A DNA stretch of 64,000 nt. It comes from Siphonodentalium dalli. Taxonomy: Eukaryota; Mollusca; Scaphopoda; Gadilida; Siphonodentaliidae. The translations under genes and the position numbers were made by a program. The DNA is taken from positions 60,646,893 to 60,710,892 of the forward strand of contig CP136067.1 of assembly GCA_032622095.1 (NCBI GenBank), written 5' to 3'. The notes under the pieces are model-generated. The model searched no databases, was not told the origin of the DNA, and worked only from the letters and a program-made list of their open reading frames with translations. Below are positions 1 to 64,000 of the stretch, piece by piece; the first letter of the stretch is position 1; each line of letters opens with the position of its first letter.

Positions 1-3000
1 TAAATGGTATGTTCTTATTGACTGTATGTTCTTATCTTTCTTGCAAAATGCGAAAAAGCAACACCTCTAGTGATAAATAAAGCGGTGGAAATGATATCTG
101 ATACACTGGTAAATGCAGCGGTAAATACTTTTAGCATACCGACCAAAAAATTAACTCGAAGAACCAAACGCAAGAATAAACCTTGGTTTACGAAATCATG
201 TTGGTCGGCTAGAAAAGAATACAGAAAAGCAATCAGACAATACAAGAAAAATCCCAGATTAAATACTAAACAATATATGCCGCGAAAAAACCCATGAGTA
301 CAAACGAAAAATGAACACGGCCATCAGTGAACATAACGAGAAAGCTTCTAAGGAATTAGCATGCTTGAAATATAAAAATCCGAAGAAATTTTGGGCTGCA
401 CTAAATAACCGTTCAAAAACCAAAACACCGCCTATCAACATAAGTAACCTTGAAAAGTATTTCCGCGAGTTAAATAGTGCGCAAGACGCAAATCATGATC
501 CTGATATCACAAATGATAAATCAGATGACAACGAAACTTTAAACCGAGCAATTAGTATTGATGAAATAAAAATGGCGCTAAGTAGCCTGAAGAACAATAA
601 AGCCTGTGGTCAGGATATGATACTCAATGAACATCTTAAAGCAGCATCTGAAAAAATGTTGAATATATATTGCAGAATATTTAACTGTATTCTTGACTCG
701 GGCTGCATACCAGATTCATGGGGTATAGGCACCATTGTCCCTATTTACAAAAATAAAGGCGACCCTTGCGATCCAAGCAACTATAGGCCCATCACAATCC
801 TGAGCTGCTTTGGAAAGTTATTTACAAATACTTTCAAACAGAATATATGATATGTAGAAAATAATAATATTCTCAAAGAAAATCAAGCCGGGTTCCGTAA
901 GGGTTACTCAACTACGGATAATATGTTTATATTACACATGTTAACTGACCTCACAAAGAATTTAAACTGCAACCTCTATTGTGCATTTATTGACTTTGAG
1001 AAGGCATTCGACAAAGTCTGGAGACCGGGACTTTGGAAAAAACTATTGGCAAGTAATATAAATAGGATTTTTTTTCGAGTTATTAAAAATATTTATCAAA
1101 ACGTCAAATCATCGGTCAAGTTAGGAAACAATTATTCATCTCTTTTCCCATGTCTATCAGGGGTTAGGCAAGGTGAAAACTTATCACCAATATTGTTTTC
1201 CCTATTTCTGAATGACCTAGAGACTTTTATGATAAAGGAGGGTATTGTCGGCCTCACCAAAATCTCAAACCAGACTGAACAAGAATTAAATGTTTACACG
1301 AAATTACTTCTCATACTATATGCAGATGATACAGTGCTTATGGCTGAGACCCCAAAAAAACTGCAAAAAGAACTTAACGTTTTCAGCTTGTACTGCAATA
1401 AATGGAAACTAAAAGTAAATATTAATAAAACGAAAATTTTACTCATTTCAAAACGTAGCTTACCAAGAAACATACAATTCACATTTGATAGCACTAATCT
1501 TGAAGTAGTGAAAAAGTTCAATTATTTAGGAATTATGCATACAAAATCGGGATCATACACAGAAACAAAACAAATTCTTGCAACAAAAGGCAGTCATGCA
1601 ATGTACTCTGTGATAAAACGATCCAGAGAAAACTGCCTCTCAGTAGCTAATCAATTGGACCTATTCGATTCACAGGTGCTGCCAATATTATTGTACGGCT
1701 GTGAGATATGGGGTTATGGAGATAACCAGGTACTCGAAAATGTACACCGATTTTTTTTTAAACATATCCTAAATTTGAAACCATCAACCCCCAACTATAT
1801 GATTTATGGCGAATCAGGAAGATATCCATTGGACATCACAATAAAGTTAAGATTGTTAAAGTATTGGTTGAAAATAAAAAATATGACATACACACGGTAT
1901 GGGAAAGTGCTTTATGATTTGTCAGTGAAACTTATGGGAGATGCCGATAAAAAGCTTTTTAAGTGGACAAGAGAAATCCGAGAGATCTTACGTAGCTGTG
2001 GCCAGGCAGATTTACTGACAGCTGGTGAACTAAAGTGTGCCAATCAATTCCTTGATTGCGTGAAAAACAGTCTTCTAAGAGACTTTAAAATAAAGTGGGA
2101 CTCTGAAATGAACAAATCAAGTAGAGGCCAAATATATCGCATATTTAAACACCATTTCTCCTTTGAAAAATATCTTGATATCTTACAAAGTAAAAACCGA
2201 ATTGAATTCTGCAGATTCAGAACAGCGAACCACAACCTCCCAATAGAAACTGGGAGATGGAACGGAACACCCCACAAGGATAGAACATGTCGCTTATGTA
2301 ACCATAACATGATAGCAGACGAATTCCACTATTTATTGGAATGCAAAAAATTTGCGCACATAAGGAAGAAAATTATCCCCCAAAAATATGGTGATAAAAT
2401 TAATATTTTGATTATGGATGAAATCCTGAACTCATATGACCCCATAATTCTAAACAGAATATGCATGCTGATCCGAACAGTCCACACAGAGCTCTCAAAC
2501 ATAAGCACATCATGATAACACTTTGTGCTAAAATTCCACTTCAACTTTTGTATATTAGATATGAGTTGTCTCTTCAAATATATTTAATATATTCATATTC
2601 ATTATATGTATTACCCAATCCATTGCTGTATGATATATACTAATATAGACTATATTGTTAAATGCGTATATTGTACATGTATACATATACACATTATATA
2701 TTGCTGAAGGTGCTAAGTTAAACGGTAATTTAACGGAGGACTGTCCCCTTTTAGGGACGAATTTATACCAGCCCATTGTTTGTGTATTGACCCCCCCCTT
2801 TCCAATCCATAACTTAACATGAAGACAGACACAATTAAGTTCTGAACCACGTATAAACAACACAAGCAGGCATGCATTCGTGTCGTGCAACACTCACACT
2901 GGGCCAGTACGGTCCTGATCCGAACTCATCAATCAACTAAATATCTGAATTTGTCAAATTATCTTAATATTGTCACTCCTAAATTCCTAATTAGCTATGA

Positions 3001-3330
3001 CAAACACACCATGTAACTATATCTGTCATCAGAAAGACTCTGTCAACTTACTAATGTTATACTACTGACTATTTACCGTTAAACAGAGATGTAAAAGATG
3101 ACACATGGGGTCATCTGTTTTCAGGAAGCAGTACTAACAATTTCATACCACAGAGCCAAATGAAACACGATAACATACATTATTATATTCACATATTAGA
3201 ATATAGATATCCCCATAGCACCGGATACATGTATATAATGTATATTCATTATGCTCTTTTGTAAATACTTCTTTCTCTGTACTTCTCGATGTTCATGCGA
3301 ATTATGAGAATAAATCATCATCATCATACA
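1..3330 (+). mobile_element. Non-LTR (LINE) retrotransposon, 5' part cut by the window edge or truncated
   Basis: The segment holds the end of the endonuclease-RT linker, a reverse transcriptase and a C-terminal Cys-His domain, then an AT-rich 3' region. It ends in AATAAA followed by four ATC repeats at 3309-3327, which looks like a LINE 3' tail. The 5' part is missing here; whether it lies before the window or was never copied cannot be told. The clade is not assigned; the C-terminal Cys-His layout suggests a Jockey- or I-like element. The 3' boundary is inferred from the simple-repeat tail, not from a target-site duplication. Confidence 0.8.
22..2515 (+). pseudogene. LINE ORF2-like protein: linker, reverse transcriptase, C-terminal zinc-knuckle region
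   Basis: Three stretches make one protein. At 70-297 there is a basic linker with the motif KPWFTKSCW, typical of the region between endonuclease and RT. The RT is at 311-2515: NYRPITILS near 780, FIDFEKAFDKVW near 990, LSGVRQGENLSP near 1160 and the catalytic YADD near 1320. A C-x2-C...H...C cluster (CRLC ... HYLLEC) near 2290-2345 is the usual LINE C-terminal domain. Two lesions break it. A frame change of one base lies near the A-run at 285-290, between the first and second stretches. A TGA at 848-850 stands in the same frame as the sequence on both sides. After the stop the frame stays open through to 2515, so the copy is young or only lightly decayed. It would have encoded the enzyme for target-primed reverse transcription of its own RNA. 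Confidence 0.85.
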
Positions 3331-3356
3331 AGATTCAGATTCAGATTCAGATTCAG
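3309..3356 (+). repeat. Simple repeats: (ATC)4 tail then (ATTCAG)4
   Basis: AATAAA is followed by ATC repeats to about 3327, then four copies of ATTCAG at 3332-3356. The first is taken as the LINE tail; the second is an adjacent hexanucleotide microsatellite. Confidence 0.8.
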
Positions 3357-3534
3357 TCTCCATCGTGCTACACAGAACAGCAAAACCAGCAGACTTGTAT
3401 AGTTTTTTATAGTGTTTTTTACTGTTTTGTTTAATGTTTGTTATTTATCTAAAATGTTAACATTTCATTTGTTTTTAACTTTCTCATGACTTAATAAAAA
3501 TTTATTTTAATGAAATGATTAATAATATATCTGA

Positions 3535-3653
3535 AGGTCCCAGTTAGCCAAGGTCCCAGTTAGCCAGAAGGTCCCAGTTAGCCAAGGTGCCAGTTAGCCT
3601 GACTTGAGGTCCCAGTTAGCCAAGGTCCCAGTTAGCCAAGGTCCCAGTTAGCT
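3535..3653 (+). repeat. Minisatellite, ~16-bp unit, about seven copies
   Basis: The unit AAGGTCCCAGTTAGCC recurs about seven times with short spacers, one copy carrying GTGCC in place of GTCCC. No gene is seen between 3330 and 4300. Confidence 0.9.
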
Positions 3654-3759
3654 GGATACCGTAGGAACCGGTGGGGGCAAGGGGGTATTTACCCCCCCCC
3701 CAATATTTTCCAAAGGTTAGTAAAAATATTTGGCAAACTAATGAAGTATCGCCGACGAT

Positions 3760-3905
3760 CGCGGCAATGCACACCCCCACGATACATATACCCACACCAT
3801 ACATACCTCCATGATACATACCCACACTATACATACCCAAAACGATACATAGGCCTACCCATACTATACATACCAACACTATACATGTATACCCACACTA
3901 TGCAT
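3760..3905 (+). repeat. Degenerate ~15-20-bp repeat (ACCCACACTATACAT-like)
   Basis: About eight imperfect copies of a unit close to ATACATACCCACACT occur in a row. An open frame on the other strand across this stretch is only the repeat read through. Confidence 0.75.
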
Positions 3906-4302
3906 AGTGGGGGGTAGAGACATTGAGGAAGGGATAGCTAGGAGGGAGAGTGAGAGATTTTCAGATACAAAAATGTGACGTACCGGTACGTCACCCGATG
4001 ACGTACATATATGACTCTGTGAGTACGAAAACCCATGAGTGTGTTGTCATCACCGGACACCATTTTTTTCTCAATCACGTGATTTCAAAATGGCGATTAT
4101 GTGAAAAAAGCTAATATTATTAAAACACAGCTGAATGGTATAGCTTTAGAAATCACCCCATCCTCATGGACGGAGCATGACAGTAAACACTGTATGTGTA
4201 TATATTAAAAATACATGGATCTCAATTGTATATGGATTGTGCGAGCCTGTATACTGTAGTTTAGCCAATAGAATAAGACATGAGACTGAGTGACCAGGTC
4301 AG

Positions 4303-4834
4303 GCACATCCTGAATTCCACTATTATAGCGATATTCCACTATTAGTATTATAGTGGTATTTGACCATTACCGTTTTGTTAATTTGATAAAAGAGGGATAA
4401 TCCAAAATCATATTTCCCACAAATATTATTAAAAATCAGATCGCACTAACTCGATACCATGCATATAGTTTGTCCAGGAGAATTATTAATCATGACGGCA
4501 CACGATAATTTAGCAACTCAATTAGCATGTAATTAGTTGAAATATTGTTATGAAGGAGCGATTGAGTCATCCTGCTATTGTCATTTAGAACGGGATATAT
4601 TAGTAATAGTATAATATTATTGAATATCAAAGCTGGCGCAAAAGATTGCACACCGAATTTTGTCGGAAGACTGTTCATTCGCTGCGATATTGTTATGAGT
4701 GACATTTGGCTGTGCACTGGTATGCGCCGTCTTCTATTCCCGACGCAAATAAAGGAAACATGAATATGTTATAGTCAAATACCACTATAATACGGTAGTG
4801 GAATATCGCTATAATAGTGGAATTCAGGATGTGC
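4303..4834. mobile_element. 532-bp MITE with ~65-bp terminal inverted repeats
   Basis: The left end starts GCACATCCTGAATTCC and runs to about 4368. The right end, about 4772-4834, is its reverse complement with only a few differences (...GGAATTCAGGATGTGC). The interior has no coding potential. The immediate flanks are AG on both sides, too short to prove a target-site duplication. A non-autonomous DNA transposon is the best reading; a fold-back duplication is the alternative. Confidence 0.85.
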
Positions 4835-4835
4835 A

Positions 4836-4985
4836 GGGGGGGGGGGGGGGGGGGGGGGGGGTGGTCATGAGAAAATTTACACATACAGGGCCCAAAAAAA
4901 AATTTACAGCCCTTAATTTTGCTACCCACCCACCCTTTTTGTGCAAAAACAAATATTTTTTCCCGCCTGATTTTTTTGGACCCAC
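4836..4985. repeat. 26-base poly(G) tract followed by a low-complexity A-run and CCCACCC block
   Basis: G-only from 4836 to 4861 directly abuts the right end of the MITE. It is followed by poly(A) and CCCACCCACCC stretches. Similar homopolymer plus CCCACC/GGGTGG blocks occur at 6340-6590 and 44470-44632. From 4986 to 5406 I see nothing. Confidence 0.7.
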
Positions 4986-5406
4986 CCCCTAAAATAAGAA
5001 AAAAATCATTTTAAATCTATTCAAGACCAAATCAAACAGAATCAAAGGTAAGTTTTAAATTGGTCCGTTTCTGGCAGATTCCAAGTGTTCAAACAATTGA
5101 AAAACTATCAACGGTTTATGATGTTGTTTTCAACATGGAAAAATACATTTTGAAATAAAAAGTGTTTTATTCTACAGTATGCACAGATATTGTGAGGTAA
5201 TATTTATAGTGCCAATAAGCCAACATTGTGTTTAATTTTTACATAAATAGTCCAGTTACTAATTAATGACTTCTTCACTGTTGTTCCCAAAAAGGTGCCA
5301 CCAACCATCATATCAGAACACCTTATAGCCATACCTGCAATGACAGTTATATAGTATACAAGTATCACTCTTTGGAGCCAATTAAACAGGCTGGCATGTT
5401 TATTTT

Positions 5407-6012
5407 TATACCCCCACTTTCGAAGAAAATGGGGGGTATACTGGATTGACTGTGTCCGTCCGTCACGCTTTCTCCGTCCGTTCGTCCGTCCGTCCATCCG
5501 ACCGACCTCATAACTCGAACAACTATGAACCAATTTCAATAATTTTTTGTATGCAATCTCCTTAGGACGGTCTCTCCGCATGATGCTAATTGTGGTTCGG
5601 TCCGACTTTTTTTTATTCAAGTTACGCCTCTTTTTCGACTTATTTTAACTTAGAAAATTCTTTCCGACTTAATAACTTTAACAAATATGAACCGATTTCA
5701 ATAATTTTTGGTATACATGCTTCTCACAATAGCCTCTCTACATGATGCGGCTAGGGATTGGCTCAGACTGTTTTTCGTAATATTACACCTCGTTTTCGAC
5801 TTATTTTGACTTAGAAAATTCTGTCTGACTTAATAACTTTAACAAATATGAACCGATTTGAATAATTTTTTCTGTACAAGCTTCTTGTGACATAATATCA
5901 ATATTATTAGTCCGAATTTTTCTTTAAAGTTAAAAATCTTTTTGGTTGAGTTTACGGATAATGCGGGTTGAATTTGCCACGGTGGGGGTATGCTAGCACT
6001 CGAGTGCACACC
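5407..6012 (+). repeat. Dispersed element with palindromic head, GTCC-rich stretch and ~160-bp tandem core
   Basis: A head pairs TATACCCCC (5407) with GGGGGGTATA (5431-5440). Next comes a GTCC/GTCCGTCC stretch at 5452-5508. Then there are about 2.5 copies of a unit containing ATGAACCGATTTCAATAA (near 5525, 5697 and 5848), so spacing averages ~161 bp. It ends near GGGGGTATGC at 5985-5995. It is not protein coding. Confidence 0.75.
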
Positions 6013-6189
6013 TCTTTTTTAATTTGATGTATTTTGTTAGCCAGCACTCTGCAGCACTAGTATTATTTTGTCATTAGACATGCCAGAGTGAAAATGCCAG
6101 CACTATCAGGCACTATTAAATATTAATTTGAGGTGAAATGCAAACCAGCACTCCTATTCAGTCATCACTTTTATTTGGCACCAGAGAGT

Positions 6190-6590
6190 GCTTTATCTTA
6201 TACCTACATATGTTCTTAAGTGTTGGTTAAGATCATAATCTATGTTAGAACACATTTATTAGTGAAAACAACTTAAAACAATGTCCATAATGTGGGTTGA
6301 AAAAAGTTTGCACAAACAATATTTTTCAGGCCTCTGAGATGCACCCACCCCGCCCGGTATAGGTATGTTTTTGGAAGATCTCCCCTGTATTACTTATATC
6401 TTATACCTACCCTGTTCCTAAGTGTCTGTAAAGGCCATAACCTGCCCTAGAACACAATTATTAATGAATATATTTGAAAACAACTTAAAACAAGGGCAAA
6501 AATGTGAATAGAATTTTTTTTGCACAAACTCATTTTTTCAGGCCTCTTCGGACCCACCCACCCCGACCCCCCCCCCCCCCCCCCCCCCCC
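6190..6590. repeat. Direct duplication of ~180-200 bp ending in a 24-base poly(C) tract
   Basis: 6196-6366 and 6390-6566 share blocks such as CTTATACCTAC, AACAACTTAAAACAA, TTTTTCAGGCCTCT and ACCCACCCCG in the same order. The second copy ends in C-only sequence at 6567-6590, immediately before the inverted-repeat segment. Confidence 0.7.
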
Positions 6591-6815
6591 GACAATATGG
6601 CTGTTTTAGTGCGTATACTGTAATGGTGAACACGCAAACACGCGCCGATAAAAACAGCTAAAAATAGACTTGATGTTTACAATTACAAGATCGATTTAAG
6701 CTGATAAATTCAATATAATGGGGCGTATAGTATATACAAATGTAGCATTAGACACAGGGAATGTATTTTTTTCCAAATGGGTTCACTACGCGGTGAAATT
6801 GTTGCAGAAATTCGC

Positions 6816-7500
6816 TCCAAGAAAGAGCGCTAATTTTGATGCATAATGCCCCATTATCAGTATGTTTGTACAGTCTGTCAGGATCACTGGCTTTAAAGAT
6901 TATCCCGCACGAAGAGCTGTGTTAATTTTCTAATGTTTATGGTGTTCATTTGCTTCAGATACTGATGAAATAATACGGTTAAGCTGATAATCTGAAATTC
7001 AGTGATTTCATTGGCCGTATCACAGTGTGATACGAACACATCTCATCTTTGGCCGCCAAAAAAAACTAAACAAAACAACACAAGACAAAGATGGCATGTA
7101 TACCAATAAAATGTGCGCGCGCAGTGTTCGTGATATTCGAGAGACTACACAATCATGTATTTAATTAAAATTTGAGTGTCACACGTAAGTGTTTAAGTCT
7201 ATAAACACAATTTAATTTGAATATTCTTTCCAACAGTCTGACCATTGACATATTCATGTGTTCAAACCAGTTAATCTATTTTGTAACTTGGCTTTTAGTC
7301 GCCGGGCTCCGGCATCTAGGCTTTTAGTCACAACTGAAATAAAAATAAGTGCGAATTATAACAAATGAAGAGTACAAATCCCTTAAAATATCACATTTGA
7401 TACGTCTTCTGATACATGGTGTATATTCGTATTTTGTGGATGAAGTGCTGCTAAGAACAGCTTAGTTGGAACGATAAAACGGCTTCAGTCGGCTCATTCT
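6816..7500. other. Unannotated DNA inside the inverted-repeat segment
   Basis: AT-rich sequence with no convincing coding frame, RNA gene or repeat that I could identify. Confidence 0.6.
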
Positions 7501-7506
7501 ATTTTT

Positions 7507-8586
7507 AGTTGAGTTTTTCAAAAACTCGACTTATGGTTTGGCGAGGGACGGTTGGCGGGCGGCGGCGGGGCGGGCGGACCTAAAGAATGCCTTATAACTT
7601 TGACATTTGTGAACGGATTCAAAAAAGTTTTGGTATGGCAGTTGCTCCCAATGACTATTTACTGCCTGTAGAAAATGGGTCACGTCCAAACTTTTTTACA
7701 AGAGTTATCCATCTTAGATGCTTTTTAGTTAAGTTTACTCACGCAAATATTAACCAATTTCAACAATATTTGGTATATGAGACTCTTGCAACAATATCTC
7801 GGACGAGTTCGAAAACAAGGTTTGTCCGAATTATTTTTGCGGAGTTATGGGCCTTAGTTTGTCTATTTTTAGCAATTTTATCACTGATAGCGCGATAACT
7901 CGATGAAATATTAACCGATTTCAACAATATTTGGTATATGAGTCTCCTGCAACAATATCTCGGACGAGTTCGAAAACCAGGTTTGTCCAAATTTTTTTCG
8001 CGGAATTATGGGCCTTAGTTTGTCTATTTTTAGCAGTTTTGTCACCGATAGCGCGATAACTCGATGAAATATTAACTGATTACAACAATATTTGGTATAT
8101 GAGTCTGCTGCAACAATATCTCGGTCGAGTGCGAAAACCAGGTTTGTCCAAATGTTTTTCGCGGAGTTATGGGCCTTAGTTTGTCTATTTTTAGCAGTTT
8201 TGTCACCGATAGCGCGATAACTCGATGAAATATTAACTGATTACAACAATATTTGGTATATGAGTCTGCTGCAACAATATCTCGGTCGAGTTCGAAAACC
8301 AGGTTTGTCCAAATGTTTTTCGCGGAGTTATGGGTCTTAGTTTGTCTATTTTTAGCAATGTTATCACCGTTAGCGCGATAACTCGATGAAATATTAACCG
8401 ACCTCAACAATATTTGGTGTATGAGTGTCCTGCAAGAATATCTCGGACGATTTCGAAAACCAGGTTTGTCCAAATGTTTTTCGCGGAGTTATGGGTCTTA
8501 GTTTGTCTATTTTTAGCAATTTTATCACCATTAGCGCGATAACTCGATGAAATATTAACCGATTTAAACAATATTTGGTATATGAG
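7507..8586 (+). repeat. 161-bp satellite with palindromic head, part 1
   Basis: The head pairs GTTGAGTTTTT with AAAAACTCGAC at 7508-7531, followed by a GGCGGGCGG-rich block to about 7580. The tandem core follows: TTAACC/TTAACT anchors fall at 7750, 7911, 8072, 8233, 8394 and 8555, exactly 161 bp apart each time. Units contain CAACAATATCTCGG and GGAGTTATGGGCCTTAG. The last unit is cut at 8586 by an insertion. Several open frames on either strand here are the satellite read through and are not genes. Confidence 0.92.
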
Positions 8587-10118
8587 GGGGTGTTTATACA
8601 TTACCCGGCGAAGATCGCATTCGCTTTAGCCGGCAGCGATAACAATAGAGTGTTTATACTTCGCCGGATAAGAATTACGGCTATCCGGATACTCAGCTAT
8701 ACGGTTTTCAACTTTTGGATAAAATGATTTAGTACAAGCACCTGATTGTCGTATGGATTCTAATTCGCTCTGCGGTTAAGTTAGATGTTTATCTGGGGTC
8801 ATGCCGTCATGGGTGATTTCCTTTCAACAATTAACTCGAACAATATTATTGTGTAATCGCTGATAGACCAGCCCGCTTTTCACCTGTGTATATATTGGTC
8901 AGTGTGCCAGTTTGATTGTCTCTAATCAGCTGTCAGGTCGGTGGTCACGCACCTTGGTTATAAGCTATTATTATAAATACTAACCGATGATGGTACACGT
9001 ACTCTGCATGTGCATGGTACATTTGTTGCGCATTCGAGGGAATTAATTCATGTACATGTATGTCCATATATATATATGGAGGAAATGGGATGGCACGTTT
9101 CTATGGATTCAAACTTAATGGACAATTAGTTCAATAATCTAAATCTGAGTGTGGGACTGTTCGATCATCTTTGGAATTTATCGACTGACCGTGGTTATGG
9201 CAGGTGTGAGAATTTTTTTTTATCTGAACCCTGAAAATTGCAAAACCCTAGCATTCAGCCTTAATATTTCCAATTGTTGGACATTTTCCAAACTTGACGC
9301 ACCTCTAATAAGGTTGGATCATTTCCAACTGATGGTCATTTCAGTCCAACAATTTGGTAAAAAAATAAGCAAATGTTGCCTAAAGAAATCACCAATAACA
9401 AATTGTTGAAAATAAAACTACGAGAACAATTTCAACATATTGCTGGTGTCAAATATCCAACTATTGCCGTGTCAGGTATGAAATTTCCAGCTTTTGAATA
9501 TTTTGATTAAAGTTGGGATGAGACACCCCATCGCCACGGCCCTATATACATGGACATGGTGAACGCCCGAGTAAAATGAAAAACATATTTTATTGTATAA
9601 TGTGCAAACGGAAAATGGGTCACATTTGATTCGCGATGTTGAAACTTATATATATAATATAAAATCCAATCCGAATGATTAGACACCATTTTGTAGATGT
9701 ATGCGACGAAAAGATCTCAAAACTGACAATGGCCATGCTTTTGGTGCGACACTCACTTCACAGGCTGTATATGAATCCAAACAAACCATTAACAATGTTT
9801 TTTAAATATCTATAAAATTACCAATAGCAATACCTGAAAGTTTGAGTTGGATATTAATAATTTCAGCATTTCCATTTCTAAAAAGTTTCATTTCACTATA
9901 CTGCCCAACCATATAACAGGAAGCGGCTAGATGTTTACAGGTGTACAGCAATATCATATTGCAGTTCAGTGAGAACTAAAACAAAAACTATTAACAAGTA
10001 AAGGAGACACATGAATATATGCGTATCTTCGCCGGCGATGTGTAAACACTCTGCCCAACCTTCGCCGGCTAACGGGTTCGCCGGGTAACGGCTTCACCGG
10101 CTATGTGTAAACGTCACC
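8587..10118. mobile_element. 1,532-bp inverted-repeat element inserted in the 161-bp satellite
   Basis: The satellite reads ...ATATGAG, then foreign DNA, then TGAGTCTCTTGCAAC in register, so TGAG (8583-8586 and 10119-10122) looks like a 4-bp target duplication. The left end GGGGTGTTTATACATTACCC and the right end (read inward from 10118, GGTGACGTTTACACATAGCC) are imperfect inverted repeats. Further CCGGCGAA/TTCGCCGG boxes lie near both ends. No transposase is visible; open frames inside are short and uncharacteristic. This is a non-autonomous DNA transposon whose superfamily I cannot assign. A 3-bp GAG duplication is also possible. Confidence 0.85.
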
Positions 10119-10370
10119 TGAGTCTCTTGCAACAATATCTCAGACGAGTTCGAAAACTTGGTTTGTCCGAATTTTTTTCGCGGAGTTATGGGTCTTAGTT
10201 TGTCTATTTTTAGCAATGTTATCACCGTTAGCTTGATAACTCAATGAAATATTAACCGATTTAAACAATATTTGGTATATGAGTCTCTTGCAACAATATC
10301 TCGGACGAGTTCAAAAACCTGGTTTGTCCAAATTTTTTTTCCGGAGTTATGGGTCTTAGTTTGTCTATTT
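10119..10370 (+). repeat. 161-bp satellite, part 2 after the insertion
   Basis: The array resumes exactly where it broke off and runs for about 1.6 more units, ending abruptly in TTAGTTTGTCTATTTT next to unrelated sequence at 10371. Confidence 0.9.
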
Positions 10371-10427
10371 TAACCCTTTGAACCCTGACGCCCCACAGTG
10401 ATCGACACCCTAACCCGGGGCTCCCAG

Positions 10428-11850
10428 TGGTATTTCCGCTTAAATTAGACAGTGTCTAGTCGCATGGTGTTGATTATGTTCATACCGTGACACAGGTCTG
10501 AAACTTTACAGGTTAGTCCCCCATGGATCAGCGATCATTATAAGATGGCGAGACTTTGCCTCGTGGCAATTCCTTGGTAACGGTTGCTAGGCAACTACCC
10601 AGAATTGACTGGAAAATGTAAATATAGCTTATAGCATCGTTATTCAACCCCAGTGATTGCGTTTTTTGATACAGATAATACCCTAACGTGAAATTTGAGA
10701 TATACCCGACCAAAATAGTGAACCAAATATCCCATTTATTGGTAGCAACGGTTGCTAAGCAAATACCACTAATTATCGAATGATATTGCACTAACTATTC
10801 AGTGGTATGTTTTGCCTTAATTTAGACAGTGTCTATAGTCGCGTGGTGTTGGTTATGTTCAAAGGGGACACATGACTGAAACTGTACAGGCATGCTATGC
10901 ATGCATGGACCACTGTTCATTGTAAGACCGGGATACTTTGCCACCCGATCTCTCCTTAGAAACGGTTACTAGGCAACTACCCGAAATTTGCAGGATAAAC
11001 GAATTCTAGCTTTTAACGTTGTAATTATACATCAGCGAATTGCGTTTCGATGCAACCAATATCCTAATGTGAAATTTAAGATATACCTGACCATGTGCGA
11101 GTAAGTCAACCTGATATGCGATAGACTTTTTGCCGCATGTGGCATAACAGAGACTGATATTACAGAGACCATGCAGAAACAACGTAATTTCCCGTAACAT
11201 ATCGTGGCCCCATTGTTCAAGTAAGCTGTCTAGATTGTGTCTACTGAACATGTGAAACATGCAACTATATGTCATATATAGCGCCACAATTCACTTAAAC
11301 GCATTTTTCAAAATGAATTATAGCCTGCGCGCATGTGCATATTTTCCTACCCGTTTCTAGCGGGCATCCAATCCATATACACACCTTTGCCAGCGCTGAC
11401 TTCAATAGGCCCATTTAAATATATATATTAGTTGGTATGTCGCGTATAAGTTCGTTATAAACCATTTATTTGTCATTGTGCTGCTCTGCGCATGCGCGAA
11501 TAAATCAACTTGATAGGCGATAGACCCTTCCCCATATGTAGCAGAACCCTGACTAATATACGCAAGGGTAATTTAAACTGAAATTGTGTGTCTAAATTAT
11601 GTCTGTTCTGTACGCACACGGGGAACACGAAATTATATGCCCTAAATATAGCGGCACAGTTTGCTTAAAATATCGTATGTTTGTGTAGATTATATGCTAT
11701 GCGCATGCGCATATATTTCTACCCGATACTAGCGGCCAACCATTCCATACGAACCATGGGCGCCGCTGACATTATGTGGGGGCAATTTAAATATAAATCA
11801 GTGGGTCTGACGCTCGTTATACTATATATAAATTTGCTACCGAATCATGT
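10428..11850 (+). repeat. Two diverged tandem duplications, ~370 and ~390 bp
   Basis: AGTGGTATTTCCGC... at 10428 and AGTGGTATGTTTTGCC... at 10800 begin a ~370-bp repeat that shares TTTAGACAGTGTCTA, GCAACTACCC and GTGAAATTT. A second pair (about 11096-11480 and 11481-11850) shares GCGATAGAC, CTACCCG and TTTAAATATA. No coding signal. Confidence 0.7.
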
Positions 11851-12055
11851 CGTCGCGAATTTCTGCAACAATTTCACCGCGTAGTGGACCCATTTGGAAA
11901 AAAATACATTCCCTGTGTCTAATCCTACATTTTTATATACTATACGCCCCATATATCAGCTGTAATTGTAAACATCAAGTCTATTTTTAGCTGTTTTTAT
12001 CGGCGCGTGTTTGCGTGTTCACCATTACAGTATTCGCACTAAAACAGCCATATTG

Positions 12056-12375
12056 TAGCTAAAAACGAGTGCGCAGTATTCCACTGCGTTATTTGATACC
12101 TAAAATTTTTTGTTTGCTAGCGTATTCATCGAGAAATCTAAATTCTAAACATTAATATCGAACGAAGTTTTTCGTGTTTTGTGGCACCTTCGCATGGGTG
12201 GGTTAATCGGTCTCTAGGTGTGCATAAATTGCAGCTTCGCTCAAATTAATAGATTTCTGTTGTGCAATAGATGATAAACTTCATTTTAATACCAAGTTTG
12301 CTTGTGGGCATAGCCTTATCGCTGTAAAATGCATTTCTACAGCTGCTCCACGGCCTTGATTTCGAAAAATTTATG
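12056..12375. other. No feature seen
   Basis: No gene, RNA or repeat that I can support. Confidence 0.6.
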
Positions 12376-12790
12376 TTAGGTCAGTTGTCGACCGAATAAT
12401 GCAACTTCCGGTGTCCAGTCAGTGGCGGGGTTAATATATGTGGCTAGGGCGAATATCGGCCTTTCGTTAGACACCAAAAGGAGCCCTCGACGTGCTGTAT
12501 TCCTCGAGATATCGCCGTCCCACGCAATTTGAAATTCTGTCCCGCAGATTGTTGTTCTATCCCATATTTCATCCCATTTTAGGTCAGTTGTCGATAAAAT
12601 AATGCAACTTCTGGTGTCCGGTCAGTGGCGGGGTTAATATGTGTGGATAGGATGAATGTGGGCCTTTCGTTAGACACCGAAAGGAGCCCTCTACGTGCTG
12701 TATTCCTCGAGATATCGGCCATCCCACGCAATTTGAAATCTGTCCCGCAGATTGTCGTTTTGTCCCATATCCCATCCCATCCCGCAGATT
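12376..12790 (+). repeat. Tandem duplication of a 203-bp unit
   Basis: TTAGGTCAGTTGTCGA occurs at 12376 and 12579. Both copies continue through AATGCAACTT, GGCGGGGTTAATAT, CCTTTCGTTAGACACC, GTGCTGTATTCCTCGAGA and the CCCGCAGATTGT ending. Differences are a few substitutions per hundred bases. Confidence 0.9.
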
Positions 12791-13186
12791 GTCATGTCCC
12801 AAATAAAGTTCATAATCATAGGCATACGAATCACGATACATGTATGTATTCATGTTCAAACTATTCAACTCAGTATACGAAATTGGTGGAGTTTAGGTCA
12901 CTTATAATTACAACAGTGTTTTATTAGATTTTATTAGTTGTTTTGTATAACTCGCTTAGAATTGCCGTTGATTTAATTAAGACTATCGGCTGATAGGTGA
13001 TAATTAATATCTGCTATATGGTCACTAGGCGGCAGGCTTTGTTGTTGATGGCTGTCTCGATCTCACGTATTATACTTAATTACTTGTGTTTTGACAGTTT
13101 TATTTTCATAGGGTTGATAAAATTAGTAGGGGCGGAAGTCTGGACCAGGGACCCGGTTAACAATTAACAATTAATTTTGTTTAAGC
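12791..13186. other. No feature seen
   Basis: AT-rich DNA without a supported gene or repeat. Confidence 0.6.
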
Positions 13187-13236
13187 CTTACATTATGCTT
13201 GCAAAATGTAGCCTTACATTATGCTTGCAAAATGTA
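13187..13236 (+). repeat. 24-26-bp direct duplication
   Basis: GCCTTACATTATGCTTGC plus AAAATGTA is present twice in a row, followed by an AT-only stretch to 13305. Confidence 0.85.
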
Positions 13237-13664
13237 AACATTACATTTTATATATATTATTATTCTATTTATAACAAATATATTATATATTATATAATAT
13301 AAATTGGGACCCGACTTTTATAAATTTGATGCCTTGATTGATTAAGACTTTAACATGAAACATCCATATGAAAGTATTTTTTTGCACATTTATTTTGTCA
13401 GTCAAGTGTCAAAGCAAAAAAGGTTTCATTTAATTTTCACACAATACGCTTGATGGGGCCGACTTCTCTGAGGCCGTCCTTGTATGGGGCAGACTTTGCA
13501 TGGGGCCTACTTCTCTTCTATTTCTAGTATAACCCCTCACATACATGTAGTATTTGCTACCATCAATAACACCTAATCATCAAACTAGAGATACTAGATC
13601 CTCCCGTAAAGCGAGACAGAGACATGTAAAATAGATATATCAGATTGGTGATGGCACTGACTCG

Positions 13665-13950
13665 GTATTAGTGTTCATTGCTTCAATGTGCGTGAAGTGA
13701 ACAAATTCTCATTTCTTATTGAAGTGGCCATGTATCGATCTGAATGACACATTGAGATGTTCCTCATCTCAAATCTTAAGCTCAAATTTTCGCTCATATC
13801 AGGGTTCATATCAGTCTGAACACGGTTTCGAAGTTTGACACAGAATGTATCTGCCGTTACTAGTATATTGGAACAGCACTAAGCACTCCTCTGAAATTGT
13901 ATCTGTGACCATATGCTACATACTAATGCATGTACAGGTTCTGTCATATG
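13665..13950 (-). repeat. Diverged copy of the SINE-like element seen at 46 kb
   Basis: Blocks AGTGTTCATTGCTTCA, GAACAAATTCTCATTTCTTA, CACATTGAGATGT and CTCTGAAATTG...CTGTGACCATA match the elements at 46157-46575 in order. The tRNA-like part present there is absent here, as if deleted between GGGTTCA-like repeats. Confidence 0.75.
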
Positions 13951-13954
13951 ATCG

Positions 13955-14050
13955 ATAGTATTTGTATAGTGCTTTATCCCAGATAACCCAAAGTGCTTCC
14001 ATTCCTACTGAGGCTACTGTCACCCTGCACTCTATTAGACTTCATACATA
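13955..14050 (-). mobile_element. 3' end of an L2/CR1-like LINE, reversed
   Basis: GTATAGTGCTTTATCCC and AACCCAAAGTGCTTC are the reverse complement of the 3' tail found at 14995-15045. Only the tail is recognisable. Confidence 0.6.
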
Positions 14051-14426
14051 CTGGTACATACATGTACATACGTACATACTTAGATGCAGACATATGCCGG
14101 TACATATAAGAGACAGCATGACATCAACATGATAAAGAGAAAGAGTCAAAACATCTAAGCAGTATCTGGTGCGTTGCAATTTCCAATCTTTAGTCAAAGA
14201 GTTAATTGGTGTGAAAATAACAAATGCCATATCCTGAAGCATATAATACACCTTCTTGTTTCTTATGGTCAATCGATCTTGACTTATGAACTGTCTGCAG
14301 GGAAAATTGACTGTCTCTCGTGGTGACTCACCATGAGCTACTCACAGCAATGACCTGCTGGTGGATGAGGCATAATAACAGCAGCAATGCGGCATTTTGG
14401 CGCCAGATTAAAAAAAATCCTCAGTT

Positions 14427-14513
14427 GTATATACATGATAGCTATGTTGTATACACAAGATAGCTAAGTTGTATATACAAGAGAGCTAAGTTGTATACAA
14501 AAGATAGCTAAGT
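14427..14513 (-). repeat. Minisatellite, ~23-bp unit, about four copies
   Basis: GTTGTATATACAAGATAGCT repeats about four times. It is the reverse complement of the larger array at 18009-18368. Confidence 0.9.
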
Positions 14514-14574
14514 ACGGTACAGGTTTTCCTCTGTTCTCTTCATTGCTGTCTTATCTTGTAAGAAAATTGACCGT

Positions 14575-15062
14575 CTCTCGCATCTGCCTGTGTATATTGA
14601 ATCTCTTCTTGCATGCTATGTACCTGGTAAACCAGGCTTAAGGTCAGCTGATAAAATATTACTTGCTGTTCCCAAACGTGACCTTGTTAATTATTGTCGT
14701 CGATCTTTTGAATGCTACGGCCCAAACTTTTGGAATTCACTCCCGCTTACACTTAGGAATTTTGCTACTTTGGAATCTTTCAAAACAGAACTCAAAACAT
14801 ATCTGTTTAAACTTCACTATGGCAACGACGACGACCAAAGCTAAGCACATATTTCCTGCATTGTTTTATACAATACATACAGCCTTCATCCTGATTTGTA
14901 TATGAATTGTTTAATTTATTTCATTGTAGTTATTGTTTGGGTGTACATGCATATATGTGTTTGAATGTGCTGGAGCTCGGCCATCTGTTGTATTATTGAG
15001 CACTTTGGGCCTCATGGGATAAGGCGCTTTAAAAATGCTATACATTATTATTATTATTATAT
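14575..15062 (+). mobile_element. L2/CR1-like LINE, 3' fragment
   Basis: The segment carries the extreme C-terminus of the LINE protein (next entry), then about 200 bases of 3' UTR. It ends in GGGATAAGGCGCTTTAAAAATG and a run of ATT repeats, the usual tail of this LINE group. Upstream sequence (GAAAATTGACCGTCTCTCG) also occurs near 14304, hinting at a local duplication. Confidence 0.75.
14590..14844 (+). pseudogene. C-terminal fragment of an L2/CR1-like reverse transcriptase protein
   Basis: The 84-codon frame contains LLAVPKRDL, CRRSFECYGPNFWNSLPL and FKTELKTYLF. These are the conserved C-terminal blocks of L2/CR1-group LINE proteins (VPxxRLxxYGxRSFxxxxPxxWNSLPxxLR...FKxxLKTxLF). RT motifs are absent, so this is a 5'-truncated relic. 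The ATT-rich tail follows ~150 bases later, as expected. Confidence 0.8.
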
Positions 15063-15412
15063 ATTTACATACTAAGTGTGATCATCACTAAATCCAGCAT
15101 TCCGTTTGGTCAGCGCCCACGTGGCTAGTTGCAATTATTTCTTGGTGAATGTGCAACAGCTAATAACTGCAGCCTCATAACAACATCAACACGTCATTGG
15201 GTTTGGAAAGACGAACGCGTAATGTTTTGGGCGCATTTGGACTCGCGCAGGATTGACTTAATAAATCATCGGGTTTCAATATAAAGAGAAATTGTTCCTG
15301 TTAACTTTTGCCAAGGGTGCTATGGGATATTTTGGGCTGGTTTTGTCACGATACACTTTTTGATTTAAATACATTTACAAAAGTGGCCTTTTCGCTAAAT
15401 GTATATAAATAT
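15063..15412. other. No feature seen
   Basis: No supported gene or repeat. Confidence 0.6.
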
Positions 15413-15564
15413 AAGGATTAACTGTCATGTGGACTGTTTTTATGGAGATGTAACCGTGAGGTAAGTGGTCATAACTTGTATGTAAAACAAGTTTTACACA
15501 AGTTATGACCACTTTCCCCACGGTTACAGCTCCATAAAAACAGTCCACATGACAGTTAATCCTT
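15413..15564. repeat. Long near-perfect hairpin, ~75-bp arms
   Basis: The left arm begins AAGGATTAACTGTCATGTGG and the right arm ends CCACATGACAGTTAATCCTT. The arms match over about 75 bases with a handful of mismatches and a spacer of only a few bases. An open frame on the minus strand spans it by chance. It could be a fold-back MITE or a source of hairpin RNA. Confidence 0.9.
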
Positions 15565-15914
15565 TTATCAAATTTCAACACATTGTGTCACAGTGTGATC
15601 AGCTACAGGTAAAGGTGTAACAGTATGCAACAGTAGGAAAACCATAATTTATATCAGATGCACCAATTAAAACTGAAAATCTCAACTCACACCCAGGGAT
15701 GTGGCTTGTGAGTTTTCGTGGGAGGTGAGGTGTTGGTTCAACTAATAATTGTTCAACTTCCCCCTTGAAACCAGGTCACAATTCCTAATTCCATTCACAC
15801 ACTCTTTTTGGGTTGGATTTGTTCTAACTGCACAATTAAGTGTTCTAATTTCACACTAAATGTTGGTTGAGATATCAAATTATGCGAACTGTTTGAACTT
15901 TGAGCCTATGTTAG
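15565..15914. other. No feature seen
   Basis: No supported gene or repeat. Confidence 0.6.
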
Positions 15915-16719
15915 CCTGATGACTCCAACTACTATTGCCCTAATTATCATAGTGATGACATTGAAAAGGTTCAGAACGAAATGGCCCGAATAGTAACAGG
16001 TGCAACCATCAGTATGAATAACGCACGTCTTTTATCAGAAACTGGCTGGGAACTCCTCTCCTCACGTCATAGAAAAAAAACACAGGCTATGTCAATTTTT
16101 TTAAATGATACGTGGAACTGCTCCATCAATTTTAAGAAATTATGTACAACCAATCCTGGCAAATAATTCCAGATATAACTTCAGATTTGAACATATAAGA
16201 CTACCCTCGATATTAACTATGACTATTATATGGATTCTTTCTTGCCAGCTGCCATTACTGAATGGAACAAACTGCCGGAAACTACAAAGGACAGACAATA
16301 TACGTCCGCCTGCATATTTTTATCATAGTAAATGCCGTAAATCTCATATCCTTCATACCCGGTTAAGACTGAACTGCAGCCACCTGAGTTGTGACCTGAC
16401 AGACAATCATGTAAAACATTTCACCTTCTGTTTATGTGGGGAACTCGAGACAACTTACCACTATCTCTTTGAATGTACATTTTATAAAGAGCCCAGAAGA
16501 GAACTATATGATTCTCTACCCAATGTTGTCCTATCTGAGAAAACTCTATTGCGGGGATCAAGGAAGCTAAGCCTTTGCGAAAACAAACAAATATTTAATG
16601 CAGTACAGACATATATTATTATGAGAACAAAAAGATTCCCATGGTTTGTACGAGTAACAAATTGCTTTGGATTCCGGCCATCCCCCAAAATATATGTAGC
16701 ACTAAATGCCTTCCGATAA
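15915..16719 (+). pseudogene. LINE protein C-terminal remnant with frameshifts
   Basis: The segment starts in frame with VQNEMARIVTGAT and LLSETGWELLSSR (15970-16065), a block common downstream of RT in LINE proteins. The frame then shifts into IRGTAPSILRNYVQPIL (from 16108). It shifts again for YYMDSFLPAAITEWNKLPE (16224-16282), which is readable only in a third frame. It returns to HTRLRLNCSHLS ... CLCGELETTYHYLFEC (to 16475) and ends IMRTKRF. The Cys-His block is the LINE C-terminal zinc-like domain. At least three frame changes make it dead. RT is absent. It is not obviously the same family as the element at 1-3330. Confidence 0.85.
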
Positions 16720-17114
16720 CGATTATTTTGTATATTACAAATGTACTTACTTGCTACTAGCCTGCATATGCGTGAAATGATTCCACATGAAGGATGCTCC
16801 GATATTCACAGTGAACACCCTCGAAATAGGAATTGTCCTGTTTCGGGTCAGTGCTGCTGAATACGTACTTGTTCTCATGAAAGATATATATTCCATTGAT
16901 TATGAACACTCATAGCCGTGTGCGTTTGTTTAATTACTTTTTGACGGATAGAACCAGTTAACAGCCAATGTGATTGACCCCCTCCCATGGCTCCTGACGC
17001 ATGCATCTTACTATAGACGAGCTTATTTTAACCACGCAACAACTCAATTATTGAAAACTCCCCACCACTGTCATCATTTCACGATTCTTCTGTCCCCCTC
17101 CTGTCTTCTACTCG

Positions 17115-17116
<2 letters not shown>
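16720..17116. other. No feature seen
   Basis: No supported gene; open frames here are short and of biased composition. Confidence 0.6.

Positions 17117-17160
<44 letters not shown>
17117..17160 (+). repeat. (CT)n microsatellite
   Basis: About 18 uninterrupted CT dinucleotides flanked by CTGT. Confidence 0.95.
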
Positions 17161-17161
<1 letters not shown>

Positions 17162-18008
17162 CCTACATCATGCTATCCATAACACTATCTTCTTCCTTTT
17201 TCCATCCCTAACTCAAATTTAGTTATATATCTCCACTTCTCCTAAACCATTATTTCAATCCCTTTACGTATGATCGATACCCCTCCCTGACTTATTGGGG
17301 AAGGGACATGTCGCCAAAGAGGAGAAGACTTCATATAAGCCCTCTGGCTTGTTGTCTGATCCTCATTTCCAAAATTAACTCTTATATTTTGTATATTTAT
17401 GTCATCTGTATATTATGTCATTTGTTTGGATTTGGAAATAAAAATATGTTTACATCAACTACTATGGTCAGGTATACAGTCTCTAACAGTCTCTAACAGA
17501 CAAAAGTTCTGGGGTGAGAGTAGTGAGACACTGCATCCCATATCCACATCCCTGAGCCCCCCATAGATACAAAGAGGATCAAAGGTTTTAGCACTGATTA
17601 TGCGTCACATATGCTTGCCTCATTCAAATGGAATTATCTCAAGTTTGATAGAAGTTATTGAATTTTGAGATCAACAGTTCGATGGGGTCTGCATTAAACA
17701 GTAGCCTATTCGTGTCTGGTAAATTTTATGCATCCCAGTGAAAGTGTGTGTTTACTGTGACACTTTGAGGCTGTACATGCATGTTTATGCATTCATCATT
17801 CATTTCATGCCATCAAACTATTGTCTGGGCAAATTACAATCATCAGCAAAAGTATAATGCTTCTTTTTTCATGATTCAAATACTAATTTCGGTATCTATA
17901 CTAATAAAGTTGGTGATTGTTTGTTCGTCCATCTGTCCGACTATTAGCAGGGCAGCTACTTGACAAAAATAGGTGAGTAATTGTGCATTTTATTGTAAAA
18001 TAACCAAA
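17161..18008. other. No feature seen
   Basis: AT-rich sequence with no supported gene or repeat. Confidence 0.6.
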
Positions 18009-18368
18009 CCTAGCTATCTTGTATATACAACTTAGCCATCTTTTATAGACAACTTAGCTACATGTATCTTGTATATACAACATAGCTATCTTGTACGTGT
18101 ATATACAACTTAGCTATCTTGTATATACAACTAAGCTATCTTGTATTTTCAACTTAACTATCTTGAATATACAACTTGGCTATCTTATATATACAACTTA
18201 GCCATCTTTTATAGACAACTTAGCTACATGTATCTTGTATATACAACATAGCTATCTTGTACGTGTATATACAACTTAGCTATCTTGTATATACGACTAA
18301 GCTATCTTGTATTTTCAACTTAGCTATATTGAATATACAACTTAGCTATCTTATATATACAACTTAGG
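18009..18368 (+). repeat. Minisatellite, ~23-bp unit with a ~166-bp higher-order repeat
   Basis: TTAGCTATCTTGTATATACA-type units run for 360 bases. A variant run (CTTAGCCATCTTTTATAGAC, then TTAGCTACATGTATCTTG) begins at 18031 and again at 18197. So seven or so units were duplicated as a ~166-bp block. Confidence 0.92.
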
Positions 18369-18494
18369 ATTTTTGTGCATGTGGCGCTAATATACGCTGC
18401 CATAGAAAATGGTATTTTAACTGGAAAATTCAGTAAACCACCCCACTGTATAGTGTGTGCTGCCAATGTTCAGTGTCAAGTAAAAGCATTATAT

Positions 18495-19153
18495 TATGCC
18501 CCTGACCCCCATACTGGTAGGAAGTCTCTGTCTGTCTGTCCATCTGTCTGGACATCCATCTTTCTGTCTGTCCGTCCGTCTTTCTGTATCTCTGTCCGAG
18601 CATATCACGTTGTAACCCAGGATTTAATTTTCTGATTTGGTTGTCCTTTGGCATGGTTATAGCACAGGTTGGGGGAAAGGATACCCTCATATCACAAGTT
18701 TCATTCTATATTTTTACCAGAGTTACGTCCCTTGTTTGACTTGGAAATTTATTAATTTTGTGAACATTTCAGCTTGTAACTCGTTTGTTAATTATTGGAT
18801 TTCATTGTTCTTTGGCATGATGATAGGACAGGTGGGGAAATGGATAACCACATACTACTATGGGTTTTGTCCATTATTTTTTACCCGAGTTACGGCCCTT
18901 GTTTGACTTGGAAATTTGTGAATTTAGTGTCTGTACGAACATTTCAGCTTGTAACTCAGGCATGCTTCATCGTATTTCGTTGTGCTTTGGTATGGTGACT
19001 GCACAGCTTGAGTGAAAGGATACCCACATACTACAGGTTTCGTCCATTCATTACTACCAGAGTTATGGGCCTTGTTTGACTTGGAAATTTGTTAATTTTT
19101 ACATCCAAATTGGCAAGGATAATCTGATTCTGTTGTGTTTTGGTTTGGTGATA
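18495..19153 (+). repeat. ~170-bp tandem array with CTGT-rich head, part 1
   Basis: A head with GACCCCCATACTGG and a CTGT/GTCC-rich stretch (18525-18600) precedes about three units. Each has TTTGGCATGGTNATAGCACAGG-like, GAGTTACGGCCCTTG and GACTTGGAAATTT blocks (the last at 18738, 18908 and 19078, about 170 apart). The third unit is interrupted at 19153 by the 4-kb element. Confidence 0.85.
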
Positions 19154-22100
19154 TAGTGTGGTCGTGGTACGCAAAAAAAGGGGTTGACCCGGGAGCATCT
19201 CTGCTACAACATATCCAAAATCCGCTAAAATCCAGGATCCAAGATGGCGTCCAACATGGCCGCCTTTAGTAAAAAGAGATTCTGACTGAGATTAATTCGA
19301 CATAATGAGAACAAATGTTGCCATATTTATACAAATGTAAACATTTTGCGAAGATAAAGTATTATGCCACATATCTATAGACAAAATGGAACCCCTCGCC
19401 CCAGATGGCTGCCAAAATGGCGGCCTAAACTCGAAAATTTGAAGTTTTTGTCTAATATCTTAAAGATCAATTCCTGTTGTTTGATACTGGTTCAGACTGG
19501 CGACATTGATTAGTCATATTCATGTTAATTCAGCATTGGAGCAATGAAAGATACCATAAATGGGGTCCCAGACTCATCTACACCCTCAAAAATTTGATCT
19601 TACAGAACGCGGTATAAAATTCCACAAAAATCGCCATTGGGATTCTAGTCATATATCAACAAGAAATGGACAGAACTGTACAATGTAAGTTGGGCATACC
19701 ATTATCTATAAATACTCCAATTCAATGAAACCCAAATTAGCGCTTTGTCTCAAAATGGCTGCCAAAATGGCGGTCAAAATATGGAAAATGGCAGATATTT
19801 AGAAATTAGAATGGTCGTCAAGAGGGTAAGGCCCAGAAGGAATTGGTAAAGAAGCGGTTTTGTTCTCATTCGACGCGGGATAATCTCGTGTATAACATAT
19901 CCAAAATCCGCTAAAATCCGCTTTGGGGAAAATACAAAATTCAAGATGGCGTCCAACATGGTCTCCAATAATAATGAAAATGGCAAATATGTAGTTATTC
20001 ACGAAAACACATTCGACAAAATGCCAATTCGGCACCAATACACATCATTGATTGAAATCAATGTTTTTTGTGGGTATGAGTAGCCAATCACGATTCAATA
20101 TGCTAAGATGGCTACTAAAATGGCCACCGAAAATTGTCGAAATTTAAGTTCTGCTCAGAGGAAAGCCGAAACAACACTTCGGTTGTGAGCTAACGATGGC
20201 AGACCTATTAAACATGTTGCCAATAATCTACTACCACAATCAGTTCAGCCCGTAATGTTCCAACTAAGCAGTATCTACTGCAGGATCCAACACGATGTCC
20301 ACTTACTACGAGGGACTATCTGGAAATTAATTAAAAAGAAATTAAATTGCTACGAATCTGGATTATTTGAAAACAGTGTCAATATTTCTACTTATAATGA
20401 CTATTCGGAACATCAAATATATGGGCATCGGTGGTCTAGTCCGGAAGCATCAGGCTATAATGGGTTTTCCAGTGATGGCGAAAGTGAAAAGGACAGGAGG
20501 GAAAAGCGAATAATCTGGGGTTTACTTAATTGGTGGGCAAGTTGGTTATCGGAGCTGGGGAGTTTCAAAGTAAAATCTGACCCGTAGGCGTAAAGGTATC
20601 AACCATTTAGTTTGATGAACTGGTATTTCAAGGTTGTAATTGGATAGAAATGCCACATGAACATGGTGATTAACAACATGTTTGTCTAAGAAATGTGAAC
20701 AATGAACATGTTATTTTCCAGATGCTAGACAATCAAACTGCCACACAAGGCGTTCATCCATGCTCATCAGAGCACGAAATATGTGCAAATTAATTACACA
20801 AAAACTATTTCATGCGGACGATGTACTCTAGACCTACATCCAACGTCATTTCCTATTAACTTTTATTGTTTGTACGGACGGTTTTTCGAGGTTTGAAAAT
20901 CCCGCTTGTCCAAGAAAACCTCCACATACTTACGGAGTCGATGTGTAAATAATGTATGGGGATAGTTTCTTCATACATATATGTATTTGGCACACGTATT
21001 TTCTAGAACATAAGAGATCACCATTTACCGGAGAGTTGATATCTGGGAAGAGATCAGAGTAAAACCACTTTTCTTACATGTCGAAATGGGGAATCCATGG
21101 GCTACATTTAGTTCCAGCTTGAAACTTGAAAATGATGGCCGAGCCCGAATAGTTAATATTTCGTCGCATCAGTGCTATAATGTAACCCACATTTTCAACT
21201 TTCCGAGAAAATGAAGGTTGAAGTTTTTAGTCAACATTTCTCCTAATGTTGACAAAGCATGATGTATTGTTGTTTTTATCCCAATGAAAACTGACATTAG
21301 CTGTTCATTGAACCACTTATTGTTTTCTGTTTACTCCCTCGTTTTCTTTTAAAAAGCAATAGCTTGTTTGGAGATATGACATGTTGCGTATGCCAGCGAC
21401 GATTCGTTTCCGTGCTATAATGAAGTTGTGCTAATAAATGCAGATTAATCTAAATATGGTGGCAATCGCATGTGTCTATGAACTAAAAAGTGCCTATTCT
21501 ACACTATGAAAATTCACCCATGTGCATCATCATACAGAAATGTGTGGAACAATCACAAAATTTAAATCACCAAATGATCACGTGACTAACATGGAGATAC
21601 TACCATATAGCACACATTTTAGAATTCACAAACACAAAACAGAAGCCACGTGGACAACCTGAAGCGTCCGATTGGCTGCTGTTGGACATACGACCTCATA
21701 GCACGAATAATTGTAAAGATCGCTGGAGATACTACATTTGCTTCACTGGTTTGTGTGAATATTTGTCATCCAATGCAAAGACAGTTTGGCCCATCGGATT
21801 GGATTTTTTCTCACGATTTGAATGGTATCAAATACTCATTTCCCGCCATAATGGAGTTACGACATTATAGCACTGATGCGTCGAGATTTTGTCAACCCGC
21901 GGGAAGCCACCAAAAGATTGAAAATAAATAGTTTTGATGTATATGAGCCACACGCATGTATATTAGCCAACTATCAACTGCATCCACCACTCACAACATC
22001 CATTATATGATAAGCTGGGCAGAGTCTACCATTTTCGTTTGGGAAGCCATATTAGATAAAATTTATTGTTTCTTTTGGTCTATTTGAGATGGAATGTTCA

Positions 22101-23227
22101 CAAGTAAAAGAAACGATCAATTATTTTGTAGACAAGATCTGCTAATCCCTAAATATCAAATGTCACCAGAACCCCAAAGTCGATTTTGGTTAAATTTCAT
22201 ACCGCATTCGTTATAACTTATTAGTGAAGGACCGGAGTAAACTATGATCTAATCGATTAGACATGTAATTTCTGTAATGATCAGTTGACACGATCATTGA
22301 AAGAATATACCTATTGTTTCCCAGTTCAGAGAGCAACAAGTGATAAACAGAAGTGATAGAAAATAGTATTTTTCACATCGGGTGGCCATTTTGGCAGTCA
22401 TTTTTGGTACTGATTTTTAAGTTTTTACATAGAGCTAGCATAATGGCATCATAAAGAGGTATACATTCGTATTTATTTAGTCAATTTTATTCATCAACCA
22501 CTACTTATAATGGATTGAATGACACTGTGATCAATATCTGCCATTTTCCATATTGTGACCGCCATTTTGGTAGCCATTTTGAGACAAAGCGCCAATTATG
22601 GTTTCATTGAATTGGAGTATTCATAGATATCGGTATGCCCAACTTACATTGTACAGTTCTGTCCATTTCTTGTTGATATATGACTGTAATCACAATGGCG
22701 AGTTTTGTGGATTTTTATACCGCGTTCTGTAAAATCGAATTTTTGAGGGTGTAGATGAGTCTGGGACCCCATTTATGGTATCTTTCATTGCTCCAATGCT
22801 GAATTAACACGAATAAGCCTAATCAAAGTCGCCAGTCTGAACCATTATCAAACAACAGGAATTGATCTTTAAGATATTAGGCAAAAACTTCAAATGTTCG
22901 AGTTTAGGCCGCCATTTTGGCGGCCATCTGGACGAGGGGTTCCATTTTTGCCATAAACAGGTGGCACAATAATTTACCTTTGCAAAAATGTATACATTTG
23001 TATACATATGACAACATTTGTTCTCACTATTATTGAATTAATCTCAGTTAGAGTATCTTTTGACTAACGGCAACCATGTTGGACGCCATCTTGGATCCTG
23101 AATTTTGCCCAAAGCGGATTTTAGCGGATTTTGGATATGTTATACACAAGATTCTCCCGCGTCGAATGACACCAAAACTGCTTCTTTACCAATTTCTTCT
23201 GGGTCTAACCCTCCGACGACCACACTA
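19154..23227. mobile_element. 4,074-bp DNA element with ~650-bp terminal inverted repeats
   Basis: The left end TAGTGTGGTCG and right end CGACCACACTA are flanked by ATA on both sides (19151-19153, 23228-23230). Joining the flanks restores the array unit (GGTGATAGCACAG), so ATA is a convincing target duplication. The inverted arms (about 19154-19800 and 22530-23227) share many long blocks, for example around AATTCCTGTTGTTTGATA, GGTCCCAGACTCATCTACAC, GGACAGAACTGTACAATGTA and CAAAATGGCTGCC. A sequence like the right tip also recurs internally at about 19812-19980. The 2.7-kb centre has one modest open frame (20255-20587) and no recognised transposase. The 3-bp duplication would fit a PIF/Harbinger-type element, but that is inference. 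Confidence 0.88.
20255..20587 (+). CDS. Unrecognised 110-codon open frame inside the 4-kb element
   Basis: I do not recognise the product. The frame has a mixed, protein-like composition, with an acidic-basic stretch (SSDGESEKDRREKR) followed by IIWGLLNWWASWLSEL. No catalytic motif, signal peptide or zinc finger is visible. It may be an exon fragment of an element-encoded protein or chance. From 20588 to 22530 I see no better coding frame. Confidence 0.2.
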   Translation: MFQLSSIYCRIQHDVHLLRGTIWKLIKKKLNCYESGLFENSVNISTYNDYSEHQIYGHRWSSPEASGYNGFSSDGESEKDRREKRIIWGLLNWWASWLSELGSFKVKSDP

Positions 23228-23690
23228 ATAGCACAGTTTGGGGGAAAGATACTGATTTACTACTGGTTTTGTCCATTCATTTTTACGGCCCTTGTTGGAT
23301 CTTGCAAATTTGTGAATTTTGTCTCTGTACAAACATTTCAGCATTTTGGGCATGGATCATCAGATACGGTTGTGCTTTGGTATGGTGATAGGCTCTGATA
23401 TCCCAGCATGTGGTAAAGGATACCCACATACAACAGGTTTTGTCCATTCATTCATCTATACCAGAGTTATAGTCCTTGTTTGACTTCGGAATTTCTGAAT
23501 TTGAAATGGTATGAAAATATCAGCTTGAAACTTGGGAATGGATCATTGGATTTGGTTGTGCTTTGGTGTATTGACAGCCCAGTTTCTTGGATTTAGAAAA
23601 TAATAATTTTCCAACCATAAAAATATATAGTATTGCCCACTCTCTAAATTGAGCGTCGTGGGCATATGCCACACTTGGCATTGCACTTGT
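23228..23690 (+). repeat. ~170-bp tandem array, part 2 and tail
   Basis: The array resumes at ATAGCACAG and runs for about two units (TTTTGTCCATTCATT, GAGTTATAGTCCTTGTTTGACTT). It ends in a tail with GAGCGTCGTGGGCATATGCC near 23652-23675. Confidence 0.8.
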
Positions 23691-24149
23691 TTATGTCGAC
23701 AACATCCTTGATGACGGTTCAACTGGAACAGAAATGGTCTTCACTACTATGAGGTCTAGTCTTCATAAATAACTAGTTCGTACCATTAAATGAAACTGTG
23801 TCGAACAAAATTTTAGTATACCACATGCTACAGTTTTTGATGAGCAATAAACATAGAACTACACAGTGGTGTGAACATGTTAACGTTATTGCACTAGATT
23901 GTCATGCTGCGAGGTACAACTTGATCCTTATGATTCTCATTGCACCATCATGTCACAACAAACTTGTTCAAACAGTGCAATAACATTAACCAGTTCACAC
24001 ACATGTGTTGTTCTATCTGTTTCTATGTCTAGTGTTGGTGGGACACTGCCAGATTAAAATTTAGAGATTTTTACATAAAAAGCTGAGCATGCTGATATAT
24101 ACAGAAACATCAAAGAAAAGACTTGTATGTTGTCTCATTTATATTCCAG
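23691..24149. other. No feature seen upstream of the first coding exon
   Basis: This should contain the 3' end of the intron before the first coding exon (acceptor TATATTCCAG at 24140-24149). No 5' UTR exon or promoter could be identified. Confidence 0.5.
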
Positions 24150-24250
24150 GCCAGAAATGATATGGGCCATGTTAATATGTCACGAGAGGAGCAAGCTGTT
24201 GAAGCAGGCAGGAGGCTATATGGTAGTGTGTACCATGTCCTACCTAATGG
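24150..24250 (+). CDS. STARD3: Exon 1 (first coding exon): cytosolic N-terminus
   Basis: The acceptor is TATATTCCAG and the donor GTAAGA. Reading in the frame that joins exon 2 gives an ATG at 24162 (MGHVNMSREEQ) and a second at 24177 (MSREEQAVEAG). The second has A at -3 and is the more likely start; the first has G at -3. Before 24162 the exon is open, so it may be 5' UTR. The peptide (EEQAVEAGRRLYGS ... LPNG) is hydrophilic and not diagnostic. It is included because the splice phase and the SAASNELQDEYMEE join are coherent. Confidence 0.72.
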
Positions 24251-27200
24251 GTAAGATGTTCATTTCACTTATTGTAAATGTCCTGACATAGGTAAAATGT
24301 AACCATGTGATCCTGGTATATTTATATGGCAGCTGAAAACTGTATTTAGACCCTTTTAGGCTTTTAGCTCAACTTGACAAAGTCAACCCATTCTAGAATG
24401 CTATAGAAAATAATAAAAATGTTGTATGTATGTGGTTACAATGTAGATATATAAAAGTTAGTTTCATTTAGGTGCCAGAATTTAAGAAATAGGGCTGAAC
24501 CATTGGAGGGAATGCAACAAAAAATACATTGATAATTACTCCCCGATACACTAATTAGAAATTTTATTTGCTGATTTTGCCTATAAGAAGAAAAGGTGCA
24601 ATACAAGTTCAAGGCCGCTCAAGTCAAGATCAACTTGAAAATAAACAAAATGAAACTGACGCAGAGGAACAACTAACATTGTGTCATTAAACAACACTTT
24701 TCAACTATTTGGAGATAAAAAAAAATTTGGCCTATTTTAATATAAAAAAGTCAGATCAGGATCAAGTAACCAAGGAAACACCATAACCACACTAGGTAAG
24801 TTCGCCCTGGGGACAATCGACTCGCACTCGAATGTAATAACGCTTCCTGAATTACTAAGCCAGTGGCTTGACTCTGCCACTTACATCTTTATCGAGAAAT
24901 AGAAGCAACAAGTAACTAAGGTTGTGGGGAGGGGCAGGGATTGGTGGTGACAGAGCAGCGAGCGTATTGCGAGCCCCTGTGTTTCTGCCATTTTCAAAGA
25001 ATACATGTATTTTGTTGGTGCTTTATTCAAATATTTGTTATTAGTTAATGGAACGCTGACTGCAGATGGAAAATTATTTAATTAAAATAGAGTGGGCAAC
25101 CGTTTTGTCATCTAACCAGGACTAGTCACCATGTGAGAGAATACCATGCTGTCCATGTCATATATATACTGGTGTAGTTAACCTATGGGTGTGGATGCTG
25201 ATCCTTATGTGATAAGTTTGATTAACCAGTGCTGTGAGATTTTCAGACATTTCTGGAGCTTTTCATTAAAGTGCAGGTTATAATTTAGAAATAACGTTTA
25301 TCAAATTATGATAATTTTCTCAAGAATATACTAATGGTATAGCATAATGATGATATGGATGCAATATTATTCACAAAACACGCTTTGTTTCAGAGAAAAT
25401 GCAGGTCAATTGTTGTTTAGTGTCTCACAAAAAGCATGGTGAAATTATGTCATTTCCTTATTAGCTCAACTTTACTTTGTAAAGTTTGAGCTATTGCCAT
25501 GGCTTTGTCGTCCGTCGTCCGTGTGTACGTGTGTACGTAAGGCGTCAACAATGCAGTCTACAGGTCGTACCTTTGGTCGGATCATTATGAAATTTGTCAT
25601 AGCTGTTGACATCAACATTTAGACCAGAATGATTAATTTTGGGGTCATTCGGTAAAAAAACATGGCCGCCAGTGGCCATCTTGCATTTCAAAATTCAATC
25701 CATTAGCACGGGCTACAGGGCGTACTGTTTGTCTGATCGTCATGAAATTTGTCATGGATGTTAATATTGACATGTAGATGGGAACGAGTAATTTTGGGGT
25801 CATTCGGCCCAAAAACATGGCCGCCAGCAGCCATCTTGGATTTTACTCTTTGTATGACTAAATTCTTTAGCACGGGCTACAGGTCGTACTTTTAGTCTGA
25901 TCATCATAAAATTTGTCAAGAATGTTAACAATGACATGTAGATGGGAACGAGTCATTTTGGGGTCATTCGGCCAAAAAACATGGCCGCCAGCAGGCATCT
26001 TTGATTTCACTCTTTGTATGACTAAATCCTTTAGCACGGGCTACAGGTCGTACCTTTAGTCCGATCATCATAAAATTTGTCATGGCTGTTGAAATTGGAA
26101 TGTAGATGGGAACGAGTCATTTTGGGGTCATTCGGACAAAAAACATGGCCGCCAGCGGCCATCTTGGATTTCAAAATTCAATCCATTAGCACGGGCCACA
26201 GGTCGTACTGTTCGTCTGATCATCATGAAATTTGTCATGGTTGTTAATATTGGATTTTACTCTTTGTATGACTAAATTCTTTAGCATGGGCTACAGGTCG
26301 TACCTTTAGTCTGATCGTCATAAAATTTGTCATAGATGTTAATAATGACATGTAGATGGGAACGAGTCATTTTGGTGTCATTCGGCCAAAAAACATGGCC
26401 GCCAGCAGCCATCTTCGATTTTACTCTTTGTATGACTAAATTCTTTAGCACGGGCTACAGGTCGTACCTTTTTAGCTCAACTTTACTTTGTAAAGTTTGA
26501 GCTATTGCCATGGCTTTGTCGTCCGTCGTCCGTGTGTGCGTGTGTGCGTGTGCGCGTGTGTGCGTGTGTACGGGCGGCGTCAACAATAGAGGCTACAGGT
26601 CGTACCTTTGATCGGATCATTATGAAATTTGTCATAGCTGTTGACATCAACATTTGTACCGGAATGATTCATTTTGGGGTCATACGGAAAAAAAACATGG
26701 CCGCCAGTGGCCATCTTAGATTTCAAAATTCAATCCATTAGCACGGGCTACAGGCCGTACTGTTCATCTGATCGTCATGAAATTTGTCATGGATGTTAAT
26801 ATTGACATGTAGATGGGAACGAGTAATTTTGAGGTCATTCGGCCAAAAAACATGGCCGCCAGCAGCCATCTTCGATTTTACTCTTTGCATGACTAAATCC
26901 TTTAGCACGGGCTACAGGTCGTACCTTTAGTCAGATCGTCATAAAATTTGTCATGGATGTTAACAATGACATGTAGATAGGAACGAGTCATTTTTGGGTT
27001 ATTTGGGCAAAAAACATGGCCGCCAGCAGGCATCTTTGATTTTACTCTTTGTATGACTAAATCCTTTAGCACGGGCTACAGGTCGTACCTTTAGTCTGAT
27101 AATCATGAAATTTGTCATGGCTGTTGAAATTGGAATGTAGATGGGAACGAGTCATTTTGGGGTCATTCGGACAAAAAACATGGCCGCCAGTGGCCATCTT

Positions 27201-30200
27201 TGTTTACAAAATTCAATCCATTAGCACGGGCCACAGGTCGCACTGTTCGTCTGATCATCATGAAATTTGTCATGGATGTTAATATTGACATGTAGATGGG
27301 AACGAGTTATTTTGGGGTCATTCGGCCCAAAAACATGGCCGCCAGCAGCCATCTTGGATTTTACTCTTTGTATGACTAAATTCTTTAGCACGGGCTACAG
27401 GTCGTACCTTTAGTCTGATCATCATAAAATTTGTCATGGATGTTAACAATGACATGTAGATTGGAACGAGTCATTTTGGGGTCATTCGGCCAAAAAACAT
27501 GGCCGCCAGCAGCCGTCTTGGATTTTACTCTTTGCATGACTAAATCCTTTAGCACGGGCTACAGGTCCTACTTTTAGTCTGATCATCATAAAATTTGTCA
27601 ATAATGTTAATAATCACATGTAGATGGGAACGAGTCATTTTGGGGTCATTCGGCCAAAAAACATGGCCGCCAGCAGCCAACTTGGATTTTACTCTTTGTA
27701 TGACTAAATCCTTTAGCACGGGCTACAGGTCGTACCTTTAGTCTGATCATCATAAAATTTGTCATGGCTGTTGATATTGGAATGTAGATGGGAACGAGTC
27801 ATTTTGGGGTCATTCGGACAAAAAACATGGCCTCCAGCGGCCATCTTGGATTTCAAAATTTAATCCATTAGCACGGGCCACAGGTCGTACTGTTTGTCTG
27901 ATCATCATGAAATTTGTCATGGATGATAATATTGACATGTAGATGGGAACGAGTAATTTTGGGGTCATTCGGCCAAAAAACATGGTCGCCAGCAGCCATC
28001 TTGGATTTTACTCTTTGTATGACTAAATCCTTTAGCACAGGCTACAGGTCGTACATTTATTCTGATCATCATAAAATTCGTCATGAATGTTAATAATGAC
28101 ATGTAGATGGGAACGAGTCATTTTGGGGTCATTCGGCCAAAAAACATGGCCGCCAGCAGCCATCTTGGATTTTACTCTTTGTATGACTAAATCCTTTAGC
28201 ACGGGCTACAGGTCGTACCTTTAGTCTGATCATCATAAAAATTTTCATGGCTGTTGAAATTGGAATGTAAATGGGAACGAGTCATTTTGGGGTCATTCGG
28301 ACAAAAAACATGGCCGCTAGCAGCCATCTTGGATTTCAAAATTTAATCCATTAGCACGGGCCACAGGTCGTACTGTTCGTCTGATCATCATGAAATTTGT
28401 CATGGATGTTAATATTGACATGTAGATGGGAACGAGTAATTTTGGGTGTCATTTGGCCAAAAACATGGCCGCCAGCCGCCATCTTGGATTTTACTCTTTG
28501 TATGACTAAATTCTTTAGCACGGGCTACAGGTCGTACCTTTAGTCTGATCATCATAAAATTTGTCATGGTTCTTAACAATGACATGTAGATGGGAACGAG
28601 TAATTTTGGGGTCAATCGGCCAAAAAACATGGTCGCCAGCAGCCATCTTGGATTTTACTCTTTGTATGACTAAATCCTTTAGCACGGGCTACAGGTTGTA
28701 CCTTTAGTCTGATCATCATAAAATTTGTCATGAATGTTAATAATGACATGTAGATGGGAACGAGTCATTTTGGGGTCATTTGGCCAAAAAACATGGCCGC
28801 TAGCAGCCAACTTGGATTTTACTCTTTGTATGACTAAATCCTTTACCACGGGCTACAGGTCGTACCTTTAGTCTGATTTTGGGGTCATTCGGACAAAAAA
28901 CATGGCCGCCAGTGGCCATCTTGGATTTCAAAATTTAATCCATTAGCACGGGCCACAGGTCGTACCTTTAGTCTGATCGTCATAAAATTTGTCATTGATG
29001 TTAACGATGACATGTAGATGGGAACGACTCATTTTGGGGTCATTCGGCTGAAAACATGGCCGCCAGCAGCCATCTTGGATTTTACTTTTCTCTTCATGTC
29101 TATAAACTAGTATTAGACATTCAACTTTCCACATTCCTAATCGCTCCATTGACTGTAATATATTAAATTATTCCCTTTCCAAGTTGAGCTACAGTGTCAT
29201 TGACACTTTCATTTCTGATCATCATCAAATTTGTCATGGATGTTAATATTGACATGTAGATGGGAACGAGTAATTTTGGGGTCATTTGGCCCAAAAACAT
29301 GGCTGCCAGCAGCCATCTTGGATTTTATTCTTTGTATGACTAAATCCTTTAGCACGGGCTACAGGTCGTACCTTTAGTCTCATCATCATAAAATTTGTCA
29401 TGAATGTTAATAATGACATGTAGATGGGAACGAGTCATTTTGGGGTCATTCGGTCAAAAAACATGGCCGCCAACAGGCATCTTTGATTTCACTCTTTGTA
29501 TGACTAAATCCTTTAGCACGGGCTACAGGTCGTACCTTTAGTCCGATCATCATAAAATTTGTGATGGTTGTTGAAATTGGAATGTAGATTGGAACGAGTC
29601 ATATTGGGGTCATTCGGACGAAAAACATGGCCGCCAGAGGCCATCTTGGATTTCAAAATTCAATCCATTAGCACGGGCCACAGGTCGTACTGTTCGTTTG
29701 ATCATCATGAAATTTGTCATGGATGTTAATATTGACATGTAGATGGGAACGAGTAATTTTGGGGTCATTCGGCCAAAAAACATGGTCGCCAGCAGCCATC
29801 TTGGATTTTACTCTTTGTATGACTAAATCCTTTAGCACGGGCTACAGGTTGTACCTTTAGTCTGATCATCATAAAATTTGTCATGAATGTTAATAATGAC
29901 ATGTAGATGGGAACGAGTCATTTTGGGGTCATTTGGCCAAAAAACATGGCCGCTAGCAGCCAACTTGGATTTTACTCTTTGTATGACTAAATCCTTTACC
30001 ACGGGCTACAGGTCGTACCTTTAGTCTGATTTTGGGGTCATTCGGACAAAAAACATGGCCGCCAGTGGCCATCTTGGATTTCAAAATTTAATCCATTAGC
30101 ACGGGCCACAGGTCGTACCTTTAGTCTGATCGTCATAAAATTTGTCATTGATGTTAACGATGACATGTAGATGGGAACGACTCATTTTGGGGTCATTCGG

Positions 30201-33200
30201 CTGAAAACATGGCCGCCAGCAGCCATCTTGGATTTTACTTTTCTCTTCATGTCTATAAACTAGTATTAGACATTCAACTTTCCACATTCCTAATCGCTCC
30301 ATTGACTGTAATATATTAAATTATTCCCTTTCCAAGTTGAGCTACAGTGTCATTGACACTTTCATTTCTGATCATCATCAAATTTGTCATGGATGTTAAT
30401 ATTGACATGTAGATGGGAACGAGTAATTTTGGGGTCATTTGGCCCAAAAACATGGCTGCCAGCAGCCATCTTGGATTTTATTCTTTGTATGACTAAATCC
30501 TTTAGCACGGGCTACAGGTCGTACCTTTAGTCTGATCATCATAAAATTTGTCATGAATGTTAATAATGACATGTAGATGGGAACGAGTCATTTTGGGGTC
30601 ATTCGGTCAAAAAACATGGCCGCCAACAGGCATCATTGATTTCACTCTTTGTATGACTAAATCCTTTAGCACGGGCTACAGGTCGTACCTTTAGTCCGAT
30701 CATCATAAAATTTGTGATGGTTGTTGAAATTGGAATGTAGATTGGAACGAGTCATATTGGGGTCATTCGGACGAAAAACATGGCCGCCAGAGGCCATCTT
30801 GGATTTCAAAATTCAATCCATTAGCACGGGCCACAGGTCGTACTGTTCGTCTGATCATCATGAAATTTGTCATGGATGTTAATATTGACATGTAGATGGG
30901 AACGAGTAATTTTGGGGTCATTCGGCCAAAAAACATGGCGGCCAGCAGCCATCTTGGATTTTACTCTTTGTATGACTAAATTCTTTAGCACGGGCTACAG
31001 GTCGTACCTTTAGTCTGATCATCATCAAATTTGTCATGGATGTTAATATTGACATGTAGATGGGAACGAGTAATTTTGGGGTCATTTGGCCCAAAAACAT
31101 GGCCGCCAGCAGCCATCTTGGATTTTACTCTTTGTATGACTAAATCCTTTAGCACGGGCTACAGGTCGTACCTTTAGTCTGATCATCATAAAATTTGTCA
31201 TGAATGTTAATAATGACATGTAGATGGGAACGAGTCATTTTGGGGTCATTCGGTCAAAAAACATGGCCGCCAGCAGGCATCTTTGATTTTACTCTTTGTA
31301 TGACTAAATCCTTTAGCACGGGCTACAGGTCATACCTTTAGTCCGATCATCATAAAATTTGTCATGGCTGTTAAAATTGGAATGTAGATGGGAACGAGTC
31401 ATTTTGGGGTCATTCGGACAAAAAACATGGCCGCCAGTGGCCATCTTGGATTTCAAAATTTAATCCATTAGCACGGGCCACAGGTCGTACTGTTAGTCTG
31501 ATCATCATGAAATTTGTCAAGGATGTTAATATTGACATGTAGATGGGAACGAGTAATTTTGGGGTCATTCGGTCAAAAAACATGGCCGCCAGCAGGCATC
31601 TTTGATTTCACTCTTTGTATGACTAAATCCTTTAGCACGGGCTACAGGTCGTACCTTTAGTCAGATCATCATAAAATTAGTCATGGCTGTTGAAATTGGA
31701 ATGTAGATGGGAACGAGTCATATTGGGGTCATTCGGACAAAAAACATGGCCGCCAGAGGCCATCTTGGATTTCAAAATTCAATCCATTAGCACGGGCCAC
31801 AGGTCGTACTGTTCGTCTGATCATCATGAAATTTGTCATGGATGTTAATATTGACATGTAGATGGGAACGAGTAATTTTGGGGTCATTCGGCCAAAAAAC
31901 ATGGTGGCCAGCAGCCATCTTGGATTTTACTCTTTGTATGACTAAATTCTTTAGCACGGGCTACAGGTCGTACCTTTAGTCTGATCATCATCAAATTTGT
32001 CATGGATGTTAATATTGACATGTAGATGGGAACGAGTAATTTTGGGGTCATTTGGCCCAAAAACATGGCCGCCAGCAGCCATCTTGGATTTTACTCTTTG
32101 TATGACTAAATCCTTTAGCACGGGCTACAGGTCGTACCTTTAGTCTGATCATCATAAAATTTGTCTTGAATGTTGATAATAACATGTAGATGGGAACGAG
32201 TCATTTTGGGGTCGTTCAATCAAAAAACATGGCCGCCAGCAGGCATCTTTGATTTTACTCTTTGTATGACTAAATCCTTTAGCACGGGCTACAGGTCGTA
32301 CCTTTAGTCCGATCATCATAAAATTTGTCATGGCTGTTGAAATTGGAATGTAGATGGGAACGAGTCATTTTGGGGTCATTCGGACAAAAAACAATGGCCG
32401 CCAGTGGCCATCTTGGATTTCAAAATTCAATCCATTAGCACGGGCCACAGGTCGTACTGTTCGTCTGATCATAATGAAATTTGTCATGGATGTTAATATT
32501 GACATGTAGATGGGAACGAGTAATTTTGGGGTCATTCGGCCTAAAAACATGTGGCCAGCAGCCATCTTGGATTTTACTCTTTGTATGACTAAATTCTTTA
32601 GCACGGGCTACAGGTCGTACCTTTAGTCTGATCATCATCAAATTTGTCATGGATGTTAATATTGACATGTAGATGGGAACGAGTAATTTTGGGGTCCTTT
32701 GGCCCAAAAACATGGCTGCCAGCAGCCATCTTGGATTTTACTCTTTGTATGACTAAATCCTTTAGCACGGGCTACAGGTCGTACCTTTAGTCTGATCATC
32801 ATCAAATTTGTCATGAATGTTAATAATGACATGTAGATGGGAACGAGTCATTTTGGGGTCATTCGGCCAAAAAACATGGCCGCCAGCAGGCATCTTTGAT
32901 TTTATTCTTTGTATGACTAAATCCTTTAGCACGGGCTACAGGTCGTACCTTTAGTCCGATCATCATAAAATTTGTCATGGCTGTTAAAATTGGAATGTAG
33001 ATGGGAACGAGTCATTTTGGGGTCATTAGGACAAAAAACATGGCCGCCAGTGGCCATCTTGGATTTCAAAATTTAATCCATTAGCACGGGCCACAGGTCG
33101 TACTGTTAGTCTGATCATCATGAAATTTGTCATGGATGATAATATTGACATGTAGATGGGAACAAGTAATTTTGGGGTCATTCGGCCAAAAAACATGGCC

Positions 33201-36200
33201 GCCAGCAGCCATCTTGGATTTTACTCTTTGTATGACTAAATTCTTCAGCACGGGCTGCAGGTCGTACCTTTAGTCTGATCATCATAAAATTTGCCATGGA
33301 TATTAACAATGTCATGTAGCTGGGAACGAGTAATATTGGGGTCATTCGGCCAAAAAACATGGTCGCCAGCAGCCATCTTGGATTTTACTCTTTGTATGAC
33401 TAAATCCTTTAGCACGGGCTACAGGTCGTACCTTTAGTCTGATCATCATAAAATTTGTCATGAATGTTAACAATGTCATGTAGCTGGGAACGAGTAATAT
33501 TGGGGTCATTCGGCCAAAAAACATGGTCGCCAGCAGCCATCTTGGATTTTACTCTTTGTATGACTAAATCCTTTAGCACGGGCTACAGGTCGTACCTTTA
33601 GTCCGATCATCATAAAATTTGTGATGGTTGTTGAAATTGGAATGTAGATTGGAACGAGTCATATTGGGGTCATTCGGACGAAAAACATGGCCGCCAGAGG
33701 CCATCTTGGATTTCAAAATTCAATCCATTAGCACGGGCCACAGGTCGTACTGTTCGTCTGATCATCATGAAATTTGTCATGGATGTTAATATTGACATGT
33801 AGATGGGAACGAGTAATTTTGGGGTCATTCGGCCAAAAAACATGGCGGCCAGCAGCCATCTTGGATTTTACTCTTTGTATGACTAAATTCTTTAGCACGG
33901 GCTACAGGTCGTACCTTTAGTCTGATCATCATCAAATTTGTCATGGATGTTAATATTGACATGTAGATGGGAACGAGTAATTTTGGGGTCATTTGGCCCA
34001 AAAACATGGCCGCCAGCAGCCATCTTGGATTTTACTCTTTGTATGACTAAATCCTTTAGCACGGGCTACAGGTCGTACCTTTAGTCTGATCATCATAAAA
34101 TTTGTCATGAATGTTAATAATGACATGTAGATGGGAACGAGTCATTTTGGGGTCATTCGGTCAAAAAACATGGCCGCCAGCAGGCATCTTTGATTTTACT
34201 CTTTGTATGACTAAATCCTTTAGCACGGGCTACAGGTCATACCTTTAGTCCGATCATCATAAAATTTGTCATGGCTGTTAAAATTGGAATGTAGATGGGA
34301 ACGAGTCATTTTGGGGTCATTCGGACAAAAAACATGGCCGCCAGTGGCCATCTTGGATTTCAAAATTTAATCCATTAGCACGGGCCACAGGTCGTACTGT
34401 TAGTCTGATCATCATGAAATTTGTCAAGGATGTTAATATTGACATGTAGATGGGAACGAGTAATTTTGGGGTCATTCGGTCAAAAAACATGGCCGCCAGC
34501 AGGCATCTTTGATTTCACTCTTTGTATGACTAAATCCTTTAGCACGGGCTACAGGTCGTACCTTTAGTCAGATCATCATAAAATTAGTCATGGCTGTTGA
34601 AATTGGAATGTAGATGGGAACGAGTCATATTGGGGTCATTCGGACAAAAAACATGGCCGCCAGAGGCCATCTTGGATTTCAAAATTCAATCCATTAGCAC
34701 GGGCCACAGGTCGTACTGTTCGTCTGATCATCATGAAATTTGTCATGGATGTTAATATTGACATGTAGATGGGAACGAGTAATTTTGGGGTCATTCGGCC
34801 AAAAAACATGGTGGCCAGCAGCCATCTTGGATTTTACTCTTTGTATGACTAAATTCTTTAGCACGGGCTACAGGTCGTACCTTTAGTCTGATCATCATCA
34901 AATTTGTCATGGATGTTAATATTGACATGTAGATGGGAACGAGTAATTTTGGGGTCATTTGGCCCAAAAACATGGCCGCCAGCAGCCATCTTGGATTTTA
35001 CTCTTTGTATGACTAAATCCTTTAGCACGGGCTACAGGTCGTACCTTTAGTCTGATCATCATAAAATTTGTCTTGAATGTTGATAATAACATGTAGATGG
35101 GAACGAGTCATTTTGGGGTCGTTCAATCAAAAAACATGGCCGCCAGCAGGCATCTTTGATTTTACTCTTTGTATGACTAAATCCTTTAGCACGGGCTACA
35201 GGTCGTACCTTTAGTCCGATCATCATAAAATTTGTCATGGCTGTTGAAATTGGAATGTAGATGGGAACGAGTCATTTTGGGGTCATTCGGACAAAAAACA
35301 ATGGCCGCCAGTGGCCATCTTGGATTTCAAAATTCAATCCATTAGCACGGGCCACAGGTCGTACTGTTCGTCTGATCATAATGAAATTTGTCATGGATGT
35401 TAATATTGACATGTAGATGGGAACGAGTAATTTTGGGGTCATTCGGCCTAAAAACATGTGGCCAGCAGCCATCTTGGATTTTACTCTTTGTATGACTAAA
35501 TTCTTTAGCACGGGCTACAGGTCGTACCTTTAGTCTGATCATCATCAAATTTGTCATGGATGTTAATATTGACATGTAGATGGGAACGAGTAATTTTGGG
35601 GTCCTTTGGCCCAAAAACATGGCTGCCAGCAGCCATCTTGGATTTTACTCTTTGTATGACTAAATCCTTTAGCACGGGCTACAGGTCGTACCTTTAGTCT
35701 GATCATCATCAAATTTGTCATGAATGTTAATAATGACATGTAGATGGGAACGAGTCATTTTGGGGTCATTCGGCCAAAAAACATGGCCGCCAGCAGGCAT
35801 CTTTGATTTTATTCTTTGTATGACTAAATCCTTTAGCACGGGCTACAGGTCGTACCTTTAGTCCGATCATCATAAAATTTGTCATGGCTGTTAAAATTGG
35901 AATGTAGATGGGAACGAGTCATTTTGGGGTCATTAGGACAAAAAACATGGCCGCCAGTGGCCATCTTGGATTTCAAAATTTAATCCATTAGCACGGGCCA
36001 CAGGTCGTACTGTTAGTCTGATCATCATGAAATTTGTCATGGATGATAATATTGACATGTAGATGGGAACAAGTAATTTTGGGGTCATTCGGCCAAAAAA
36101 CATGGCCGCCAGCAGCCATCTTGGATTTTACTCTTTGTATGACTAAATTCTTCAGCACGGGCTGCAGGTCGTACCTTTAGTCTGATCATCATAAAATTTG

Positions 36201-39200
36201 CCATGGATATTAACAATGTCATGTAGCTGGGAACGAGTAATATTGGGGTCATTCGGCCAAAAAACATGGTCGCCAGCAGCCATCTTGGATTTTACTCTTT
36301 GTATGACTAAATCCTTTAGCACGGGCTACAGGTCGTACCTTTAGTCTGATCATCATAAAATTTGTCATGAATGTTAATAATGACATGTAGATGGGAACGA
36401 GTCATTTTGGGGTCATTCGGTCAAAAAACATGGCCGCCAGCAGGCATCTTTGATTTTACTCTTTGTATGACTAAATCCTTTAGCACGGGCTACAGGTCGT
36501 ACCTTTAGTCCGATCATCATAAAATTTGTCATGGCTGTTAAAATTGGAATGTAGATGGGAACGAGTCATTTTGGGGTCATTCGGACAAAAAACATGGCCG
36601 CCAGTGGCCATCTTGGATTTCAAAATTTAATCCATTAGCACAGGTCGTACTGTTAGTCTGATCATCATGAAATTTGTCAAGGATGTTAATATTGACATGT
36701 AGATGGGAACGAGTAATTTTGGGGTCATTCGGCCAAAAAACATGGCCGCCAGCAGGCATCTTTGATTTCACTCTTTGTATGACTAAATCCTTTAGCACGG
36801 GCTACAGGTCGTACCTTTAGTCCGATCATCATAAAATTTGTCATGGCTGTTGAAATTGGAATGTAGATGGGAACGAGTCATATTGGGGTCATTCGGACAA
36901 AAAACATGGCCGCCAGAGGCCATCTTGGATTTCAAAATTCAATCCAATTAGCACGGGCCACAGGTCGTACTGTTCGTCTGATCATAATGAAATTTGTCAT
37001 GGATGTTAATATTGACATGTAGATGGGAACGAGTAATTTTGGGGTCATTCGGCCTAAAAACATGCGGCCAGCAGCCATCTTGGATTTTACTCTTTGTATG
37101 ACTAAATTCTTTAGCACGGGCTACAGGTCGTACCTTTAGTCTGATCATCATCAAATTTGTCATGGATGTTAATATTGACATGTAGATGGGAACGAGTAAT
37201 TTTGGGGTCATTTGGCCCAAAAAACATGGCCGCCAGCAGCCATCTTGGATTTTACTCTTTGTATGACTAAATCCTTTAGCACGGGCTACAGGTCGTACCT
37301 TTAGTCTGATCAACATAAAATTTGTCTTGAATGTTGATAATAACATGTAGATGGGAACGAGTCATTTTGGGGTCGTTAGATCAAAAAACATGGCCGCCAG
37401 CAGGCATCTTTGATTTTACTCTTTGTATGACTAAATCCTTTAGCACGGGCTACAGGTCGTACCTTTAGTCCGATCATCATAAAATTTGTCATGGCTGTTG
37501 AAATTGGAATGTAGATGGGAACGAGTCATTTTGGGGTCATTCGGACAAAAAACAATGGCCGCCAGTGGCCATCTTGGATTTCAAAATTCAATCCATTAGC
37601 ACGGGCCACAGGTCGTACTGTTCGTCTGATCATAATGAAATTTGTCATGGATGTTAATATTGACATGTAGATGGGAACGAGTCATTTTGGGGTCATTCGG
37701 CCTAAAAACATGCGGCCAGCAGCCATCTTGGATTTTACTCTTTGTATGACTAAATTCTTTAGCACGGGCTACAGGTCGTACCTTTAGTCTGATCATCATC
37801 AAATTTGTCATGAATGTTAATAATGACATGTAGATGGGAACGAGTCATTTTGGGGTCATTCGGTCAAAAAACATGGCCGCCAACAGGCATCTTTGATTTT
37901 ACTCTTTGTATGACTAAATCCTTTAGCACGGGCTACTGGTCGTACCTTTAGTCCGATCATCATAAAATTTGTCATGGCTGTTAAAATTGGAATGTAGATG
38001 GGAACGAGTCATTTTGGGGTCATTAGGACAAAAAATATGGCCGCCAGTGGCCATCTTGGATTTCAAAATTTAATCCATTAGCACGGGCCACAGGTCGTAC
38101 TGTTAGTCTGATCATCATGAAATTTGTCATGGATGATAATATTGACATGTAGATGGGAACGAGTAATTTTGGGGTCATTCGGCCAAAAAACATGGCCGCC
38201 AGCAGCCATCTTGGATTTTACTCTTTGTATGACTAAATTCTTCAGCACGGGCTGCAGGTCGTACCTTTAGTCTGATCATCATAAAATTTGTCATGGATAT
38301 TAACAATGTCATGTAGCTGGGAACGAGTAATATTGGGGTCATTCGGCCAAAAAACATGGTCGCCAGCAGCCATCTTGGATTTTACTCTTTGTATGACTAA
38401 ATCCTTTAGCACGGGCTACAGGTCGTACTTTTTGTCTGATCATCATAAAATTTGTCAAGAATGTTAATAATGACATGTAGATGGGAACGAGTCATTTTGG
38501 GGTCAGTCGGCCAAAAAACATGGTCGCCAGCAGCCATCTTGGATTTTACTCTTTGTATGACTAAATCCTTTAGCACGGGCTACAGGTCGTACCTTTAGTC
38601 TGATCATCATAAAATTTGTCATGGCTGTTGAAATTGGAATGTAGATGGGAACGAGTTATTTTGGGGTCATTGGGACAAAAAACATCGCCGCCAGCGGCCA
38701 TCTTGGATTTCAAAATTTAATCCATTAGCACGGGCCACAGGTCATACTGTTCGTCTGATCATCATGAAATTTGTCATGGATGATAATATTGACATGTAGA
38801 TAGGAACGAGTAATTTTGGGGTCATTCGGCCAAAAAACATGGCCGCCAGCAGCCATCTTGGATGACTAAATTCTTTAGCACGGGCTGCAGGTCGTACCTT
38901 TAGTCTGATCATCATAAAATTTGTCGTGAATGTTAATAATGACATGTAGATGGGAACGAGTCATTTTGGGGTCATTCGGCCAAAAAACATGGCCGCCAGC
39001 AGCCAACTTGGATTTTACTCTTTGTATGACTAAATTCTTTAGCATGGGCTACAGGTCGTACCTTTAGTCTGATCGTCATAAAATTTGTCATGGATATTAA
39101 CAATGTCATGTAGCTGGGAACGAGTAATTTTGGGGTCATTCGGCCAAAAACATGGCCGCCAGCAGCCATCTTGGATTTTACTTTTCTCTTCATGTCTTTT

Positions 39201-42200
39201 AACTAGTATTAGACATTCAACTTTCTACATTCCTAATCGCTCCATTGACTGTAATACATTAAATTATTCCCTTTCCAAGTTGAGCTACAGTGTCATTGAC
39301 ACTTTCATTTAGATTCGCTTGCGTTCGATATTGGTTGTAAAACCCTTAATTTTATGTGTCTACAACTCACAATATTTTCATAGTAAATTCCTTATTTGGT
39401 ATGTAACATAATTGCCATAAGTTAGGAGAAAAGAATAACTTGATTGAAAAATATTCACATCTTTGCAAGAACAATTTTTTCTGTCTAAACATTTCCAAAT
39501 CATGAAGTGGTTAGCTGGATTTTGAACCGACAGCGGGTAGTATGGGTCGATTAAAATAAAATTTGGTGTGATTTGAATGTGATTGTTGATGGCGCCAATA
39601 ATTTGATCTTTGCCTTCCACAGCGCAATGGAACATTTTCATTGGACAGATCGTAGCCATCTTGGATTTTACTCTTTGCATGACTAATTCCTTTGGCACGG
39701 GCTACATGTCGTGCCTTTGGTCGGATCATCATGAAATTTATCATAGATGTTATGGGGCCATTCGGCCATAAAACATGGCCTCCGGCAGCGATCTTGGATT
39801 TTACTCTTTGGATGACTTTTCATCACTCCATTCATTGCTCATCACAACAATTTAACTTATTCCCAAGTTGAACTACAGTGTCATTGACACTTTTATTAAA
39901 TTTTGCAGGCACGATTGTGATCATCTGTAGATGTGAGCTATCGAATTTGAATGATTTTCAATGAGAACCATCTTGGATTTTACTCTATGCATGACTAAAT
40001 CCCTTGGCGCAACCTACAGAGCACATCCCTCATCCGATCATCACCAAACTTCATATGAATCTTCGGGGTAACCTGTAGATGGGAGCCTCCTATTTTTACC
40101 TAAATTTGTTGAAAAACATGGCCGCCAGCGCCATCTTGGAATTTACTCTTTGTATGACTAAATCCTTCAGCTCATCCTACAGGCCACATCTCTCATCCAA
40201 TCATTACCAAACTTCATATGGATCTTTGGAGTGACCTCTAGATGGGGGCCTTCTATTTTGACCGAATTTTTTTTTTAAACATGGCCAACAGCAGCCGTCT
40301 TTTATTTCAAATTTGAATCCATCGGCACACACTGCAACCTGCATTTATTGGAGAATTTATTTGAAAATTTATAAGCATGTTTAGAATCACCTCTAGTTGG
40401 GAGCTATACAATTTGAACAATTTTCAATGAAAGACATGGCCGCTGGCAGCCATCTTGGATTTTACTCTTTGTATAAATCATTTGGCACACACTACAGACC
40501 ACATCCCTCATCTGGTGATCACCAAAATTAATTTGAATCTTCGGAGTGACCTGTAGATGGGAGGCTCTAATTTTTACCAAAATTCGTTGAAAAACATGGC
40601 CACCAGTGGCCATCTGTGAATTTACATTTTGTATGACTAAATCCTTTGGCACACTCTACAGACCACATCCCTCATCCTATCATCACCAAACTTTTTATTG
40701 ATCTTCGGGGTGACCTCCAGATGGGAGCCTCCTATTTTGACCGAAATTCATAGAAAAACATGGCCGCCAATGGCCATCTTGGATTTTACTCTTTGCATGA
40801 CTAAATCTTTCAGTGCAGCCTACAGGCCACATCCCTTATCCAATATTCACCAAACTTCATATGGATCTTCGGGGTGACCTCTAGATTTGAGTCATCGATT
40901 ATTTCTGAAATTTGTTATAAAACATGGCTGTCAGCAGCCATCTTGGATTTCAAATGGAAACCATCCGCACACCCTGCAGCCTACATTTTATTGGTGAAAT
41001 GTTTGAAATGAAAATAATTTCATCTACACAATACAAGACCTTTATTGTAACTTTTTGCTCTCCTTCTTCTTTATCATTCTATTCATTGCTCAGTAAAAAA
41101 TAAACTCCTTCCCAAGTTGAGCTACAAGCGTACAAATGTGACAATAACATGCAATTAATATACGCAATATTTATGATTGGTATAAAAACAAATTCCATCT
41201 ATTATTTCTTATTCTATCTATTTAGTGGATGTGACTATTTTAACAGCAATACCCACCGCGAAGGCCACCCGTATCTTTAAGCTTACTTGATTGGCATTTC
41301 ATCCACATTGTTATTTAAAACATTCCTGGTATTTTCAGATTTTCACCGATAAAACTTTTGGGGGTGGGTCCCCAATTTCCCTTGGAAAAAACTTGCATTG
41401 GAGGGGTGGGTGTCCGAAAAACTAGTTTATCAAATCTTGATGATAGTCAGTATTAAAGCATGTTTAACTCAAGGTTGGCTTAAACAAAAGAACCCATTGA
41501 TGTGATCGATAATGATCACAGTCCAATGAGTTCTCTACTTAATAGCTGGTATGCCAAGAGAGGGTGACAGAACCCAGCTCTTGTTAGCTCAACTTTACTA
41601 GATGGGAGCCATCAAATTTTTCCAAATTTTGTTTAAAAACATGGCTGTCTGCAACCATCTTTGATTTTAATTTATAAATATGTTCCCATCTAGTATTACT
41701 TAGACTTTTAACTTTCTGCATTCCTAATCGCTCTATTGACTGTAACACATGAAAGTATCCCCTCTCCAAGTTGAGCTACAGCTACAATGTCATTGACACT
41801 TTTTCTTGTTTTGCTATGTGTACTGGCACGAGAATATTGTTGTTGGGCGATAAAAATCACTTATTTGTTTTACAATTGTTCGCTCTTTTTATTCTAACAG
41901 TTCAGCAGCTTCTAATGAATTACAAGATGAGTATATGGAAGAGGTCAGAGGCAAGATGTCTGCGAGTCGTCGAACCTTTTGTTTGATATGTACCTTTGAC
42001 TTAGGATTCTCCTTCTTGTTTTGGATAATTTATTCACAGGTGCGTATCACTAACCCTTTGTCAGGTGAGTACATTATATATGATGTCATAATATATTTTG
42101 CAAATAAACTGAATAATATTGTAACAATCGCCTATTGTAACAAATAAATCATACAACAACATTATTTAAAGCATGAATCAATGTAAATAATAAAGATAAT

Positions 42201-45200
42201 ATCCATTCATATTAAACCCATGATACGTTTCCTTTTAGGTGAAGATTTTTTAAATGTATGTACACCATAACATCATACATGTATTACAGTGACATAAAGT
42301 TGTTCTACCTGCTAAATGGTCAAAATACATGTATGTACTGTATACTAGTATCATTTTCAGAGATTAAATTACAAGGTATAATAGATGACCTGCCTTGTAC
42401 TATTTGTTCAATAAAAGCACGTATGTATCATGTGTCACAAGGTGTTATTGGACAAAATACGATATTGCAATTATAATGCTGAAAGTCTAGATCCAATAAC
42501 TTCAGTTATAATAGTTTGATGTGATGAAAATTTGTTAGCGAACTGTTCAATTACAGTCCAAGTTATAATCTGGGTTCGGACCAATAAAATTTGTCAGATT
42601 TATGCTTCTTCTCAAACCAGAGCTTAAAATTATACTGGTTTCAGATTACAACTTCAGATGTTTCTGCTTTAAATAAAAATAATATTTTCTTGTTTATAAA
42701 ATAAAGCCAATGTCCAAAAATACCAACTTTTTCTAAAAAGCCACTATTCCTAAAAAAATCAACACATTTTTGTAGGAATAAGTGGTCAAGCACCTTATTA
42801 TTATTTTGTATTTATGATACAGGATAACAGGAAGTATGTGTATATAGAAGACATGAAACATGAGAACACTATTTAAATCATATATATATATAGATATGAT
42901 CATGAGTTCTCATTCTATTTTCAGCTACTTGATGATCCTAGCATTTACCATGCCCTCCGAGACCAGGTCTTTCATTATGATTTCAAGAAATCCCTGTTTG
43001 ATACAGTTGTGAGTTGATATAGCTGATTGTTGTTTGTTGTGATATATATGGTTTATCACTTGAAACAATGTTAACCCTTTCCATACTAAATGGATTCTCC
43101 CATTCAATTATAAAAATATTAATGGTTTCTTGAAAAAGTTAAATTAACGTTATATGATTTCTCAAAACAAAATATAACACTCGCTGCCATCTACATCCCA
43201 ATAAAACTAAGCTTTCAAGCAAATTTCAAGGCAACAGGAGAAAAATAAAGTTTCTCACTAGTACCATAGAAAATATATATAATGATGGTAACAAAAGCAT
43301 TATGCATGTTATAAGATTTTGCAGTGTATTATTAAGTAGTATTATATAGTGATTGTGATGAAAAGTAATGGTATATAATACTCTCAGCCTTTATATTGAG
43401 TTGTACATAGATCTTAGTCAGGATTAGATGTAGAAATTTTAATATGAAGGTGCAGGGAGGATGAATGGTTTTCCTCACCCACCCTTCGTCCATTGTCGAG
43501 GATAACACTGAAAGAAAGTCTCATTAATTGAGAATCTCTTATTTCCACAATGGTCCTTTCAGAAGTAAGAAAAACAAGCGATGAAATAACATGCTCCACT
43601 GGGAGGAAATAAGATATTGTATATTTTCTAGTTCCATTTGTGTTAAGAAATTATATCGCAAAATAGGTCAGGGTGACGAAGCCAGAAGTTTTTAAATTAT
43701 TGATAATGGAATATAAGTGGTCCATTTCTAATCAGTATCTAAAGTTTTAAAATTATTCATTCCATTTAGTAGAGTTTAAATTTTAACTTTAAATGTAGAA
43801 GTCTGCTTTTAGAAATTATATACATTAACTCGTTTGGGACGTGATTCTTTTCAGAAAACATTACTCACAGACGAGATTGTTTGCAGAAATGCTTACTTTT
43901 ATATAATTTTATAGCAATTTATGCGTTTATTCAATGTTGGGTCAGACCATTTGCCATGGCAGAATTCTCCGCGTGACAACTCATACTATATGGGTGATCA
44001 TCCGTAGTCTATAAATCTTCTAGAAATTTTGGGTAGATACCACCAAATTGCGACTGGTTGCCATAGCAACCTATTTTCGAAAAATTATGATTTTGGGGGC
44101 TGTAATTTTGCTATATGACGATATGTTTGCGACATATTGAACCAATATAAATGGTTTCCAAAGTTAAATGATCCAGGAATAAAAAATTTCCTGCTTGTTT
44201 TTTTTAGTGTTTTGGCAATGAGTTGGGCTTCAAAACAGCTTTGAATGAGAGAAATAATGTAATTCTAACTGGTAAACAGTTATCTTGTTGTATTTTGTTG
44301 CAAATTTTGAAATCCAAGATGGCCACTGGCAGCCATGTTTTTTGGCAGAATGACCTCAAAATGACTCATTCCTATTTACATATCCATGTTAACATCCATG
44401 ATAAATAGTATGCACAGAAATTCATATACAGCTGTTTACAGTGAATTTCCCCCCGCAAATCTCTGTTTTAGTGTTAAAATGGGGGGTGGGTGTAAAAAAA
44501 TTGTCAGAAAAAACTGCCGAAAACGGAAAAAAAATTTGGCGGTGGGGGTGGGTGGGTACAAAAAATGATCGAAAGGGAAAAAATGGCATACATGCTTGAA
44601 TTTTTTTTCCGACCCCCCCCCCCCCCCCCCCCTGACGTGAGAACTCATAATATATGGGTGATCATCCATGCTCTATAAATCTTACCAAAAATTTGGGTAG
44701 ATACCACCAAATTGCAACCGGTTGACATGGCAACTGATTTTCAGAAAATTATGCGTTTGGGGGGCTGTAATTTCGCTATACGAGATGTCTGCATGCGACA
44801 TTTTGAATCAAATGTAATTAATTAAAAAAAAATATGATCCAGGAATATACTTAAATTGCTCTCGCTTCTTTTTCCTTATGCTGAAGGGGTCAGGATTCAC
44901 CTGCCATGGTGATTACCATTTATCAATCGAAAACTTGTCTACGGCTTAGGCTACTGGGCGCCGACATTTTGGAACAATGACGTCACAAATCACGTCACGC
45001 GACCCCCACGTGACGCCAAAAATAGGTTACATCTTCCTGGACCCCTCACTGAGTGATCATCGGCCTATATTGAATACATGATACTATGCGCAAAACATTT
45101 AATTATAAAAGATTCATTCACTGATAACAAGTGCATGAAGTGGGAAACGGATATATCCCTTTCCCGTCCTGTAGGTAATGTTTGGGAAACAGATATATCC

Positions 45201-48200
45201 GTTTCACGTCCTAAATGAGTTAATTATGTATATGTATTATAGGCATATACATGAAGTCCTGAGGAATGTCTGTGGGTTCTGTGAAGTTTATTATCTGTCA
45301 TGGCGAGTGCCAACTTATCACTGACAAGCATTTGAAGTAGCTGGTTAATGTGCAATCCACAGGCACTGATAAGAAATCAGTATGATTTACAAAATAAAAC
45401 TCTAATCGTCATAGGTGATGGCTATGATGCCAGATGTGGAGTTCATAATTACGAGTTCTTACATGGAGATACCTTCTTGTTTTTCCTTGCGGTTAGGAAT
45501 ATACCTTCATTCATATGAAGGTGATTACTGTCATTGTCTGTAAAGGTCCTTACAGATGGCGATGCAATCATCGCGATTTCGGCATCAATGGTGTAAAAGT
45601 ATTCTCATGGAAATTCCATCATCCTACATTGGGGGTTGCTCTCGTTTGTTTTGCCTTTTCAAATGACAAATTGACAGCAAATCATCACATATGGTATATG
45701 TGGTAGTTTTCCTCAAGGGCCAAGGGCCTGTGGCCTCATTGGTCCAACACACGAGTCAATAACACTGAAATATTCTGTTTAATGCCTTCTTATAAAAATA
45801 AATGTCAATTTAATAGTACCATTCACTTGTAAACGGGACTCAATCCATATTCCATACATTCTTTTTTGAGTGTTTTGTATGTTGCAGAGTCTTGTTATAT
45901 AATACTTCAAGCTTTTACACTGTGATTCCAGGTTCAGACTGATACGCTTCCTAACTCTCGGTGACATTGGCTTCCTTTTAGGATGTCCCTGTAGCCGAGG
46001 TGGTTTGGTTATGGATAAGATCATCACAGTCTGGGCTAGACGAGGTTGGTGCGGGTTCGAACCCCGGCATGGATGAAAATTGGGAAGACATCTTGGTGTA
46101 CCATTCCGATCAACACATGTCTATTTCGATAAGAAATTAGAATTTGTTCACGCTCAAAATGAGTGTTCATTGCTTCATATTTGCTTAACTCAGTGAGCGT
46201 GAACAAATTCTCATTTCTTCTCGAAATGGCCATGCGTTGATCGGAATGGTACATTGAGATGTCCCTCAAACCAAATCAAGCTTTAAAATCGGTCCCGATT
46301 TTCATCGATGCCAGGGTTCAAACCCATGTCAACCTCGTCTTGCCCAGACTGTGAAGATCTTATCCACGACCTAACCACCTCAGCTATGGGACATCCTTAA
46401 AAGGAGACCTTTTCACCGATAATTAGGAAGCGAATCAGTCTGAACATGGGTTCAAACCCACTACCTTCCAAATTCTTGATCTGCCATTCTAAACATGTCA
46501 ATGCACTTCCTCTGAAATTGCACCTGTGACCATACGATTACTGGTACTGGTGTATATATATGTCAGAGTTATGGAGGCACGCACTCAGTATGAGTGTTCA
46601 TTGCTTCATATTTGCTTAACTCAGTTATCGTGAACAAATTCTCATTTCTTATCGAAATGACCATGTGTCGATCGGAATGGTACATTGAAATGTCCCTCAA
46701 ACCAAATCAAGCTTGAAAATCGGTCCCTTTCATCCATGCCATGGATCGAACCCGCGCCAACCTCGTCTAGCCCAGACTGTGATGATCTTATCCATGACCT
46801 CACCTCCTCGGCTACGGTGACATTCTTAAAATAGGAGCCCTTTCACCGAGAATTAGGAAGCGTATCAGTCTGAATATGGGTTTGAACCGACTACCTTCAA
46901 AATTCTTGATCTGCCATTTTGGAAACATGTCAATGCACTTCCTCCGAAATTGCACCTGTGACCATACGATTACTGGTACTGGCGTATATATATGTCAGAG
47001 TTATATAGACTGGCAATTCTTAATTTATTTACCAGCATCAGTATGCTTAAATTTACTCCTCAGCGTAGCATTTCACTCAGCCCTCAAGGCAAGCACGCAG
47101 GGGTGGATCACATTTAATGTTCACCAACTTGAAGGACATATATATTGTCATTTATATTGGGCTTGAAGTAGCCATTCTGTTTACATTGAATGAACTTGCT
47201 AATGTTGATGGATTCCACATCTGGTGACTGTGTCTATCTCTGTCCTTGAAAAAGCAAAAAACACTCGAGTAAATGCTCTGATCGCATCGCTCAATTAGAA
47301 AATATCCTATTCTTACGATTGATGCTTTTGTTACGATTTACTCAGTGATATTAGGTTTGTCCTAAATTAGGATTTACACTACCACTTGCCAAATTTGCCA
47401 AAAAAACATTTTAATTATGGGAAGGGAACTATCTAGTCATAAAGCATCAGCAAAGGTGGATTATTCGTTAAGTGTGCCGACTTACATACACCACAAAGGG
47501 AAAGTCGATCAACAAAACTATCAACCTAGTGTGGTCAGAAGTGATCTTCTTTAGTTTTCATAAAATGGTAATGCATTCATTCTTTCATAATTAAACTTTC
47601 AGCAAACAGTTAATCGACCGTGGTTAATACATGTATATGACTGTCAGAAAAAAAATCGTTGTTATGTAAAGTTTTCATTGAGGCTATTATAAGTAATTTA
47701 TAACAGGCTCCCAATGTTGATTCCATCACTTTGCACGAAATAGAAAAAGGTAATTATAAAATTGTTTTTGCAGTTAATCCCCCTTTTTCTTTTTGGATCA
47801 TGGACGCAGCCATTGTAACAATGCATATTACCGGTGACATTGTATTTATGCAGTCGTGTTTTATGACCAGCGAGTAAGAGCCAATAGGTTAAATGGCTGA
47901 ATGTGAATTGCGACGGATTAATTTGTGACTATTGTTGCCATTAAGAATACAGGGTGAAATAATATGTACATGTATGCCTTGATGACAGATTCTTGTAGTT
48001 CAATGACTGTGTAGCAATGTTAAATGTAGTTTCCGGGTGTACGTCACTTAGATAATATATTGCTACTTTGATATTTATTAAATAATAACTTACTTTACTA
48101 GCCCATTTTACAAGTGCCTGTGGTTAGCTTTTAAATTATATAACAAAGATAAAAAATAAGAAGTTCCTTCAATTCCCCCATATACCCTCAATTAAATTTG

Positions 48201-51200
48201 GCAAAACATTTTGAAATTTGGCAATTTTGGTCCAGCGCGAATCCTGGTCCTAATTGAGCGTCGACACAGAATCTCATCTCTCGCATCACCATCTGAACAA
48301 GCATTAAGGACAATTGTTCTCATTAAAACAAGAGAATTTTTATTATAGTGCTGTGATATATTTAGACTCAAACTCTTCCCTCAGTATTACTCATATGACT
48401 GTCAAACAATTCTCTTGTGATAACATGTTCATATATTAATTTACAGATGGCAGCTACTGCACGATTAACACTGCTTCTTCTTGCCTATGCTTTATGTAGA
48501 AGTCAGCACTGGTTTACAGTTGCAGTAAGTATGATACATGTACAAGTATGATATCTCATTATGACTAATGATTCACATACAACTGGAGTTCCAGTGGTTG
48601 GAGCAATTATTTTTCATCGTTGTAAATGCAGTGTTATACTGGCAGGAACTACTAGCTTTTATTGGAGTGATTGGTTTCCAGATAATGCTATAGATTTCAA
48701 AAACCCAGTTCCACCACTATAAAATGTAGGTCCACACATAATTTTTATAAAACCCAATTTCAAGAATAAAATAATATTTTTGTCAATAAAATACAAATAT
48801 ATTAAACCGAGCATAATTTGTGGTGAAATCTGTTAGTTGAAATGAAATTTGCCTTGATTGAAGGTGCTAACCTGGTAGAGTTCTCCCTATTTGCATGCTC
48901 TGAATGTTTCCCACAAAATTTGCCTGAGGGTTATGTTCTAAAAATAGCATGTAAAACTGTCCTGAAAGGTTCTATATATTATACCAGGCAGGTGTCTTCG
49001 ATTCATATTAATTTTGTTTTCACTGTACATGTATATAATATAACTATGGATGGGTTTACAAAATGACGTTATGGTGTGGGGCAACAGTTAGAGTCGCCAA
49101 ATTTCTTTAAAATATCACTGCGCTTGTGGTGCGGGAAACAACACTTCCCTCAGTTAATACAGATTGTTGCTACCAAGCGCCCTGACCAACCAGATGCATG
49201 CATTTACGTGAAAGTGAAAGTAGGTGTAAAATAAAGGAATACAAACTCAATCTAAAGTCAGTGAAAGTATATGAGACATACGTCAGACATCCTCTATACT
49301 TACTCCTGCTATGCCTGTCTGCATTCTTCTAGTAACTTAATATCATTATCAAATTCTTGCAGTTCACGACATTCATGACATGTATCTTCTTGATTACCAA
49401 AGTATTCTTTTTTAAGGTGAGTCCTATAATATTGTCTTTTGGTAGCATGCAGTCATATGTTATATTAATGACAAAAACAGATGTTTTCTATCCCGTTGTC
49501 ATTGTTTTTATATGCCTGTTTTAAAATTTGGACGTATTACCGCCAATTTACCGGTATCTTTTTGGTCTATCCATTGACCCGTCCATTCATATTTTGTATC
49601 TCCGTCAAAGGTATCTTGCCCACTAAACTATATGGTATATTCCTAATCTTAATTCTCGTAGTAGAAGGGTTAAAAAACCCGAAGTGACTCTCAGGTTCGT
49701 TTTGTTGAAAACGGTACGAAAATTCTCCAGTACGTTTTTTCCAAAATGGTACGCAGTCTCAAGGTACAAATATCCAACGGGAATTCCTGGGAATTCCTCC
49801 CAATGACGCAGTGCGTCTATCTTTAGTATTACCTGAGCCACGTGATCCATCTTTGTTATAAGAGCCGTGATTGCCAGGTAAGTCATTCCTTTTTTCCTTT
49901 CTACTCGTACAAGATAAGTGCTCTGGAGAAAAAACATAAATTATTTCAAATTGAAAATTATTTTCACTTTGTCACCGACGGAACGTTTCAACTTTCAACA
50001 TGCGTTCTTGTTTAATTTGCAAACGGCAAAAAGCCGTTTTCGATGATCATGCCCCATGTGTATTGTGCGCGGGCTGCACTCAAGAAACGCAGTGCCGCAT
50101 TTGTGCCACATGGATGTCATCCAACTGGACCAGGATCAGGTCGTTTGCTGCAAGCCACCAGGATGTAAGCCCAGGTTCAGGTTCTTTCCCTGTAGCTCCT
50201 CTGGCAGTTGCTTCTCCTCGTTTCGAGGGTCCGACCTCTGAGACAAGGTCACTAGTCGATAGTGCACCCCTCAGTAGTTTTGCAACTCGGGGCGAAAGTT
50301 ATACCGAACGGGGAGCTGATGGGGCACCCCATACAACCACACATTGTGGGCTCCCTGGACTTTCGTATGGGACGCCAATTTGCTCCCTCGGGTCATCCGT
50401 TGGCGGGTTGGCGTGCCCCGGTACGGAGGTGAGTTTCTCCACTAACACTAGAACCACCCCGTACATTGCTACTAGTCGACATTTCGGGGTCAGCACGGCT
50501 GGGGTCATTAGTCCCTACATGCCTTCTGTCCCAGCTGGGTTTGGAATGGGACCGCAGTTCTCAAGCATGCCTCCTCCTTATTATCCGCAACCACCTCTGT
50601 TGGCCTGGCAGTCAGGTTTCTGGCCGCATTCTGGACAACAGCAGCCATTAACTTCGGGTTTAAATCCAAATGCAAATGAATTTGTACCCCGACGTCAGTC
50701 GAAGAGCAGGCGGCATGCTTCGGAATCGGCCCCTCTTAACCATCCATAGCCAGTTCGGTCGGTTGGATATCGGGATCCGGACGAGCTGTCGCTCCATCCC
50801 CGAGATGAAGAGGCTTTGGACATTCCTCAGGGGTCCCCAAGTTCCAGCGATTACGAGGGAGACTCAGGAAGTGGTACAGACTCTGAAGACGAGGAGTCTG
50901 TACCAGATTTTGTGGACACAGTTGCTTTAATATATAAGTTGTTGCCTTCTTCAATGTGCCCTCCGGCTCCTGAGAGGTCGAGTAGAATGTTCGAGTCAAG
51001 TGTGGATACCCTGTGGGAGCGACCTCCAGAGGAACGAACACAATATGTTCCCAGTCGTCTCCCGCAGTCGCCTCAGCTGGCCACAGCGTATGAGAAGATT
51101 AACACAATCATTAGAGGCCCTCTGGCTAATCGTCCAAGGATGGGGCGTGACCTTGTGCCGTTTCCGCCGAAGACTCGAAGTTATGGATTCAATTTGAAGT

Positions 51201-54200
51201 ACTACTCCTCTACCTCTCAGCCGGTTGTTTTGGACCCTCTTCCACATTTGGAACCCGATGCAAGTAGTTTTGACCTTTATCAACCTAAAGGTATCTTCCT
51301 AACCAGACAAAAGTTTTCGTCAGTCAGTTCACCAGGCTCTTATCTTTTACGGATATGACTACCTCTGCCATCTTTATGGCTCAATCTGCGGGTTCTGACC
51401 AGTCGGGCCGAATTGGCGAATTAACAAAGGTCCTTTCCCGTAGTATCGGACACGCAATTTCTGTTCTGACCACATTGTCGGCCAATCACGATTTGTTATG
51501 GAGAGAGGAAATGATCAAACAGTCCAGTCTCTTACAGCCTCATCATAAGGATTTTCTCCTTTACCAGCCCATTGGGACGGGCACTGAGTTTAATGACCAG
51601 ATTGCAACAGCTCGTGACATGGTCTCTGCCGAGGCAGACCTGTATGATCGTCGTCCATCCCGCACGGGATCCAGGGGCTTGACACAAAGTCGTAAGAGGA
51701 AGAGTTCGAGGGTTGCCTTCGAGGGTCCAAGCAAAAAACAGACTGTTTCTGTTGCCAGGCCACAACGGTCTTTGCGGGATCATGATTTGTTAGCACAGCT
51801 TCCTCATCCGACTTCCAACATACAATCCAATTCTCGTGTCAACAGAGAACGTGAGTTACAGGAGAATGTGAATCACATGGTGCACCAAGTCAATGATATT
51901 TTGAAATCATCAGGCAGTCGCCCGGCTTCAAGCTATACTGTTCCTGCTGGACAAGGCTCACATCAGTCTCGTCGCTTTCAAAGCGCTCCACGTTTTTGAC
52001 GCCATAACTCCACAGCCTGTTCAGTTTCCGGTGGGGGGGCGCCTTTCTCATTTTGCACAGTGGGAGCCAATTTTCATGATCGATCCATGGTTAAAAGAGG
52101 TAGTAACGTCAGGCCTCTTTATAGTTTTCCGGGAGCCCCCCCCCCACTCACGTCAGTTCCAATTTCGACTCCCGTGCCTCGGGACCCACTGAAGGCCAAG
52201 GCCTTGGAGGCCGAGATTCAAATTCTTCTCCACAAACAGGCTGTGGAAATCGTTCAAGATTGTCAGACACCAGGTTTTTACTCAAGACTCTTCCTTGTTC
52301 CCAAGAGTTCGGGAAAATTTCGTCCAGTGATCGACCTCTTTACTATGAATGGATATATCGATCCCCCACGGTTCCGTATGGACACACAGGCGACCGTTCG
52401 AGCGGCTACCTCTCCCCAGAGCTATGGGGTCAGTATAGACCTCCAGGATGCGTATTTTCATGTTCGACTCCACAGAGCGTCGCGACGGTATGTGCGGTTC
52501 CAGTATCGCAATGTTACCTATCAGTTCCGGACCCTAGCATTTGGGCTCAATCTGAGCCCATGGGCCTTTGTTCGGGTTATGGAGGCTGTCCTCGCTTTTT
52601 TCCGGCAGCAGTCTACAGTCACTTCAATGGGTTATATAGACGACATGTACCTGAATCATCTCAACCCAGTGGTTTTAGCTCACGACAGAGATGTTTTTCT
52701 GGACATTTTGGCTCGATTGGGCTTCTTAGTGAACACGGAAAAGTCTTCTCTCACACCGTCACAGGAGTTCCTTCATCTGGGAATGCAATTCCAAACGTTT
52801 GCGAATCGGGTACGGCTTCCTTTGAAATGGGCAGCGACCCTTCGCCAGGAGGTGTTGTTAGTTTGCCGGCAGAAGTTGATCACAGCTCGTACCTTCCTCC
52901 GGCTTCTGGGGTTGGCAAATGCGGCAGCAGATTTGATTCATTGTGGTCGACTTCATCTACGGCCCTTACAGATGTTTCTACAGGCTCGGTGGAAAGCATC
53001 GGAACATTCCCTCCAAAGTCTCATTCCGATTACTCCTTTGTTGACACAGTTTCTGCTTCATTGGGCAGACGTTCCATGGCTCATGTCGGGGGTCCCGTTG
53101 ACTTCCACTCCTCCGACATTCACTCTGTCCACCGATTCCAGTGTCATCGGTTGGGGGGGTTCTTCTCCCGAACTCCAACACAGTAGCGGGTCAATGGTCT
53201 CGGTCAATTCTTCCATCTCACATCAACGTGAAGGAGATGTTAGCGGTTTTATTTTCTCTGCACCACTGGCAGGAGATCTTGGCTCACCAGTCTCTACTCG
53301 TGCTCTCGGACAACAGCACAGCAGTGAGCTACATTCGTCGCCACGGGGGCACCCGGTCTCCTTAGCTTTGCTTACTGACTCAACTTCTCTTTACCCTATG
53401 TATGAAGAACGACATTCTTCTGTCCATTCGCCATATTCCCAGCCGTCTCAATGTGTTGGCGGACCAGTTGTCTCGTCGGGGCTCGGTCATCTCGACAGAA
53501 TGGGAGCTCAATCAGGGGGTCTTCCTGGACTTGTGTCGCCAGTGGGGATGTCCATCAATCGACCTGTTTACGACAAGGCTCAACAACAAGCTTCCCTGTT
53601 ATGTATCCCCGTGTCCCGATCCAGCGGCAGTGGCAGTGGATGCTCTCTCGATGTCATGGGACGGACTGGTGGGATATGCCTTCCCTCCCTCAGCCATAGT
53701 GCCTCATGTTCTCAGGAAAATTCAGACGTCGGATTGCCGCATTCTACTGGTGGCTCCTCTCGATGCCCGGAAATCGTGGTCCAACCTCCTGTTACCAATT
53801 CTGCTCGCGCCCCCATTGGTACTTCCTCCTCTGCACTCCCTGCTCAGTCAGGGCAGTCCGCCGGTGTTCCACCCATACCCGGCTGCCCTAAAGTTACACG
53901 GATTTCTTTTGTCCAGTCCTGTCTCCGGAAGCGCGGTTTCAGCCGCAGTCTTGTGGAACACATGTGCCGAGCTCGGCGCTCCTCCACAATAAACACATAT
54001 CAGGCAAAATGGTCTCTATATTTACAATGGTGCCGGTCAGAGGGCTATGATTATGCTCGTCCTTCCAGACGCTGTTTGGCAGCTTTCCTTCTATTTTTAT
54101 TTGAGGAAAAGAAACTATCTCCCATTACAATTAAAGGGTATCGGGCTATGCTCTCTCAAACCTTTCTTTATAAGGGCATCAAATGGATTAGTGGGTGTCG

Positions 54201-57200
54201 GGCTCTCTCGGATCTGGTGGCTTCCTTCAGCCTAGCTAGACCGCGTACTAGGACGCTAGCTCCTCAGTGGAATCTAGGGTTGGTTCTCACCTATTTGCAG
54301 GGACCCCCTTTCGAGCCTATTCGGTTATGTTCTTTTCTGCATCTGACATACAAGACAGTTTTTCTTTTGGCTTTTGCATCTGCCAGGCGTGTCAGCGAGT
54401 TACATGCATTGTCTAACGACCCTTCCTGTTGTAAGGTCTCTCGTACTGCTGCAGAGCTTCTCACCAACCCTGGGTTTCTAGCTAAAAATCAGATTCCATC
54501 ATCATTTCCTGCAGCAATTCACATTCCTGCTCTTCCAAGGGGGGGCGACACATCTCTTTGTCCAGTCAGGATACTTCGACAATACATTGATCGATCAAAG
54601 CAACACAGAAGGGGACGTCTCCGTCTCTTTCTGCCTTTACAAATTTCACGGGAGGATATCTCAGTTAGATCTATTGCAAGATGGATCAAGTCTGTTATCA
54701 CCATGGCATATGATCAAATTGATCCTTTACAGCTTAGGTCGTTCCAGGTTCGTGCGCATGAAGTGCGGGCCATTTCTTCTTCATGGGCGTTTCGCAGTTC
54801 GGTCGCTTTGCGAGACATCATGACTGCGGCTTATTGGTCTCAACCTTCCACATTCTCTCAGTTTTATTTGAGGGATCTGCAATCGCAATCAGACAATCTA
54901 TTTCAGTTGGGCCCTCTGGTCGCTACCCAACAGGTTGTGTCACAATCGTAGGGTGTTATGGATGTACATAGTTTTATTTCTATCATTGTGTGAATGTATT
55001 TTATCCGATCAATCAAGTTCATTGATTGAGGTCAACAGCGGTTTTATCTTTCCTCGTGGCCTCCACCTGACAGAAAATTCTAGATTATACCATATAGTTT
55101 AGTGGGCAAGATACCTTTGACGGAGATACAATATTTTCCTAAAAATAGTAAAATATATATCTCCTATAAGTATCTTGCCCACTAAACCCTGAGCTCCCTC
55201 CCAGTGTTTCGACACCCACCCCGCTCACGAGGAATGTCCTCGTAGGGAAAAAAGGAATGACTTACCTGGCAATCACGGCTCTTATAACAAAGATGGATCA
55301 CGTGGCTCAGGTAATACTAAAGATAGACGCACTGCGTCATTGGGAGGAATTCCCAGGAATTCCCGTTGGATATTCGTACCTTGAGATTGCGTACCATTTT
55401 GGAAAAACGTACTGGAGAATTTTCGTACCGTTTTCAAGAAAACGAACCTGAGAGTCACTTCGGGTTTTTTAACCCTTCTACTACTAGAATTAAGATTAGG
55501 AATATACCATATAGTTTAGTGGGCAAGATACTTATAGGAGATATATATTTTACTATTTTTAGGAAAATATTGTTTCCTGATAACTGTGGTTCCACTAAAT
55601 GGAATTAAATTTAGTACCATATGTATGCTTACAACCATAAAATACAAGTAAAATTTCAATTTTTATTTATGTCTGCCCATTTTAACCAGAGTTACGGACC
55701 GTTTTTATTTTAAAGTTTTTGTTTTTTTAGTTTTCGGATGATAACTCCAGTTAATGTTTGCAGGTTTGAAATCATAATGTACAGGTCAAGTGAGATCTTC
55801 ATGTCTGTCTGCCCAATTAGCTGATAACTGCAGTTTTGGTTGGTTCATCATCACCAAATGTGTATGTGACTCAATTTGCTCTAAATACAACCTGTACTTC
55901 AATCAGGTATTTGTCCAGTCTTCTCAGCAGCTAATGGGACGGGCCATTTTTGACTTAGATTTTTTTATATTCATCGGTTTTCGGCTGATAACTCCAAATT
56001 TATGGAATATTTTGATATGCAATTTGAATCAAGCCAATGGTGTATTATGCTACTGTGTTGGTGCTCTTGCTCCTCAGTTGTCAGCATGTTTCTTTAACAA
56101 ACAGCATTTACCATATTAAGTTTTGGAATGTACGGCTATATACATTGGTTATCACGCTTGCCACAAGTTACTTACAAATTATTTGAACTCGCAATGATCT
56201 GAACTATTTCGACACAATTGAGATTGTGGTGATCATGCGAATCAACTGACCCTCGGTAGCTATTAGTGACCCAAATTTGGAGTTTGATTTTTACATTCTA
56301 AACCTCTTAATGTTTACGATCTGTATGACTGACAGTTTCACTATCTGTAAATCTTTAAATCAAACCAGGGGGCTCAAGTTACCAGCACAATACCAATTTT
56401 CCCATTTCCTCTCAAAACTGGTGGTTGTTGCCATAGAAACGGTTGTTTATTGATGAGGCATGGTGTGGTCTGTGAGGCTAATTAATTAAATAGCAAGTTT
56501 TATATCACTCAGAACTTTGCATATCAGTCACTGGGAATGCAAACCCACCCAATGATGGGCCAGAAGATCACTCCAATCGGGTGCAAAAATTCAGCAATGA
56601 TTAAAATACATCTCAGAAATGGTGATGTTTTCATGGGAATTTAATATGACCATATACGCTAGAGTAATTAACGAACCGCAGCTAAATCACACACATAAGG
56701 TAATATATATGTGGCTTTTTAATGTTATAAAAATAAGTTCATTGATATGTATTCCCATCAAATAAGATTCACTTAGGCCTTACTAAGTACTTTGTTGGCT
56801 GATTGTTATTAATTACACTCCGGAAACAAGGGCTCATCGAAAGAGGGGGCCCAAATAGCAATTTACTGTATAAATTAGGTCAATCATATATCCAGGTATA
56901 TGAGAAATCTGAGGGTTCAAACGGATCCGGTAGACCTTATTATCAATACCTCATGTATTGAAGCATGCCTGCATAAACTTATATATAGGTTTAGACTAGT
57001 GAGAGGAAAACAGTTGTCCGGATACGGATACGACAATGACAATTGCAGCCTTGTTTGGATTCTTGCCCGCCAAGACAAATGACGTCATGACGTCGTAACT
57101 GGTTTTCTGCTGACAAACGTAGGGAATTGATCTAATATGAACAAATTTATTGACAATAACTCTTTATAAATGTAAATTCTTCAACTGTTCATAATTCTGA

Positions 57201-60100
57201 TAGTAATTCCCCTTATTCTGGAATACCAGTAGGCCTAATCGATAGACATAGTAAACAAAATTTCCGATTAGGACATTAATGCTTTACGCCCACTGATCTA
57301 CTGTGCGACAAAAGTGGCCGCATAAATTCAAAACAACAGCGTCATATTAAATAATAATTGGTGACGTCACAAAATCAGATATAGTCTATATACGACCCAA
57401 AGCGTCCGGCTTTGGTTCTTAAATGCTTAGTATCTGGTCAAATGGTTTATCTACTGCAATGACTAATAGTTTATATGAAAGATGCAGATCTCATGATACT
57501 TATATGATACTTTATGATGACTATCCTGTCCTGCAAAGTTAGCATGTGATTGTCTGATCAAAATATACCTCATAAAATCACCTATTGTTTCATGACCTTG
57601 ACCCTTAACAAATGATCTTGACCTTGCAGATGAGTGATATTTACATCAATTTCTCAGGCAATACCGGGCCAATAATTCTGCATAAATATAATAAGCCACA
57701 GGTTCATTTTAGCTCCAATATAGATAATTTCCATAATTTCATTCAAATCTTAGTGGTTGCCATGGAAACAGCAATTTTCACCATAAACTCACCACTTTTG
57801 GGTGGGTGCATTAAGTCGAAAAATATGGGGTCCTTGTCACTCACCTAATACGACTAGAGCACACCGATGATTCTGTAACTAATGTATTTTTTATCAAATC
57901 GTATTCATATTTTATGTGCATGTTTATGATGACCCTCACCTGTATAGTTTTTGGTATCGATTGGTTGATCTATTTTTGATATACTTTCCAATGACATGCA
58001 ATACTTATTTTGGATGAGTTTCGAACTAGAATTGGGTATGTCTGTTTAATTTTTGGAGACTGGCTTGTTCCTTATTTCATGACCATGTACCATTTAAAAT
58101 TCTCTTTCCACCAGTTTGATGCGGACAATTCATTAAGCTATGTGATGCTGATTGTTGCATTTCTTCTTGCCTGGATAGAAACCTGGTTTATGGATTTTAA
58201 GGTCCTACCAAAGGAAAAACATACAAGATACAAAGGTAAGGAGGCATACATTGTCTATTTAGTGAAGATAGGGATAAAACCAGCTTCACCACTGTTGGTT
58301 GACTTATGGTTGTTTAATCAGAATGCACATTATAACACACCTACTGTTGTGTTCTTTAGTTCAAGCCTATATGGTAATTCAAACGGTTCGCTTAAGGCAA
58401 CATAACATGAATTTAGGAAGTTTGCACTCAGTCACCTGTGGTTTCGACTGGTCAACTGCGCCAGTTGGCATGAACTAAATTTGGAAGTGTACAACATATC
58501 AAAATTAATTGTAGTCCATGAGCCAGACTTATAATTTAAATAATTATTTTCTTAGAGGCAAGCTCTATATATTTGTGAGGGACTAGCTCTGTTGAAATAA
58601 TCGGGTCACAGGTCCACTAAATCAAATGGAATTTGGAATGAATATTGTAGCAATATTTCTACTCCAGGGTGCCAGATTAAAGTTAGGGCAATAACTTTTT
58701 CAATTCCTTTCTTGGTGGTATAAACTAGGCAACATGAGGCTAAATGTTGATTAAAATTTGGACGGGTGGCCGAAAATGGCTCCTCTCATATCTCCCAGGG
58801 CTCGATTTAACTGGATTCACTTCATAAATTGTGAAGCAATTTCCAATTTCTGCTACCCAGTGCTGTAAAGTCTCATGTACATGCCGGTGTCTTCCCATTG
58901 CTACCCAAATTATTATCTGTTGCAGACAAGCCACAGTATTTTCGACACATAATATTGACTGTGTATATAGTGCTTACTCAATTTTGTGATCCACAGCCTT
59001 CCAATGAACCGGCTCCAGCCATTACAGGCTCTGCTCTAGTTTGATTAGAACATGATATAATACTTGCACGTATGGTCAGCTGACTGGTACTCGATCCTTG
59101 CATGCCACCACTGTGCATCGGGGTAGCATCTTGGCTCGAAATTTGGACCGTGTGCAATCCAACCATTGCATGTCTCTCACAGTGGCCGAGCCACTGTCGA
59201 CCACCAGATGGCTGAGATCTCAGTTCTATCTTTACAGCAACGACGATTCCAACGCACTCACACCGGACCACAGGGTCCTGGCATGGCCTCCAATTTTTTA
59301 TATTTCCTCCAGAAAGACAAGGAGTCTAGTCAAGCATTGCCTTCATACCAGTTTCCAATGTGTCGGAGTTAACTAGTAACAAACTATCCATTCTCCGATC
59401 TCGCGAGATGCTGTCCACCCAGCCCTCGAGATTAAGACAAATGTCCCATAGAAATCTTTATGCGGTAGCATTATTGTTCCACATGATGGCTGAGGCATGT
59501 AACATAGTTAATGCTGTCGCCTTGAACCAATCCCAGCGTTGATCACACCTGGGATTGTTATGGACTACCACTACCAGTTTTGTCCGATTCTTTTTACTTG
59601 ACATATGGCCCTTAGTTTGGCTATTTATAGTAATTATAAAGCTGTTAGCGAGATAAAATAAATAAACGTCGACTGATGCCATTTATAGTTGGTTTATGGA
59701 TTGTTTACAACAATATCTCGATCAAGTTAAAAAAGTAGGTTTGTCAGATTATGTTTTTCTGAGTTATGGCCCTTTGTCTATTGTTAGCAGATCACTGAAA
59801 CAACAAATTGAACAAGTGTCAATAATTTTTAGATTATTTTCTGACAGTCACTCTTTAAGGCAAAATAAACTCCTCAATGAGCACCATATTCGATGTGCAA
59901 TCCTTGTTCAAATTATTATTATATGATGGTTGAGTTTTGGATAGTGATCTTTTATTGCAATGACAAAAGTGATTTACAATCTTCAGCAGCTTTGATCAGA
60001 CAAGGCCTTCCATCTGAGAGACAACCACTTTTACATGAAACAGGCAGAGGCCAAGACATTGATCACCAAGAATTCCACTCACCATATGATAGTCCAGCAG
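24150..60100 (+). CDS. STARD3: STARD3 / STARD3NL-type MENTAL-domain gene, seven exons, 3' end not in window
   Basis: Exons 24150-24250, 41901-42039, 42925-43008, 48447-48524, 49363-49416, 58115-58235 and 59987-60100 join with phases 2-0-0-0-0-1-1 and give an open frame of ~226 codons from the first ATG (24162). The product matches the MENTAL domain of STARD3 and STARD3NL. Matches are the motif RRTFCL at its start, four hydrophobic helices, and the hallmark LAWIETWFMDFKVLP at its end. In the family this domain binds cholesterol in late endosomal membranes and dimerises. The cytosolic tail binds VAP proteins on the ER; here EFHSPYD (60070-60090) fits the phospho-FFAT pattern QFYSPPE of human STARD3. 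No START-domain exon was found up to 64000, so STARD3 and STARD3NL cannot be told apart. Introns are 17650, 885, 5438, 838, 8698 and 1751 bases, all GT-AG. Confidence 0.87.
24251..25461. other. Start of intron 1, no gene seen
   Basis: The donor GTAAGA opens a 17.65-kb intron. A partial TTAGCTCAACTTGACAAAGT near 24363 resembles the head of the array element that follows. Nothing else is supported. Confidence 0.6.
28610..30916 (+). repeat. 1153-bp higher-order duplication, two tandem copies
   Basis: Sequence from about 28610 to 29763 recurs from 29763 to 30916 with very few differences. The copies include the array tail region, seen identically at 28943-29149 and 30096-30302. Confidence 0.93.
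30650..36377 (+). repeat. 2907-bp higher-order duplication, two tandem copies
   Basis: TTTGTGATGG at 30711 and 33618, and every block up to 33470/36377, line up with a constant offset of 2907. Each copy itself holds a 966-bp internal duplication (30918/31884 and 33825/34791). The second 2907 copy shows almost no substitutions relative to the first. Confidence 0.93.
39313..39640. other. Intron 1 spacer between arrays
   Basis: No gene seen; unique-looking AT-rich sequence. Confidence 0.6.
39640..41115 (+). repeat. Degenerate relatives of the intron-1 array
   Basis: A short copy ends at 39860-39893 with CCCAAGTTGAACTACAGTGT. From 39950 about seven diverged units follow. They contain CATCTTGGATTTTACTCTNTG-like, ACATGGCCGCC and a new block CATCACCAAACTTCATATG not seen in the main array. 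They end in CCCAAGTTGAGCTACAA at 41111. The family therefore has old and young subfamilies side by side. Confidence 0.85.
41116..41585. other. Intron 1 spacer
   Basis: No feature seen. Confidence 0.6.
41586..41800 (+). repeat. Minimal copy of the array element: head, one unit fragment, tail
   Basis: TTAGCTCAACTTTAC at 41586 leads directly into part of one unit (AGATGGGAGCCATCAA, ACATGGCTGTC). It closes with TCCTAATCGCTC and CCAAGTTGAGCTACAG at about 41765-41780. Head and tail in such a short copy define the element's ends: TAGCTCAACTT and AAGTTGAGCTA are inverted repeats. Confidence 0.8.
41901..42039 (+). CDS. STARD3: Exon 2: MENTAL domain start and first membrane helix
   Basis: Acceptor ATTCTAACAG, donor GTGCGT. 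The exon encodes SAASNELQDEYMEEVRGKM, then SRRTFCLICTFDLGFSFLFW, close to VRRTFCLFVTFDLLF in the human proteins. Residues from RRTFCL mark the MENTAL start and the first transmembrane helix. It starts with the third base of a glycine codon and ends in phase 0. Confidence 0.93.
42040..42924. other. Intron 2
   Basis: 885 bases, GT-AG, no feature seen. Confidence 0.75.
42925..43008 (+). CDS. STARD3: Exon 3: loop between helices 1 and 2
   Basis: 84 bases, phase 0 at both ends; acceptor CTATTTTCAG, donor GTGAGT. The product IYHALRDQVFHYDFKKSLFD matches the human stretch where a Glu-rich segment is followed by a Tyr-rich stretch and then FDI. Confidence 0.9.
43009..43965. other. Intron 3, first part
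   Basis: No gene or clear repeat seen. Confidence 0.6.
43966..44860. repeat. ~230-bp direct duplication separated by an inverted array unit and a poly(C) block
   Basis: 43966-44200 and 44634-44860 share CTCATA...TATATGGGTGATCATCC, TTGGGTAGATACCACCAAAT, GGGGGCTGTAATTT and ATGATCCAGGAATA. Between them, 44306-44408 is a reversed single unit of the intron-1 array (AATCCAAGATGGCC, GGCAGCCATG, TGACCTCAAAATGACTCATT). A GGGTGGG block with 20 C at 44613-44632 follows. Confidence 0.85.
44861..45924. other. Intron 3, middle part
   Basis: A ~45-bp duplication (GGGAAACGGATATATCC / GGGAAACAGATATATCC) lies at about 45139-45212. Nothing else supported. Confidence 0.6.
45925..47005. repeat. tRNA-derived SINE cluster: one + copy and two tandem - copies
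   Basis: The + copy has a box A-like TAGCCGAGGTGG at 45993 and a box B-like GGTTCGAACCC at 46055, as in SINEs derived from tRNA with a long variable arm. Its body then reads CCGATCAACACATG and TTCGATAAGAAATTAGAATT. The same parts occur reversed at about 46157-46400 and 46590-46830. The two reversed copies belong to a ~430-bp tandem duplication (46157/46590) that continues to CTGTGACCATACGATTACTGG at 46545 and 46975. The tRNA-like part is not a gene: it is too long, has no cloverleaf I can fold, and is repeated. Confidence 0.8.
47006..48446. other. Intron 3, last part
   Basis: No gene or repeat that I can support; ends with acceptor AATTTACAG. Confidence 0.6.
48447..48524 (+). CDS. STARD3: Exon 4: second membrane helix
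   Basis: 78 bases, phase 0 at both ends; donor GTAAGT. The product ARLTLLLLAYALCRSQHWF corresponds to human ILAYAVCRLRHWW, the second helix and following loop. Confidence 0.93.
48525..49362. other. Intron 4
   Basis: 838 bases, GT-AG, no feature seen. Confidence 0.7.
49363..49416 (+). CDS. STARD3: Exon 5: third membrane helix
   Basis: 54 bases, phase 0; acceptor ATTCTTGCAG, donor GTGAGT. FTTFMTCIFLITKVFFFK aligns with human LTTAVTSAFLLAKVIL. It is too small to show up as an open frame and was found by following the domain. Confidence 0.92.
49594..49897 (+). repeat. DIRS left terminal inverted repeat
   Basis: From GTATCTTGCCCACTAAAC (49611) inward to GTCATTCCTTTTTTCC it is the reverse complement of 55248-55531. 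The first 17 bases are unique to this end and recur only, reversed, in the internal region. Confidence 0.93.
50000..51358 (+). pseudogene. DIRS gag-like protein, first part, with one nonsense codon
   Basis: Opens with MRSCLICKRQKAVFDDHAPC, and a CxxC...DxHxxCxxCxxC...CRIC arrangement follows within the first 40 residues, as at the start of many DIRS gag proteins. The middle is Ser/Pro/Gly-rich and low in order. A TAG at 50747-50749 interrupts it; the same frame continues from 50750 through an acidic Ser/Glu/Asp-rich stretch (near 50845-50905). It ends at 51358, where the next frame overlaps by four bases (ATGA). It would form the RNA-binding particle of the element. Confidence 0.8.
51355..51999 (+). 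pseudogene. DIRS gag-like protein, second part, shifted frame
   Basis: The frame carries a helical region (SRSIGHAISVLTTLSANHDL) and a basic Arg/Lys/Ser-rich tail. It reads as the natural continuation of the frame ending at 51358, so a one-base deletion near 51350 is more likely than a separate gene. A programmed shift cannot be ruled out. Confidence 0.7.
52004..53992 (+). pseudogene. DIRS reverse transcriptase - RNase H - methyltransferase-like polyprotein
   Basis: Begins in one frame (PVGGRLSHFAQWEPIF, 52028-52075). It moves to the next frame at a run of ten C (52136-52145). The RT is then readable: PVIDLFTMN, SIDLQDAYFHVRLH, and YIDD (52633-52644) as the catalytic box. RNase H starts at TDSSVIGWGG (53131). 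A run of seven G (53153-53159) returns the frame to the first for HINVKEMLAVL, LSDNSTAVSYI and SRRG. A TAG at 53363-53365 interrupts this part. The C-terminal part (PSIDLFTTRLNNKLP, YAFPPSAIVPHVLRKI) resembles the Dam-methyltransferase-like region of DIRS proteins. The two homopolymer shifts cancel, so a single original frame is likely. Confidence 0.88.
53912..54951 (+). CDS. DIRS tyrosine recombinase
   Basis: The C-terminal part of a frame open from 52060 to 54951. It starts within RKRGFSRSLVEHMCRARRSST (core-binding domain, with YQAKWSLYLQWC and ITIKGYRAML). Catalytic residues visible: Arg in SARRVSEL (54385-54390), His-x-x-Arg in HEVRA (54757-54768), His/Trp position AAYW, and the nucleophile Tyr in FSQFYLRD (54865-54867). 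It overlaps the end of the RNase H/methyltransferase frame by ~80 bases in another frame, an arrangement also described for DIRS1. No lesion is visible in this domain. It would integrate the circular DNA copy without a target duplication. The exact start is uncertain. Confidence 0.88.
55086..55187 (+). repeat. DIRS internal complementary region
   Basis: The first half (ACCATATAGTTTAGTGGGC ... GGAGATACAA) is the reverse complement of the left outer end. The second half (AATATTTTCCTAAAAATAG ... TGCCCACTAAA) is the reverse complement of the right outer end. It serves as the template for joining ends during circle formation in DIRS replication. Confidence 0.93.
55248..55573 (+). repeat. DIRS right terminal inverted repeat
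   Basis: Reverse complement of the left repeat as far as 55531, then ~40 bases unique to this end, again matched by the internal region. Divergence between the two repeats is small. Confidence 0.93.
55574..58114. other. Intron 5 after the DIRS element
   Basis: At 55690-56000 there are two or three worn copies of a block with CCAGAGTTACGG and TTTTCGGNTGATAACTCCA, probably a decayed ~160-250-bp repeat. The rest shows no gene. Ends with acceptor CTTTCCACCAG. Confidence 0.55.
58115..58235 (+). CDS. STARD3: Exon 6: fourth membrane helix and MENTAL C-terminus
   Basis: 121 bases; acceptor CTTTCCACCAG, donor GTAAGG. VMLIVAFLLAWIETWFMDFK and VLPKE match human FILAWIETWFLDFKVLPQE almost residue for residue, the strongest diagnostic block of the gene. 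Ends with one base of the next codon. Confidence 0.97.
58236..58739. other. Intron 6, first part
   Basis: No feature seen; the open frame of exon 6 runs on to 58405 but loses all similarity after the GTAAGG donor. Confidence 0.6.
58740..59574 (-). other. Unrecognised protein-like segments on the minus strand of intron 6
   Basis: Reading the minus strand gives several non-repetitive, protein-like pieces in different frames. Examples are IIIWVAMGRHRHVHETLQHW (58860-58925), DICLNLEGWVDSISRDRRM (about 59390-59446) and RWDWFKATALTMLHASAIMW (about 59480-59545). No single frame links them and stops intervene. It may be a decayed processed pseudogene or part of an unknown repeat; I cannot name a family. 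Confidence 0.25.
59575..59795 (+). repeat. Decayed ~1.3 units of the 161-bp satellite
   Basis: ATGGCCCTTAGTTTGGCTAT, CAACAATATCTCGATCAAGTT, AGGTTTGTCAGATTA and TGAGTTATGGCCCTTTGTCT match the satellite at 7.7 kb in order, 50 kb away. Confidence 0.85.
59987..60100 (+). CDS. STARD3: Exon 7: cytosolic tail with phospho-FFAT-like motif
   Basis: Acceptor CAATCTTCAG (59977-59986; an alternative CAG three bases later stays in frame), donor GTATGA. The product includes AALIRQGLPSERQPLL and QEFHSPYDSPA. AALI occurs at the equivalent place in human STARD3NL. EFHSPYD has Phe at position 2, Ser at 4, Pro at 5 and an acid at 7, like QFYSPPE in human STARD3. Ends with one base of a codon, so at least one more exon follows outside the identified sequence. 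Confidence 0.8.
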
Positions 60101-61901
60101 GTATGAGACAGTATTGTACTATCTAATATATTCCCAATTATGAGCTGTTTATTTTTTTACATTGCAAGTTACTTTTATTCGCTGACATAGGCTTTCATAA
60201 TTATGCTAAGTTTATAATTTATTACTATAAATCTTAGTATAAAGTGCGGGTATGTGAACGTCACCTTAATCGTCAGATGTGGGTATGCGCCAAATATACA
60301 ATCAGTAATGATGCGAGTATGTCGCTTTATTCATTATATTTATTCCAACTGTGTGTATGTATCGTCTAGTACCCACTATATGGACAATACTGCTATCAAT
60401 TATCCAATCCAACTACGTCATATACCAGTATATTATAAGTCATACAAATTTTTTAATATCAACTCACCCGGTAGGACTATTGAACTGTCAGGGGCATAGT
60501 GATAGTAGTTGGGGTGACTCTGAAATTTAAGTCAAAATTCTTAACAGTACATATATATTTTCCTACTTTCTTTGAACAAAAAAGACTGTTTGTTGGAGAA
60601 TATACAACTAATAGGCACATTTGGTTGGGAATATTTGGAATTTCTGCCTGTTCGGGAGGAGCAGTTTTGAGTTTGAAAGTTGATTGCAGAGACCAATGAA
60701 GACACAATAGCCATGACTCTACAAATGGTTACTTTGAAACACAAACATTTTGAGAATATTCTAGATGCAGAAAGATTTAGTTTTAATTTTTTTATAAATA
60801 CAAGCCAACATATGTCCCGATTATTTCAGGGTTGTTTATAGATTTTTCTGGAGTTTTTTGTGATGAAACAGAAATTGATGGAGGGTGGTGACCAACTGTC
60901 CATACAAGCAGCTCCACAGGGTATTTTGTAAAATGAAAATTAAAAAGAACAAGATTTTGCCCTCCTGAGTCAATCCATTTAATATCCGACGTTTTCACAA
61001 ACAGTAATAAGCTTGAAGGACCTACTGTGTGGTTATAGAATATTCAAACTGGTTGCAATGTCAGTCCAAACTTTCGACCTGTATTCTATATCTATTCTAT
61101 ATTACACCCTAAATAGGGTTGAATCATTATGAAATTTGGCATGGCTGTTGACATTGACATGAAGTAATGAGTAATTCATTTGAATCATATATAACACTTT
61201 TTGATGGAGGGATAATAATCCGGTTTAATAAGTAATCACATATACAAACACTCTATATTCGCACCACATTGGGAAATTGCTAAACAGGGAATGCTCTTTA
61301 TTGAGTTTTGGTAAAGCAAAATGGGTTGTCATTGTGAATATTTCCTAATTACACCAACTACACATAAATACATGTACACAATATATGTGTTTTTATACCC
61401 GTCAAAGTCATAGCAATTTACGGTTTATTAAACGCTTTTTATTCGCACCATATCAGGAATACTCTTAACATGGAATGCTCTTTATTGAGTCATGGTGAAA
61501 GAAAGTGAGGACTCGACTTAGAATAGTTGTCATCGAGAATATTTACTAAATTATTCATCAATATACACCCCACTTTAACTGCATTTTATGTAGTCGTAAC
61601 CATGTCCGAATCATAAAATTAAATGCTCTTTCTTTGGTATATCCAATACAACATTCAATTGGATATACTCATGACTGGACACTCTGGCAAATTTACATTC
61701 TTTACGGGAGTTGATGTTTTTCTCAGGATGGCATTCTTGTCGGTGGTAGGTTTGTTTAATGTGGGTGTTACATCACTTCTGAGTATTCGTCGGTAGCCAG
61801 TGTTGGGGCCAAGTGTATTCATGTTGAGCTCAAAACACCTTTTTATTCGAAGTGGACAGCCACTTGAATAGTTTCTGATTTTGCACACATTTGTCATATA
61901 C
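60101..61901. other. Intron 7 or 3' region, no exon found
   Basis: I looked for a phase-1 exon continuing the tail or for START-domain motifs and found none. At 61115-61185 a worn single unit of the intron-1 array is visible (AATCATTATGAAATTTGGCA, TGGCTGTTGACATTGACATG). Confidence 0.55.
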
Positions 61902-62063
61902 AGAGAATGCATTGGCCTAAAAAAAATCTTTTTTTAACACTTTTCACCATTTTTCTTACATTCTTTAACAATTTTATAATTTTTAATGTGTTAAGCCAAT
62001 GCATTCTCTTATATATGCGAGGCGACCTATGGTCGACTCGCATATATAAGAGAATGCATTGGC
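61902..62063. repeat. 69-bp near-perfect palindrome plus a third arm
   Basis: 61995-62063: GCCAATGCATTCTCTTATAT and its continuation to GGCGACC pair with GGTCGACTCGCATATATAAG and its continuation. The arms are 33 bases with one mismatch around a TAT loop. The outer 18 bases also occur as AGAGAATGCATTGGCCTAA at 61902-61920, inverted relative to TTAAGCCAATGCATTCTCT at 61991. Confidence 0.92.
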
Positions 62064-62269
62064 ACAGGGCCGTTCTGTTGGGTAAAGGGTTAAGAAGCGA
62101 CAAAACAAAATTTATATGATAATCGATAGCAGCAGCCTTCGTTTAGTTTTCTACACAAACAGCACTGATTTTTACCAATTTCTGAGTGCGTTCATGGCAT
62201 CATATGGGCGAATTAATTATACCTAGGTCAACAAGACATGGGTTGTCTCATGCACGCAGTGGAATATCT

Positions 62270-62582
62270 CTAGAATTATTGAGATATGATAACCCATTAT
62301 TGAAATATGATCACCCATAATTGAGATCTGGTAACCCATTATTGAAATCTGATCACCCATAATTGAGATCTGGTAACCTGTTATTGAAATCTGATCACCC
62401 ATAATTGAGATCTGGTAACCCATTATTGGAATCTGATCACCCATAATTGAGATATGGTAACCCGTTATTGAAATCTGATCACCCGTTATTAAGATCTGAT
62501 AACCCATTATTTAGATCTGACAGCACATTACTTAGATCTGATAACCCACTATTGAGATACGTTAACCCACTCTGATAACCCG
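62270..62582 (+). repeat. Minisatellite, ~21-bp unit alternating as 42-bp dimers
   Basis: TAACCCATTATTGAAATCTG alternates with TCACCCATAATTGAGATCTG for about 15 units, decaying at both edges. The long minus-strand frame here is an artefact. Confidence 0.93.
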
Positions 62583-62999
62583 GTAGTCGTCGGCTGTGAA
62601 ATTTAGTTGAAATTTACTTTTCCCGATAAATCACACGGGCCCAGAATTGAAAAACTGTAGCGGGGTGCCATCCCACCCGAATCACTCGCGCTCTTGTGAA
62701 AATGGGATAAAAAATAAAAAGTGCTGGACTTACCCCCCCCCCCAAAAACAGTACTTAAACCGTGTCTCTTTTTTTGTGGCGACAACCCCGGCCCTGTCCC
62801 CTACTGTCTTCCTGGAACTTCGGATCCCCGGGAAACCTCGCGGAGTCCTTGGAAATCCTTTGAAAAGCCCGAAATGGCAGAAACTCCAATGTGAAGGAAA
62901 TGGCTGATTTCAAAAAGCCCCAAAAAAACATGTTTCTTTTTTTTCGATTGGAGAACGAAAGAGCGGTGGACCGAGTGCCTATTGTCCACGCGTGACTAA
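62583..62999. other. No feature seen
   Basis: No supported gene or repeat; a run of nine C near 62730. Confidence 0.5.
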
Positions 63000-63560
63000 T
63001 GTGCGAATTTCAAAGTCCCACGCCCCACGGTTTAGATTCTACATTGGATTGGATTTTAGGTAAACTCTCCCCAGGGCACATCACCAGAAACAAAATGTTG
63101 GTGGAAACAAAATTTGACGAGTGGAAGTTGTGAGAAGTGTTCCCGCGTGGACCGAGTGCGAATTTCTAGGTTTCACGCCCCACGGTTTAAATTTTGTGGC
63201 CCTTTAGTATTTTGGAGATCCTGCCATAGGTGGTAAATAGCAAACCTGAAATTAACTTTTCGCTCAGATTTCCTCGAATTTCGCGGAATTAAAAACATTT
63301 GACGAGTGGAAGTTGTGAGAAGTGTCCCCGCGTGGACCGAGTGCCAATTTCAAAGCGTCACGCCCCACGGTTTAGATTTTGCAGCCCATTAGTGGTTTTG
63401 GAGGTTAGACCGGGAACCAAACCTGAAATTCACTTTTCGCTCAGATTTCCTCGAAATTCGCGGTATAAATTTTTTTTGACGACTGGGCGTGGTGAGAAGT
63501 GTCCCCGCGTGCACCGTGTGCGAATTTCACAGAAATCCCGCAAAATGTCACGTAAACGAA
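63000..63560 (+). repeat. ~180-bp tandem repeat, about three units
   Basis: TTGACGAGTGGAAGTTGTGA at 63115 and 63297, and TTGACGACTGGGCGTGGTGA at 63476, begin successive units. Shared blocks are GTGGACCGAGTGC, CACGCCCCACGGTTTA and CGCTCAGATTTCCTCG. Confidence 0.88.
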
Positions 63561-63602
63561 CATCGCTCGGAAATTAATGTATAAGTATACCTACTCTCAG
63601 GT

Positions 63603-63700
63603 GCCAAATAAAAGTGCTGGCCAAATAAAAGTGCTGGGTGACATTTTTACCAAAAAAAGAATAATAGTGCTGGTGCACAATAAATGTGCTGGGTTACGGA
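63603..63700 (+). repeat. Short AAATAAAAGTGCTGG repeat
   Basis: Four imperfect copies of CAAATAAAAGTGCTGG. A related CCAGCACT theme appears, inverted, near 6050-6150. Confidence 0.7.
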
Positions 63701-63962
63701 TTTTACTTTTCATGGTAGTATGCTTAAAACTCGAGCCATGAAGGCTTATGTGTACATTTATATAGTACAGGGAATCATACCTGTGTGGAGGAAGTGACAT
63801 TTAGGTATTATGCATCATGTATCTTCACTATCTTGTTTACCCCATTCATACATTATGTATGACCATGCGTGCAATTACATATTACTCATATGATATATAG
63901 TTGGCATAGATTATGTTACATGTTGATTGTTGTATTCTACATGTACATACTACAGGTTGTAA

Positions 63963-63980
63963 CGATACATCGATGTATCG
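63963..63980. repeat. Perfect 18-bp palindrome
   Basis: CGATACATCGATGTATCG reads the same on both strands and is followed by ATGCGATACTGC. Such CGATACATCGATG blocks occur at the ends of some hAT-type elements, so an element may begin here and continue past the window. Confidence 0.4.
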
Positions 63981-64000
63981 ATGCGATACTGCACTGACGA

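Follow-up and report, generated by a model that had tools for sequence, protein, structure and literature searches.

Satellite DNA has been proposed to be seeded by non-autonomous Helentrons, in which the function of the 3′ palindrome is termination. As described for the Pacific oyster, Cg_HINE elements carry an 11–12 bp 5′ subterminal repeat (subTIR) with a complementary inverted repeat (IR), a microsatellite that is often GTCY and central repeats mostly of 140–180 bp, followed by a 3′ subTIR and then a palindrome; they insert into T-rich DNA without duplication and keep a fixed core-to-end orientation (PMC7492417). The authors could not relate the oyster elements to autonomous Helentrons, and infer independent repeat acquisition for some of them (PMC7492417). 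Helitrons are defined by 5′ TC, 3′ CTRR and A|T insertion (PMC4067079), and the satellites BIV160 and Cg170 are reported to have two well-conserved motifs in common despite their divergence (PMC5139131).

Here we analyse a window (the whole stretch under study) of 64,000 nucleotides from the scaphopod Siphonodentalium dalli (C7:60646893-60710892; assembly of 2.23 Gb in nine contigs). It contains several families of non-coding rolling-circle transposons, namely HINEs, non-autonomous Helentrons. The families are new and their kind is known, and their cores and termini can be described in more detail than is usual. The whole is very probably best explained by HINE families with mostly linked cores, a Helentron protein acting in trans and growth of the arrays.

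Families in the window and their copies in the genome

The families are named A (head at 5407), B (7505), C (18494), D (25461) and E (59.6 kb, the '59.7 kb family' of the first-pass annotation), with clear palindromes at the first, second and fourth of the four heads. Their features are as follows.

5407..6017, + strand: family A HINE, complete, terminus at 6017 with one mismatch to the consensus end
5407-5417, + strand: family A 5′ subTIR TATACCCCCAC, inverted partner reaching ~5440
~5454-5505, + strand: family A GTCC-rich stretch
5497-5899, + strand: family A core, 161-bp monomers
5982-5992, + strand: family A 3′ subTIR GTGGGGGTATG
5996-6007, + strand: family A palindrome GCACTCGAGTGC
7505..8590, + strand: family B HINE, 5′ part, subTIR/IR head TTAGTTGAGTTTTTCAAAAACTCGACT
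~7540-7580, + strand: family B GC-rich GGCGG stretch
7594-8586, + strand: family B core-like tract, 161-bp units
8591..10118, no strand: separate TIR-type element inside the family B core, from direct reading, ends GGGGTGTTTATAC... / ...GTAAACGTCACC, TGAG on both sides
10119..10374, + strand: family B core, resumed beyond the insertion
18494..19160 (right limit approximate), + strand: old copy of a family C HINE with head TTATGCCCC... and a GTCT/GTCC stretch
18591-19099, + strand: family C core, ~173-bp units
23228..23689, + strand: second family C copy, absent from the first-pass annotation, core 23228-23585
23667-23689, + strand: 3′ palindrome/terminus of the second family C copy, 2 mismatches
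25461..26471, + strand: HINE D1 of family D, comprising head TTAGCTCAACTTTACTTTGTAAAGTTTGAGCTA, a GTC/GT-rich stretch and the first array of core units
26472..29211, + strand: family D HINE D2, head and tail, tail at 29181-29211
26591..39185, + strand: composite core array of family D, ~78 monomers of 164 bp, higher-order periods of 319 and 483 bp
39652..40986, + strand: older family D subfamily, D2-type core, tail at 39870-39895
41584..41804, + strand: minimal family D copy with head start, less than half a core unit, and tail
59573..59789, + strand: decayed core, family B-like (family E)

All arrays, periods, heads and motifs that had been reported from the letters are present in their places by TRF, motif search and direct reading. 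TRF returns arrays of 161 bp at 7745-8586, 173 bp at 18634-19098 and 164 bp at 25558-26252 and 26591-39182; no TRF row was obtained for the family A core, though sequence reading and monomer collection find 161-bp monomers there. Within the window, GAGTTATGG occurs at 7842, 8164, 8325, 8486, 19060 and 59761, AACCGATTTCAA at 5690 and 7913, TAGCTCAACTT at 25462, 26473 and 41585, and AAGTTGAGCTA at 29181, 30334, 39277, 41114 and 41768.

Genome copies of the families at 5.4, 7.5, 18.5 and 25.4 kb recurrently display one layout, which begins at the 5′ end with a subterminal repeat and a stretch rich in GTCC or GC, continues with the tandem core and closes with an inverted subterminal repeat, a palindrome of 12–15 bp and the terminus. 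The terminus is CTTG|T in the 5.4, 7.5 and 18.5 kb families and TTCA|T in the 25.4 kb family. The 5′ and inverted 3′ subTIRs pair as TATACCCCCAC / GTGGGGGTATG in A, GTCGAGTTTTT / AAAAACTCGAC in B, TATGCCCCC / GGGGGCATA in C and TAGCTCAACTT / AAGTTGAGCTA in D, and an IR complementary to the nearby 5′ subTIR is clear in A, B and D and weaker in C. A GTCY-type microsatellite follows the head in A, C, D and a further family, F, with GGCGG repeats in its place in B, while the palindromes between 3′ subTIR and 3′ terminus are GCACTCGAGTGC (A), GCATCTTAGATGC (B), TGCCATGCTTGGCA (C) and AGTGTCATTGACACT (D). The ends of A, B, C and D recur at unrelated genomic sites. The claim that unlike array families share one architecture is thus borne out by genome-wide copies of these four, in which the layout is the same and the ends recur between loci. 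Across six elements or parts of elements in the window no long ORF was found, the longest ATG ORFs being 45–103 aa. The elements also lack the 5′ TC, 3′ CTRR and A|T insertion of canonical Helitrons, as they start with TT or TA and stop with CTTG or TTCA before T.

DNA searches of the assembly were scored for the best 40 candidates. For family A, all 39 other copies scored match from query base 1 to 610–632 at 94–97%, and the 20 fetched copies and the window copy have the ends TTATACCCCCAC...GGGGGGTATACTGG (5′) and GTGGGGGTATGCTAGCACTCGAGTGCACACCTCTTG|T (3′) with minor variants and differing flanks, except that two of the 20 (A_L004/A_L010) have common flanks. The family A 3′-end pattern occurs 2,416 times genome-wide at ≤1 mismatch, against 0 for the reversed pattern. 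All 40 scored matches of family B start at query base 1–3, and both ends are present in 11 of 15 copies (14 fetched plus the window copy; B_L027 and B_L028 have common flanks). Its 3′ end, AAAAACTCGAC...GCATCTTAGATGCGTACCCCTTG|T, has 1,221 pattern matches at ≤1 mismatch (0 reversed), of which at least 49 sit in two tandem arrays; the 3′ end of the window copy was not found in the core continuation to 10374.

The two arrays belong to family B copies on C1 (6.11 and 6.55 Mb), where the terminal module is present 19 and at least 44 times in tandem. At both loci one head and core is followed by units mostly 28 bp apart and then by a G-rich repeat, where GTACCCCTTG turns up again once and six times, respectively; the initial 700 bases of one piece, from the flank into the core, are 92% alike in the other. 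More than one terminal unit was not seen in the 14 other fetched family B copies or in the window copy. The unit boundary is CTTG, which occurs at the terminus and immediately before the palindrome (CTTGACATAG), and this suggests that the 28-bp arrays arose by slippage or mis-termination between CTTG copies.

Family C is older, its copies being 75–79% identical to the window copy, with the ends TTATGCCCC... and GGGGGCATATGCCATGCTTGGCATTGCACTTG|TT-like; the 3′ end is readable in 3 of 10 fetched copies (L071, L076, L077). Head, stretch and core of the 18.5 kb element are present as first described, and the further copy at 23228-23689 supplies a 3′ end; that of the copy at 18494 was not found. 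Family D copies are 80–85% identical, with the ends TTAGCTCAACTT...AAGTTTGAGCTA and AAGTTGAGCTACAGTGTCATTGACACTTTCA|TT; 12 of 14 fetched copies have the tail, and head plus tail lie within the fetched stretch in 4 of 14. The matching ends proposed for the intron-1 family, TAGCTCAACTT / AAGTTGAGCTA, and its minimal copy were recovered (41584..41804). The composite array, with heads at 25461 and 26472 and tails at 29181, 30334 and 39277, is broken by tail sequence at 29186-29211 and 30339-30364 and closed at 39282-39307. At a T run in a D1 core unit, D2 appears as an insertion, and behind D2 a 1,153-bp stretch ending in a tail appears to have been duplicated; both events are readings of the sequence by eye. 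From family D in the window, we infer that an element can expand to a satellite-like array.

Relationships among the tandem cores

Core consensus sequences were built from 39 (A), 63 (B), 32 (C), 57 (D) and 9 (F) distinct monomers, with P, G and E represented by single copies, and the 28 pairs were compared by circular local alignment against 300 dinucleotide shuffles each. The F, P and G cores come from HINEs nested elsewhere, at the Rep loci treated in the next section (F in H7/H8, G in H1, P in H4-H6 with a degraded head). The G core array is placed differently in H0 than in H1.

Eleven of the 28 pairs (B-E, A-B, B-P, C-F, A-E, A-G, F-P, A-C, A-F, A-P and B-F) have scores that no shuffle reached, and B-C and F-G were each reached by 1/300. 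Weaker pairs were reached by 5 (D-F and P-G), 6 (B-G), 8 (C-P), 13 (E-P) and 14 (E-G) of 300 shuffles, and the weakest without D by 30 (E-F), 33 (C-E) and 37 (C-G); among these, B-G, C-P, E-F, C-E and C-G are not significant alone. Scores on the reverse strand are at background. In circular alignment, the six cores A, B, C, F, G and P keep the same phase and strand, and their conserved blocks are GATTTCAA...TTTGGTAT and GAGTTAT..CCCTTT. When 400 random window segments are used as control, the A-B, A-F, B-P and A-G scores are unreached from either side, and from B a single segment reaches each of B-F and B-C. From C, its comparisons are reached twice, probably because the control contained the unmasked C copy at 23228, which is also the probable source of C scores of up to 780 in this control.

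The D core stands apart. Its scores against A, B, C, E, G and P are reached by at least 54 of 300 shuffles, and a D-F link was rejected as unspecific: D-F is reached by 5/300 and 9/500 shuffles and D2-F by 3/500, and in three of the four D/D2-F comparisons 6, 11 and 19 of the 400 random window segments reach the score. The D core is therefore without a secure link to the other cores, in an element of the same layout. The first-pass annotation had seen weak blocks shared among the cores, and these hold for the 59.7 kb relic and for the families at 5.4, 7.5 and 18.5 kb, similarity of the 25.4 kb core not being demonstrable. For the relic, resemblance to the 7.5 and 5.4 kb cores is confirmed (0/300 against each of B and A), but the claimed resemblance to the 18.5 kb core does not stand by itself (33/300); the ends of the relic were not found. 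A literature text search with the core block sequences gave no repeat-related paper by title among the matches listed.

Together, the A, B, C, E, F, P and G cores make up a single linked set, in part through transitivity and not through each pair alone, and most of the ~160-base cores appear to descend from one another despite their differing ends. The main competing explanation is that the cores were captured independently as satellites, their blocks having converged through nucleosome length or composition with no common descent. It would accommodate the isolated D core and the several pairs that are not significant alone, and the oyster study infers such independent acquisition for some elements (PMC7492417). 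HINEs of a further family, H, fit it as well, as no ~160-bp array was seen in the copies read. Family H has D-like ends (TAGCTCACC... / GGTGAGCGA...CAGTCATTGACTGTCTTG|TT), and the interior of one copy scores against core B at a level reached by 5/200 shuffles (more for other cores). We nevertheless consider independent capture improbable, as it leaves unaccounted for both the circular alignment of A, B, C, F, P and G in a single phase and strand and the 11 pairs beyond the reach of shuffling with the reverse strand at background. For most cores, similarity between families with unlike ends speaks for inheritance or exchange rather than capture.

Insertion sites and candidate Helentron proteins

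Empty sites were sought with 36 joined flank pairs (21/21 A, 11/15 B and 4/14 D copies, those without both recognisable ends being omitted), and a match had to extend at least 15 bases beyond the junction on each side. Eight of the 36 pairs, representing seven sites of A and B only, match sequence elsewhere in the fetched set across the junction, and no target-site duplication was seen in the crossing alignments among the matches listed (up to three per construct). The cleanest are A_L022 and B_L031, the latter with two paralogs (98.3 and 97.5%) and no base gained or lost at the junction. In A_L022 and A_L004/A_L010 the joined flanks exceed the empty site by one T, indicating that the 3′ T is part of the element or that the T run varied. 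The T run differs by one base for B_L024, B_L033 has 7 extra bases beside the junction, and the matches of A_L017 and B_L032 are weak (71–76% identity). T follows the terminus in 21/21 A, 11/11 B and 4/4 D copies and precedes the element in 21/21 A copies; TA rather than TT follows the terminus in 2/21 A copies. At the empty sites read, families A and B inserted at TT or T-rich DNA without target-site duplication.

A profile search of the genome with PF14214 gave at least 151 matches, scores being available for 150 of 457 candidates. We treated as Helentron-type a set of 11 loci (H0-H10) that combine long ORFs with weaker Rep matches; the Pfam scan covered the H0 protein. H0, on C8, has an uninterrupted 2,552-aa ORF with OTU, DUF6570, Helitron_like_N and PIF1 above the Pfam cut-off and a weak Exo_endo_phos match (E 8e-4, 19.6 bits versus the curated cut-off of 24.5); its predicted domain order is the Helentron arrangement described in PMC4067079. 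The H0 protein matches pieces of H1-H8, its C-terminal part those of H1 and H3-H8 (seven of the ten other loci), and no match was found in pieces of H9 and H10.

The pieces flanking the 11 Rep loci cover ~3.4–7.4 kb upstream and 4–9.3 kb downstream, the locus middle having been fetched for H0 only, and they yielded no autonomous element whose ends match. All A, B or D ends seen in them belong to HINE copies, which are either nested or located upstream of the ORF. Over 9.9 kb at each of two loci whose ORFs measure 1,674 and 1,645 aa, no exact A, B or D head motif was found, and a 5′ boundary search for the partner revealed no dispersed boundary among its 16 matches. Core-like repeats upstream of the Helentron ORFs were considered as an intrinsic part of autonomous elements and rejected, because the placeable arrays sit in elements with their own head or tail (F, G and P); some core-like tracts at the Rep loci were left unplaced. 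Downstream of the H0 ORF, a 3′ terminus at first resembled the Helentron's own end, with 5 of 40 scored matches traversing the query and 30 of the 35 others ending at 158–162, where CTTG ends at 159; a TTTAGCTCACCTGAG-like head 1.4 kb upstream led us to assign it to a further nested HINE, of family H. H0 was also tested as a member of a tandem pair, which was unsupported. The guess that the elements are akin to pearl or Helentron-like elements was right in kind, since the HINE features tested are present, apart from an autonomous partner with matching ends, which was not found in the pieces examined.

The same elements had been called a new-looking superfamily. That label is unsupported, because the layout, T-rich insertion, GTCY microsatellite and ~160-bp tandem core have already been published, with the same architecture described for oyster Cg_HINE and Drosophila DINE-1 (PMC7492417, PMC4067079). 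The stronger version, a single new mobile-element superfamily with its own mechanism outside the Helentrons, could draw on the missing partner in the pieces examined, on the B and D ends, which are unlike the TATACCCCC type, and on the relatedness of cores across unlike ends. We judge it very improbable, given the tested HINE features, including duplication-free insertion and a 3′ end of subTIR and palindrome, and a layout published for elements mobilised by Helentrons (PMC4067079, PMC7492417). Short, non-coding elements with inverted repeats near both ends might equally recall MITEs moved by a cut-and-paste transposase, the former class of pearl and DINE-1; with asymmetric ends, a palindrome beyond the 3′ subTIR and no duplication at the empty sites read, this origin is scarcely credible. 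That ordinary satellite arrays were hit by chance insertions of unrelated short elements, as the 12.6-kb window array with its higher-order periods might suggest, is extremely improbable, since complete copies read have head, core and tail in constant order and orientation and the A and B 3′ ends lie at hundreds to thousands of places.

Proposed mechanism and comparison with known systems

Under the preferred reading of Helentron-mobilised HINEs, a Rep-helicase-endonuclease Helentron protein would act in trans and copy one strand starting at the 5′ end. Copying would halt at the 3′ palindrome as terminator, and the product would be joined at a T-rich target. The core copy number would then shift through replication slippage or unequal exchange to yield a satellite-like array. 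Termination may at times be imperfect, as the 19 and at least 44 tandem 28-bp modules in two family B copies suggest. A more speculative proposal, which we regard as rather doubtful, is that an ancient two-block core of ~160–175 bp has been kept in phase and orientation while the ends diverged (TATACCCCC and TAGTCGAG types), because the core itself would have a cis role in rolling-circle copying, such as binding Rep or starting the second strand, with the widespread molluscan satellites as by-products. If so, the tandem 3′-terminal modules would be direct traces of failed termination.

One window presents several HINE families, old to recent, for which the genome supplies the ends and, for two, empty sites. 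Two questions become testable with this material: whether an element inherits its tandem core or acquires it anew, and which autonomous Helentron drives the families, on which the oyster study likewise gave no answer (PMC7492417). The 3′-terminal module arrays offer a handle on the termination of rolling-circle transposition.

The families resemble DINE-1 / HINE of Drosophila and a mite, as described by Thomas et al. 2014 (PMC4067079), in their subTIR, IR, microsatellite and central repeats and in their 3′ stem-loop, TT insertion and non-coding nature. They differ from them in that autonomous Helentron partners with near-identical ends are described there and none was found here at the loci searched (PMC4067079). 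With the bivalve pearl family (CvA, DTC84, MgE) and the satellites BIV160 and Cg170, the likeness lies in ~160-bp internal repeats, and the two blocks common to the window-family cores are likened by description only to the two motifs of BIV160/Cg170 (PMC5139131).

A close likeness is also to Cg_HINE (Vojvoda Zeljko et al. 2020, PMC7492417), all of whose features set out above recur in the window families, by description and not by sequence. Three details are new relative to it. Tandem 3′-terminal modules, for which we claim no priority, are without mention in the available text of the oyster study (PMC7492417). The composite window array has ~78 monomers, compared with a reported oyster maximum of 29.3 (PMC7492417). 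Finally, most cores here are related across families with unlike ends, whereas 7 of 11 oyster elements were grouped as carrying unrelated repeats in the published description (PMC7492417).

Family B and C copies

The tandem core of the family B HINE (a non-autonomous Helentron) at 7505 is interrupted by an element of ~1.5 kb, which has inverted ends (GGGGTGTTTATAC / GTAAACGTCACC), is flanked at both by TGAG and contains recurrent TTCGCCGG motifs. The 18.5 kb family, C, has an additional window copy, absent from the note's list, with its 3' end present.

8591-10118: ~1.5 kb element within the family B core
23228-23689: additional family C copy

The 28-bp 3'-terminal module of family B comprises the palindrome and GTACCCCTTG. 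Elsewhere in the assembly, this module is tandemly repeated 19 times in one family B copy (L096, C1:6110700-6112600) and at least 44 times in another (L097, C1:6546400-6549300), each array being followed by a G-rich minisatellite with more GTACCCCTTG.

Other tandem repeats in the window

18007-18367 and 14423-14513: minisatellites, TAGCTATCTTGTATATAC-type 22-bp unit, opposite orientations
62275-62569: minisatellite, 21/42-bp array near the window end
12376-12780: two-copy repeat, 203-bp unit
46153-47010: two-copy repeat, 431-bp unit

The minisatellites are unrelated repeats; that at 18007-18367 also has a 166-bp period. Despite the presence of GAGTTATGG at 46566, inside the 431-bp repeat, the window core scan listed no core match there.

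Family H and a Helentron-type ORF

Family H HINEs, ~0.4-1.6 kb long and lacking a 160-bp array in the copies read, are nested in Helentron loci and also dispersed, the 3' part giving 2,256 first-look candidates in a genome search. On C8, one Helentron-type ORF runs without interruption through OTU, DUF6570, Rep, PIF1 and endonuclease-like regions.

L002:1224-2658 and L101:1264-2811: family H copies, ends like TTTAGCTCACCTGAG... / GGTGAGCGA..CAGTCATTGACTGTCTTG
C8:4872338-4879993 (L001:1339-8994): 2,552-aa ORF
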